Assembly (NCBI GenBank): GCA_963931925.1
Contig: OZ007569.1
Coordinates: 44,486,521 to 44,550,520 of the forward strand
Origin: Onchidella celtica
Lineage: Eukaryota > Mollusca > Gastropoda > Systellommatophora > Onchidiidae
Direction of reading: 5' to 3'
DNA: 64,000 bases
A program made the translations under genes and the position numbers. The stretch's first letter is position 1; each line of letters begins with the position of its first letter. Below the pieces are notes generated by a model. It made no database searches, was not told the origin of the DNA, and was given only the letters and a program-made list of their open reading frames with translations. This document shows, in pieces, positions 1 to 64,000 of this stretch.

Positions 1-94
1 GAGCTGCTTAATTTGAACATTTTTGTACGAAAAACTTTGTGGAGAAAGTCATGCTAAGAATAAGTATAAAACTTCGACAGAAAGGGTAGATCGA

Positions 95-116
95 TAGAGA
101 GAGAGAGAGAGGGAGA

Positions 117-195
<79 letters not shown>

Positions 196-240
196 GGGGA
201 GAGAGAGAGAGAGAGGAGAGAGAAGGGGAGAGAGAGAGAG
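95..240. repeat. (GA)n microsatellite
   Basis: This is an almost uninterrupted GA dinucleotide tract with a few GGG interruptions. It creates spurious serine/leucine-rich open frames on the minus strand that should not be read as genes. Confidence 0.97.
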
Positions 241-321
241 GGATATCAGAGCAGTGCATGGTGCCCCTTTTTGTGCGTTCATTATAACATTGGGCCATCG
301 GGCTTGGATCCACTATGGGTC

Positions 322-586
322 GTTAGCTGCAGTGATATTCTGATCAGCTGTGTACTGAAGCAATAATTGTACCTAGCAGCTGCAGTGATATAGGAATCGG
401 TTGTGTACTGAAATAATCAGTGTACATAGCAGCCCGTAGTGGTGGTATGATCAGTTGTGTACTGAAGTAATAACTATGCATTTTTATCAGCCTATAGTGG
501 TATTCGGATTAGTTACGTACTGGAGTCATTTACTGTACCTAGCAGCCTGTAATGGTTTCTGACCTGTTGGGTAGTGAATGACAAGT
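322..586. repeat. Minisatellite, about five diverged 52-60 bp units
   Basis: Units begin near 322, 376, 429, 489 and 541. Each carries a variant of AGCAGC followed by TGTGTACTGAAG and a TGTACCT-like end. The units differ by substitutions and small indels, so this is an old tandem array. No coding frame runs through it. Confidence 0.75.
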
Positions 587-1185
587 GTTTTGTGTTAAGT
601 ATGCTTAGTTCATGCACTGTTGTATACATCAGTAACTGATTGATGACTGACATTATGCCTGGTTTCTAAGAAAAACCTTGCTGGGGCAGTTTCGCCTACG
701 TACTAGATCTAGTAGAGTGACTTGTCTAAGAACCGAACTTTGTGGACAGGTCGGTGTACAGGACCATCAGCCACTGAGAAGACTCTATTTGGTCAAGACG
801 GGACAATGCCAGAAGTTGACAGTCGACAGTACGGGGTCAAGCTGGACTCGTCACCCGCCGGGTTGAGGATCTGACTGATTTAAATAGTGCTTTGGGGGAG
901 GGGGGAGGGAGGGAGGGGGGCTTGCTGTGTATGAATATAAATTCTGCCTCGTGCGTGGTCTGGCGTTCTTGTGTATCGCAGCCCAGTAATATTTTTGTTC
1001 GTTTCCTGTCTGTATGCCCGGGTAAAAATGTTTCGTGTGGTCAGTGTATGTTATTGGGTGTGGTTTAATATTGTTCTTTATGTGCGACCTTTTTTCGGTC
1101 AATTTGAACAGGTCGTAATTAAATACTGATTTGGTTGAATTTAATCCACGAGTTCAGTGCGTTTTCTTTGGTTGATATGTCATAG
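587..1185. other. Intergenic, no supported gene
   Basis: Only short open frames occur and none resembles a known domain. A G-rich run (GGGAGGGAGGG-like) lies near 895-925. Confidence 0.5.
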
Positions 1186-1189
1186 AGCT

Positions 1190-1800
1190 TAGTCCACCTG
1201 CAGCCGGCTTTATGACAGGATACATAAAGATGTTTCTGTTGCTCACACAAAACACCCAACACAAGCACCAAAAATGACACTTTCGGTGATTGTTATGTTG
1301 TAATGATACTGCTGTAGTGTTGGCTTCTCAAATTTCAACTACAAGCAAATATTCGGAGTCTTTTGGTGATCCTGGGTAAGATTACTGCAAGATGCCAATT
1401 TCTTAAATTTTTTTTTACCGGGGACACAGCAGCAGGTCGGGTATTCATGATTTGTCAAATCGTTTCATATACAGCCGCTGAACTGCCAGAACATTTCTCA
1501 AAAATTTCTTGGCAGATCTTGATCATGAGGTGACTTACTATGCTTATTCTTTGCTTATTTTTTGGGGTGATTTTTATCAGAGCTTTATCAGAAATATTCA
1601 TTACTACATTTTTTTTTCTACTTAGAATTCTTTTAGATCGCCAGAATTGCTTGTAATCATTTGTCTGTGATATGTTGTTGTTTTTTTTATTACTATAAAA
1701 TACAGTTTTCAGTGTATGAACAATGTGTCAGGTCAAAACATCTAAAATAGATTCAAGAACGTATGGTGCGATTTCGTGGCATTTGAATTTTATTCATTCA
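1190..1800 (+). repeat. Orphan receptor 3'-flank segment, paralogous to 4215-4760
   Basis: The segment aligns by eye with the DNA just downstream of the receptor pseudogene at 3442-4135. Shared landmarks include GTTGCTCACACAAAA, AAATATTCGGAGTC (AATATTCGGGGTC in the other copy) and GTGATCCTGGGTAAGA. No receptor coding sequence is visible upstream of it. This suggests a block whose receptor has been deleted or lies too degraded to see. Confidence 0.6.
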
Positions 1801-1960
1801 TTTCCTTATTTATTTTTTAAACTTTTTTTTTATTTATTGTTGTGTCTTTCCTTCGTTATTTCTTTCTTTCTTTCTTTGTCATTCTTTTTTTTTTTATTTA
1901 CTTTTTCTTTACTTCTTTCTTTCTTATATTTCATTCTTGCTTCTTTCTCTCTTTCTGTTT
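1800..1960. repeat. T-rich (CTTT)n-like low-complexity tract
   Basis: Pyrimidine-rich sequence with TTTC and TTCT repeats and long T runs. The open frame through it is compositional. Confidence 0.8.
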
Positions 1961-2029
1961 TTATTTATAAATTCATGCATTTTAAAAACATTTCTTCACA
2001 TAATAATCGTCCTTTCTGTTAATGGTAAG

Positions 2030-2600
2030 AAGCCACATGCGACATAAATCGTTTTATTGTCCATTCTTCTCTATGCATAGACCACAGGCTGATAATTCCC
2101 TGATAAAGGATTAGCTCAAATTCCTGTTCAATTCAGTTTTCAACAGCAGTTATATACAACAGCGGAATCGCCATTATTACAATCCAAACGCTATGTCTTT
2201 AAGGTCAGATTCCAGTTTGGCTTTACTTTCATTTCTGTTTATCATACAAACCACATCTGGTAAATGCTTGAACATTCGGCCAGACAATCAGTTGCTGATT
2301 GTAAAGTCGGCGACCAAGACAAGGGGCTTTTGCTGTTCATCATCAATTCATTTACTTTGATCTGCAGAGACTGAGACCTTTGCTAAAATATTTCAGCTAA
2401 CTTGCTCCTTTACTAAAATACTTACAGATCTCTAATTTCCATTCGTTATCCTAGAATATAATCAATCATTTTCTTTATTGAAGGAGAGAGCTAAATCTTC
2501 TCAGTTCTCAGCCTGTCTAAAAGGAAAGACGAAATAGCGGGATAACTCTTCCTTCCTTATTGAAGACGAGTGTGTTCATTGTTATGGCCTTTAACCAGTG
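2030..2600. repeat. Duplicated flank segment (also about 14150-14660 and 37340-37680)
   Basis: This diverged segment shares ordered landmarks with two other places in the window. They include a GTAAAGTC..AC..TCAAGAC core, TTTGCAGAAACT-like text and a TTCCTTATTG end. It is part of the block repeated along with the receptors. No coding frame is supported. Confidence 0.5.
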
Positions 2601-2611
2601 AATTTATTTAA

Positions 2612-3110
2612 TTACTAGCTGAGGTCCCCGGCCCTGCCCGGGATAAATCGGTTTGAATATTGGTTTCAGTTCTGGATGGTTATTATGGACCTGCTTCATC
2701 TGGCCTGTTCCTATTTGTTTATTTAATTTTTGTTTGTTTGTTTTTAAATAAGTCTTACTGCTCTGGCTTTGTGAGTTGACACCCTGCGCATCCCGTACAA
2801 CAGCATGATTTGCGCACGGGTCAGTGTGTTTGATAGTGAACACATCGCAGGAAGTGATAACGAAACCTTAAAATGGCGAACCATGACTCGAAATAGATCT
2901 AAATGATGGCGAAACAATAAATTTCCAATAAAAACAACAACACTGATTTGAGACTTCTATTAAAAACTGTGCACCCTTACATCCATTCTGATGTACCATA
3001 TAAAATTTGAAGTCTGAGTGTTGAGTGGTTCAGAAGCCTTTTGCAACGAAAAATCTCAAGTCCACAAATATATATAGTATAGATAGATAGATTATTATTT
3101 ATTAATTATT
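2612..3110. mobile_element. Probable transposable-element fragment inside a duplicated flank
   Basis: The segment begins with AGCTGAGGTCCCCGGCCCTG, a GC-rich palindromic motif of the kind seen at ends of dispersed invertebrate repeats. It ends in an (ATAG)n-like tail near 3070-3095. The flanks on either side (2030-2600 and 3120-3300) are contiguous in the other copies of this block, so the segment looks inserted. No enzyme is encoded. Confidence 0.4.
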
Positions 3111-3119
3111 GAGCAACAC

Positions 3120-3300
3120 TAAGATGACTGTGTGGCCACGGTTGGTACACTAATAGCGTTCAGCATAATGAAAGTTATTGATATCAACATAACTGACTCT
3201 GGTTTTACATGGATAACAACTCCCATGTCCACCCAACCCATTTTCCCCCACCCCGCTCACGGACCCGGATTCGGCACAGTGTCTTTGTTCAGAGGTAATG
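3120..3300. repeat. Duplicated flank segment (also about 14930-15110 and 37970-38090)
   Basis: Shared landmarks with the 14.9-kb copy include TCAACATAACT, ACTGGTTTTACATGGATA-like text and a CCACCCC-rich stretch. In this copy the flank is joined abruptly to the middle of a receptor at about 3442, so a deletion removed the receptor's 5' half. Confidence 0.55.
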
Positions 3301-3441
3301 TTTCCAACCGGTTTTTTCCTGTTGGTTTTTGGAGTTTGATGCAGTGGAATTTTTTGTCTAACTTATCGGTGGTGTCCCTAAAACAGTAATACATGTATCT
3401 TCCCGTTCAACGGAAATTAGTAATGACACTGAAATGGGGCC

Positions 3442-4135
3442 AGCTGAATACAGTCAGGGCTTTGACTTGGGAATTATTTGGATTCTGTGTATCTTAAGTT
3501 CTGTACCGATATTCGCTTCTTTGAAACTGGGGGGGGGGGGGGGGGCTATATAGATGAGAATATCAACATTACTAAAGTGACAGTTGTCGTTACAGAGTGG
3601 AGACTGCAAGTAGAAATGGTTCAGAATATCTCCACCATCATCGTACTACCCACATTTGCTGAAGTTCTAATTTTTGTCAATATTGTTGTGATGATTATGG
3701 GACTTCAAAAATCCAGTCACTTTCAAAAACATTCCACCTTTCGTCAGTCTGAAATACCGGTACATCAAAAGTCTCATCGCTCCAAAAATGTTTTTACAAC
3801 GATAAAAAGAGATCCAGCAAATGTAAAGGAGACAAATTCTACAATTTCAAGAAAATATGTGAGACCGATCCCAATAGTGTGCACTTTATCTTGTGCATTC
3901 ATTGCGTGTAACACACCCAACAATTATAGCCGTATACGCCACGCAGCTAGTGCCAGGATTTGACATTACTGGTAAACACAGGGACTTGTATGTGATGGTG
4001 GTGAATATTTTGTTCTTACTGACTTCTTTGAATGCTTCTGTCAATTTCTTTGTCTACATTACTTGGAATAAGACCTACAGGAAAAGCTTTGGTACCATTT
4101 TTTGCAGATATTCTACTTCCCTTGTCACCAAATGA
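3442..4135 (+). pseudogene. 7TM chemosensory-type receptor pseudogene, 5'-truncated, two frameshifts
   Basis: The segment matches the second half of the intact receptors in this window. It starts just before TM4 (WILCI...SSVPIFASLKL in the original frame) and runs through ECL2, TM5, ICL3, TM6 and TM7 to the C-terminus. TM1-TM3 are absent. A G homopolymer at about 3531-3546 replaces the codons after LKL and shifts the frame. An extra C near 3915-3919, inside the CNTP region of TM6, shifts it again. TM7 keeps the NASVNFFVY signature, and the reading ends at a stop near 4133. It cannot make a receptor. The truncation, homopolymer and second indel argue for a genuine old pseudogene, although the homopolymer length itself could be a sequencing artefact. 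Confidence 0.92.
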
Positions 4136-4214
4136 TTAAATGCTGAGAACCGATGTCTTGCAGTCCTGTCATTACATTCATCAGTGAGCAGTTGAAGATA
4201 TTTTCAAAGATCTA

Positions 4215-4760
4215 TTGATGTCCATGTTACTAAATACACCATGGCATATAAAGTACGCTTTCTGTTGCTCACACAAAAGGCCTAAGACAAGAGCCAAGAT
4301 GACACTTTTGGTGACTGTTGTAATGTTAGATTGTTACCATGTTGGATTCTTAAATTTTAACTCCAAACAATATTCGGGGTCTTTTTGTGATCCTAGGTAA
4401 GAGTACTTTCAAATTACAACGTGGTTTCTACCCGCATTCATTATTTGTCAGTTCGTTTTATGAAGAGTATCTGAACTGTCGACAGATTTCACAAATGTTC
4501 TTGACAGACAATGATGCATCTTGTTAGGCTTATTCTTTTCTTATTTTTGGCCACTTCTCAAAAGTCTTTTTAGAAATGTTCATTTTTTTTAATTTTTTTT
4601 TGGAGAATTTCTTGTAATCACCAGAAATGGATACTATAAATCTTTTCTTTGTGATTTCTTTCTAAAATTAATATAGAATACATTTTTCAGTTTACGGACA
4701 ATGTGTCTTGACAAAATATTTGAAATAGATTTAATAACGTTTGTGTCCAATTTCGTGGCA
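4215..4760 (+). repeat. Receptor 3'-flank segment, paralogous to 1190-1800
   Basis: See the partner copy at 1190-1800. This copy sits about 80 bp after the receptor pseudogene and so identifies the segment as receptor 3' flank. It contains no gene of its own. Confidence 0.6.
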
Positions 4761-6275
4761 TTTGAACAATAGGAAATTATTAATAGGCGCGTTTTGAAAC
4801 TTTGTACAAAGTCCGGTATGGTGAACGAAACTTTTAGGTGAATATGGCCAGGATTGGGGTTATAGTCAAATTGAACTCCTGTGCTCCTGTACGATATCAT
4901 GGCATGAAAAGTCTTAGAAAAGGTGGGTTGTAGATTTTAGTTTTCACTGCAACACACTCCCTTGAAAGCACTCCATGAAGGTTGTTCTGTAAAGCAGCGT
5001 GGGTGGTGCAGCACAAGCAATCAACATTAAACACGCCAGTCCATAACTCTGTGGTCTGGATTCATTACTCTAAAAGATACTAAAAATTGAGTTTACGGTT
5101 CATTCAGTGTAAACCAGGTTGGAGAAAAAAAAAACATTTTCCTTTTTCCGGGGAATTCCATTAGTTGATCGGTTGCTTAAGGGACTGGTAGTTTGTGAGA
5201 TTATGGAAAAGACTTTTAATTTGATATTTTAGAGCGATGAAACACGACATTTTAAAAAAAAGTGAAGAAAAATTACCCATGGAAAAAAAGTCAGTCGTTT
5301 CAAAAGTAGCAAGGGTCATTACAATGAATGAAAACAAAGGAATGACTTAAAATCCGAATAATTGTGAACATTTCATTGTTTGTTTACTCTGGATTTTATG
5401 TCCCTTTTTAACAGTCAGATTACAATGTAGACAAAGATTGGCTTCGTGTTTTGGCAAACAATGTGTTGGTGACTTGAACAGGCCATGAGAGTTTTTACAC
5501 TTTCTGTTAGGTACTCAAACTAGTGGGCCACTGTGTCGGTGATTGACAATCGATTGTCGATACATTTATTATTCCAGACTTGAGATTGGATGAAAGAGAA
5601 TGTTGCATCTCCAGTTGTAAAGAAAGACAGAGTGAGAAATATGCTCTCGAGGACGATGCTGGGTATCATGATTGCTTTCAGTATGTAAACAAGGCTAAAG
5701 AGCAAAATAATTAATCGTGAACTATCTTGAGTGGTAATTTGATAAATTCCGTAATCCTTTAGGCAGGGTTCACGGGGCGAGGGGGTTGTGTATGTTTGGT
5801 ATCAACATCCCTTCCTCCTAACTCCAATGGAACAATTCAATTTTAGCTTTTCTTCCAATGTACATAAAGAACATTTTGAAACCTTTAATTTTACGTACAT
5901 TCAAATAATGTCTACATCAACTTCAACGAACACTCATTAATTGTTTTCAAAATCATCAAAATCACTCCAGCGTGAGGCCCTCCTGGTCACATAAGATAAA
6001 CATTTTTAAAAAAATGAGAAGTGGCATCACTGGATAACAGCAGTTGTTATTGTTATTGCTGTTATAATTGTTGTTGCAGTTGTTATTGTTATTGCTGTTA
6101 TAATTGTTGTTGCTGTATGTCTGCCTGTTTTGCATTTTATTTATCACTTTATTTACATAAGGATTTCACAACCAAGCATATCTTCAATTCCTGTGTCAGT
6201 TTTTTCTGTAACCGTCTACCTTTGCTGTTATCTTCATAGTTGCTAAGGAGAAATATTTGAGTAAAAAATGCCAAG
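4761..6275. other. Intergenic, no supported gene
   Basis: Open frames are short and compositionally biased. The only structured item is the minisatellite at 6041-6115. Confidence 0.5.
6041..6115. repeat. Two-copy 36-37 bp tandem repeat rich in GTT/ATT
   Basis: GTTGTTATTGTTATTGCTG followed by TTATAATTGTTGTTGC occurs twice in a row. It gives Asn-rich and Cys-rich spurious translations on the two strands. Confidence 0.9.
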
Positions 6276-6279
6276 AATA

Positions 6280-7154
6280 ATTGTATAATAAAGTCATTTT
6301 ATAAGATAATACTTGCTGGTACATTAATTATACAGAATGGAAGTAGTGCGTTGAATGAAGGATTTTCTCCACCTAATTCAATAAAACTACCTATAGAATA
6401 ATGTTCCTTTATTAAATGTGTAATTGATAGCTTGACATATTTAAGAGGAAATGGGGCCTAATCGTTTCCAAACACCCACTAATCGTGCAGAGTGGATCAA
6501 ATCAAAATTGTTTTTGCAACCGCTCAAGTAATCTTCTCTTACAATGACCCGGTGTAAAAAGATGGATGAAAATCAAAATATAATAAGTATGGAATGGTCA
6601 AATGAAAACCCGATTCCCAGCTGCTATTTAAAAGAGCTATGATTTAGACTGCATGGACAAAGACAACATGTTGCTAAATAATTGGTTCAGTGAAGTACCG
6701 TGCGCTTTTTATTATAGACGTAGCACACCCTATGCCTATGATGAAAGATTAAGATCATACGTTGGTACAGAACATTAGACATAAGTACACCAATTGTAAC
6801 AGGGCTGTGTTTTTTACTGTGATCGATATGTCTGTGGACATGAATAAATGTCATATCCATCCTACCATAATCTACCGTGATCGAAATGACTGCGGACATA
6901 AATAAATGTCACATCTACCCTGCCATAGTTCACCCAATAACTAATGAAATAATCCAAATGCAAATTCTCATACATCAGCTACGCTGTATTTCTCAATTGG
7001 AGTTCCTAATTTTCTAGAAGTTTCGAGCTGCGGTTGATCTTTAAACTTCCGAAATAACACAGGAATTAATCATATTTAGGAGTTAGTAAGAAGAGGGACA
7101 ATGCGATCGAAGGAGAACAATGCGATCTGAGGGTGACAATGCGATCTGACAAAG
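6280..7154 (+). promoter_or_regulatory. Conserved receptor upstream block (promoter/5' UTR candidate), pseudogene copy
   Basis: The block shares ordered landmarks with the regions upstream of the receptors at 23243, 33608 and 41914. They are AATAAAGTCATTTT, a TTGAATGAA..TCTCCAC segment, an ACTGCATGGACAAAGACAACA-type segment and a GCACCCT..GAT..A..GATT segment. A triplicated 19-bp unit with ATGs lies at 7096-7148, directly before the start codon. A regulatory role is inferred only from conservation. Confidence 0.4.
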
Positions 7155-8193
7155 ATGGATGTCTTTACATCAGTAATTACTTCTATCTGTTTTGTAGGAA
7201 TTTTAGTGAATGTCTCCAACATTGTTGTGTTTCTCAGACAAGATTACAGAACAAACAACGTCACACTGACTTTACTTTCTTTGTCCATCTCTGATTTGTT
7301 GGTGTTAGTCTGGGCGTTTAGTTATTACTCATTTAGCATTTTGCTGTTTCTGTTTCCCTCAAGCCCTGTTCACTATGAAGCATTTCAGAGTTACGTTCTG
7401 GCTAGGATAAGTGCAATGTTTTTTCAGATATCCAGTGTAACTACAATATTATTATCATTGGAAAGATGTTTTTGTGTTATCGCTCCCCTTCGTATGCAGT
7501 TTCTTTTTTCTGTACGCCGAATAGTCCTCGTTTTAAGCATTATTTGGATGGACTATGTGTATTTTAGATTCTGTACCGATGTTTGCATCATTAAAACTGA
7601 AGGCCTATTTTGATGAAAATTTCAACGTAACGAAGACGACCGTCGGCGTTACAGAGTGGGGCTCTCGAGCAGAAACGGTTCAAAATATCACCAATGTTGT
7701 TGTGCTGCTCACAGTTGCTGAAGTTGTGATTTTTATCAACGCTGTTGTGATGATTATGGGACTTCGAAAATCCAGTCAGTTTCAAAAACAGTCCACATCT
7801 CAACAGTTTGAAAAACATGAAAATTCTCAAAGCTCGAAACAATGTCATGTTTTTACACTGAATAAAAACGATACGCCAATAGGAAAAGTGGCAAATTCTA
7901 CTCTTTCAAGAAAATATGGGAGACCAATCGCAGTTGTGTGTACCTTATCTTGTGTGTTCATTGTGTGTAACACACCAGTAATAGTAATGGTGTACGTCAT
8001 AGAACTGGTACCTGAATTTGATATTAATGGGGAATACCGTGATTGGTATATGATGATGGGAAATGTTTCATTTTTAATGAGTACTGTGAATGCCTCCGCC
8101 AATTTCTTTGTCTACATTACTTTGAATACGACATACAGGAAAACATTTTCTACTATTTTTCGCAGAATGTTTCACCTCCAGAGTCACCGATGA
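7155..8193 (+). pseudogene. 7TM chemosensory-type receptor, full length but frameshifted after TM4 start
   Basis: The first frame starts at an ATG in the conserved context TGACAAAGATGGAT. It encodes TM1 (GILVNVSNIVVF), ICL1 (RQDYRTNNVT), TM2 (SISDLLVLVW) and TM3 ending SLERC, and reaches IIW in TM4. Compared with intact paralogs there are four extra bases around 7548-7556. The rest of TM4, ECL2 (YFDENFNVTK), TM5, TM6 (CNTP) and TM7 (NASANFFVY) continue in another frame to the stop at 8191-8193. Apart from this indel the copy looks well preserved, so it is either a young pseudogene or an assembly error. The upstream ATGs at 7101, 7120 and 7139 are unique to this copy. If the indel is an error, this would be a fifth intact gene. 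Confidence 0.9.
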
Positions 8194-8214
8194 TTAAATG
8201 CTGGGAACTGTACC

Positions 8215-8330
8215 ATGTAATACCAGATCGCAGACTTGTGCATCTCTTGATCAAAAACTAACCTGTTGGCATCACATTTAGTTGCCTCTGATATTAATTT
8301 ACTATTATATCAAGATCTAATAGAAAATAC
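8215..8330 (+). repeat. Receptor 3'-flank segment, paralogous to about 53655-53775
   Basis: Both copies contain a GCAGACTTGTGCAT-like word, TGATCAAAAA or TGATGAAAAA, and ATCACATTTAGTTGCCTCTG, followed by ATTAATTTA. It begins about 20 bp past the pseudogene stop. Confidence 0.7.
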
Positions 8331-8339
8331 AATGCAAGT

Positions 8340-10870
8340 AGCTTATAATACTGGAGTGCGTGGCTCGCGCGCGGCGCACACAAACGAAAGAGGGCTGAGC
8401 GTGTCAGACACGGTGGCCGTATCGCGATGCTCAGGGGGTCGAAGAGGCTCTTTGCTATGCACTGGGCTTTACCTAACATTTCGTATGGTATGTGTTTCTT
8501 CAGTTTTGTACGCGTTTTTCTGTTCGCAATTAACCCATTGTCTACTGCACTGGGGCACCTGTCTGGAACTGTGCCACAGAAACTGGTCAGCTGTCCACTG
8601 GTCAACTTGAACTGGGAAATTATGAGATTACCTCAGAAAAACCAAGATAACTCAGTTGTTTGGCATACAAACACTACAAACGCATTATATTTGAAAAGAT
8701 CTTTGAATTCCCTAATCATTCGTGTAAGTTTTGGGATAATCTGATGGAATTTTCATGAAAGTTTAGGGAGGTGGAAAAATTGACCATTTTCAGCAAAAAA
8801 TATTGTCAAATTTTGTACAACTTTAGCTTGCAATTACTCCAAGATTTTCTTATTTTAAGCCCATAGTATATATATAAGAGAAAGTTGTATCAGTCATTTT
8901 CCTTTCATTTGCAAAAAAAAAAAAAAAAATCATCAAAATTCATAGACAGTGAGAGAAGTTATGAAAATTTGAAACTCCATACCTTTATTTTTGTATTTGC
9001 TGACACTGAGTGGTTGTTTGCCATGTAACATACATACGCTGATATCTCTGTCATTTTGAGTATATTTGACGTAAGAATAAAAAAAAATGTCTTTGAATAC
9101 TCTGTCTAAGTGTTTGAATTAAATGACATTAAAAATTTATCACATATATGTCATACAGAAAAGATGTTGCATACATACAACGAAAACACAATTCGGCCAG
9201 GTTAAAGTGAAGATGGAAAGTGAAAAAAAAAAATAAATAAGTAATTTTAATCTAGTAGTACTGCTGTACTTTTATTTTTTTATTCAAGGTGTGTATAAGA
9301 ACATTCATTTCCCTTAAATTAAATTAAATATCGTGAATGATCAGCGTATTATATGAAAACTGTGACGAAAGTAGTTTTATTTTGTGCCCCATGAATTTAA
9401 AATATAATCCAATGAAATAATGCACAACATACACACACTCAGAAATGTCCTATTTATTTGAATTACTCCAATAATTCACATGTACTAAAAAACACAAGTA
9501 GTGTCTCTAGTAACTAGAAAATGAGGGTCCTTCGAGTAGTCTGAAATGCCCTGCAGAATGTCTGCAAGCCGAAAACAGTACCTGAAAAATATCAAACACA
9601 ATATATTATAATTTATAAACATAATACTATAGATCAAAAAGCCAGGAAATATAACAGAAGTGCATGAAGTAAAGTTAAATACAAACAATATAGTTTTACA
9701 TGTATTGTCAGGATTCTTTAGGCTTAGAGATTTACATAAAAGAATTGGAGCTCATACAATTTCCAAATAGATGTCAGGCTGGACTGAATATGGTGTCTAA
9801 GTTAGTTTTTTTTCCTTCTTTTCTTTACTAATAGATGAAGATCTTAAATAGATCTATTATTAGTCCAAAAATGGTCTTATGAGAATAAGATTTGCAACTT
9901 AACTTGATAATGTGACTGCATGTTGTGTAAAGACTACAAGTTGGGATGGATCAATGACAAATCTTTTGCTCCTCCATCCTACGGCCACCCTCTCTTCCTC
10001 GGTTGAGACCGAAGTTGATATTACATCTTGTTGTGTGATTTCACGGCCGTTGGCGTCGATTTAGCGAGCTCTAACCAAGGCACTGTTATTCCAATTGATG
10101 GTTATTGCTATCCATCACTACATCACTGCCGTCGCAGCCTGCATCGTAGGTTGAATTTGAAGAATTCATGTGAAGATGCAAGTAGCATGTTCATGCCAGT
10201 AACAAAGCAAACACTGCCAAGAGTGCGAACGAAACTAAAAGTCCCGCCGGATGTTGACGGAAGGTAGCTACAGCGCACTTTATCTACATTCTAGTCCAAA
10301 GTGGATAGAATACTAAGAGGTTTAATGTGATGTTACCTACAATTGCCGTGCGACAAGGTGACAGGGCGACCCAGATTCGAATTGTTGATGGCGAAACTAT
10401 AGACTTTAACAGTAGTTTGTGGAAATTTATTGCAAGAAATGCTGAACTACTAACCCACAAACCCGGAACGTTAAAAGCTTAGGATGATAAAGATTTTCTA
10501 AATATATATTTAAACAATATAAAGAGAACAAAGAAAAAGTAAATAAATGTTCTGTGTGCGGTTATCAAAAGTGTATGCAAAAAATATATATGTTATATAT
10601 ATATATGTTATTTATATAGAGAGATTTCGACCTCATGTCGTTTGCAGAGGAAACTCTACACACACACAGACACAAACAATACTAAATCTAAATAAATGCA
10701 TTGTACAGTTGGAAAGATGAACCACACCGTGTGCAATACAGTCGTACCGGTACTACACTAGACATATCTTTGGACCCCCAGAGTGCGGCTGCTGAGGTTC
10801 CGTGCCTGGCATGCGTTACGTCATTGCTCCGCTCTCCAGTATAGATAGTATAAGCTCCTTGATACTATGT
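8340..10870. other. Intergenic, no supported gene
   Basis: This is a mixed AT-rich region. It has a short GC-rich patch (about 8355-8445, several CGCG words), a poly-A run near 8913 and an (AT)n stretch around 10585-10620. The open frame at 10028-10267 has no recognisable domain and no paralog seen elsewhere in the window. Confidence 0.45.
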
Positions 10871-10875
10871 AATTG

Positions 10876-12120
10876 CCTTCCTTCTTTTTTATTTGATATT
10901 CTTGATTTTAATCTTTTGATTTATTGATATTAAGTCAATTTACTTTTTGTTTATATGAAATCTGTGCAGTTCACTGATTGATTAACTGGTGTGGTTGATT
11001 AAAAAAATATTGACAGTCTGCTTAGGACTATCGAATTCTAGTTTTTCACATCCGTGGGAGAATATTGTTCTTTTACTGTTATCCCACAGGAAGTACAAAG
11101 TGCATTCAGCCTCATAAGGAGAAAAAAAAATACAAACAATTACAAAAGAAAGATGCAATGGTTAGAACATTAATTTCAAACCAGCAGGAAGGCAAGAGGA
11201 GACGGCTCGCATTCAATGCATGTCGTCTTAGTTCTTATGTTTTGTAGGACAATACTATGCTACAACAGTGATTACACAAAATGTATTTCATGTACTAGTT
11301 TATAGTTCAGAGAAACAACTCCTAAATCATGAGATTAGGACAGCCAGGTCATTATGTAGTATAGCTTGTTACTTAACATGCCAAAAACCTTCCTGTAGCA
11401 GTATACCATCTTCAGTACCAACCCCAAAGCATTTGGGGAGCATATTTCCTGATACCTTTACCTTTCCGTCTCTCTAACCAGGGGGGAAAATCTACAAAAG
11501 AAGTGTAAAAAAAAAAAAAAAGTGTGAAGGCGGAAATATAAAACCAGTCCACTGAAAAAACATAATAACAGGTTTGAATTACTGAATGTGCTCATATCAG
11601 GCAATGTCTATAAAACAGAATTTGGCGTTATCTGCTACAGTGGTGCATCCTCACTAGACAGAGCTATTGACTTAGATAATGAAACTATGCAGCCTCACAG
11701 AAAAATCACTCAATTTCGCATAGTATGAGGGAATGGAAATTGTATAAGGAAGCAAGACAGTAAAGATGTGTATATTTCTGTTTGCGCACAGAAAGACTGG
11801 TGAATCTATATACATGTACCCTTTATATTCAGCCCAGATAGTGTTTAATTTATTTGTTGCCTAACCAAGGGTGTATCTGTTACAGAAAATTTACAGAAAA
11901 GTAAATTCTCTATAACTTGACTACTACTGTGTTGTTCCTAAAATACTGTCACTTATCACAGAACATTATCTCTATTTGTATCATCATTTTGAAAGAGTTT
12001 ACTGCACTGAACAATTGGATGAAGGGAATTTAGGAGAAATACATTTATCCACAAGCACAAAAATCTTGAATGTGATCTCACAGAATAATTTTCACACAAA
12101 GAACACAAAATGAGTGAATG
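10876..12120. repeat. About 1.24-kb repeat, tandem copy A
   Basis: The region is directly repeated at 12125-13385, and a third more diverged copy lies at about 53775-54740. Ordered landmarks include TTTTATTTGATATTNTTGAT, CACATCCGTGGGAGAATATT, TCATGAGATTAGGACNGCCA, GCATCCTCACTAGACAGAGC and GTTGCCTAACCAAGGGTGTA. Open frames are not conserved between copies, so this is a non-coding repeat family. Confidence 0.85.
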
Positions 12121-12124
12121 GATG

Positions 12125-13385
12125 TGTTTTTCTTCTTTTTTATTTGATATTATTGATTTTAATTCTTTGATTTATTGATACAAACTGAATTTACATTTGG
12201 TCCATATAAATTCTGTTCACTGCTTGATTAACTGATGTGCTTGTTTAAAAATTATAGACAGTCTGCATAGGACTAGTTGAGTTCTCGTTTTTCACATCCG
12301 TGGGAGAATATTGCTTTTCTTTACTGTTATCGTACAGAAAGTACAAAATACGTTCAGCCTCAGCAGGAGAAACAAAAATTACATCCAATGTGAAGAGAAA
12401 TATGGTATGGTTAGAGCATGAAACTTAAATCAGTAGGAAGGCAAGAGGATACGGCTCATATTCCCTGCATGTCAACTAAGTTCTTACGTTTTGTAATAAC
12501 ATGGTAACTTTCCCACAACAGTGAGTCCACAAAATGTATTTCATGTACTAGTTTGTACCTCAGAAAACCACTCCTAATCATGAGATTAGGACGGCCAGGT
12601 CATGATATAGTAAAGTTTGTTACTTAACATGTCAAAACCTTCCTGTGACATTATACCATCTTCAGTACCAAGCCCACAGCATTTTGGGAACAGATTTCCT
12701 GACACCTTTACCTTTCCGTCTCATTAACCAGGGAAAAAATTCGAAAGGAGTGTAAAAAAAAAGTTGTAAAGGCGGATCTATAAAACCAGTCCACTGAAAA
12801 AAACATAATAAAGATTTGAATTACTGACTGTGCTCATATCAGGCAATGTCCATATAAGTAGAATTTCGCATTATCTGCAACAGCTGTGCATCCGCACCAG
12901 ACAGAGATATTGACTTAGATAAAGAAACTATGCAGCCTCATGGGAAAGATCACTCAGTGTAGCATAGCAAAGCCATGTACATTTCTGTTTGCGCACATAA
13001 CGGCTGGTGTATCTATAAACCGTTAACATTCGGCATAGACAGCGTTTAATTTTTTTGTTACCTAACCAAGGGTAATTCTGTTACATATATTTTACAGAAA
13101 ATTAAACTCTCTATAACGTGACTGCTACTGTGTTGTTCCTAAAATACGGTCACTTATCATGCAACATCATCTCTATTTCTATCACCATTTTAAAAGAATT
13201 TTACTGCACTGGACGAATGGAAATTTAGGGGAAATTCACTTTATCCACAAGAACCAAAATCTTGAATGTGATCTCACAGAATGATCTTCACAAAGAGAAC
13301 ACAAAATGATTGAACGGGTGTGTTTTTCAAAAGGGGAGAAAATATGCGAATGGGATCCTGATAAGACACAGGTTGTGTGTGTACT
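12125..13385. repeat. About 1.26-kb repeat, tandem copy B
   Basis: This is the direct neighbour of copy A, collinear over nearly the full length with scattered substitutions and short indels. Divergence is visibly high enough that the duplication is not recent. Confidence 0.85.
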
Positions 13386-14140
13386 AAGATGACACTATAC
13401 TCACCAGGACTATGGTCATCAGAATAATATTCAAATTTACTCATCGAATTCAATACTTCTTTCGGTTTCTAGATTGCCCATTAATATTGTGGTTTAAGAT
13501 TAGCAGTATGCAATGCCATTGCTTATTTCTGATGGTAATAATTATAAGCACATTGTCTTGTCATCTTGACTTCCCCCTCATTATGTGGAGAGAATAGATC
13601 TAAAAAGGTCTGCATTAATCCTGACAATAATTATGTTACGCCTCGCCCTTCAACATTAAGGGACGATAAACCCACATATAGATATTTTTCATACTGCGCA
13701 ATGAAGGGGCCAGGAAGAAACTTTTTTTTTTTTTTGATGAGTGAATTTTGGATGTTGTCTTATTGCTGCTGGTTACGAAGAGGCCACATAACAGTGCAAG
13801 GTTCGGGGTCCCAAAAATGTAGGTCAGCCTCTGCGTAGAGAGTTAAGGAAAGAACAGCACATTTCTTGTCCATTCCCGCTGAGCATTGTATTCATTTTTG
13901 GTACATCATGGGTCAACGGCAAGTATCGGAATATTTTTATATTTTTTCTGGGTCGTAGAAAACACGTGGGGCTGCCAATTTTTTTTTTTTAACAATCATC
14001 TTCACTCTAAAAGCAAATTGTATTGAAAATTTCAAGTGAATCGGTACAAATATGAAATCCTTAGGTGTAACACAGTTCATATTTGTCTGTTTATAACAAT
14101 AGATTTATTTCTTTATTTATTCTTATTTTCGTCGTTGTTT
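13386..14140. other. Intergenic with one dispersed repeat
   Basis: 13716-13840 is a dispersed repeat also seen at about 35500-35625. Shared words are GAGTGAATTTTG, ATGTTG and GTCCCAAAAATGTA. The rest has no supported feature. Confidence 0.5.
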
Positions 14141-14149
14141 CTGGAGATG

Positions 14150-15140
14150 GAACGAAACCAGGTCCAACATAATTAATTTTATTGTTTCTATGATCAAGCC
14201 AAAGCTTGAATGCGCTCACAAATTTTTATTCAATTTAAGATTATGATAAACTAAACACTAGGTCTTTAAACTCGGATTTCAGCACAACCTTATTTTGACT
14301 ACTTTTTATTACACTTCAGATATACACTTTTATATACAGTCAAGAAGTTTGTGTTACTGATAGTAAAGTCAACAGTCAAGACAAAAGAATATTAAATGTC
14401 CATTATTAATTCGTATCCTCTAATTTGCAGAAACTTTGTTGAAATCTTCTATAAATTTACTTCCTCCCCGATATAATTAAAATATGCGCTGTTCGTTAAT
14501 TATACTGGAATAATATAATAATTCATTTTATTTAATGAAAGCTAGATTTTAAGCGTCCTGTGTCTGGACTAAGAATGATAATGATAAGAAAAAGATTTAA
14601 TAGTTCTTCTTTCCTTATTGGCGGCACATTAAGTTTTTCATAGGCTACAATGTCCCATGAAATAGTGAACAATTCGGATACTTTAGGTTACAGAAACGTT
14701 CAACTGTTTTGTTTTTTTTCATTGATGTAAAGAAAGATATACGCTTTTCGTTGCCCTAGAATTATGATACATTTTTGTGTTTAATGAAACGTAAATTTTA
14801 AGTATCTACAATCAGGAGAATGAACGCTACAACAAGAACAATAATTTTTACTTTCTTACTGGCGACACATTAGATATGTCATAGTTATGTCCCCTAACCA
14901 ACCACCACATTTTTAGTTATTGAGCTCCACCATTGTGTCTCCGTACAGTTTTCAGTTCGCGCTGAACATAAAAGTAAATGGTGTCAACATAACTCACAAT
15001 GAACTGGTTTTACATGGATAGTATCTCCCATGATCACTCCACCCCCACCTCAGCCCCCCCCCCCCCGGGCCCACAAACACACCCTGGTGGACAGGGATTT
15101 TGCTGAAAATGTTGTCAGGTTTTTTCATATTCGTTAAGGC
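14150..15140. repeat. Duplicated receptor-block flank
   Basis: The region is collinear with 2030-2600 plus 3120-3300 (separated there by an insertion) and with parts of 37340-38090. It contains a C homopolymer at about 15054-15066. No gene is supported. Confidence 0.5.
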
Positions 15141-15747
15141 CTGTTTACACTGGTGGGTTTAGACGTTTTAGCACAGGAAGTTAGGGGAATGCGTGTTGCC
15201 TTTACACCAATCTGAAGCTGGAATGAAATCCAACTCTTTCCTATTTGACTTCCGATTTCCCCTGGGAACACTGAAATGGAACCAGAAAAACTGAAATAGA
15301 ACCATTGCTATTTTTCTCATTCCAATGCCAGAGAGGTTTTGTGTCACATGATAACATTTCCGGTGTAAAATGGCCTGGGGCCGAATTGCCGATGAAACTT
15401 TCAATAAAAAATGTTTGAAAGCGAGAGCTGTCTATGGGATAGCCTACTAATTCGCCCACATACCGTAACAAGCAGGCCGGAACAAAAACCCTTTAAATTT
15501 AGGCGAGTGATGAAAGCCTTGAAATGTCAGATTAGGTTGAATTTACACCTTAAAGAGCTGAACCGAACGACTCATTCACTCTACTTGTGGGCTGCCAGCA
15601 ATGGCCACACTAGAGGCCACCTCAGTCACATGAACACAAAACAAAAGATAAGCGTCTATTCTCATTCCGAAAACGAACAATTTAAAAAAAATAATGTTTC
15701 GAGATTGAAATCAGAAAGCAAAAAATCTGAAAACCAGAGTTCTCCCC

Positions 15748-16794
15748 CTACTGCCTCAATACCTTTTCTCTATACCTCCAGCGTAAACATGCCTGTATGG
15801 ATTTTGATGCACTGGACACACTCTTGTCTAATATGTCACTTGCGGTGTCAAGACCGTCCCTGGGGTAATAATAAAATCTCCCTGTTCCACCGCTATTGGT
15901 AATATCACATTTCTTTTCATCCAACCAAATCCTGTCGGGACATTCCATGGTAACTGACGGGACGTTCAGACAATACTTTTTAAGAAAGAAGATGCCACTA
16001 AATAAATAACCAACCATTTATTTCAAAATGGACTGATCAGTCCTCCAGCAAAATGGTACAGAAATAAATGTGCTTTAAATAATAAAAATTAAGATACGTC
16101 CATTCAATTGCCTCCACTTTACTTGGTAACTGATGGGATAGAAAAAATACCATGTTTTTTACATAGCAAATTGAAACTGCAAAATTTGTGAAACCAAACC
16201 AACAAATTAGTGCTAGTGAACAATGTTTTCTGCACTCAAAAAATGCATTTATGAGCATACAGAAAAAGCATAAATTAAATAATCAAGTTTTACTTTTAAG
16301 CGCAGTGGGGCAATTAGTTTGAGTAACTGATAGGACATAATCTTGGTAACTGACGGAAGTTTGCTCTTTTCCAGGATGGTCACTAGGCCACATGACCAAA
16401 GAAGATAATGCTAACCAAAAATATTAATTTAATTACGATCCTTTACAACACAACCACAACTTTTTTCGCAGGCATGGTTTGAAAATGGCTCTCAGTTAAC
16501 ATATTACATGGAATGTCCCCGTCAGCACTTAAAGTTTCCGGGTTAAAGCGCAGAACAACATGCAATTCATTGTCGAACGTGCTCGATATGCATGCACAAG
16601 GCCCCTGTTGTCTGGTTCACAGTCTGTCTACATATCAGTGTCTTTGTGTGTCCTTGGAGGATGAAACTGCTAACGGTATACATTTCGGCTACGCCGCAGG
16701 TGAAATTCTTGCTTTTCCCTCCTTTTATTCTTCACCGGTCCGAAGTCAGTTGAATAACATGCTTTGTTTTCTCCCAAGCAAATGCACAGCTTAA
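15748..16794 (-). pseudogene. Decayed coding-like segment of unknown family, copy 1 of 3
   Basis: On the minus strand a frame of about 90 codons (16017-15748) contains DRIWLDEKKCDI and DKSVSSASKS. Further upstream near 16500-16570 lies an ELHVVLRFNPET-like stretch, and near 16740-16800 a NKACYSTDFG-like stretch. The same ordered short peptides recur on the minus strand at about 29690-30250 and 38110-38640, in each case within a receptor block. Conservation at the peptide level among copies suggests a former gene with several exons. Copies 2 and 3 contain stops or frameshifts. Between the pieces of copy 1 lie four short repeats with the word GTAACTGA, near 15949, 16125, 16324 and 16346. I do not recognise the family and assign no function. 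Confidence 0.35.
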
Positions 16795-17305
16795 TTTGCT
16801 CTTCGTCTGAATACGTTTTAGTTATCACACGTCTTTACTGCCTGAGTCATTTATGATTCTCAAAAGTGCTATAACTGTATTATTTCCTCCATATCCGCTT
16901 TCTCGCCGTGTATCTATCAGAAAAGACTATAGTGCTTTTACAAATTATATGTCTCGCCTGGAAGTAGCATTTCATTACAATGAAGCTACTTAGAGACAAG
17001 GCTTTGAGCACCCACGTTGAAACTGCTAGCGACTGGAGTGGACATGTAAATCCTACTAAAGTGAACAACTGACGGGGGCGTGGACTGTGGATGTTTGTAT
17101 TCCTAAGGCCTGTGTCCACTATTACGATATCAGAATTCTGATTTCCCCTCAAAACTTTGCAGAAAGTCCGTTGCGTTTACACAATTACAAAATCAGAACG
17201 AAACTGCGTGCTTTCTGCTTTATGTTCTGATTTCCCCTCCGAATTCGAAAATAGAACTGTTTCTATTTTCTGTTCTGATTTCGGAATCCTTGACCCAGCT
17301 TTAAA

Positions 17306-20300
17306 ATGGCGCTGAGGCTAACAGTGACGGAGAACTTCATCTATTTGTTCGAATATGAATACCAGTCTTATGGGACACAAAATCCTCTAATTATCAGAAT
17401 AAAGATGCCAGGAATGCGGCCCTGGAACGTATTGCAAGAGCTCTTGGGCTAGAAGAAAACGGTAAGTTCATACATCAATCATGAATTAGGCAGCACCTAT
17501 CTGTGTCAGTTTTCGGACTGTCTTAGTTTTCGGGAGTGACTTTGGTTGTGTTAGAATTGTCATTACAGTATTGTATTTGTGGGTATGACTGATTGCCTAA
17601 GTATGAATTATGCATTGTTCTTCAGTGAAGAGTGTAATTAAGTGCTTTTTTAAATGGTTTTGACCCCGTATCATGACTAGTAGTAGTAGTAGTACTAGTA
17701 GAGACGAGCACTAGATCTAGATCTAGTTACTGGATAGATCTACTATCATCTAGCAGGAATACACGAGTGTTGGACAATCATTCTCGTAACTACCTACTTC
17801 GTGTGACTTGTGCTGTGCTACGATCCCACTGCTTTGCTGATACAGTATAGCTCCATCCAGTAAACAAAAGCATGAACAACTATTGGGGCTCTTTCAGCAG
17901 ATCACCAGATGGACAGATTGACCATCCACCGCCCCAGGAGAAGGAGTTCATGTATTTATAAACGTCTATCCCATCCAAGGCTGGGTTATTCCATCAAGTA
18001 ATGCTTTTCTTAAAAGTGTAGGAATGAAGATGCAACTGCTTTAAGTTTTTAAACTTTTCAATAAATAACTCGGCACATAAACCTCATTATATTCTTGTGT
18101 ATTATCGTTACAGGAGATGCTGTCAAGTCAATAAAAGAGCGAATAAAGCAACTTCGCAGTACATTTACAAAAGAGCTGAGGGCTGTTCGTGACAGCAAAA
18201 GAAGTGGAGCCGGAACTGCCGATGTTCATGTGCCGAAGTGGAGGTGGTTCAGCAAACTGCATTTTCTTGAGCCACATGTGTCAATCAGGAGCGGTCTAAA
18301 TAATTTAAATGTATTGTAAGTAGCATTGATCCAGAATGTTTTTTGCTCCACCTGAATGGTGCGTGCTTTCGATGTCGTCAGCGCTAATGTGATGTTCAGC
18401 AAATCCATTGTTTATTTGTGATACCAAATCTTTATTAACGTGGTTCTAGCTAGAACAATACCAATTTGTGTGATGAATTTACTAAGATTAAACTTAAACG
18501 ACACTTCTCTGTCGTATGTATTTCATTTTTCACTGAGAGATTTTAGTTCATATTTAACTGAAACAAAGGAGTGAAATAAATTCTAATTTGTTTATTGGAG
18601 CTATCATATAGTTGAACATGAAACCCCCAAATGTGTGGCTTTTGAAAAAAAAAATCAATGAGGTATCTTTAGTTTTCTCTTTTAATTTTTTTCTTTGGGC
18701 CTTTGTTTTCAAAACGTGTAATGAAAGTTGCTAATTCTGACAGACTATTTTTATTTTGGTTATTGTGGTTAAGTTAGTACGTCATGTATGTTATCAAATT
18801 TAACGAGTTTGGGAACTGGATATAAACTATGTTATCTAGATCTAGTCCCATGGTCTGGATGTGTGTCATTATTGTCATGTATTGGTATTTAATGTATTGT
18901 AATTTAACGCTGTGATTTTGGTAAACAGTAATCTGGACCCTTGATATAAAATAATTTTTGGAGATTCACAAACAACAACCAACTTTGTACAAATTAGTAT
19001 AGTTTTTAATACATTATACAGAACTTAATACAGGACATAGAGTGGCAAAAGATTAAAATAGAAAAATAGAAATAACTCACTGTCTTGGCACAATTTGTTA
19101 AGAATATGAAGTTCACCATTTTATTACTTGAAAAAAAACAATTTAAAGCAAAAAAAAAAACAAACACTTGACTTTTTGGCATGCTTACATTTGCACACAC
19201 AAGGCAATTTAGCAGTCCCGAAAAGATATACTAGACATGTAAATGTGGGCAGAAGAAAATTTATTTATTCTTTGAGGGAAGGTTAAACTGTCATTGCACA
19301 CTGCCAACACTGTTGATATAATTGGAAAAAATCTCTCTCACACCTCTTGCATCAGCCCCACTCCTGTTTCTACGTTGACTTTGTATGCATCTTAAATTAT
19401 TATCATTAAGCTTATGGTCTATTCCTGTTGAATAAGCCATATCCATTTCCTTCATCAGATAATTATGAAGGGCAAGGGCTGCCAATGTTACATTTGTTGC
19501 CTTTTCAGGGCCCAGTAAAATGGTCGTTTGAAAGACTGCAAACCGCTGCACCATGATGCCAAATGCATTTTCTGCGCAGCAGTGCGCTCTTGATAGCCTG
19601 TAGTCAAAGATGCGTCTCCTTTCTCTTTCCTGTTGTGGTACATCATACCTCACGGGAAAAGGTTTCAGCAAATAGGGTTTAAGTGGGAATGCATCATCAC
19701 CCACAATTACAAACGGTGACGGACAGTCAGTCCCTGGGAGGGGCTTGGCAGGAGGAACATGTAGGGTCCCAGTTTCCAGTCGTTTGAAGAGTGGTGAGTC
19801 CCTGAAGACGCCAGCATCCCCCGATCTGCCATTGGCCCCCACATCCACATAAATAAATTTATAACTGCTGTCAACCAGTGCCAACAGAATAATACTATGA
19901 AAATGTTTGTAATTATAGAAGACAGAACCTTGTCCTGTTGGTGCCTTCAGAGCAATATGTTTCCCTTCAATGGCCCCTAAACAGTTGGGAAAGTTCCACC
20001 TCCTCTCAAAGCCTTCAGCAATTCTCTGCCAGTCTTCTTCTGTCCGCGGAGTCTGTGGATAAAGAATATACACTGTATAGTGTAATAAATTGTATTTTTA
20101 TTGTTGTGGGTGTTTTTTTTTTTTTTTTTCAAAGCTAACCATATTAGATCTACAATGTATTATTTCATTCAAGCCAAACATTAAGAATGGATGACTTTCT
20201 ATTTCCAGCCCCCTGCACAAAATCCCACCACGTCAAGCTATCCAAGACACACAATCGACACTACAAGACAGTCTGTCTTTGAATTTGGGAGAGAGTGAAT

Positions 20301-20649
20301 CCTCACCTGTGGAGTCATCCCCACTCCTTTTTGAAGGGGACATAGTGTCTACGATAACCATCACCAATGAGGAGGGGCGTATTTTAAATATGGAGACGAA
20401 CTGGTGAGGGAGCAGCTACTCCAGGCAAGACAAGAAAAAGGCAGCGGGAGCCTTCTCCCGACTGAAATTTTAAAAGATATTTACCAGAAAAGGCAGCAGA
20501 GGGCACAGAATAAGTCCTCCAGACATTATCATTTTGCAATGGACATGTGTGTCCAACTTGATGCCATGGACCAACGAAAGGCCATGGCATTAAGAAGAGA
20601 AATTACAAAGCTTCTGCTAGACTACACAGCTGATGATGCTGAGCAATAA
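17306..20649 (+). pseudogene. Harbinger-encoded MADF/BESS-like DNA-binding protein gene, decayed
   Basis: Three exons can be read. Exon 1 is 17306-17461, starting at ATG after TTTAAA and ending at the donor G|GTAAGT. Exon 2 is 18114-18315, acceptor TTACAG and donor GTAAGT. Exon 3 is about 20209-20649, acceptor TTTCCAG, stop TAA. Exon 1 end plus exon 2 give an acidic and basic helical region ending in VPKWRWFSKLHFLEPH, typical of a MADF (Myb/SANT-like) domain. The last 40 residues (HFAMDMCVQLDAMDQRKAMA onward) resemble a BESS protein-interaction motif. Known PIF-like elements encode such a partner of the transposase. In exon 1 the first part (FIYLFEYEYQ) and the later part (YQNKDARNAALERIARALGL) are in different frames. 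Exon 3 needs at least one more frame change. The gene is therefore non-functional. Confidence 0.75.
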
Positions 20650-21783
20650 AATTAAAAATTGAACATTGACAAGATTGCTATTTGAGTCATTTTGTTTCCT
20701 GGCTACATTTGTTTGTTGTTGTTTCTTTTTTTGCAATTTTCTCTGCCAGTCTCCTTTCCTTTCTTTTTCTTACCTTTCTCAATTTTGATGTTGATGGTCT
20801 GTGAGTGTGAGTATCATGTGACAAGACACACTGTTATTGTTAGTAGTATTATTTGGCATACATGTTATCTCTTAGGAATATTATGGTAAATGGTAGCTTA
20901 CAATAAAGTGAAACTGATGTCATTTTCCCTCTACCATTGCATTTTATACAATATATAAAAAAAAATAACATTCAATAAACTAAAAACATTATTATAGCAA
21001 GGCTTATTGACAAACATAATTATTTCAAGTAGAAGTGCTAAAAAGTATTACTTGATACTACTGAGAGTGTATTTTCTGATAATTTTATTTCTAAAAAGTA
21101 AAAGATATGCCCTTCACATCAGAACCACATACCGGAAGATACTTCTCTTTTAGGACATCAAAGATTGCAATACATATTTCATGCACTATCCTGGAAATGG
21201 TACATGGAGGAATCCTGTATAAATATTGCAGATTGCAAAACTTGCTGCCTGCAGAAAAACAACAACAGAAACATGCATGAAACTGAAGCAATAATCAGAT
21301 ATTTTGCAACAACAATTTATGATTATGACTATACTCTTAATGTCATATCATTATTTACACGAACAAATTAACAAACAGGGACTAAATCAAACTGCATTCG
21401 GCAGCCACATACATTGAGTGTTTACCTGAGGCCAAAAAACTCAGAGTCAGTGCCAATCGCTCTCCAGGGGGTATTGCTTCCTCATATGCGTATTCTGTCA
21501 CTTGATGAGAGGTGTTACAAGTTCCGAAAGCACTTCAAAATGGCACAGATCCATCCTCAGAAACGAGGTGTATGTGGGGGGGGGGGGGGGGGGGGGGTCT
21601 TCAGCAACCAATTCCTTTAAAAGATTGGTGTAAGCACCAGAGTTTTCACGATGCTGAATCCATGGACGAACCTATACACTGCGTCTTTTTTTTTTCTTCT
21701 TTTGCCGTGATTCGATATGTTTAAGGGCTAGCAGTCTCAAATAAATCGTCATCATCACTGTCAGAACTGTCAGCGGACGCCAT
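19291..21783 (-). pseudogene. HARBI1-type PIF/Harbinger transposase, three exons, disabled
   Basis: Exon 3 (20052-19291) encodes about 250 residues of the DDE nuclease domain. Motifs are GAIEGKHI, GDAGVFRDS, VGDDAFPLKPYLLKPFP and AENAFGIMVQRF. The position that is normally Asp in GxIDGxH is Glu here, while the second Asp and the final Glu remain. Exon 2 (21248-21133) encodes the helix-turn-helix-like LQYLYRIPPCTISRIVHEIC; its boundaries are CTGCAG| and CCG|GTATGT. Exon 1 (21783-21426) starts with an acidic MASADSSDSDDDD and ends at a TCAG|GTAAAC donor. Exon 1 carries at least two in-frame stops (a TAG where related proteins have Trp and a TGA after TPLIK), two apparent frameshifts and a C homopolymer at 21577-21597. 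The enzyme cannot be made intact. Confidence 0.9.
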
Positions 21784-21961
21784 TTTGGTTAGTAGGAAAT
21801 GCCACAGCTGTTAGTGTTATTCTGATCAGAATTCTGACATCATAATAGTGGACACACACCTCCGAAATCAGAACAGAAATCAGAAAGTTCAGATTCTGCA
21901 TCTGACTTTCTGATTTCTTCTCCCGCAGAATTCTGATATCGTAATAGTGGACACAGGCCTT

Positions 21962-22240
21962 AAATAAAGTAAATCCTGGTTTTGAATCAGTACCTGGGTG
22001 TATTTCAGCTGTTGACTTTTCATCATTGACAATCCACGATTTTCTCACTGTAAGCTGCATGTTAGGTCACATTCTTCCTGCTGCCAAGAAAACAATTAAA
22101 CAACGAGGTATCTATCAATTACATTAAAATCTGTGACCTTTATGCCTGCTTATTCTACATTCTGTTTAGTAGTTTCTTCACCTACAGATCTGTGCTCGGG
22201 GCATGTCTTTAATTCCTAGATCGACATTTCAACGCGTATC
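21962..22240. repeat. Duplicated flank, paralogous to about 39330-39420 and 40800-40920
   Basis: After the transposon end the sequence resumes with ATTTCAGCTGTTGACTTTTC, which matches ATTTCAGTTGTTGACTTTTC in the 39.3-kb copy. Further on, an ACAGATCT..TCGA(C/T)ATTTCAA segment matches DNA near 40850 and 32685. This ties the 16.5-22.3 kb region to the 38.3-40.9 kb region as diverged duplicates. Confidence 0.6.
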
Positions 22241-22404
22241 TAATTTTGTTGGTCTTTACCCCATGAATGAATATTTCGTATTTCCGCGAGACTAAAAGGT
22301 CTAACTTTTCTAGTGTCTGCTGCTTACACTAAATAGAACTATCGGAATAGACACTAAAAGGAACTATCGGAATAGACCTGGCCAACATGGCCTCTGTAGA
22401 TATT

Positions 22405-23050
22405 CCATTCATATAGACCGAGGGGGGGGGGGTGCACAGCGTGACTTGCATTCATAATGATTGGGTCAACAATAAGTATGCTATTAATAAAGGCATTTTG
22501 TAAAACAACAGTAAGTCGATAAAATTAATTCTACATAAAATGAAAACTTTGAAGAAGTACTTTAAATAAAGCAAGTCCTTCCACGCCGTTTTATCTGTGT
22601 TTGTAAAGAATAAGATTAGAAAGAATTTTTTTCCCAAAAACCGGTAATTTTTCAGAGAAAGTCAACTGAAAATCATTTCTGCTTTCTTAAATTGCAATTC
22701 AAACAAACATCGCTTTGAATGAGCCGTTATAGGGAGATGATGGAAATGATGCCAATTAAACAAAGGACTTGAAATGGTAAAACAACATCCCAGTACCCTG
22801 TTCTCATGTAAATGAACTATTATTGACGGCATACATAATGACAACATCACAGTGTCAGTCATTCTCTTTTTTTCAGATGCAACGCAGTTTGTTGTTAAGG
22901 TTCAAAGCTAACCTGTGTTGAATAATTGTTGCAGAACATTAAACATTTAAATTTACTTAATGTATGTCTTCAATGTTAGCAATTTCAGTGCAGATATGAA
23001 AGATCAAGCCAATCTGGCCAGAAATAATATTATTGGCAACAAAAAGCAAT
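22405..23050 (+). repeat. Arm of inverted duplication with 63300-64000
   Basis: The segment is collinear with the reverse complement of the last 700 bp of the window. Landmarks run from CCATTCATATAG..GGGGGG..GTGACTTGCATTCAT through TTAAATTGCAATTC, GAGCCGTTATA and CCCAGTACCCTGTTCTCAT to CCAATCTGGCCAGAAATAAT. It lies 190-840 bp upstream of the receptor at 23243. Confidence 0.9.
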
Positions 23051-23242
23051 GCAGTAAAAGAGAAGCAAACTACATATTAATGAGTTTTGTTGTTTTCCTC
23101 CAATGACATGTAATGGTTCCTGCATGATTGTATTTTCTAGAAGTTTGGATGTTTTCTGCATTCAAATTTCAGTTGTTCGAAATAGCGGGGAAAATATTAT
23201 ACTAGGACACAGAAAGAAGGAAAAGAAAGGGATTTGACAAAG
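22480..23242 (+). promoter_or_regulatory. Conserved receptor upstream block (promoter/5' UTR candidate)
   Basis: Begins with GCTATTAATAAAGGCATTTT, matching GCTATTAATAAAGTCATTTT upstream of the 41.9-kb receptor, with further partial matches up to the start codon. The start itself sits in TTTGACAAAGATGGAT, as in its paralogs. The regulatory role is inferred from conservation only. Confidence 0.4.
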
Positions 23243-24265
23243 ATGGATTTTATTACATCAATTAATATTTCTGTCTGCTTTGTAGGAATTTTACTGAATG
23301 TCTCCAACATTGTCGTGTTTCTCCGACAAGATTGCAGAACCAACAATGTCACTATGACTTTACTGTCTTTGTCCATCTCTGATTTGTTGGCGTTAGTCTG
23401 GGCTTTTGTTTTTCACTTATTTAGTATTTTTCATACATTGTTTCCGTCAGGTTCTGTGCATTATGAAACTTTTCAGAACTATGTATTTCTCAGAATATGT
23501 TCAATGTTTTTTAACATTTCTACTGTGACTACTGTATTGGTGTCACTAGAGAGATGTCTGTGTGTCATTGCCCCACTTCGTGTGCAATTTCTCTTCTCTG
23601 TACCTCGAACTGCCACCACCTTGATCATCATTTGGATTCTGTGTCTATTAAATTCAGCACCGATATTCGCCTCTTTAAACCTAACAGTGTATTTTGATGA
23701 GAATTTCAACGTTTCTAAAGTGACCGTTGGCATTACAGATTGGACATCTCAAGTAGAAACGGCTCAGAATATCACCAACGTCATCGTGGTACCCACAGTT
23801 GCTGAAATTGTGATTTTTATCAACACTGTTATAATGATTATGGGACTTCAAAAATCCAGTCAGTTTCAAAAATATTCCACATCACGACAGTCCGAAAAGC
23901 AAGAAAAATCTCAGAGTTGGAAAAATGTTTGTATAATGAGTAAAGGGGATACAAAAAAAATAAAGGCTGCAAATTCTACAATGTCGAGAAAATATGTCAG
24001 ACCAATGGCAGTGGTGTGTTCGTTATCTTGTGTGTTCATTGCTTGTAATACGCCAATAATCGTGAGCGTATACATTGGAGTGCTGGTACCTGGGTTTGCT
24101 ATCACTGGCAAACATCGTGATTTGTATTTGATGGCTATGGACATTGCATTCTTACTGAGCACTTTGAATGCCTCTGTCAATTTCTTTGTCTACATTACTT
24201 TAAATAGGAACTACAGGCAAACCTTTCGTTTTCTGTTTATGTTTTTTACTTTGCCCAGATCTTAA
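23243..24265 (+). CDS. Rhodopsin-like (class A) chemosensory-type GPCR, intact
   Basis: A single uninterrupted exon of 340 codons encodes a seven-helix membrane receptor. It is most like the gastropod chemosensory receptor family, which is thought to sense waterborne or food chemicals; no ligand can be inferred. The extracellular N-terminus is only about eight residues and there is no signal peptide. Visible landmarks are N19 in TM1 (GILLNVSNIVVF), D47 in TM2 (SISDLLALVW), E103-R104-C105 at the end of TM3, W in TM4 and ECL2 with an NVS glycosylation sequon. ICL3 is Lys/Ser-rich, TM6 has CNTP and TM7 has NASVNFFVY. There is no Cys at position 3.25 and none in ECL2. I chose the ATG in TGACAAAGATGG because it aligns with all paralogs; the in-frame TTG nine bases upstream is not a credible eukaryotic start. 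Confidence 0.95.
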   Translation: MDFITSINISVCFVGILLNVSNIVVFLRQDCRTNNVTMTLLSLSISDLLALVWAFVFHLFSIFHTLFPSGSVHYETFQNYVFLRICSMFFNISTVTTVLVSLERCLCVIAPLRVQFLFSVPRTATTLIIIWILCLLNSAPIFASLNLTVYFDENFNVSKVTVGITDWTSQVETAQNITNVIVVPTVAEIVIFINTVIMIMGLQKSSQFQKYSTSRQSEKQEKSQSWKNVCIMSKGDTKKIKAANSTMSRKYVRPMAVVCSLSCVFIACNTPIIVSVYIGVLVPGFAITGKHRDLYLMAMDIAFLLSTLNASVNFFVYITLNRNYRQTFRFLFMFFTLPRS

Positions 24266-25070
24266 CGAATTATATGTGAGGGAATACTGCAAACGTTTGC
24301 CAAGACAAGATAAAAGATTACTTAACCATAATTTGCGTTGTATGAAGGCGATTCATTCATGTTGGTTTTTTCTTACCTTCTGTTGATTTTTTAAACTTGT
24401 TGCATTGTCCACACAATATAAATTGTTTCTCCGTGTTGCCACAGCCCAACGCCACAGCCACTGATGGGATGTTTTGGTGAAGACTGCAAATTCAGTGCTT
24501 TCTTTATTGTGGGTGTGTATAGATCAGATGTGTAATGGCAAGAGCTAGTGTTTTTCCTTTTCTGGGAATTGTGTTCGTATTATCTGTCAAGTCAGAGGTT
24601 GTATGGTGCAAGTTGAGTAGTGATGGGTGAGTGTATACAATACGCAGTGACATTCTAAACAAACTGACATGTGGCCGGGCAATATTTAACGTTTTCTTTG
24701 AATTGTGTGTGTGTGTGTGCGAAACCTTAAAGTACCGACATGAACAAGCTAGGTATATATTTACTGGAGGATACAGCATCAGATTAAACATTCATTATTT
24801 GCCTGACAGCAAATACTACAACAAAACGCAATTCCATTTTAAAAACATTCTGCCTTGGGGTGCTCAGAAAGTTCCCGAAACATTGAATTTCCTGCCGCAA
24901 TAAGAAACACGGCGATACACATCAATTCAAAAAAGCACGTGAAAACAGTGCAGCATTTACATGGAATAACTCTCCTGAAAGTTATGTTAGGGCGAACATT
25001 GCACCCAGTGTAAATTTAGGTGAAAAGTGATTACGCTATTATCACATAGGAAGGAATGCTTTTATAATCG
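24266..25070. other. Intergenic, no supported gene
   Basis: Contains a short (GT)n at about 24704-24719. No conserved frame was found. Confidence 0.5.
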
Positions 25071-25073
25071 GTT

Positions 25074-25385
25074 AATGTTAATGATAGGAGTGTCGACTCT
25101 AACATCACATATAGGAAATCCTCATCTGATTCATTAACTTTCATAGATATGACTTAGATCACTGCATTTCTAAAGTTAACGTAAAATATGATAACTATTT
25201 ATTTATTTATCTATTCATGTACTATTTATATATTTATTTATTTATTCATTTATGTATTTATTTATTTATTATTTTATTTACTGTTTGTTTTGTTTTGTCT
25301 TTATTCAGAGCCAAATGTTAACAATCTTTTGTCGGCCCAGGAGGAAGAATGATGTAGTAAGGGGAAACCAATCTTCCCACCTTAT
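25074..25385. repeat. Direct duplicate of about 29218-29530
   Basis: Both copies share TAGGAGTGTCGACTCTA, TCATCTGATTCATTAAC, GATATGACTTAGATCAC, an expanded (TTTA)n tract and GGAAGAATGATGTAGTAAGG. They are about 4.1 kb apart in the same orientation. The second copy continues into known receptor-block flank. Confidence 0.9.
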
Positions 25386-27650
25386 TTCACTTTTTTCGCC
25401 CTACAATATAGAGTGTATCAGCTGTGTGTACTTCAGACATTGTGATCGTCACTCCTGGTAAGAATAAAACACATACATTCTGGAAATGAATTTCACTTAT
25501 TTGATTCCAGCATTCAAATTTGAATTTATGTTTACCCAGAAGAGATTTCACAGAGATGTTAGAGGACATTGAAATAAAAGGGGAATAATACAAAAATTAC
25601 GGTTCTTTAAAAAAAAAAAAAAACACAATTCAAAATTGGACTGGATATAGAATGGACACTACAAAATAACTTTTTAAAAATCCGGATGACGAGTTAATTT
25701 TTGTTTCTTTGTTTGTTTATTTTCTTTGCATTTTGTGCCATTTTTTCAGTACAATCAGGTCAGATGGGAGATAATGTCCAGATTCCTCGTGAGTTAGGAA
25801 TGAGTGTGTGCACATAAAAAAACAACCGAAAAACCGGATTGGGTTTTGCCTGGAGAGTTTCCAAATCTTTACACGTTCACGCCTGGTTTAAGCTCTCCAC
25901 TCACTATGCCGTGCTACTCTTAGATAAGGGGTTAGAAGATGCTGATATCTACGGTAAAAAGGAGTTATGAAAAACTAAGTGAGAAATAGGTTCTCAGACT
26001 GGCTATAATAGCAGTATAAAAACAAAGTGTAAAAGGAGATAAAAAGTAATATTATATCAGAGCAATTCAGACAGGCCCATAATCTTTGGATGCCAGAACC
26101 TGGCCCCAGGGCAGGGGCGAGGCAAGACTGACAGTGTTAGCAAAGATACCAGATTGACAAGATCAGACACTCCCTTCTTCCGACCTCTTAAAATACCGTT
26201 TACATCCGGTCACGGGCACCGCCCACTCTCGGCGCACAGAGCCAGCGCTTCGTAAAATGGATTTGCCTAGAAAGAAAATAAGACACAACACCAATCGCTT
26301 TCGCTTCCAGAGGCAGTTTCGCCGTCAAAATATTTTTTAAAATATGTAGGATGTAATTAATAATGAATTTTTGTATAAAGTGAAGCACAGAAAGGGCGGG
26401 TGAAGGAATGAAACAGAAAGAGAAACAGATTTTTCACGAGATGGCCTAAGTATAGATCTAGTAATGTGCGTGGGGCATCCCCGGCCAGTCTCGTGACAAG
26501 TTATTTTTAGCCGACGGACAGCCCTTGGGACTCGATTGCTAACTGTTTGTACTGCTGTGCGTCTCTGAGGCAACTGTTGATGTGGTTCTCGACGATGGTG
26601 TAGATCTGTTTCGTGAATTTGAAGAAGAAAAGGAAGAGCAGCAAGAACGAGAAGAAGGAAAATACAAGGTTGCCTGTTCGTGGCTCCCACTATTGTTTAC
26701 TTTTTTATTTACATTTGCTGTTGGGACACAGGGCGCGCGATTTACGTCATAAGCGGAAATCCAGCCTCGGTCCCATGTTATTCCAAAAGTATACCAGATC
26801 TATCTTTGGTATGATGGTAAATTAATAAAACAATTGTGACATTGTTACCACATTTAAAAAAGACAAAAAAATAGCCAGAGGTTTCCTGCAATGAACTACT
26901 TTATAGTTACAAAGTAATCGACTTCCAGCAAGGTCTAGGGTGAGAGCTGAACAACGACCAAAACACGGCATATTCTCTATTCAGCTTTGTAAAAAAAATG
27001 CCGTCGTTTACAACTCTCACGCTTACGCCACTAGGTGGCGCTGCCAAACCCGTTTAAGCGAAAACCCCAAGCTGTTTCATCTTGTCATTTCTAGTATCTT
27101 TGGTGTTAGTGTGGCAATGTATGTTTTGTGTGTTTCTCCACCCCGACCCCCCGGATATAAATATGATTATCTCCAAATGATTACCCCATCCATTTTCTAC
27201 TAGAGCTCATTATTTGTGTTGGACATCACCAGTACCATGTTAGCAAAGGCAATGGACACAAAAAAAAAGCCAGAAACATACCGATGACGGTACACGGCCA
27301 TTGGTAAGAAATAATTTAAACAGAATCAGGCAGCTTTAAATCAAGTATCTTTATCAAAACCCAGTCATTTCTTCCACTCCTGACATTCAAACACAAGTCA
27401 ATTGTCCAGCACTTTTTATAAGATAAAACTCTTTGAAAACCTGTCGTCTTCATGTTTCATCAAATTTTTAGATCATCCAGGAGCAACAGAAATCGCCATC
27501 CACAATAACTGGTCTCAACAAGACATCATAGTTAGATGTGTGCCATATTTCACTAGGGTTCTTTACCATGTCACTTTGTGTATGTCTGTTCTTGAATTTT
27601 TTAGTTATGATAATAATTATGTTTATGTAATGATGCGTAAGATGTGTGTA
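25386..27650. other. Intergenic, no supported gene
   Basis: No conserved domain, paired repeat or element terminus was found. The frames at 26337-26690 and 26940-27203 are unsupported. The end (about 27540-27715) resembles a repeat 3' tail that runs into the (TTCA)n duplication. Confidence 0.4.
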
Positions 27651-27660
27651 CCATGTATGT

Positions 27661-28124
27661 GCTCTGAAAATAATGCTCTTGAAAGAAAATTTCCCTCATG
27701 AGATAATAAAATGATTCTTATTTATTTATTCATTCATTCATTCATTCATTCATTCATTCATTCATTCATTCATTCATTCATTCATTCATTCATTCATTCA
27801 TTCATTTCCTAATTTATTTGTCATTTCTTCTGTCTACTCTCACAGGAGCGGTTGTTTCTGCCGATGGTACAAGTTTTATACAGGTAATTTCTTTCATTCT
27901 GCTCTGAAAATAATGCTCTTGAAAGAAAATTTCCCTCATGAGATAATAAAATGATTCTTATTTATTTATTCATTCATTCATTCATTCATTCATTCATTCA
28001 TTCATTCATTCATTCATTCATTCATTCATTTCCTAATTTATTTGTCATTTCTTCTGTCTACTCTCACAGGAGCGGTTGTTTCTGCCGATGGTACAAGTTT
28101 TATACAGGTAATTTCTTTCATTCG
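27661..28124. repeat. Recent tandem duplication, period 240 bp, with internal (TTCA)n
   Basis: 27661-27900 and 27901-28124 are essentially identical except for the number of TTCA units (second copy about 16 bp shorter). Each unit consists of GCTCTGAAAATAATGCTCTT, an AATAAAATG signal, (TTCA)n and a 38-bp segment bounded by CTCTCACAG on the left and GGTAATTT on the right. That last segment looks like a small exon with splice sites. Confidence 0.97.
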
Positions 28125-28314
28125 CCACGCATTTCATTGACTGAGTTGCGCAACAAGGCTCACAAACAAGATGAGCTCAAATTCCTATCCATCTGAATTA
28201 TTTTACTCCTCATTTGTACAAAAGAAAGAAATAGCATTATAAGAAGTAAACACACGATAGTTTTCGGGGGTTTTTTTGTTTGCTTTTAACCACTATTTAT
28301 TACACTAACCACTT

Positions 28315-29076
28315 CTGGAGCAAGTGGGAAAATTCTGCTACCTAGGCTCAACCATCAGTGGTAGCACAGACATAACAACTGAAATAAATGCCAGAATAGG
28401 AAAGGCGGCCACAGCTTTTGGCAAACTCTCAAAAAGGGTGTGGAACAATAGCAAGCTGACCATCAAAACAAAGGTACTCGTGTACCAAACTTGCGTCCTA
28501 AGCACCCTGCTGTATGGCTCAGAGACATGGACCACCTACTCCAAACATGAAAGATCCCTCAACTCCTTCCACCTGCGCTGCCTACGCAAAATTCTCAAGA
28601 TCAAGTGGCAAGACAGGATCTCAAATATCGAAGTTCTGAGCCGAGCCAACATTCCATCAACTCAGGCTCTCCTAGGCAAAAAAAGACTGCGGTGGCTTGG
28701 ACATCTCCACCGTATGGAAAATGATCGCATCCCCAGACAAATTCTCTACGGGGAACTTGCTACTGGCAACCGACCCAGAGGTAGGCCACATCTGCGATTC
28801 AAAGACACTTGCAAGGTCACGATGAAAGCATTCAACATCGACCCCAATGAATGGGAGAACCTTGCAAGTGATCGAAGCAGATGGAGACAAAAATTGCGCA
28901 GTGGCACGCTCGCAATCGACTTCAAGGCAAAAGAAACATACCTGACAAAACGACAGAGGCGGAATGAAAACACTCGCCAAAGTGAACCCAAAAGACTGAC
29001 CTGCAATCACTGCCATCGCACTCTCGGGTCAAACATTGGTAGAATAAGCCACGAGAGAAGCTGTCAGTCAAAGTGA
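28315..29076 (+). mobile_element. 5'-truncated non-LTR retrotransposon (LINE) ORF2 C-terminal fragment
   Basis: The frame opens inside a LINE protein with FCYLGSTISG, the segment that follows the reverse-transcriptase palm in many invertebrate LINEs. It continues through TKVLVYQTCVLSTLLYGSETW and LRWLGHLHRM to a C-terminal CNHC..H..C zinc-finger-like motif, then TGA. The RT active-site motifs and endonuclease lie outside the retained part, so it is dead on arrival. There are no internal stops over about 250 codons, so the copy is fairly young. It interrupts receptor-block flank DNA. Confidence 0.9.
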
Positions 29077-29217
29077 AAGTGAATATTCTAGCTGCTAAGA
29101 CCGTCTGTAAAGACGCTAAAGGCCATATATCTGAAGCAAATTAGACTATTCTGACTCAGTTTCCGCAAATTTTAGTGTCTGACTCATTCGCTTTTTTCAT
29201 GGGCATTTGTGATTTCT

Positions 29218-29530
29218 TGTTAGGAGTGTCGACTCTACCGTCACATATATGGAGATGTTTTAGGAAAACCTCATCTGATTCATTAACGTTTTTAGATATG
29301 ACTTAGATCACGGCTTTTCTAAAGTTATCGTAAAATATGATAACTTTTTATTTATTTATCTATCCATGTACTGTTTATTTATTTATTTATTTATTTAGGC
29401 CTACTGTTTGTTTTGTTTTATATTTACTCAGAGCCAAATTTTAACAATCTTTCGTCGGTCCAAGAGGAAGAATGATGTAGTAAGGGAAACCATTCTTCCC
29501 TCCTTATTGACGAGATATAATTTCACTTTT
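29218..29530. repeat. Direct duplicate of 25074-25385
   Basis: See the partner. This copy is followed by a TTATTGACGAGATATAATTTCAC tail that leads into the next receptor block. Confidence 0.9.
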
Positions 29531-29689
29531 ATGTCCCCTAAACAATTCTGCCCGTAGTTATGACAGTTAATGATGAGCATCAGAAAAAGTCACTGGTGTG
29601 AACACACTATATTATACTGATTTTATGAGCAGTCCATCTCCACCCACAGCCTCATTCCCCCCTTCCTTACACACCATGTGGTTTGAATT

Positions 29690-30250
29690 TTGGCTCAAAA
29701 GAATTTCATGTCTTTGTCCCTTGATATATTTTGTCCGTCTATAGTTCCTGTTCCTCGTGGAATTTGATGCACTCGACATTTTTTTTTTTGCACAACATTT
29801 CAATTGTGGTATTAAATCATCCTTAAAATCTTTTTTTTTTTTAATCTTCACAGTACCCCACGGGTAATAAATGTTACATTTTCTCCGCATCCAAACGAAT
29901 CCAGTCAGTAGTTTGACTTCGGGATTAAGGCACAGAACAACATTCGGTAGTCACTGCTGACCGTGATAGATTTACTTTATTATTTCGGTTTTTGAGAACT
30001 GCGCATAGCGCAGTATTGTTTTGTCTTAAAGGACTCGTTATAGAGCTAAACACAAAATATGAATTTCCACAGTCCATTGTGGCAGTTCGTGTTTTGTCTT
30101 CGTGTGTCTGTGTTAGCCAAAATGTTATTAATGTCATCCACTTCAGTGTCGTCATGGTCAAAATTGTTGCTGTTCAATCCCTGCTGCCTTCAGCAATCCG
30201 AAGACAGTTTAGAATAACACTCTTTGTTTGCTGATGAATGCAAATGGGCA
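29690..30250 (-). pseudogene. Decayed coding-like segment of unknown family, copy 2 of 3
   Basis: The minus strand retains an NVVLCLNPEVKLLTGFVWM-like stretch (around 29880-29950), KKMSSASNSTRNRN (around 29760) and ANKECYSKL (around 30200). All are in the same order as in the copies at 15748-16794 and 38110-38640. Frames change between pieces. Family unknown. It lies just upstream of the receptor pseudogene at 30408. Confidence 0.35.
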
Positions 30251-30407
30251 CATTGGTTTTGTTATGACAGTGTTTTACTGCTCCCAGGGAGAATGCACAT
30301 TAAACACAAAAGTTAGTGCATCAAACATCGAGCACGCCCGACCTCGACGCACCATTACCGAAGTTGCTGCTCCCGGTTGTTTATGACCCACAGTCATGCT
30401 GTGAACG

Positions 30408-31890
30408 TGCTCTTTTGACTAACCCTCAAGTCCTGTACATTATGTAGCATTTCAGAATTATGTTCTGGCTAGGATGAGTTCAATGTTTTTTCACGTCTCC
30501 ATTGTGACTACCATATTGGTGTCACTGGAAAGATGTTTGTGTGTCATGTCACGATCACGTGCGTGAAGATGGTCACGACCACGTGTGTGATGAGTACCTA
30601 ACTTATTTACCTTTCAAACCCAACTAACAAGCCAAGCAAGCAGACCAGCGATCAACGGACACATGGAATGAGATTTAAATTAAACGATATTTAATTCTAA
30701 ATGCATGACAAAACTTATGTCAAAACATTCAACTCATGATAATCACATACATAATCACAAAAACAGAGATATTTGAAATTCACTCTTGGGGATCATGGCT
30801 ATTCTCTACTTCCGATTCACATCTAGATCTAACCCCTCTGTCCATAAACTTAATTACGTATACTTAATAGTCTCTGTCAACAGCTGCCCTCCTCGTTGAT
30901 GCAGTTTCACGTCTCCAGAGTTCACACGATCCTTTCTAGATCTCTAACTTCGACGACAAAAGGGGAAACAGACGCCCCTGGCTTCACACAAATAAGAACA
31001 CACAGTTCACACCCGCCATCGTAGATTACTAGCTCCTTGAGGGGTTCTCATCATCCCGTCCTCAGGACTCTTCACTTCTGCAAACACATAGCACACCGGC
31101 GGTTCACACCCGCCATCGTAAATCACGAGCTCCTGAAGGGTTCCCATCCTATCATCAGGACTCCTCAACTTCTGGTCCCCATGGCACGACCTTCCACTTG
31201 TCGCCCGGACCGATAAATTCTTCTTATTGGGAAATAAATGTGAACATCATGGATCCCTCACACACCTAACACTTCTGGTCCCCACTGGCACGACCTTCCA
31301 CTTGTCGCCCGGACCGATAAATTCTGCCTCTTCTTCTGGGACTGAATAATTTTGGGAACCTCGTGTGTCGAGCTTCTCCTCTATTTATACTCCCGAGGTT
31401 TTTGCACACGCGACTAGTTTAAAGCGAGTCGTGTGTATCTATTCACGCTCGTCAACAATGTTAAAAACCGTGTTTTCCCCTGCTAAGCTCACCCCCCTAG
31501 ACTCGTGGCGCACAAGGCCACCGAGCTTCCTCGTGATAGTAATTTTTCGTGCTGGACAACAACTTTAAAACTCCCCTTCTCCCCTACTAAGTTTACCCCC
31601 TCTATACTCGTGGCGTACAAGGTCATCAACCTTAATCGTGACAGTCATCACTCCACTTCGTGTGCATATTTCTCTTTTCTGTATCTCGAACACGCCTCTC
31701 TCTGATCATTATTTGGCTTCTCTGTATCTCAAGTTCTGTACCGATATTGGCCTCTTTAAAACTGACGGCGTATTTTGATGAGAATTTCAACGTTACTAAA
31801 GTGACCCTTGACGTTGCAGAATGGAGACCTCGGGTAGAAATGGTTCAGAATATCAGCAACATCCTTCTGCTGAACACAATTGCTGAAGTT
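30408..31890 (+). pseudogene. 7TM chemosensory-type receptor pseudogene, split by an LTR insertion and truncated
   Basis: The left piece (30408-30546) covers the loop before TM3 and TM3 up to LERCLC. The right piece (31644-31890) resumes at ITPLRV and covers ICL2, TM4, ECL2 (YFDENFNVTK) and the start of TM5, ending at IAEV. A 1.1-kb LTR-like element with a GTCA target duplication sits between them. TM1-TM2, TM6 and TM7 are missing, and an extra base near 31671 shifts the frame. Sequence after 31890 is unrelated. The closest intact copy by eye is the receptor at 33608. Confidence 0.92.
30547..31643. mobile_element. Probable solo LTR (about 1.1 kb) inside a receptor pseudogene
   Basis: The element begins TGTCACGAT and ends ATCGTGACA, giving the TG...CA ends and perfect 9-bp inverted termini of an LTR. 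It is flanked by GTCA on both sides (30543-30546 and 31644-31647), and the interrupted receptor sequence is continuous when it is removed. It encodes nothing. It contains internal duplications: TTCACACCCGCCATCGTA near 31005 and 31102, and GGACCGATAAATTC near 31207 and 31311. A CTATTTATAC TATA-like word occurs at 31381. A DNA transposon with short TIRs is the alternative. Confidence 0.8.
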
Positions 31891-32810
31891 TGTTTTCCTT
31901 TTAATTTTGCCCTGGCAGCTGCCTGTTCGGCCTGCTCTTCTCGATTCTAAACTGCCAAGGTGTCTTTAACGCGCGCAATGTGCACACCGACCCTTCGATT
32001 TTTTTTGTCCTTATCCGAGAAGTCTAGGTGCTCGATCTTACCTACCAAAGGACCGTGGACATGAAAATATGAGAAAATAATTATCCCGAAATTCTAACAT
32101 GCCTGCATCGACCTGGAATCGAAACCGGTACCTTCGGCATGAGTGACGAGCACCTTGCCTCCACACCACCGTGTCCCAATGTTGGAATTGCGGAATTGTA
32201 AGTGCAGAAAAAGCGTCCGGAACGTTACAGTTTTCCTTTTTTATTTAAAGGTACTTGATATGAACTGCTACATTTCCGTAATCATTGTTCTTTTTACGAC
32301 TATCAGGTTACCTCCTTTTCGGAGGCTTACCTCCCTTTTCATTACAATGTTGCCTTGCGAGTGAACGTTCGACCCCTCGGCGGAGGAAAAAAATCAACCC
32401 CAATGCATACCAAGAGAAAATATCCCTGAAAAGTCAATAAAAGTCTTTTGAACTTGTCCGTCGTGTAATTTCCATCAAATTGGCATTGTTCATTTTGATG
32501 TTTTGAGGGAAATAAATATTTTAAGTAGAAAAAACAACAACCAGAAATCTATCATTTCAAATATTCTCATTGTTAAACTACATTTTCTGCCACCATGGAA
32601 ATCATTCAACGGTGGGATATCTATTAGTGACATGCATATTTTCATAATTCTTTTGGTTTAATCTCCACTTTATTAACATAATTACAGATCTCAACTCCAA
32701 GTGCTTCTCCAATTTCAGCATTGATATTTCCTTACATATCTGGGTCGGTCTGTCCTTCGTTCCTGGATCAATATATTGATAAGGCTCTAATTTTGCTGGT
32801 GTTTCCTGCC
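31891..32810. other. Intergenic, no supported gene
   Basis: Unrelated to the receptor. It includes a short direct repeat of TACCTCC..TTTTC near 32310-32340. The end (about 32680-32800) matches flank segments near 22180 and 40850 (ACAGATCTCAACTCCA, TGGATC.ATAT). Confidence 0.45.
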
Positions 32811-32814
32811 TAAT

Positions 32815-33607
32815 TATACACTTCGTAATATTAGAATAAAACTGGCACAACAATTGGTCTGTAATTAATTTTACATTAAACAAACTTTGAGGTGGTACTC
32901 TGAATAAAAGATCTCTCTCCAGACAGTTTAATTTTCTTCCTAATTTACTAAATCTACCTTTGGCTGTAGACAAAGGTCTTTGTATCAAAGGGCCTAATTG
33001 AACGTTTGGCATAGTCAGAACAGATCGGACAGAATATATTTCTTATCACTGGCTCATCTTAAAAAGAAAGTCATTTCAAAATTATTTTTGTTTCAAGTAA
33101 ACATCTTTTAATGTTCCTGTAAGAACCAGTAGATGTAAGCTATCACAGTTAAAATGTAAGGAAGGAATGGTAAAATAACAACCCGATTCCCAACTGTCAA
33201 AGAACTCTGATTTTAGACGCCAGGGACAACGACAACATTGCGATACACAATCAGATCGATGAAATGCTGTACAATGTTAATGACACATGCAGTGCACCCT
33301 GTGATCAAGGAATAAGATTGTACGTGTTACAAAACACTAATCATAATTAAAAACTCAAATTTACGTATTTATCGTGACCTTGTCGACATAAATAATTGTT
33401 ACGTCTGTTTTGCCATAAATGATATTACTAAGTCACGAATGCAATAAATGAATATCGAAATACATATTGATAAGCTGGTGTATTTCTTCAGTGTTGAGTT
33501 TCCTACCTTCTTGGTTATTTCCTTTCAAATTTCGCATTTTCGAAACGACAGAGGAACTGTTCTGCTATTAGAAAGTGGTATGAGGCGAACAAGGCGTTCT
33601 AACAAAG
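32815..33607 (+). promoter_or_regulatory. Conserved receptor upstream block (promoter/5' UTR candidate)
   Basis: Shares GAATAAAAGATCTCTCTCCA-type, GACGCCAGGGACAACGACAAC-type and GCACCCTGTGATCAAGGA-type segments with the blocks at 6280-7154 and 41285-41913. It ends in AACAAAGATGGAT at the start codon. Confidence 0.4.
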
Positions 33608-34609
33608 ATGGATATCATCCAATCAATTAATATATCTGTCTGTTTTATGGGGACTTTACTCAACGTCTCCAATATTGTTGTGTTTTTCAGTCAAGATTAC
33701 AAAACCAACAACGTCACATTGACTTTACTTTCTTTGTCTATTTCTGATTTCTTGGTGTTAGTCTGGGCATTGATTTTTTACGTATTTAACATATTCCGTG
33801 TGCTATTACCCTCAAGTCCTGTACATTATGAAGCATTTCAGAATTATGTTTTGGCTAGGATAAGTTCAATGTTTTTTCACGTGTCCACTGTTACTACCAT
33901 ATTGGTGTCACTGGAAAGATGTCTGTGTGTTATCATTCCACTTCGTGTGCAATTTCTCTTTTCCGTACATCGAACACGCCTCGCTTTGATCGTTATTTGG
34001 CTTCTCTGTAGCTTAAGTTCTCTACCCATATTGGCCTCTTTAAGACTGACGACGTATTTTGATGAGAATTTCAACGTTACTAGAGCGACTGTTGGTGCTG
34101 CTAAGTGGAGACCTCAAGTGGAAATGGTTCAAAATATCACTAACATCATCGTGTTGCCCACAGTTGCTGAAGTTGTGATTTTTTTTAACACTGTTGTGAT
34201 GATTATGGGACTTCGAAAATCTAGTCATTTTCAAAAACATTCCAACTCTCACCAATCTAAAAAACATAAAAAGTCTCAAAGCTGGAAAAAAATGTCTGCA
34301 TCGAGTAACAACACGAGAAAAATAAGGGAGAAAAAGTCTACAATGTCAAGGAAATATGTCAGACCTATTGCGGTTGTGTGTTCGGTATCTTCTGTATTCA
34401 TTGTGTGTAACACCCCAACAATTGTAGGTGTGTACATCAGAGAACTAGTACCTGGGTTTGACATCAATGGCACATACCGTAACCTGTATCTTATGGCGTT
34501 AGACATTTCATTCTTACTGAGTGCTTTGAATGCCTCTGTCAATTTCTTTGTCTACATTACTTTGAACAGAAACTACAGGGAAACATTTCGTAGCCTTTTT
34601 TCTACATAG
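33608..34609 (+). CDS. Rhodopsin-like (class A) chemosensory-type GPCR, intact
   Basis: A single exon of 333 codons, the shortest intact copy. TM1 carries LLNVSNIVVF, ICL1 KTNNVT, TM2 SISDFLVLVW, TM3 ends in LERC, ECL2 has YFDENFNVTR, TM6 CNTP and TM7 NASVNFFVY. ICL3 is strongly basic (KKHKKSQSWKK). Like its paralogs it has no TM3-ECL2 cysteine pair. A poly(A)-signal word AATAAA occurs at 34635-34640, 26 bases after the stop. It differs from its neighbours mainly in TM3-TM5 and ICL3, while TM1-TM2 are nearly identical. Chemosensory function is inferred from family resemblance. The adjacent pseudogene at 30408-31890 looks like its nearest relative, so the pair probably arose by a local duplication. 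Confidence 0.95.
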   Translation: MDIIQSINISVCFMGTLLNVSNIVVFFSQDYKTNNVTLTLLSLSISDFLVLVWALIFYVFNIFRVLLPSSPVHYEAFQNYVLARISSMFFHVSTVTTILVSLERCLCVIIPLRVQFLFSVHRTRLALIVIWLLCSLSSLPILASLRLTTYFDENFNVTRATVGAAKWRPQVEMVQNITNIIVLPTVAEVVIFFNTVVMIMGLRKSSHFQKHSNSHQSKKHKKSQSWKKMSASSNNTRKIREKKSTMSRKYVRPIAVVCSVSSVFIVCNTPTIVGVYIRELVPGFDINGTYRNLYLMALDISFLLSALNASVNFFVYITLNRNYRETFRSLFST

Positions 34610-37330
34610 ATTTTAACTTTTCGAACAACTGATTAATAAATACATGAAAGTTTGCCCATGACAGTGCAACAAATGACTTTGTCGTAGTTATGAGGGTGAT
34701 TCGAATATTTGCAAGTAGCTTTCCTTCTGAGTATTTTTCCAACTGTCGATCGGTGGATTGCCTATACAATATAAATTGCTCCTCATTGTTAAACAAATCA
34801 TCCAAATGAACAGACAATGATGAGATTTTTGGTGATGATTGTAGTTTAGTGCTGTCTTCTGTACGGATGTGTTGTCAGATTTATGATGACGAGGGCTGGT
34901 TTTTCTACACATTTCAAAAACCACAGAAAATCTGTGGCGTCTTAACAAAGCTTGAAGCAAAGGTAAAATATGGCAAAAAGAAAACGTTGTATTTGCCTTG
35001 TGTGAGAAGTAATAAAGAAACGATACAATAAAAAGTAAAGCAAGGGGAGGACAAATCAAGCTTTTGTTAAACTGATCTTCAATTTTCCATCCTGTTACGT
35101 TTGTCTTACTTGATGTTTTTCTTCGCGTATTATGTTTACATCTCCAATCAAATTAGATGTTGTATTATCCAAGCTGTGTAAGACACACAGTGACATGGTA
35201 TAGAATTCTCCACTTCATGTGAGACCAGTGTTGTGGTATACCATAATTGCTTTATTTTGGATGACATTATTTGTTATTTGTGTATAGTGTGTTTCAATGC
35301 GACATGCCTCGATCATTTGAAATGATGTCTTCATTTTATGTATTCTATTACGCTCAAAACTTATATTGCTTGTTATGTCATTGTTTTGTGCATTTTGCAT
35401 TTCACTGTGGTCTCTAGAACTCGTTCGTGAAACCAATGGCGGATCTTGCATGAAACTAGTGCAGCTTAAGCTTCGGGGCCCCTAATCCCGGAGGGGTCCT
35501 GAGCAACTTTCTTGTTAATGAGTGAATTTTGCATGTTGCCCTATTGTTGCTAGTTGGGATGGGGCCCCATACCAGTTTAGGCTTCGTGGTCCCAAAAATG
35601 TAAGTCTGCCACTCCGTGAATTTTTGCGACCCCATTCCGTTCTATCTGTGTGACTAGAGTTAAAGTCATCTTCCCATTGTGGTATGAAAAGGCGCTTAAC
35701 TGAACCTTTAGTGTGTGCTGGGTTAGAATAATGCATGTGTTGGGCTGCTATGTGTTGTTGTGGCTGCTGTTGCGTGCTTTGTGCGGTTTTGTTTCGGTTT
35801 ACCTTGGTTGAATTCGGATTAGCTCATGTTTAAAATGAATAAACTTTTTTGTCTGTTACAAGATTTCATACGAGCCTTTGGGCGACTCATTTTTAACTGT
35901 CTGTTTACTATCATTTGAAGATCTAGTTTGCCTATTTTCCATCTCCTAACACCAGCAATACTGCAAGTGTAAAACATTCTATCTTGGATATTCTGAAAGT
36001 CTCTGAAACCCTTTGCAGAAATAGAGAGCAAAGCGATGCATAATATCAAATAATAAACACTGTCTATTTCGACTATGTTGTTCCACCCGAAAATTCTGCA
36101 CAGGTGAAACAAAAACTGTGCCTCAAGTAAAAAGTGCATATTTTAAAATTTTAACATTGTGGAAAGATGGGGGTTGGCGTAATTGGGGAATACATGGAAT
36201 TTCAAGGAAAAAGTCCCAGAAATAAGATAATTACAAACGTTTTTGATTTTTCTGGATCCATTAGACCAACGACGTATGGCGAAGGTTCAATTGAGTAGAA
36301 AGTGATTATGCTATGATCAGATATGATAGACTGCTTTCTCAGAACTTCCCCACACGAATTCTTTTCCACTATAAAGAGTCTTAGATGTGTGTGCGCCGGT
36401 CACCCTGGCCGTCATGCCAATAATGATATAACAACACAGATAAATTATGGGAATGATTGTCGGTTGATTGATTCCAGCATTCAAATATTTATTTTGTCGT
36501 TTGTCACAATGTTTTAACAAGACAAATCCTTTAGTTATGTATGTCTTAATGTATTTGTTTGTTTCTGTATTCGTATTTTAGTCGTTTCTGTGATAGCTGA
36601 CTTGACTTAGCGGCGCAGGACAGTGTTGTCTCTTTGCATACTGCGAGCTCGGCGACTCCATGCAGCTCGGTCCTGAGCAAGGTCTTCAGCTGTCAGGATG
36701 GGAAGGCCAATGTCCTAGCGAAAGCTATCGACACATCTCAGACTCTCCTTGGGAATCCTCTTTGTATTCTTTGCGGGCTACATAAACAAGCCAGGCTGCG
36801 CTGTATTAGTGTTTACACAATGGTAATCTGCATTTTTAGTCCCGCCCACATCCTGGCGTGGGACATCTTTTTGGATCACCTTTCTGTGATGGTACGAAAC
36901 TATATCCAAGATAATTCCTTTCATTATTTATTCGTTTTCTTGACCAAGTTAAAATACTCACAAAATGATGAGCCCAAATTATTGTTGATTTCGCTCAGTT
37001 GTCGGACCTTATTCATGCCTTGAGTTTGGGTTTTAAGCGCGTCGGCACGACAACCGCCACTTTGTGCCTTTCACGGTCTGTTTGGGTACACGTTCTTTAT
37101 TTATGTTACGTACCCAGAGCTTCTAAGTTTAACAATAAAACCAAATATTTTCATAGTTATAATTGTATCATGTTGGTAAAGATCTCAAAAATAATTGTTT
37201 TGTACGGATCTGAAAAAAACTTTTGGAAACGAACATAAAAGTTTTAAACTAAGTTGTTGATCTTAGCCTCTCTCAGAAAGGACAGGATGCGTTCCTCATC
37301 CATATAAAAGAAAATGTAACTTTGAAGAAC
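34610..37330. other. Intergenic with dispersed repeats
   Basis: 34910-35065 is a repeat also found at 49750-49920, described there. 35500-35625 matches 13716-13840. No gene is supported; the frames at 35819-36139 and 36634-37023 have no recognisable domain. Confidence 0.45.
34910..35065. repeat. Dispersed repeat, copy 1 (copy 2 at 49750-49920)
   Basis: Both copies share AGAAAATCTGTGGCGTC or AGAAAATCCGTGGGGTC, CAAAGCTTGAAGC, ATACAATAAAA and GACAAATCAAGCTTT in order. The second copy continues with TCGATCGAAGTACCTTCATC, a word I associate with Penelope-like retroelement ends; that link is a weak recollection. Confidence 0.65.
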
Positions 37331-37339
37331 AATTAAACG

Positions 37340-38090
37340 CTCAAGTCACTAACAATGCTCAGATACTGGCACAGCTTTATTTTGATAACTGTTCACTACA
37401 GTAACGCTACATGAACAATACTTGAACGTTCGGTCAATACTTCGCAAGGCGTACAATCGATCGTGACGTCGACAATAAGAAAAGAAACAACGAATACCCA
37501 GGAAATAACTTTTATTACATAAGAATTCTGATACTTCAATTTGCAGAAACTGAGACTGATTTTCTTGTTTCACAGAAACAATTTAGAGCTACCCTTTTCG
37601 TTAGTTATCTGACAATATATTATAATAACTCATGTTAGTTTACTGAAAGCTGTATTTTAATAGTCTTTAATTCATCCATGAAAAAGAACATTGTATGGAG
37701 CAAGGGAAATACTTGTACAGTAAGTTTTTGGTGTGTTGTTTTTTTTTCAGTTCTATGTAATACATTTTTTCTATCATTTTTTGCACCACCAAGACGTTTA
37801 GGGTTTGAGTTTGAGTTAGAGTTTTCAGAAAGTGCGTCGACAGGATAACGGCCATATTGTACTAGGGAGAAGCAAGTCGAGAGGTGGTTGACGGAGATCC
37901 TACCAGAAGCGCACGCCAACCACCCGCCTTCCAATATTATGTCTACCCATAGTTGTCAGAATTGAAGAAGGTAAAAGTCATTGATATGAATGTAATTTGT
38001 GCTGATTTTTTTGTGAATTACAACTCTCCACCCCAATCCCCTCTTTTTACACATATTTCCTAGTGGACATGGATTTGGCTCAAACACTTT
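37340..38090. repeat. Duplicated receptor-block flank
   Basis: Diverged counterpart of 14150-15140 and of 2030-3300. Shared items are TTTGCAGAAACT, GTCATTGATAT and a CCACCCCAATCCCC-like stretch. Confidence 0.45.
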
Positions 38091-38109
38091 TTGATCTTTG
38101 TTCCTTCAT

Positions 38110-38640
38110 AATGTTTCAGGGTGTTTTGCCTGTCCCTCAATGTTGAATTTGATGCACTGGACATATTTTTCTGTAAAAATTTCAGTGCTGTTAAAATTAT
38201 TTCTATAACCTTAATCTTCCCCGCTTCATCACCATTAGCAAATATTCTCCACATTCTACCGAAACCAGTCTGTAGTTTGATTTCTGGGTTAAGGCACAGC
38301 ACAACATGCAACCGTCACTGCTGATAGGTTTTTATTATTTCAGTGAGTGGGAACCGTGCATGATGTAGAACTTTTCCCCGGGATGCGTTGTTAAGCTATA
38401 CATAGGCAATGTTTGTCTGCAGTAACAATCCGGTGTCGCCTTTCACATGTTGTCTTCGTGCGTTTGTGGAAGATGAAACTATTAACGTCACCTTCTTCAG
38501 TGTCGTCGCAGTCAAAATTTTGCTTCAATCACACTTTGTTTTTCATCGGTGCCAAAACAATTTAGAATAACATTCTTTGTTTCCCGACAGGCAAATGTCC
38601 ATATCTTAGGGGCTGGTTTCGAATGGTTTCCGTCATCGCA
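38110..38640 (-). pseudogene. Decayed coding-like segment of unknown family, copy 3 of 3
   Basis: The minus strand has an 83-codon frame (38311-38060) with HVVLCLNPEIKLQTGFGRMW and KNMSSASNSTLRDRQNT. Further upstream near 38590-38610 lies MDICLSGNKECYSKL. The order and spacing parallel the copies near 16 and 30 kb. This copy has the clearest single frame, but the NKECYS piece runs into stops. It is not recognisable as a known family. Confidence 0.4.
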
Positions 38641-39560
38641 GTCCTTTACTTCTCCCAGTCATGTATTTATGTATAACTCTCAGAAGGACTGTGGCTGTGC
38701 AATCTCACCAAATACCTTGGTATTTTTCCTCCATAGCTATTCTTCCATCCTGAATCAGTCAAGAACGAAGTGATATGTATTTAGAAATTTGTCGTATCAT
38801 GGAAGGAACAAAATGGCAGAAAGAGAGAAAGAGTATTCTACCAGATTTGGTAACTGAGGAATCGGTTTCAGTGTCTTTTGAAGAACAGATGACAAGGCAC
38901 AATAGCACTGGTATTAGGATGTCATAAAATATAATACATGTATTTGAAATTCGAATTTATGAGGAAAGATCAAAGAGCATAGTAATAATGGGAAAGATAC
39001 GTCGACAAGAATACTGCCACCTTCTTCAATGTTTTTGTTCCTCATAAACCAATTGATTTGAAAAGAAGTACCTCTTTTCAGTAATCACAGAGTCCTTTTC
39101 TTCAGTTATACGTCATCAAGCTACTTTTATTTTTGTTGTTTGGATCGATCGGAGGATTAGGTTCCCTTTCAGCACAATACGACTATGAAGACCTGGTGGC
39201 TAGACGAGGCCTGGACCCCTATGAGCCACTAACGTGTGGATGTAATAATCTACTGCAGTGACGCTGTGAAGGAGTAACTGATTGAGGGAAAGGACTAACT
39301 GGATGTTAGCGTTCATAACATGAATATTAATAAATGGCTTTGAATGAGTAGAAAGTATTTCAGTTGTTGACTTTTCATCATTAACAGTCCTCTGTGAATA
39401 CTGACTTAACCATTATTTTACACATTGCAAACTTCCATTTAACTCCGCTGTTTCCTGCTACTGTCAAAATCATTCAACGATAACATAATCTATCTGTTAC
39501 AGATTCATTTCCTTGTTATCATAAATGGTATTATGATGTTGTGTTGGGGTGTTGTTCGAC
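38641..39560. repeat. Receptor-block flank, empty-site counterpart of the Harbinger insertion
   Basis: ACTGGATGTTAGCGTTCATA at about 39299-39318, followed by ATTTCAGTTGTTGACTTTTC, is collinear with the two sides of the transposon at 17107-21959. The transposon is absent here. Confidence 0.6.
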
Positions 39561-39640
39561 TGCATATTTCTAATAGTAATATTAAATTTAACACCTATCT
39601 TCCATACCCTGTCAATTACTAAGGAACAAAGTGGATAAAT

Positions 39641-40060
39641 TTCAACAATAGGGCCTGCAGGGCCACATTTTATTTACGTTAAGTTCACTAACAAGTTCGA
39701 CTAGAGATCTAATATGTAGTAATGATAAATATCAGCAGCATCAATTTCATAATCAATAAATACGTCATTACAAGTCTAGCTCTAAGTTTCCTACAAAATC
39801 ATTTAACTTCTGTTCTCGCTAATTATCTAAATAATAATTATATATCTCTAAAATCTGGTCTGCTTATTGTATGGCAATCAATATACTAGTATAGTCTCTG
39901 GAGACATAAGGTCATCTCAGATATTTAGATCCAAATTTATAGGTCTAGACTTGCCCGTCGAAGTGACGTCGGCACAGTTAAATATAGATCAAGGATGGGC
40001 TGGCAACTCCCAGCCTCACCCAGACAATTCAATCACAGTTACGCAATTCACACATTAATA
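39641..40060 (+). repeat. Dispersed repeat, inverted partner of 46285-46680
   Basis: Landmarks include CCTGCAGGGCCACATTTTAT, TAATGATAAATATCAGCAGC, ATAGTCTCTGGAGACATAAG, CTTGCCCGTCGAAGTGACGT and AAGGATGGGCTGGCAACTCC. All recur in reverse complement 6.2 kb away. It is probably an end of an unidentified mobile element. The 390 bp that follow (to about 40450) are not duplicated in the window, and the 151-codon frame there has no recognisable domain. Confidence 0.85.
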
Positions 40061-41284
40061 CTAGATCTAGTCGCAGTTCTAGGAATCACAGTTATATATT
40101 TGGCATCTTGCATTCTCCGGCAAGCAATCCTGGTATTCATCATTCTCCTATCGGATAACTGTCATGTTCATCGCCTCACCTATTGTCGAGTCATCAACAG
40201 ACAAATTACTCACGATTTGCCCCTGGCGCTAGGCCAGGGAACATCGGACAACAGCACTGGATCTCAAATCAGTTCTATGGATCGATCAATGAATAGATCA
40301 GCATCTAGACATGTTGCACGTGTAAATGTTAAAAGGTTCAGTCAAGTAGAATCAGCCCTGACTCCTTCGCCGAAGAATGCTCGGCACGGAATGCATAAGA
40401 AGTGCGCCCGCACGGTTTGCAAGCAGCACGATCCCTACGCATTGATGTAAGCGAAAATATAATCCCCGTAGAAAAGCAAAACTGGGGCGCTAATCTTTCA
40501 TCTAAACTGTACTGGCTTTTATTTAACTCTTTACTAGCTCCCAATATACATGTTTTCTTATTATTATCAATATACGAAGATTTCTATACTTGGTTGTTAA
40601 CTTCCTCTATGCAAATTTGTTAAACGTTAAAAATTGACACAGCAGACGACAATTCTTTAAGGCCACTCTAATAGATATTTTGGGTTTTCACAAAAGTTAA
40701 CTTTTACTCTAAGGCCAACGTATTTAATCTTGATATTAATTAAGTTATTTCCCCTTGACCGCATTTGATTCTGACACTATCAGTGACATGTCCGACTTTT
40801 TGTCTGGCTGTTCTGTATACTATCTACCAGATAATGTACTTACAGATCTCAACTCCAGGTATGCCTCCTGGATCGATATTTCAATAAGGCTATAACTTTC
40901 TTGGTGTTTTCTGCATCCACTTAGTAAAAATATTGAGTAAACATCCCCTAGCGTGTCCTACCTTATTCGTGTGGGCGAGATCGCGACCTTAGTTCCTGTT
41001 TGTTCTAACTCCACTGTTTGCACAACTGAAAACTTCGACGTTAAACGTTTGTGGCGTTGGTATCGTGATAAGGAGCTGGAACAACTAGTAACTGTGAAAT
41101 AGCCTTTAAACGCATCAAAGTGTGCATTTGTTATACCTGTTCTACGTACTAAAAACGCTCCAATTTTTCAGAAAATGGAGATAGAACAAACAAGAACAAG
41201 GGTCAGGATATATTTTCTCAAGAAATGGAACGCTTTTCCTTTTATTTAGGATTTGCACTCACGATGATCTTATCTAAACTATTT
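40061..41284. other. Intergenic, no supported gene
   Basis: The end of the possible element noted above is followed by receptor-block flank (ACAGATCTCAACTCCAGG near 40843). No conserved coding frame was found. Confidence 0.45.
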
Positions 41285-41913
41285 ATGCTATTAATAAAGT
41301 CATTTTGTAAGACAACAATATGTCGTACAAATTATGTCACAAAACAAGCTTTCAAGTAGTACTGGTACATTGAATGAAAGAGGTCTCTCCACATAGTTTG
41401 ATTTTCCACGCAATGATTGAAATGATCCAGTACAAAGAACTGGATATTAACTGTGCTCAACTAAATAGTGACTATGGAGTGGTTTAATAGCGGCTCTCAT
41501 TTAAAAGAACTAGTATTTAGGCGTCACTGACCAAGACAACACTATGCTCCATAATTGATTCAGTGAGATACCGTACATTTTTTTTTACCAAAGATGTAGC
41601 GCACCTTGTAATCAACAGGATGATGATTGTATGTTATTACAAGACATGAATCGTAAGTACACAATATGTCATTACCGTGAGCGATGTCAGTGGAAACCGG
41701 AATATTTGCCAGGTTTATCTTGCCCATAAATTGCTAAAGAAACGACTGCAATAAACCAACATCGAAATACTCTCTGCGTTGCATTTCTGCAGTGCGACAT
41801 TTCCAGTTGTCTGGAAACTTCATGTTCATCTCCATTGAAATTCCCTATTTGAGAAAAACAGAAAATATGCTATTAGGATTCATAAAAAAGGTGAATAAAG
41901 CAGACTGACCAAG
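41285..41913 (+). promoter_or_regulatory. Conserved receptor upstream block (promoter/5' UTR candidate)
   Basis: Contains GCTATTAATAAAGTCATTTT, TTGAATGAAAGAGGTCTCTC, CACTGACCAAGACAACACTA and GCGCACCTTGTAATCAACAG, each with counterparts before the other receptors. It ends CTGACCAAGATGGAT. Confidence 0.4.
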
Positions 41914-42924
41914 ATGGATGTCATCACATTAGTTAATACTTCTGTCTGTTTTGTGGGGGTTTTACTGAATGTCTCCAACATTGTTGTGTTTCTCAGTCAA
42001 GATTACAGAACAAACAATGTCACATTGTCTTTACTTTCTTTGTCCATCTCTGATTTGTTGGTGCTGGTCTGGGCCTTAGTTTTTTACTCATTTGGCATTT
42101 TCAATGTGCTGTTTCCCTCAAGCCCGGTACATTGTGAAGCATTTCAGAACTATATTTTTGGAAGGATAAGTTCAATGTTTTTTCATGTCTCCACTGTGAC
42201 TACAGTATTGGTGTCATTAGAAAGATGTCTGTGTGTTATCATCCCTCTTCGTGTTCAATTTCTCTTTTCCATACGCCGAACAGCACTCGCCTTGATAATC
42301 AGTTGGATTCTGTGTATCTCAAGTTCTGTACCGATATTTGCTTCGTTGAAACTGGCTTCTTATTTTGATGAGAATTTGAACATCACTAAATTAACCGTCG
42401 GCGTTACAGAGTGGAGACCGCAAGTAGACCTGATTCAGAGTGTCACTAACGTCATTGTATTGCCAACAGTTGCTGAAGTTGTGATTTTTATCAATACGGT
42501 TGTGATGATTATGGGACTTCGAAAATCCAGTCAATTTCAAAAACATTCCACATCTCGACAGTCCGAAAAACATGAAAACTCTCAAAGCTCAAAAAATGTT
42601 TCTACGTCGGGTAAAAACGGTACGCCACATGAAGCGATGAAAAGATCTACTATTTCAAGAAAATATGTCAGACCGATTGTAGTGGTGTGTTCCTTATCTT
42701 GTGTGTTCATGGTCTGTAACACTCCAGCCGTTGTTACTGTATACCTCAGACAACTGTTACTTGGGTTTGACATAACTGGCAAGTACCGAGAATCGTACGT
42801 GTGGGCGGTGAATATTTTATTCTTTCTGACTGCTTTGAATGCATCTGTCAATTTCTTTGTTTACATTACTTTGAACAAGAGCTACAGGGACAAATTTTCT
42901 AGTATATTTTGCAAAACGTTTTGA
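41914..42924 (+). CDS. Rhodopsin-like (class A) chemosensory-type GPCR, intact
   Basis: A single exon of 336 codons. Approximate layout: TM1 9-28 (N19), TM2 39-61 (D47), TM3 80-105 ending E103-R104-C105, TM4 about 124-143 (W131), and ECL2 144-175 with an N156-I-T sequon. TM5 is about 180-202, followed by a Ser/Lys-rich ICL3, TM6 with CNTP and TM7 with NASVNFFVY. It has Cys74 in ECL1 where the paralogs have Tyr, but no partner Cys in ECL2, so no canonical disulfide. The helix 8 region is short and ends in CKTF. The start codon aligns with all other copies and has a purine at -3. It is the best-preserved reference copy of the array. It is probably a membrane chemoreceptor of sensory epithelium, by family resemblance only. 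Confidence 0.95.
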   Translation: MDVITLVNTSVCFVGVLLNVSNIVVFLSQDYRTNNVTLSLLSLSISDLLVLVWALVFYSFGIFNVLFPSSPVHCEAFQNYIFGRISSMFFHVSTVTTVLVSLERCLCVIIPLRVQFLFSIRRTALALIISWILCISSSVPIFASLKLASYFDENLNITKLTVGVTEWRPQVDLIQSVTNVIVLPTVAEVVIFINTVVMIMGLRKSSQFQKHSTSRQSEKHENSQSSKNVSTSGKNGTPHEAMKRSTISRKYVRPIVVVCSLSCVFMVCNTPAVVTVYLRQLLLGFDITGKYRESYVWAVNILFFLTALNASVNFFVYITLNKSYRDKFSSIFCKTF

Positions 42925-45540
<2,616 letters not shown>

Positions 45541-45549
45541 GGTCCGTAC

Positions 45550-45960
45550 CAGGGTTGCCAGTTTGGCACTTTTAGTGCCAAATTGTTCAAATTTGGCACA
45601 TTTTGAACATGGTTGGCATGAAAGCAAATTGATTGGCAAGTTGGCACTTTTTTGGCACTCAGCATTGTGTCTTGGATATACATGTATTACATTAACATAC
45701 TTTCTTGATCATTCACTCCTCAAAGTCCTCGAGAGGATTACATTATATCAGAGGCTCTAAAATTATGAAAGAAATAACATTAGACAACACCGGGTAAGCC
45801 AGAATTTTGTTTATTCTAGAATTTACATGTATAATATTTCACTTTTATGAGTACGTGTGACTAAAATCCTTATTTTTACAAATTTGGCAAGTTTTTAAAG
45901 CAATTGGCAAGTTTTTGTCACATATTTGGCAAGTTGTCCTGAAAAAAACTGGTAACCCTG
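45550..45960. mobile_element. hAT-type MITE (411 bp)
   Basis: Terminal inverted repeats CAGGGTTGCCAGTT on the left and AACTGGTAACCCTG on the right (one mismatch) are flanked by a perfect 8-bp target duplication GTCCGTAC at 45542-45549 and 45961-45968. These are the hallmarks of hAT elements. The interior is rich in TTGGCA words (subterminal repeats such as TTTGGCAC, TTGGCAAG) and encodes no transposase. Confidence 0.96.
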
Positions 45961-46284
45961 GTCCGTACTTCTTTAGTCACTTCATACAGAATAGTCCTTC
46001 TGTGATGTTGTCAGTGTGGCCCTGCTTGATGGGTTCAAGTATAATTAACAGCATGACCTGATGAGGATCTAGTCATTTGTCCATAGGCCATATTGAAATG
46101 AACCACGCTATTCTATACTGTTTCTGGCCTTAGTGCCAGAACAATCGTAAGTTGAATGGGACCAAGCTCGTGATGATTGACATGTTTCCGATAGGAGGAT
46201 GAGGAATCCACCCACGTGAATGCAGCACGCATAATAACCTCATCTAGAGCTGCAGATAGATTAGTAGTTTTGTATGAATACATA

Positions 46285-46680
46285 ACTGTAAATTGTGTTT
46301 GAATTGTCTGGGTGAGGCTGGGAGTTACCAGCCCATCCTTGAATTACATTTAACTGTGCCGACGTCGCTTCGACGGGCAAGACCTAGACCTATAAACTTT
46401 GATCTAATTATCTGAGATGACTTTATGTCTCCAGAGACTATATTAGTATATTGAGTACCATACAATAAGTAGTCTATATCTTAGACATATACGGGAACTA
46501 TTCATTAGATAATTTAGCGAGCATAGAAGCTGGATGATGTTATAGGAACCCTAGAGCTAGAGTGGCAGTGACGTATTATTGATTATGAAATTGATGCTGC
46601 TGATATTTATCATTACCACATAATTAGATCTAGCCAACATTGTTAGAATACTTAATGTAATAAATGTGACCCTGCAGGTC
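46285..46680 (-). repeat. Dispersed repeat, inverted partner of 39641-40060
   Basis: Reverse complement of the copy at 39641-40060, collinear over about 400 bp. It starts from CCTGCAGGGTCACATTTATT (minus strand) and ends near the CAATTCAAACACAATTTACA segment. There are modest substitutions and small deletions. Confidence 0.85.
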
Positions 46681-46699
46681 TGAGTAACTGAATCTACTC

Positions 46700-47365
46700 A
46701 GGTTGTTCTGTAGTGTGCCAGTGCATGGTATGAAAGTGCATGATTGAACAAGTAATACCACATAAAACTCTCGATTAAAATGCAGTCGAACCATAAGTGA
46801 ACGGATTCCCCCCCCCCCCTCGTAACACAGGAGGCCAGCTCCGTGGCACTGGAGGACACACCCTTCCTGAATTGGGAATCCTGAGCTCTGACACACTATA
46901 CTTACCTATTGCTTCCAAACTGCCGGCACAACTTTGGTCACTGAGTTGATTCAGTGGCACAAAGTTTGGGTTTTAATATATTGTGCAACGTACAGCAGGT
47001 GTCCTAATAGTTATGCACTATACTTACCAATACCAGCTTTTATCAAACTTTGTTTAAGAGTGGTTTTCAGTGGCGCAAAGTCTGGAAGATTTATATAATA
47101 GTGCAACATACAGCACTGCTTGGCCCATATCAGAAGATGTTTAGGGGTAATGGGCCCTGATAGTGAAACATCTGGGTATGTAGGTCTCAGAATGAAATAA
47201 ATGGATTTTGGAATAGCTGCAGAAACATTGTTACACTTTTCAATAATATAATCTGCCAGCTGCACTATTGTAACAGCGTCCGGGACTAGATAAATCAGAT
47301 ATCTGATATAATCTCAATGATATTCTGAGCTTTACGTTAGCAGGTTTCAGGGTAAGACATGCGGA

Positions 47366-47438
<73 letters not shown>

Positions 47439-48580
47439 AAGTGCGGGATCTGGAACAGATATCGACGATCTTGGTTCGCCACTCATTCCTCCACTCGGAT
47501 GCTCTCAAAAAGCCCATATTGTTCCGGTTTTTCCCGTCGCCCATCTGTTCAAACTCTCTAAATATGCTATTCTTTGTCTACCTCTGCTTTTTTTTTTTTT
47601 TTTTACCCTCTCTGTTTCCAGTCAGAGCAAGGTGTTTAATACCTTTGTGTGGATTCAGGTGTCCCATGAACTGCAATTGTCTTCTACTAACTGTTTTTAT
47701 TAGTGATCGCTCCATGACTGGAAAACCTTTTTCCCGTTCAAAGATGAATCATCATGAACAGTAATACAGTGTAATAATATTTTACTGATTGACAACATAA
47801 GCAAATCGAGGGTCACATTGTAAACAATCGTAACTCGATCTTCTTGTTTTTTTTAATGAGATATTTGGCGTGCTTATAGCCCTTGACAGCTAGCAGGTTG
47901 CGTTGAAAGTTAGGGACTAAATTCTGAAACTAAGGGTTAAATAATGTTGCCTTAAAAAAGAACAACAGAAAAAAAACATCGTAACATTGGCTCTCTCCTG
48001 AAAAATGAGTAAAAACTGAATTACGATAGTTTACCTTAAAGATCTCAAAATCACCAATCACAATAATCCTTTAAACATTCTTACAACAGAAATCATAATG
48101 AGGTGAACACGAAAGTATCGCCAACAGTATCGAATGAAATCTTTGATTTATGTTCCAAAGAAAGCATTTTGACCATGTTTAGACCGCTCTTCTGTTTCGT
48201 GGGCGCATTAAATCCCCTTGTGCCCCGTCTTAATTAAAACACATAATCTTATCCCAAACTTCTTAAACATGCAAAGGTGACTGATAATGGTAAAAGAAAT
48301 TCAACAGGATATTATTGATTTATACGGAAAATTCATTTGTCGAGGAGTTACAAGGCGTTCTAAATGTAGAGAATCGGGTTATTGGGCAAAATCCTTCAAA
48401 AAGAGCACTCTGGGAAGGACAGGATGAAATAATCATAGAACAAATGGATCTTGTCGGCAAATTTGCAACATCAACATGTTATATTCAGCAAGCCATCCCC
48501 CCCCCCCATTCCTCCCTCCTCCTATCCCTTTGTCCCACCCTGGCAACAATTAGGCCCGACGCGCACTTGCCGATTTGATC
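46700..48580. other. Intergenic, no supported gene
   Basis: Contains two related segments with ACTATACTTACC near 46897 and 47021, each followed by a CAGTGGC.CAAAGT word. This suggests a diverged local duplication of about 120 bp. It also contains a (CT)n tract. No gene is supported. Confidence 0.45.
47371..47436. repeat. (CT)n microsatellite
   Basis: Uninterrupted CT repeat of about 66 bp. Confidence 0.98.
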
Positions 48581-48585
48581 GGTTA

Positions 48586-48728
48586 GGCCCAGCGCGCACT
48601 ATGTTAAAATTAACCGCCCGTTCGAAGCATTTGCGTGGCGTGCAGCACGGTAAACTCTTTGCCAAGCAAGCAAAAATCTGCGTTTGCACGCCGTGCAGCA
48701 GGCGAAATGGGATAGTGCGCGCGGCCCC
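48586..48728. mobile_element. PIF/Harbinger-like MITE (143 bp)
   Basis: Imperfect inverted termini (GGCCCAGCGCGCACTAT on the left, ATAGTGCGCGCGGCCCC on the right) are flanked by TTA on both sides (48583-48585 and 48729-48731), a TWA-type target duplication. The termini share the GGCC...CACTAT pattern with the large Harbinger element at 17107. A similar terminus-like word (TTAGGCCCGACGCGCACTTG) occurs just to the left at 48550, so it may have inserted into or next to a relative. Confidence 0.75.
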
Positions 48729-48731
48729 TTA

Positions 48732-50400
48732 ACTCGTTGGTTGGTAAAGTCATGACATTGAGTTTCTATGAGAAAAAAAACGATTCCGCGAGATCCCATT
48801 GAAACCCTACCATCAGCGCCCACTATCCGATTTTAATTTGTCGGCCTGTTGGATGGCGACGTCACGATACAGAATTTCGAAGGGTCAATGCGGCCAGAGA
48901 GTTTGTATGTATAGAAAGGTCTCACTGTTGGTCGATTTGCAGTGCGAGACACGGGGATCGCCGCGAAACCACTGTTAGCATGGAGCGGAAAGTAGGTCGC
49001 TGCGGTAAACAATTATACCCGTTTGTGCATTTCTTCGGGGCGTGATAACTTACAAACGGCTCTAAATAGTTTCAATCAGCCCAAAAATATGAACAAACCA
49101 CAGTATTCAGATATATGGACACTATTTTTGGTGAAGGCGGTCTCTTTTAATTCTTGTTTACCCCAGCGACCTAGTTTCACGATGTGGCGTAAGTGAGATC
49201 TTTCTATAAATACATACTCTCTGATGCGGCTAATACTACCCATGCTGGAAAGGCAAGTTCTGTGGCAGTATCTGCAACTGAGGAAGGCGAAAGAGGGCTC
49301 CGGTGGGTTGCCTTCTTTACTTAGATTGTATTACTATTATATTTGCATACATCAATCACTCTAGTACAAAAATAATAACCCAGATAAACAGTGGAAAAGG
49401 TTTTCAGTTCTACCCTTCTGACACTCAAGATTTAGATTGCATGTTCTGCGTGACATTGCAGAAAGGTGGAAGACAACATTAAAACAATAAGGCCTGAGGG
49501 AATGAAGGAAAAATTACTCTACCAGAAAAGAAAATAAAAATAAAAAAGAAACTCATTTCAAAAGTAGCCAAGGTGACTACAGTAAATGGTCACTAAAAAT
49601 GGCTTGGCAGGTATCGATACAACACTGGAATACTCGCTGTTTGGAGAGTTGGTGAATACAATGACAGTGTTCCCCATCTATCGATACTTTTTAATGAAGG
49701 TACCGGTACTTAAATTCCATTACAAAAATAATAATAACAATAATAATAAACAGAAAATCCGTGGGGTCTCAGCAAAGCTTGAAGCGAAGTCAATAAAAAT
49801 GTGCCCCCCCCCCCCCCCCCAAAAAAGTGTATGTTGCAAAACTTCGCATAAGAAATACAAAAATGATACAATAAAACGTAAAGGAAAAGGAAAGACAAAT
49901 CAAGCTTTCGATCGAAGTACCTTCATCAGACAAAGAACTGTACTTGTATGAAAAGAAAAGTAAACAAATAAAGACATCGTAAAAATTCTCAACCAAAATA
50001 TTACAACAAATAGTAGCAACAACAAGGACGACGGAAGCAGCGCCAGACTGATAGTTTCAAAAATCAGTAAAAGTTGAATTTATCTTATTGTATTATTTAT
50101 TGCAGCCTGGATCATGAGGATTTTTAGGTATCGAAACGTGCATTGATACCTGGCATAAGTATGGCGTTGCTGCCTTATCCTATATCTCAGGTAACGCCGA
50201 GCAGTAGATTAAATCCGGATACTCATCGTCATTGTTTATTTTACTGTCTTTTGGGTTTTACATCCTTTCTGCAATACAGTTAGTAACTGACCCGTTGTAT
50301 GAACGGACACAGATAAAAGGTAAGGTGATAGAAGTGGTCTGTTAGGCCTAGAGCCAATAGTGCATATCTTTACGCCTGTGCACACCACTGCATGCCGACA
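48732..50400. other. Intergenic with dispersed repeats
   Basis: 49750-49920 is copy 2 of the repeat at 34910-35065, with a C homopolymer at 49803-49820. A segment near 49230-49285 resembles 43515-43590. No gene is supported. Confidence 0.45.
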
Positions 50401-50406
50401 CAGCGT

Positions 50407-51931
50407 GGATAATAATAATAATAATAATATATTGCATTTATATAGCGCCCAACCCCGTCGATGACAAGCTCTGGGCGCTTTAACAAACTCTTACACACAC
50501 ACACACACACGCATACACAAAAGAAATTCAAAAATATTTACTATTGTTGCTGCCGAAAAACACCTAGCCTAGTTTGTCTGAAAGAAATGGGTCTTCAGAT
50601 GGCGTTTGAAAGAACCAATGTCATTAATTTCCCTGGTTGTCTTTGGAAGAGTGTTCCAGATGGTAGGGCCTAGAAATGAAAAGGACTTTTCTCCTACAGT
50701 GGACAGATTCATTTTAGGTACTTTCAATTTTGTAGTGTCAGATGATGATCTTAGTTGACGAGATGGAACATAGTAATCAGTTAAATCAACTAGGTACGAT
50801 GGAGCAGTATTATTGACACATTTGTGACAAATGGATGACAATTTGTACATTATTCTTTTCTCGACTGGCAGCCAGTGCAAACTCTGCAGAAGTGGCAGTG
50901 CTGAATCTCTTTTCTTTTTCTTCAAAACAAGTCTCGCTGCATTGTTTTGAGCAATTTGGAGTTTTCTAATATTTTTTTGTGAAATTCCAGCCAAAAGGGA
51001 GTTGCAATAGTCAAGCTTTGAAAGTACAAAAGAATTTACTAAAACAGCCGCAGTTTCAGTTGAAATAAGATGTCTGATTTTACCAATTTTCCAGATTTCC
51101 ATGTATAGAATACGAATGAGGTGACTAACCTGAGATGACATAGAAAGATTTGAATCAATGTAAACCCCTAGGTTTTTTACTTTTTTTGAAATTTCTATTG
51201 AATTAGTGCCAATTATCATCTCAGTTCTGTCCACTTCTTGCAGAACCCGCTCACGGCCTAATAAAATAACCTCAGTTTTATCCTCATTTAGTGCCAGTTT
51301 ATTTTGGTTCATCCAGCTTTTAATTTCTGTTATACAGTTTCCAGCCTGCTGCAGAAGGCTGTCAACATCGCATGGCAAGGCAGAACTGTAGAGCTGGGTA
51401 TCATCAGCATAGAAATGATATTGTAAATTAAATTTCTTTATTTCATGTACAAGTGGAATAGTATAGATAGTAAACAAAATAGGACCAAGCACTGAACCTT
51501 GTGGTACGCCATACTGAAGCGCATAAGAAAAAGATCTTATTTTGTTGGTTACAACAAATTGGTGGCGATTTGACAGGTAAGATTCGACCCATTTAAGGGC
51601 GACCCCTCTGATTCCAAACGATGTTTCTAGCCTTCTGAGCAGGATTTCGTGATCGATGGTGTCGAACGCTGCTGATAGATCCAACAAATTTAGCAGAGTA
51701 ATATTTCCAGAATCTGCCTTTACTAATATGTCATTCATGATTCTTAATAGTGCAGTTTCAGTACTGTGGTTACTTCTGTAAGCAGATTGAAATGGTTCCA
51801 ACAGGTCATTATTTCTCAAATGACACATTAGTTGTTGTAATATCACCTTTTCAAGGATTTTTGAAAGAAAAGGAAGGTTTGAGACGGGTCTATAATTTTT
51901 CAACATGTTTTGATCAAGATTCGATTGTTAC
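50407..51931 (-). mobile_element. 5'-truncated LINE of the CR1/L2 type with uninterrupted RT
   Basis: A minus-strand frame of about 450 codons (51930-50569) encodes a reverse transcriptase from the NYRPVSNLP motif onward. It has LDLSAAFDTIDH (motif A), GVPQGSVLGPILF (motif B) and FYADDTQLY (the catalytic YADD box). A C-terminal region ending FKRHLKTHFFQTN follows. The endonuclease and N-terminal RT residues are missing because an upstream TAA and unrelated DNA follow directly, so this is 5' truncation rather than an independent gene. The 3' end has the TATATAGCGCCCAA..GGGCGCTTTAAC text and a (TAA/ATT)n tail at 50410-50429 typical of this LINE group. The absence of stops indicates a recent copy. 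Confidence 0.93.
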
Positions 51932-51937
51932 TTTGCG

Positions 51938-52251
51938 TTCACACTAGAGGTCCGCTTCTGTTAACCTCCGTGCCATTCACGAACAGAAGACGTAAATCAT
52001 TACATCTCACCTATTAGTGTTCTCACCTAACACTCGTATTCGATTGTTTCCGAACGTTAACATTCGTACATAAAATCTTTTTTTACCGCAGCCCTAAAAT
52101 TTGTCCCGCCAACTCCCGTGTGTTGGTGTGATGCGACAATTCTTATGTTTGCAGAAGGTAATCACACGAACGGACGCGAGTGTGAACACATAGTCTTTCC
52201 TTAACATACGTTCAGAAACGAACGCACGAAAGTGGATCTCTGGTGTGAACG
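51938..52251. mobile_element. MITE-like element with about 22-bp imperfect TIRs
   Basis: The left end CGTTCACACTAGAGGTCCGC and the reverse complement of the right end CGTTCACACCAGAGATCCAC differ at three positions. The interior repeats ACGAACG/CGTTC words and codes for nothing. I could not fix a target duplication, so the superfamily is open. It directly abuts the truncated LINE. Confidence 0.65.
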
Positions 52252-52259
52252 TGTGGTAA

Positions 52260-53650
52260 GATGTAAGCCTTTCCCAATTCAAATGATGATGTCATTGGTT
52301 TATGCATTCTTGAACAGAAAGATCAGAGACAAAATAAACGACACAAAGCCAAGTAAAAACAAAGAAAAAAGTACATTGCTTGATACAGATAAGGTTACAG
52401 GTTAGGTCTAGGCTTAGATTCCTGTCAACTTAGTAGCAGGTGCGTGTCTTAAATACAACACCAGAAATTAGCTTCGACCTCGCCCACAGCGGGAGCATTC
52501 GAACCTACACTCTTTCGCACCAGAATCATGAAGTTTAACTTACCGCGTCACTGAAAAGGCAGGGAATGGTCTAGTTTCTGTGTAACTCCAGACTTGAGAA
52601 CAGAGATAAATGGTGTATCCTATATAATTATACAACATATGTTCGATCATAGTAGTTGATCATTTTTAAAAGCAGTGTCACGGCTAAAGTAAATACAACC
52701 TTTGATCCATTGATTTTGGGTCAGCTTTCCTGGGCTTACTGCTTAGCGATTACAGTACCATGTCAGTTTTATGTCTGTTATAGCGTTTTGTTACCAAAGT
52801 AATATGAGGGTGGCTGTAAGAAAAAGGTATTATGTCAAAACGAGGCTATGAGAAATTCTGGTTCAAAGTTTGACAGCATGTTGTAAACACACCATGGCGA
52901 TCATTGTTTTTGTTTTCAAATTCTCCTCTGACGGATTCAAACGTAACTTGCAGTAAAACAGACACTTTTTAAAAAATGGCCAAATTTTCAGAAAAATATT
53001 TCACTGTGTAAACATTCAAATTATTTCTGGTTTGTCCCAAAATGAAAATCTTCTCTGCAATAGGAAGAAAGGCGTGTAAAAATTCCAGCTGATCGACAGT
53101 GACGCAGCCAAGTCGCGTCGCTTAATCATTCATATCTGCATGGGTCAATTTTTTGTTTACACTGGATCTTGGTTGGATGCGGTCGGCTAGGTAACGGACT
53201 ATGATTTTGTCCTGCATATTTAGCGTCAATTAAGTTAAAGACATGTGAACGTGTTTTAGGCATTTCGATTTTTCCTGGTGCAGCGTGTACTGTCACCTTG
53301 AAATCTTTATGAGACTATGCTTGCAGGAGAGATAAGATGCAATTTTATTGAGCTTCGACTAAGTGTTGTGTCGAGGATGGAATCGTTCTCTTTTGCTTGT
53401 GAGAAACATTTCTGGTCCATAGCTTCTCCCTCATTATCAATGGTTTTTTAAAGTAAGAATTCATACAGCAGATATGAAATAGATCTAATTCTAACACATT
53501 TGACCTGGCATTCTTTCCGAGTTTCTTCGGACGATCAGTGATCGCAGTCATCATGGGAAGAGTTTGCTGTAGGTCTACAGAAGGCCAAATTGGAACACGC
53601 CACTTACGAATTGGCCTAAAAATAATCGGGAATATTATTACACCCGCTAC
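52260..53650. other. Intergenic, no supported gene
   Basis: No paired repeat, element terminus or conserved frame was found. The frame at 53345-53728 has no recognisable domain. Confidence 0.45.
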
Positions 53651-53654
53651 TGTT

Positions 53655-54740
53655 TTCATTATGCTATAGTAATGCCAGATTGCAGACTGGTGCATTTCTT
53701 GATGAAAAAACACACTTTTGTGCATCACATTTAGTTGCCTCTGAAATTAATTTAATAGATTTAGATCTAGTAGAAATGTTTCTTTTTTACTTGATATTAC
53801 TGATTTTAATCATTGATTTACAGATGCAAAGTCAATTTACTTTTTGTCCATATAAAATCTGTGCATCTGTTGGAAAAATTGAATACCAGCCATAAGATCA
53901 GACAGCCAGGTCATGATGTAATGGAGCTTGTTACTTAACATGTCAAGACTTTGCTAGGACAGTGCACCATCACCACTATCAATCTCAAATCATTTTGACA
54001 CCTTTACCTTTCTACCTCACTAACCAATTTTAAAAAAAAAAAAAAACTAAAAAAGGCTGAAAAGGCAGATCTGTAAAGAATGTCCAGTGGGAAAACAATA
54101 ACAAAACTTAGAGTTACTGACTGTGCTCATGTCAGACAGTGACAATACAAGTCGAGTTTTGTATTATAATGCCACAGTGGTGCATCCTCACTAGACAGAG
54201 CTAAATTGGCATAGATGAATGAAACTATGCAGCCTCACACAAAGATCACTCAGAATGCGTCAGCTGTGCTTGGCATGACTAAGTGGGTATTGTACAAGCA
54301 ACTAATAATAGTAAAACCATGTAGATTTCTGTGTACGCACAAATAGACTGGTGTATGTATAAACCCTTAGTATTCAGCCCAGATAATGTTTAATTTATTT
54401 GTTGCCTCACCAAGGGCGTGTCTGCTACAGAAAATTAATGCTCTGTAATTTGATTACGATTGTGTTGTTTCTAAAATATTGTCACTTGCCATACAAACAG
54501 CATCTCTGGTTCTTTCATCATTTTACAAGATTTTACTACAATGAACAATTGGATGACAGGAACTTTAGGAGGAACACACTTCATCCACAAGTATCAAAAT
54601 CTTTAATATTATAACCTCAAAAATGATCTTCAGATAGAGAACGCAAAATGAGTGATTGGATGTGTGTTTTTCACTGAGGAAAAAGGGGGAGAAAATAAGC
54701 AATTAAAGCTGCATCCAGATAAGTGCCGCGTTGTGATTGT
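53655..54740. repeat. Third copy of the 1.2-kb repeat, preceded by receptor 3'-flank DNA
   Basis: 53655-53775 matches 8215-8330. From about 53775 the sequence is collinear with copies A and B at 10876-13385: ATTTTAATCATTGATTTACA, CAGCCAGGTCATGATGTAAT, GCATCCTCACTAGACAGAGC, CACCAAGGGCGTGTCTGCTA. It has internal deletions. The receptor-flank DNA and this repeat occur in the same order after the pseudogene at 7155. Confidence 0.8.
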
Positions 54741-55590
54741 ACCAGGATGATATTCTACTCTTTAGGCAGCGTTTTAACAACAATCAAATCGTGTGTTTTG
54801 AGAGGAAAACAGCATTTCCCAATGCAGATTGTTGCCTTTTGTTCTTTTCAAATGAATACTTGGATTCTCAGCTTTCTGTATATGCTGTTAATTGCAATAA
54901 TTAAGGACAGTGAAGGGAACGAAATTACGTCTGGTAAAGCTCATGAATTGCCTGTCATTATTGCGTCCAAGCAGCGAATTGATACGAAAATAAACAGCAG
55001 TTAAAGCCATCCAGATTTTTTAAAATATGTACCTGACCACTGGAAAGCCAATTAATTCAGTGGCAATTTTCATAGGAAGAGCGAAACCCGATTTTCAGTT
55101 TCTAAGTATATGAATCAGGGTTTACAAATGAATAGAAAATGATCATGTACTGGCAAATATACTGAATTACAGCTCTTCTGTGTAATCAAACAGTTGTTAC
55201 CATGACTGTATTGCCCTGTGTCCTATTATTATTATAGAGGACAGTCGCCTAAAGATGTGTTGCTGCAAATAATTAAATGTGGGTGCATATATATAAACAT
55301 GTCTGTCGTGGTCAATCTAGGGACAGAAATTTCCTTTTGGTGCCCATGTCCGTCGAATTTTTCATTTCACAAATAGTTTACAGAACAGGTGAAGAAAAAA
55401 AAGTCAAATTCTACTTTCAGGAATTTTATTACACTGCTTTTCTACATCGCAAAATCTTTAAAAAAAAATTCCTGAAATTTTAATTTTCATTTACAAAATA
55501 TATGATTACATCAAATTTTACTCCATTGTGATGATTTGAGAAGTATTCGATTATTAAATAGAGATAAGAAAAGAAAAGGCTTTAGCACAG
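54741..55590 (+). other. Upstream region of the 55.6-kb receptor, not clearly homologous to the others
   Basis: The conserved upstream block seen before four other receptors is not obvious here. The start codon context is GCACAGATGGAT, different from the AACAAAG/ACAAAG consensus. No other gene is supported. Confidence 0.4.
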
Positions 55591-56604
55591 ATGGATGTCT
55601 ACACGTTCATTAATATTCCTGTCTCTTTTGTGGGAATATTCCTGAATGTTTCCAACATTGTTGTGTTTCTCCGACAAGATTACAGAACAAACAATGTCAC
55701 ACTGACTTTACTGTCTTTGTCTATCTCTGATTTGATGGTGTTAGTCTGGGCTATTGTATATTATTTATTTAGCATCTTCCACGTGCTATTACCGGCAAGC
55801 ACCATAGATTATAAGGCATTTCAGTTTTATATCTTGGCGCTGATGGCCACACTCTTTTATTCTGTCTCCATTCTGACAACGGTGTTTGTATCTCTGGAAA
55901 GATGTCTGTGTGTCATCATGCCTCTTCGTGTACATTTTTTCTTCTCTGTGCGCCGAACTGCCAACGTTTTGATAGTTCTTTGGATTGTGTGCATATTAGA
56001 TTTATCACCGGCATTGGCTACCTTAAAACTGGCAGCATATTTTGACGAGAATTTCAATGTTACAAAAGTGACTGTCGACCAACATCAGTGGTCCGGGCAA
56101 GAAGGTGAGATTCATAGAACTATCTACTCCATTGTGGCTGTAGTTACTGGAGCCATAATATTTGCCAACACAGTTGTGATGATTATAGGACTTCGGAAAT
56201 CCATACACTTTCAAAAATTTACAAGAATGAATGTTCAACCGTCCGAAAGAATCGAAGACCCTCCGAACTTGACGAATGTTGGGAAATCAGATAAAAACAA
56301 GAGGAAAAAAGTAAAAGCGGTGAATTCGAACATGTCGAGAAAATATGTCAGGCCAATTATAGTTGTATGTTCAATATCTTGTGTCTACACTGTGTGTAAT
56401 ACCCCAACAGTGGTCATGACAGTGGTGCCTCGAATAGTACCTGAATTTTACTATGCAGGCAGTCACCAAGATCTATACGAAATGGTGTTGAATATTTCTT
56501 TTTTACTGCACATTGTGAATTCCTCCGCCAATTTCTTTATCTACTTTATCTTCACTAGAAGTTACAGGGACACCTTCTTTAACGTTTTTTGTAAAATTTT
56601 CTGA
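55591..56604 (+). CDS. Rhodopsin-like (class A) chemosensory-type GPCR, intact, most divergent paralog
   Basis: A single exon of 337 codons. TM1 (FLNVSNIVVF), ICL1 (RQDYRTNNVT) and TM2 (SISDLMVLVW) are almost the same as in the other copies. TM3 differs widely (ILALMATLFYSVSILTTVF before SLERC). ECL2 keeps YFDENFNVTKVTV but then has DQHQWSGQEGE. TM5 contains VVTGAIIFANTVVM, ICL3 is longer and very basic (NKRKKVK), ECL3 differs and TM7 reads NSSANFFIY. TM6 keeps CNTP. No TM3-ECL2 cysteine pair is present. The loss of similarity in ligand-facing parts with a fixed TM1-TM2 suggests a different ligand range. It lacks the conserved upstream block of its paralogs, so it may also be expressed differently. 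Confidence 0.95.
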   Translation: MDVYTFINIPVSFVGIFLNVSNIVVFLRQDYRTNNVTLTLLSLSISDLMVLVWAIVYYLFSIFHVLLPASTIDYKAFQFYILALMATLFYSVSILTTVFVSLERCLCVIMPLRVHFFFSVRRTANVLIVLWIVCILDLSPALATLKLAAYFDENFNVTKVTVDQHQWSGQEGEIHRTIYSIVAVVTGAIIFANTVVMIIGLRKSIHFQKFTRMNVQPSERIEDPPNLTNVGKSDKNKRKKVKAVNSNMSRKYVRPIIVVCSISCVYTVCNTPTVVMTVVPRIVPEFYYAGSHQDLYEMVLNISFLLHIVNSSANFFIYFIFTRSYRDTFFNVFCKIF

Positions 56605-58485
56605 TTTTGCTTGTCACCAGTAAGAAATACTGCGACAGTTTTATAAAGACACCCGGAGTACCGCAATGTTTATCTTTCCCCTTTGTTTTCTTTATCAGAA
56701 CAGTTAAATAATTTTGTAAAAGCACATTTTTGCGCATTTGCCGTGCCTGCGATGCTGTGTTTTTCCCTATGATATAGAAGGCTCAGCTTTATTATACGTT
56801 AAGCCTCCAATGTCACAATCAATAATGGCGAGAAGTGAGATCGAGTGCCGTCCTCTATACGGAGGTGTTGACAGATATTTACCGAGAGCACCTTTCATCG
56901 GAGAGTGGTGTTTATATCTTGGGTCTAAGTGAGAGATCTGTCTAGTGCCAGCTATGGACAGTTAAGTACAAATAGTGACATGATAAATACATATCCAACT
57001 CAGAGTGAACTGTGACTCGCAATCATTGGTGGTTCTTTTTTTTTTTTCAGTCTTGCAACTTGAAATGCTCACGTCTAATTGATTTTGTATTTTTATACAG
57101 GGTGGGCCAAAAGTAGGGTTACAGTTTTAGATGTAAATTGTAGTGTTAACTGTAACCCTACTTTTGGCCCAGCCTGTATATTGGAGCACCCAGCACCACT
57201 TGAGCAGTGAGCATGAACAGAATAGCTAAAAAAAAAAAACAATACAATTTAAATGGTGCGGAATCACCATTTTGTTTTTAAACACCGTGGACTATCGACT
57301 GTCGACCCATGTTCTATACATTTATTATATTCATAGGTAAAACCCATTTTCTGGTTCCTGGTACCTGCAGGATGTAGTTGTCAGCGCATGAACAATGTTC
57401 ACCTGAGAGCAAAGTTTCAAAAAGTAGTTAGATCTATCTATATACATAATCCCATGGATTTTGTGAAGCAAAGAACGCGAATTGTATTCATTTTGTTTTA
57501 CCTGAAAACTTCACTCAGAGTAGAGTTAAATGTTTCCTGTTGAAGGGCGGAGTACTCCATGATGAAGAGTAAAGTACATTATATTGTGTATGAGGAAATA
57601 GTTGTTTTCTTGAGGTGGCCCCAATGTCCATACACCTAATGAGGGTCACGGCAACCAATGGATATTATCATGTCCTTAACTATTTTGATTTCTTTAAATA
57701 GATTTATTGATCGTTGCGGAATTCCTTATCCTGTGTGTTTGTTATATGTAATTCACTGACAATGTTGGCTGTATGTAGCCAGCGAATATCACCTAGCTTT
57801 AACTGTATCTGTACTTTTAATGAACTCCACTCTATACATATTTTACTTCGTTATAAGTGGTAGATGTGGTCATGTCTACATATATCTTTACTTGTATATC
57901 CTTATCATAAGATAGCTCCATTGTAAAACATTGTTCATAAACTTTACAAAACCTGTTTTAATGTATCAACAAACTATAAATGAAGCACAATGATGAGTTT
58001 GGTGAGAAGTAAAATCTGTGTAATATTTGTAGTAAAACTTTTTTGGCAAGTATATGTCCAGTTGTTTTTTCTGGTGCAAATTCGTGTCTTTTAAAGTCTC
58101 TTAACTACTTTTGTGTGTTAGATCTTGACTTTTGCATCGGTCACGCCTTTGTAAACTTATAACTTTCATCACCCTGTTGTTTTATTTGGTTTCTGTATGT
58201 GTGTATCACTGTTCTTAGATATTTACAACATACAACTTTTTATCTTCTTTTGTCTTGTTGATCCCAGCCGCTCTCAAGTTGGTGCACAGCAATAAGTCAC
58301 GCATTGCTTTGAAGAGAAGATGACATTACGAAGAAGTGGCAAGAAAGTGTCCAGAATTAAGCAGAAAAAAGAGCATGCAAACTTTTATTAAATCTAAAAT
58401 GATTGTCATAGTTCTGTCACTGTGTATGGTTCTTGCTGAGGTCAGATAAATATTTTTTTTCCACCCGATGAGGTATTCGGGATAA
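56605..58485. other. Intergenic, no supported gene
   Basis: Holds the small fold-back element at 57096-57178. Nothing else is supported. Confidence 0.5.
57096..57178. mobile_element. Tc1/mariner-like fold-back element (83 bp)
   Basis: Two 31-bp arms that differ at one base, starting TACAGGGTGGGCCAAAAGTA, flank a 21-bp loop. TA dinucleotides on each side (57094-57095 and 57179-57180) fit a TA target duplication. The terminal CAGGGTG..CCA pattern is typical of mariner-group ends. Transcribed, it would form a near-perfect hairpin. Confidence 0.9.
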
Positions 58486-58486
58486 A

Positions 58487-58496
58487 ATGTGCTCTC

Positions 58497-58561
<65 letters not shown>

Positions 58562-58633
58562 GTCTCCCCTTGTCTGTCTCTGACTGTCTATCTGTCTGTC
58601 TGTCTGTCTCTCTCTCTCCCCCCGTCTCCCCCT
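58487..58633. repeat. (CT)n/(TCTG)n compound microsatellite, left half
   Basis: CT repeats followed by CTGTCTGTCTGTCT and CCCCGTCTCCCCCT units. It was originally continuous with 59786-60144 and is interrupted by the LTR-like element. Confidence 0.95.
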
Positions 58634-59785
58634 TGTCACAAATCCCAGACTGGGAGATGTAATAAGTTATGACAGGACAACAATCACGAACGAACAAGTT
58701 TAACACTTAACAGAACAACCCATCAGACTCACACATTTATTAAACATAATTATACAGATAATAGCGCAATCACATACATTATATTATTGAAATTAACTGC
58801 CGTACAACGGCCTTATTCTCACATGCACTCTTCCTCGGATCCACAACCCGGTAGTTACTTCCTGAAGGCACTTCGGCCTCAGCCTCTCCCCTCAGGGTCT
58901 TAATAGCACATTAATAATTCACTGGCACCGCAGTCTCTCAATATCACCTTCCTATTGTCATACACCTTAGCATTCCACTAGCACCTCAGCAGGGCAATAG
59001 CACATTATCATTTCAATAGCCCATCAACATGGCAATAGTACATTATCACATTCACGCTCATATCTACGTCCCTGTCCGTGGCCAGACTGCCACGACTGTA
59101 TGTGCCTCTACTGTCCTGCACCGACAGCCTCACTCTTGGCCTATGTGTGGCCTCCGGCCCTATGCTGGCCTATCCCCTGTGCTCACCGAGGTGGCTCTTC
59201 GGCCCGTCCCCGACACCTACAAGAATAACATTACATTGGTATAATACCCTACCATTTCTATTCACTCCACCTCTCCTTACAACCCATGAAGCGTACACAC
59301 AATAGTTCACATTTCACTCACCAAACATCTTACGGTAACACACCTCCATCGGAGTACACAATACTCACTCGTGCTACAAATCCATGAACTCACTTTCATC
59401 TATCGCTCATGGCGCACATTGCTATACCCAATATCAAGGACTTCCACATTCCTCACATATACTTATTTACATCATGGTAATAGACGAATATAATATAATA
59501 CATCAATCATAATTATCAATCAACGTTCTACCTACCAGTCATCACTGGTAAAAACACTCTCATCCGTCTTCCGACTGCTCCCCTTATGTTCGCCCGCTGG
59601 GCTTTCTCTTGCGTCCGTTCAGTAGGACCTTCTAACTTGCAGTGATAGTAATACAGCGCTTTCGCCTCATTCAGACCCCCCACCACTCATAACAGCACGC
59701 TTTAACTTACTTGTCTACGTGCTTTAATTTTACTCTCCTCCTTTCCCCCCGTAATTATTAACTATCGCTCACTCCACTCGTGACA
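58634..59785. mobile_element. Probable solo LTR (about 1.15 kb) in a microsatellite
   Basis: Starts TGTCACAAAT and ends ACTCGTGACA (TG...CA ends, TGTCAC/GTGACA inverted termini). It is flanked by CCCCT on both sides (58629-58633 and 59786-59790). The flanking microsatellite motif is the same left and right, which fits a simple insertion. No coding capacity was found. Its ends resemble those of the element at 30547-31643, suggesting related families. Confidence 0.8.
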
Positions 59786-59799
59786 CCCCTGTCTGTCTG

Positions 59800-59831
<32 letters not shown>

Positions 59832-59945
59832 CCCGTCTCCCCCTGTCCGTCTCTGACTGTCTGTCTGTTTCTCTCTCTCTCTCTCTCTTCCCGTCTCCCC
59901 CTGTCTGTCTCTTCTCTCCCCCCGTCTCCCCCTGTCTGTCTCTGA

Positions 59946-59976
<31 letters not shown>

Positions 59977-60001
59977 CCCATCTCCCCATGTCTGTCTCTG
60001 A

Positions 60002-60036
<35 letters not shown>

Positions 60037-60048
60037 CCCCGTCTCCCC

Positions 60049-60081
<33 letters not shown>

Positions 60082-60144
60082 CCTCTCTCTCTCTCTGTCT
60101 CTCTCTCCCCGTCTCCCCCTGTCTCTCTCTCTCTCTCTCTCTCT
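59786..60144. repeat. (CT)n/(TCTG)n and CCCCGTCTCCCCCTGTCTGT minisatellite, right half
   Basis: Compound array with a higher-order unit made of CCCCGTCTCCCCCTGTCTGT, CTCTGACTGTCTG and CT repeats, recurring about five times. Confidence 0.95.
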
Positions 60145-60622
60145 GCAGATCTCAGGGGCACCAGCACACTACCCACCCCTTGACTTTTCGTGTACGTTTC
60201 CCTCATTCCAGGGGCTGGCCGTACCGGTGAATGCAAAACTATTTATGACAGTAACTCCCATTGCAAAGACAGGAGACGATTTTTTTCATGACCCTCTCTA
60301 GTCGGTGATACTTTGCCAGCCCCAAGAGGAAATCCACCCACCAATTGTGAGTAGACGAAGACACTGAGCCTCCCCCCCCCCCCCCCCCAAACCAGAATGT
60401 CGGAGGTGGGATACCAAAGGGGCGAGGGGGAGAATGTTTGACAAACTCGGACGAATCCGACAAATATGGAACCAGCAGGCCACTGGAACAGTTAGTACAA
60501 TAACCCACAAATGAATGTTGGAGCGGACATAAAGAGCATTAAATGGGGATGCCCGATCTGCTTGGGTTCTCATTCCCATCAATCAATCAATCAATCGTTT
60601 TCGTCGCCATGACTGTCTTACC
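60145..60622. other. Intergenic, no supported gene
   Basis: Contains a C homopolymer at about 60371-60387 and a short (TCAA)n at 60579-60597. Confidence 0.6.
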
Positions 60623-60849
60623 TGTAGTTTCGTTTACTCACGTTTCTTGGAGATCTCTGCACCTCACCCCAGGGCCCTGGGTTTCTGTGTCTGATCATAA
60701 GATCCCCGCTCTGCTGTCTTGCTAAAATCCCTCTCTTCTTGGTCACGTGATCTCACGCCTGCCTATCTTGCCGGGCACGTGATTCTCATTCTTTTTCGCG
60801 TCGTGCACGATGCACGCTCAACCTTGTTCACCGTGAAAAACCAACTGCA
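60623..60849 (-). repeat. 3' LTR of the gag element
   Basis: On the plus strand it starts TGTAGTTTCGTTTACTCACG and ends CCAACTGCA, against CCAACTACA in the other LTR. Repeat ends TGTAGTT/AACTACA form the short inverted termini typical of LTRs. Confidence 0.95.
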
Positions 60850-61038
60850 CGCCGCCCTGATTTCAAGATCACTCAACATTCCCTAATCTCCAGATCTACA
60901 GTTTACTTAATACCACCACTGTCCATAGAATTCAATCGCAATAATCATCTCAACTTCAAAACCGGAACGTTAATAAAACTAACATCCGAACAAAACCCGG
61001 AGTCCATAACTCCAACATAGGGCTTACCACCGAATCAA

Positions 61039-61275
61039 TTAATAGAATAATCCAAGATAAAGGACAACGACTAAAAAACCCCCAAATTGAACTTTACGTC
61101 CGCTGACCAAAACACCAGCCAGCTTTTCAATTACGTCCATCCCAAGGACAAAATCAACACCACCAACAATATGATCCACCACAGACACACGAGTCGTCAC
61201 CCTTGAATCTCCACCTCTACTTTCTACTTGTGTAACACCTTTGCACTGTACGGTGCGACCGTCAAATGCTTGCAT
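61039..61275 (-). pseudogene. Retroelement aspartic-protease remnant
   Basis: A 78-codon frame downstream of gag, in a different frame, contains MQAFDGRTVQCKGVTQVE and VDFVLGMDVI. This is the pattern of the C-terminal half of retropepsin-like domains (strand, then LG.D). The catalytic Asp-Thr/Ser-Gly expected upstream is not visible. That stretch is occupied by stops and, beyond it, an ACACAGCCC-type minisatellite (61356-61425). The protease is probably inactive. Confidence 0.6.
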
Positions 61276-61355
61276 CGTGCTCTCCCCATCAATCAGTTGG
61301 CGACAAAACAGATTTGTTTCACTCTCCAGTGCGGCAGGTCCTGTTTACGTTGATC

Positions 61356-61425
61356 TCCACACAGCCCACACAGTCCACACAGCCCACACAGTCCACACAG
61401 CCCACACAGCGCACACAGCCCCCAC
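61356..61425. repeat. Minisatellite ACACAGCCC/ACACAGTCC between gag and protease
   Basis: Alternating ACACAGCCC and ACACAGTCC units, about seven to eight nine-mers, lie in the interior of the LTR element just after the gag stop. Confidence 0.9.
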
Positions 61426-61438
61426 AGACCATACTTTG

Positions 61439-62119
61439 CTATACACCAGCCTGCTTCTCATAATTGCAATGATTTGCAATATGACCCTCTCTTCTACATC
61501 TGTAACAGTTAATTTTCTTTTCTGGGCAATTTCGAACCAAATGAGGCCCTCCACAACCGAAACACTTCATCGTATTTTGTCCTGGCCTCTGCACTTCCAT
61601 TCCTGTTGTTTGAACTGCTGCACTCATCTCAGACTTACCAGCTAAAATTCTTGCCCGTGTCAAAATTTTACTAACAGACATAATGTCTATGCCTTGGAGT
61701 TGTTGCAGTTCCATGCCGATAGACTCTGGTAAACCAGTCACAAATGCTAATTTCACAATTTCTTCCAGTCCAGCACCCACAAACCCACTCTCCCTGGCTA
61801 ACCGACGAAGTTCATTTGCAAAAACATCCACTGACTCTCCTCCCCACCGAACCGACTTTAATCGACTGAACGCGGCAAACTTGCCTATTGAGAATGCTGC
61901 CTTGAGATTTTTCTTTATCTTTTCAACATCTAATTTATCATTATCTGACATCTCCAAGTAGACTGCCAAGGCACCGTCTTCCAAATACAAAGGCAGAAAC
62001 TTTGCCAAATCTTTAACATTTGTAAGACTCGCCACTAGTTCCACCTTTTGAATCCACGCTGCGACATCTCCCGCACCTCTGAACGGCCTGATCATTTCAG
62101 ACACCTTAATCGAAGCCAT
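61439..62119 (-). CDS. Gag-like capsid/nucleocapsid protein of an LTR retrotransposon
   Basis: An intact frame of 226 codons starts about 24 bp inside the 5' LTR boundary. The N-terminal two thirds is helical and gag-like (IRPFRGAGDVAAWIQKVELV, FLPLYLEDGALAVY, VFANELRRLARESGF, LAFVTGLPESI). It should form the particle shell. The C-terminus carries two nucleic-acid-binding zinc knuckles: CFGCGGPHLVRNC, with a shortened C-x2-C-x3-H-x4-C spacing, and CYRCRREGHIANHC, with the canonical C-x2-C-x4-H-x4-C. The frame is undamaged, consistent with recent insertion. It is a retrotransposon protein, not a host gene, and could act in trans with related elements. Confidence 0.92.
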   Translation of the reverse strand: MASIKVSEMIRPFRGAGDVAAWIQKVELVASLTNVKDLAKFLPLYLEDGALAVYLEMSDNDKLDVEKIKKNLKAAFSIGKFAAFSRLKSVRWGGESVDVFANELRRLARESGFVGAGLEEIVKLAFVTGLPESIGMELQQLQGIDIMSVSKILTRARILAGKSEMSAAVQTTGMEVQRPGQNTMKCFGCGGPHLVRNCPEKKINCYRCRREGHIANHCNYEKQAGV

Positions 62120-62142
62120 AGTTCAAGTTTGCCGAAATAGCT

Positions 62143-62369
62143 TGTAGTTTCGTTTACTCACGTTTCTTGGAGATCTCTGCACCTCACCCCAGGGCCCTGG
62201 GTTTCTGTGTCTGATCATAAGATCCCCGCTCTGCTGTCTTGCTAAAATCCCTCTCTTCTTGGTCACGTGATCTCACGCCTGCCTATCTTGCCGGGCACGT
62301 GATTCTCATTCTTTTTCGCGTCGTGCACGATGCACGCTCAACCTTGTTCACCGTGAAAAACCAACTACA
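62143..62369 (-). repeat. 5' LTR of the gag element
   Basis: Partner of 60623-60849 and apparently identical apart from one terminal base. Read on the minus strand the element begins here with TGTAGTTGGTTTTTCACGGT. I could not identify the primer-binding site that should follow. Confidence 0.95.
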
Positions 62370-62374
62370 TTACC

Positions 62375-63296
62375 CACCCAATTACAGGCATCAATCATTA
62401 CGAGACTCCAGTTGTACTGGTATGTGCGTTTTTTTCTTTTTTAGGGCCCATCAATTTTCTTCCTCTCCACAAGGTCTTAAGTATGACAATGAGTGTAAAA
62501 ATGATAAATACATTTAGATTAAATCTACCAAAACGGAAGGGCTTTACAGTTTAAAAGAATTGACAATGTTAGTTTATGGCCAAATTATTATGATCCATAT
62601 TTGTTAATATAGGTCAAATATAGGTGTTCAGTTGCCCAGGCAGCCTGCCGAGAGATTTTGCTTCGCCCGTACGGCACAATTATATAATATAGCATGGTGA
62701 GCAGCCTAGGCTACTGAACCCAATGCCTTGAGCCTAACCAGACTGACTGAAGGAAATTAATTGTGCAAAGTAATGAAGAAGCACCAAATTTCGCAGATAC
62801 AAATGTCGCTAAGAATAAATGCTGATATAGAATCATGTTAACAGATTTACTTACATGTGATTTTGAGGACCCTGAATATTTCCCATACAAACCTGTATTA
62901 AAAATTTTGAAAAATCAGGGGACATAACGGGGGAAATAGTGCCCTGGCTGTTATTCTAGTCACACATCTACAGGAATGTAAAAAAAAAAATTTTAAATGA
63001 TCAATACAAAAATATGTATTCTAGAGAAGATTGGCAGCGCTGTAAAGAATTTTTTTAAATGGTCAATTTTATTGTGAAATTGAGAAGGCAGTTTTGAACT
63101 CAGGGAGACCTGAAAACTGAGGCAGACACGCCGCCGGGCTGGCTTGCTCCGCCAGCAATCAGCCTGCCCGGCTGTCCGGCAGGCAGTTCCTGTGAACGCT
63201 GTGCCTGGCAGGCAATCGCAGGCTCCCGTGCAACTGAAGGCACACCTGAGTGACGAAAAAGTACGGAATAAATATGGCGAACTTTCACCTACTCTT
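62375..63296. other. Intergenic, no supported gene
   Basis: AT-rich, then a GC-rich patch at about 63125-63235 with GCCGGGC, GCCTGCCCGGC and GGCAGGCA words that partly pair with each other. No element boundary could be set. Confidence 0.5.
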
Positions 63297-63299
63297 GCT

Positions 63300-64000
63300 G
63301 TTGATTTTTGCTGTCAATAATATTATTTCTGGCCAGATTGACTTGATCTTTCATATCTGCGCTGAGATTGCTCACATTGAAGATGTACATTTTGTAAACT
63401 TAAACTTGTTTAATGTTCTGCAACAATAATTCAACAAAGTTTAGCTTTGAACGATAATTACAAAGTGCGTTGCATCTGTAATTAATGTCTATAAAAATTA
63501 CTGCCACAGTGATGTTGTCATTATGTTTGCGGTAAATCATAGTTCATTTAAATGAGAACAGGGTACTGGGATGTTATTTTCCCATTCCACTCCTTTGTTT
63601 AATTGGTATCATTTACATTTGTCTCCTTATAACGGCTCATTCAAAACCATGTTTGGTTGAATTGCAATTTAAGAAAGCAGAAATAATTTTGAGTTGACTT
63701 TCTCTGAAAGATTCGGGGGTATTGAGAAATATTCTGTCTAATCTTTATCTTGACAAAGCTATCAAATTACGCATTTTTGATAGAGGAACGTTGTTTTCAC
63801 AGCTAGGGGGGAATTTAGTGAATTAAGCAGAGAAAAAACTGCTCCGAAAGACATTTTTTTTATTTTAAAGTACTACTTCATAATTTTTGTTTTGCGTAGA
63901 ATTAATTTTATTGACTTACTGTTGTTTTACAAAATAACTATTACTGACCCAATCACTATGAATGCAAGTCACACCCCCCCCCCCCGGCCTATATGAATGG
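63300..64000 (-). repeat. Inverted copy of the receptor upstream region at 22405-23050
   Basis: On the minus strand the landmarks of 22405-23050 occur in order, from CCATTCATATAGGCC at the window edge to CCAGAAATAATATTATTG near 63330. The homology stops at about 63300, which corresponds to about 190 bp before the start codon of the receptor at 23243. No receptor coding sequence follows, so this is an orphan upstream region. The copy extends beyond the window. Confidence 0.9.

Follow-up and report, generated by a model that had tools for sequence, protein, structure and literature searches.

A tandem array of chemosensory-type receptor genes in Onchidella celtica that includes an inverted, circularly permuted copy of a three-gene segment

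The window analysed here is a stretch of 64,000 nucleotides of the gastropod Onchidella celtica (assembly GCA_963931925.1, contig OZ007569.1, positions 44,486,521 to 44,550,520, forward strand). It holds copies of one receptor gene, all on the plus strand; a preliminary description had counted four intact and three broken ones, and the count stands. The intact genes are A23 (23243-24265, 340 aa), B33 (33608-34609, 333 aa), C41 (41914-42924, 336 aa) and D55 (55591-56604, 337 aa). From the sequence alone, each reads as a single-exon frame running from ATG to stop (333-340 aa). D55 represents a more divergent lineage, with 53-55% identity to the other three. Among the broken copies, P3 (3467-4108) retains only residues 127-334 and has 11-nt and 1-nt insertions, P7 (7155-8193) is full length with one 4-nt insertion near residue 132, and P30 (30422-31905) retains only residues 68-194. 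P30 is interrupted by an exact 1096-bp element (30548-31643) that has at least 39 other genomic copies among those scored. A weak TM6-like match, SLSCVFVICN (57723-57830, plus strand, E=0.006), may be a further relic.

The window captures one section of a larger array. The wider search that the preliminary description had proposed placed 32 receptor copies or fragments, 15 intact and 17 broken, in 268 kb (C3:44.413-44.682 Mb), so that the array continues for ~73 kb to the left of the window and ~131 kb to the right. Within the window and to its left, consecutive starts are 3.2-16.1 kb apart. The single orientation reported earlier holds inside the window and fails for the whole array, where six of the 32 copies lie on the minus strand. 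The mixture of young and old pseudogenes with TE-split copies described for the window is borne out by one TE-split copy there (P30) and by clearly different degrees of decay in the wider array. When the window was shuffled 20 times as a control, tblastn returned no match at E<1e-4. As for the host, its genome has an ELH-family match of 48.2 bits; none of 14 control genomes has one.

The proteins are predicted to be intronless, rhodopsin-class (class A) GPCRs. All four intact window proteins match Pfam 7tm_1 along the whole 7TM region (E 1.9e-13 to 5.1e-12; 46.2-50.9 bits against a cut-off of 30.5), and all four also match Srx/Srw profiles; an NCBIfam search gave nothing useful, and structure prediction for the four reached a mean pLDDT of 40.4. 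Neither DRY nor NPxxY is present. Instead, all 20 intact copies end TM3 with ERC and have N-F-[FL]-x-Y in TM7, with no proline at 7.50, and a sequon lies 51 residues after ERC in 17 of them, the other three not having it exactly there. No cysteine was found at 3.25 or in ECL2 in the four window proteins. The DRY and NPxxY motifs and the C3.25-ECL2 disulfide are common in class A but not universal, so their lack marks these receptors as a divergent class A branch. Twenty distant relatives are much the same, 18 having the sequon and none the proline at 7.50.

In a tree, 29 rows of this family separate with 100/100 support from four receptors of the genome that have DRY/NPxxY, although the bootstrap had yet to settle completely and there were warnings of long branches. 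The array copies fall on the same side of that split as L054 and L055, two other loci of the genome, which carry WITAFITFERCLCI[A/T], the signature of AcCRa and AcCRb, candidate chemosensory receptors of Aplysia californica. The signature itself, [WF]ITAF[VI]TFERCLCIA, is absent from all four window genes, which have VSLERCLCVI instead. The best matches do not point to a non-chemosensory family, the nearest relatives sampled in the genome sharing the non-canonical motifs. Membership in a gastropod chemosensory-type family is thus supported at the level of sequence, and the core of the preliminary description, a tandem birth-and-death array of a single chemosensory-type GPCR subfamily, is strengthened by the whole-genome data.

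The copies that remain are under constraint, and their frameshifts are private. Between intact copies the median dN/dS is 0.30 (range 0.15-1.01; 143 of 190 intact pairs used). Frameshifting indels occur in 11 of 19 aligned rows, no two alike. We also considered gene conversion as the source of a shared frameshift in m556 and m564, which both break in the region of residues 50-65, and rejected it because their indels differ.

After D55, at 63292-79141 in window coordinates and thus running past the right end of the window, lies an inverted and circularly permuted copy of the segment that contains P7, A23 and P30 (donor, 6118-31896, plus strand). The sister pairs A23/m564, P30/m559 and P7/m556 each receive at least 99% support. 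Of 14 chain pieces, 12 lie in the order expected from a permuted donor; the other two match paralogous places. Non-coding identity between donor and block is 82.6-91.8% in eight of nine segments; the ninth (72.7%) was excluded from the divergence range because its alignment crossed a 2.1-kb insertion in the block. Searching the donor in the copy returned two colinear runs, with several donor stretches, partly TEs, missing: 8335-12128, 15316-22122, 26141-27102 and most of 27900-29129 have no counterpart in the block. The stretch 10867-13402 is a member of a dispersed repeat family. About 700 bp of the upstream flank of the block's P7 copy is absent beside P7 in the window and resembles instead the flank of c485, a frameshifted copy immediately outside the left edge of the window (-1240 to -247). 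The copy m559 has the uninterrupted site at which P30 carries its element. Both P30 and m559 break off near residue 192, with ~1.7 kb separating the cut from the gene that follows; a common cause was looked for and not found, the sequences beyond the two cuts being unlike.

Both ends of the block map to window position 23049 under +2/-3 scoring; this exact coincidence depends on the scoring, looser schemes giving an overlap of 55 bp (+1/-1/-2) or 167 bp (+5/-4/-8). Ends that meet at about 23,049 are expected if a DNA circle reinserted, and the block looks like a three-gene piece that was copied, circularised and put back inverted. The copied stretch would have begun ~1.7 kb upstream of P7 and ended at codon ~192 of P30, with its two ends then joined; the resulting circle would have opened once, in the A23 upstream flank (at ~23,049), and reinserted in reverse orientation at a site flanked by D55 and the D55-like copy that follows it. 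A permuted copy is possible by routes besides a circle where an array is rich in repeats. The same chemosensory-type array could have gained the block through a tandem duplication of P7-A23-P30, one period of which was copied or inverted out of phase, with a donor unit lost later. Since the whole region is a tandem array, tandem duplication is to be expected, and Takahashi and Innan (2020, PMC7188851) point out that the tandem-repeat route can yield false positives when duplications through circles are sought. We nevertheless regard this route as somewhat unlikely, because the moved piece would have to equal exactly one repeat period, with its two ends coinciding in the A23 flank to within ~60 bp in a 26-kb donor, and no leftover tandem unit was seen in the 255.5 kb examined.

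A reinserted circle would also explain one of two flanks that had been read as orphans. The shared upstream flanks reported earlier are real, with ~58-74% identity where alignable; in that of A23 (22123-23242, plus strand) the part at 22405-23060 was matched only within the array in the genome search. From flanks at 1.2-1.8 kb and 63.3-64.0 kb the preliminary description had concluded that two or more additional copies had been stripped of their coding part, which neither flank bears out. The second (63292-64000, minus strand) is the distal part of an inverted A23-type upstream flank at the left end of the permuted block, and its gene, the broken copy at 77907-78931 (window coordinates), lies at the opposite end of the block, 14 kb from the flank; insertion of the opened circle would have separated that copy of A23 from the distal portion of its upstream flank. 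The first, a downstream flank (1224-1787, plus strand), is most likely the 3′ flank of c485; its positions 268-564 are a dispersed repeat common to two other array flanks. That it marks a separate copy truly without a coding part is unlikely. The end of c485 does lie ~1.47 kb before the flank, against a gap of ~140 bp in three other measured cases. However, going upstream, the first copy reached is c485, which has the matching orientation, no other receptor remnant was found between the two, the extra 1.3 kb holds an AG microsatellite and 53-bp tandem repeats, and a single insertion is simpler than loss of a whole gene. An orphan flank, then, need not signal a lost gene. A third candidate of this kind, 53669-54760, which resembles the stretch after P7, was ruled out as a dispersed repeat with at least 63 matches over many contigs among those listed (40 of 155 candidates scored). 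A search of 24 copies for a common upstream control motif was unconvincing, the best 12-base block scoring 0.77 against a mean of 0.65.

The TM3-ECL2 cysteines and the proline of TM7 are retained in most receptors for peptides and amines, and families for environmental sensing typically show rapid turnover and many pseudogenes. That the receptors are instead an expanded internal family (neuropeptide, gamete or hormone) is improbable: the subfamily lacks those cysteines and that proline, which are kept in the four sampled DRY/NPxxY-type receptors, and it has the turnover and pseudogenes of environmental sensing. In favour of an internal family, the best matches among solved structures are class A receptors of a general kind, histamine H2 among them, though the best PDB E-value is only 3.1e-05; AcCRa transcripts occur in ovotestis as well, and tags of some AcCR genes in central ganglia (PMC2700072).

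Taking the parts together, a tandem array of gastropod chemosensory receptors of the AcCR/BgCR kind, joined by a circle-derived inverted and permuted block, is in our judgement the probable account of the locus. Each receptor would sit in sensory-cell membranes, bind an external chemical and signal through a G protein. Local duplication and block copying may both supply new copies, each presumably maintained by purifying selection until it is disrupted by a random frameshift or the insertion of a TE. That gastropod chemoreceptor clusters in general grow by unequal crossing-over together with multi-gene DNA circles, which reinsert in the same array, reverse gene order and cut genes from their upstream regions, seems to us evenly balanced between true and false. 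Were it so, a receptor could land beside the control region of another copy; and were the block of circle origin, circle reinsertion would be documented, with exact junctions, as a way to expand chemoreceptor arrays. The array offers an unusually complete view of the birth and death of gastropod chemoreceptors, with donor and copy alignable over kilobases.

The array itself is nothing unusual among gastropods; what is new is the permuted block. AcCRa, AcCRb and AcCRc of Aplysia californica (Cummins et al. 2009, PMC2700072) are described as rhodopsin-class candidate chemosensory receptors of 319-433 aa, a range that holds the window's 333-340 aa; they share ERC and the single-exon structure, AcCRb and AcCRc being reported as intronless. 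By the residue numbers printed there, the cysteine offsets fit and an Asn lies 51 residues past the ERC Cys in all three, as in most intact array copies, and AcCRa has an NSSVN-type TM7 without proline. The AcCR genes are likewise clustered in one orientation, ~9-13 kb apart, with pseudogenes and a non-LTR element between two of them. The window copies, with VSLERCLCVI, differ in lacking the AcCRa/b signature and the extra conserved cysteines listed for those two; by description, AcCRc is nearer, with only two conserved cysteines listed, and its printed cysteine and Asn positions fit the window copies, compared by position and not by sequence. In Biomphalaria glabrata (Adema et al. 2017, PMC5440852), the BgCR set is given as 241 GPCR-like genes in 14 subfamilies, one of them shown in the tentacle by RT-PCR and in situ; the genes are clustered, 14 on one scaffold, which by description resembles the array. 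For the block, the nearest parallels are eccDNA-mediated duplications described by Takahashi and Innan (2020, PMC7188851) in human and, as cited there, in yeast and cattle, which share the circularly permuted donor order, the two arms meeting at one point and a similar donor size (about 20-26 kb). In contrast to those cases, the block is inverted, holds three tandem receptor copies, lies ~30 kb from its donor within the same array, and is older, with non-coding identity of 83-92% against ~97% in two of the human cases.

Four intact receptor ORFs of 333–340 aa start at 23243 (A23), 33608 (B33), 41914 (C41) and 55591 (D55), and three broken relatives lie at 3467–4108 (P3), 7155–8193 (P7) and 30422–31905 (P30); all seven are on the plus strand, as the preliminary description had it. 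In 20 shuffled windows, tblastn with the four intact proteins found nothing at E<1e-4. An eighth copy, of great age, may survive as a TM6-like scrap at 57723–57830 (E=0.006).

The host genome (1.14 Gb in 43 contigs) was searched with C41, yielding 149 match rows from 120 scored candidates among 1680, so that genome copy counts are lower bounds. The 37 rows of at least 43% identity fall at 44.413–44.682 Mb of C3, the contig on which the window occupies 44486521–44550520; at three sites further left there (44.00, 43.13 and 42.95 Mb); and at three on contig C11. The other 112 (24–36% identity) are scattered across many contigs. The array census, which comprises 255.5 kb read around the window (including one 2.5-kb run of N) and three further copies, counted at least 32 copies or fragments in 268 kb, 6 of them on the minus strand. 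Since 15 are intact and 17 broken, the window, with four of seven intact, resembles the whole array. To the left of the array, ~4 kb from its outermost receptor fragment, lies an ankyrin-repeat ORF of 1185 residues (L009:978-4532). The egg-laying hormone family PF02323, typical of gastropods, also gave a match in this genome and none in 14 control genomes, which supports a gastropod host.

All four intact window proteins matched Pfam 7tm_1, Srx and Srw, and their top solved-structure matches were generic class A receptors (best E 3.1e-05). The ERC motif and a proline-free TM7 motif, N-x-x-x-N-F-[FL]-x-Y, occur in all 20 intact copies, and a sequon 51 residues past the ERC cysteine in 17; among 20 distant loci of the same genome, 18 have the sequon and none the TM7 proline. 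Among 24 aligned rows, no cysteine was found at 3.25 (a position that is blank in one row) or in ECL2. Four canonical receptors of this genome all carry DRY and NPxxY and fall across a 100/100 split from the array family, in a tree whose bootstrap is not fully settled and whose long branches were flagged. No array member is among the 7tm_1 genome matches listed. Another tandem array (G000:C13:31386681-31591689), with at least 20 7tm_1 matches in 205 kb, is of a different family, because the one member fetched has DRY and NPxxY.

Flanks at 1.2–1.8 and 63.3–64.0 kb had been taken for copies that lost their coding part, a reading that most likely fails for the left one and does not hold for the right one. 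The left one (1224–1787) resembles the 3′ flanks of P3 and of two further array copies, c476 and c453, which in all three begin ~140 bp past the stop. Upstream of the flank, the nearest copy is c485 (window coordinates -1240 to -247), which a 14-nt deletion has broken; between the two lie ~1.3 kb of additional sequence that includes simple repeats. From these matches and this position, the flank most likely belongs to c485. The second half of this flank is a dispersed repeat that recurs at ~20 other places in the genome.

The right flank (63292–64000) is an inverted match to 22405–23060, the upstream flank of A23, whose genome-search matches are confined to the array. It opens a permuted block running past the window's edge, in which 64267–71784 corresponds to 15315–6118 and 72497–79141 to 31896–23026, both inverted. 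In the tree, support of 99% or more unites each of the block copies m564, m559 and m556 with its sister, A23, P30 and P7 in that order. On the minus strand the block reads A23′, P30′, P7′, distal A23 flank, a rotation of the donor order P7, A23, P30; because the block is a rotated, inverted donor, the flank is the remaining half of the upstream region of m564 (A23′). Non-coding identity between donor and block is 82.6–91.8% in eight of nine segments, values compatible with a single event. In m559 no insertion interrupts the site at which an element splits P30. P30 and m559 both end near residue 192 (31890–31905 and 72495), with different sequences beyond, each ~1.7 kb ahead of the next gene.

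A DNA circle, opened once anywhere, would give a permuted copy with coinciding ends, and would thus account for the coincidence of the two block ends, both at 23049 under +2/-3/-5 scoring; looser scorings make them overlap by 55 and 167 bp. Takahashi and Innan (PMC7188851) describe the same signature in human, with neither gap nor overlap as its criterion, and name tandem duplication as a source of false positives. Tempering the circle reading, several donor stretches have no counterpart in the block, the chain of matches passes partly through a dispersed repeat, two of its pieces match paralogs, and ~700 bp of P7′ upstream flank are absent beside P7 in the window. The permuted block itself is established, and we infer, with rather more confidence than doubt, that it arose via a circle. 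In the literature covered on circles or segmental copying with gene families or chemoreceptors, largely outside subscription journals, no chemoreceptor array was described as carrying a circularly permuted duplication.

In a DNA tree of 36 copies, adjacent copies tend to be kin. Frameshifting indels occur in 11 of 19 aligned rows, none common to any two, and one additional copy has a lone in-frame stop. Most losses are recent, since pN/pS is 0.48 in six pairs with a broken member versus 0.41 in nine intact pairs. Among intact pairs (143 of 190 used) the median dN/dS is 0.30 (range 0.15–1.01). In the intact pairs of the pN/pS comparison, the fastest-changing region is intracellular loop 3 (0.72) rather than the outer loops, which gives no sign of diversifying selection on a ligand site.

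The element splitting P30 (30548–31643) is exactly 1096 bp long. Its terminal inverted repeats are short, and GTCAT is repeated where it inserted. A first look gave 1703 candidates; of 39 other copies scored, 38 match 1–1096 and one 1–975, at 95–98% identity, and the element is high-copy and apparently recent. A probable DNA transposon at 17104–21961 is bounded by exact terminal inverted repeats of 37 bp; a second copy, 95% identical, lies at window coordinates 80310–85145. A short LTR element (60623–62369; 227-bp ends 99.6% identical, TTACC on both sides) has one minus-strand ORF of 226 aa; it had no Pfam match, and its CCHC-like cysteines suggest gag. A dispersed repeat family with at least 63 genome matches occurs as a head-to-tail pair after P7 (10867–13402) and once before D55 (53669–54760). 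Between C41 and D55 lies a minus-strand reverse transcriptase ORF (50569–51906; Pfam RVT_1); for Aplysia, PMC2700072 describes a non-LTR element lying between a pair of AcCRb genes.

The array is a new member of a kind already described from Aplysia, where chemosensory GPCR genes bearing ERC are clustered and mostly lack introns (PMC2700072), and from Biomphalaria, where such genes form clusters (PMC5440852). The AcCRa/b signature WITAFITFERCLCI[A/T] is present at two distant receptor loci of the host genome (L054 and L055). For Aplysia AcCRa, AcCRb and AcCRc alike, the published residue numbering puts a glycosylation Asn 51 residues past the presumed ERC cysteine, the same offset as that of the array sequon.
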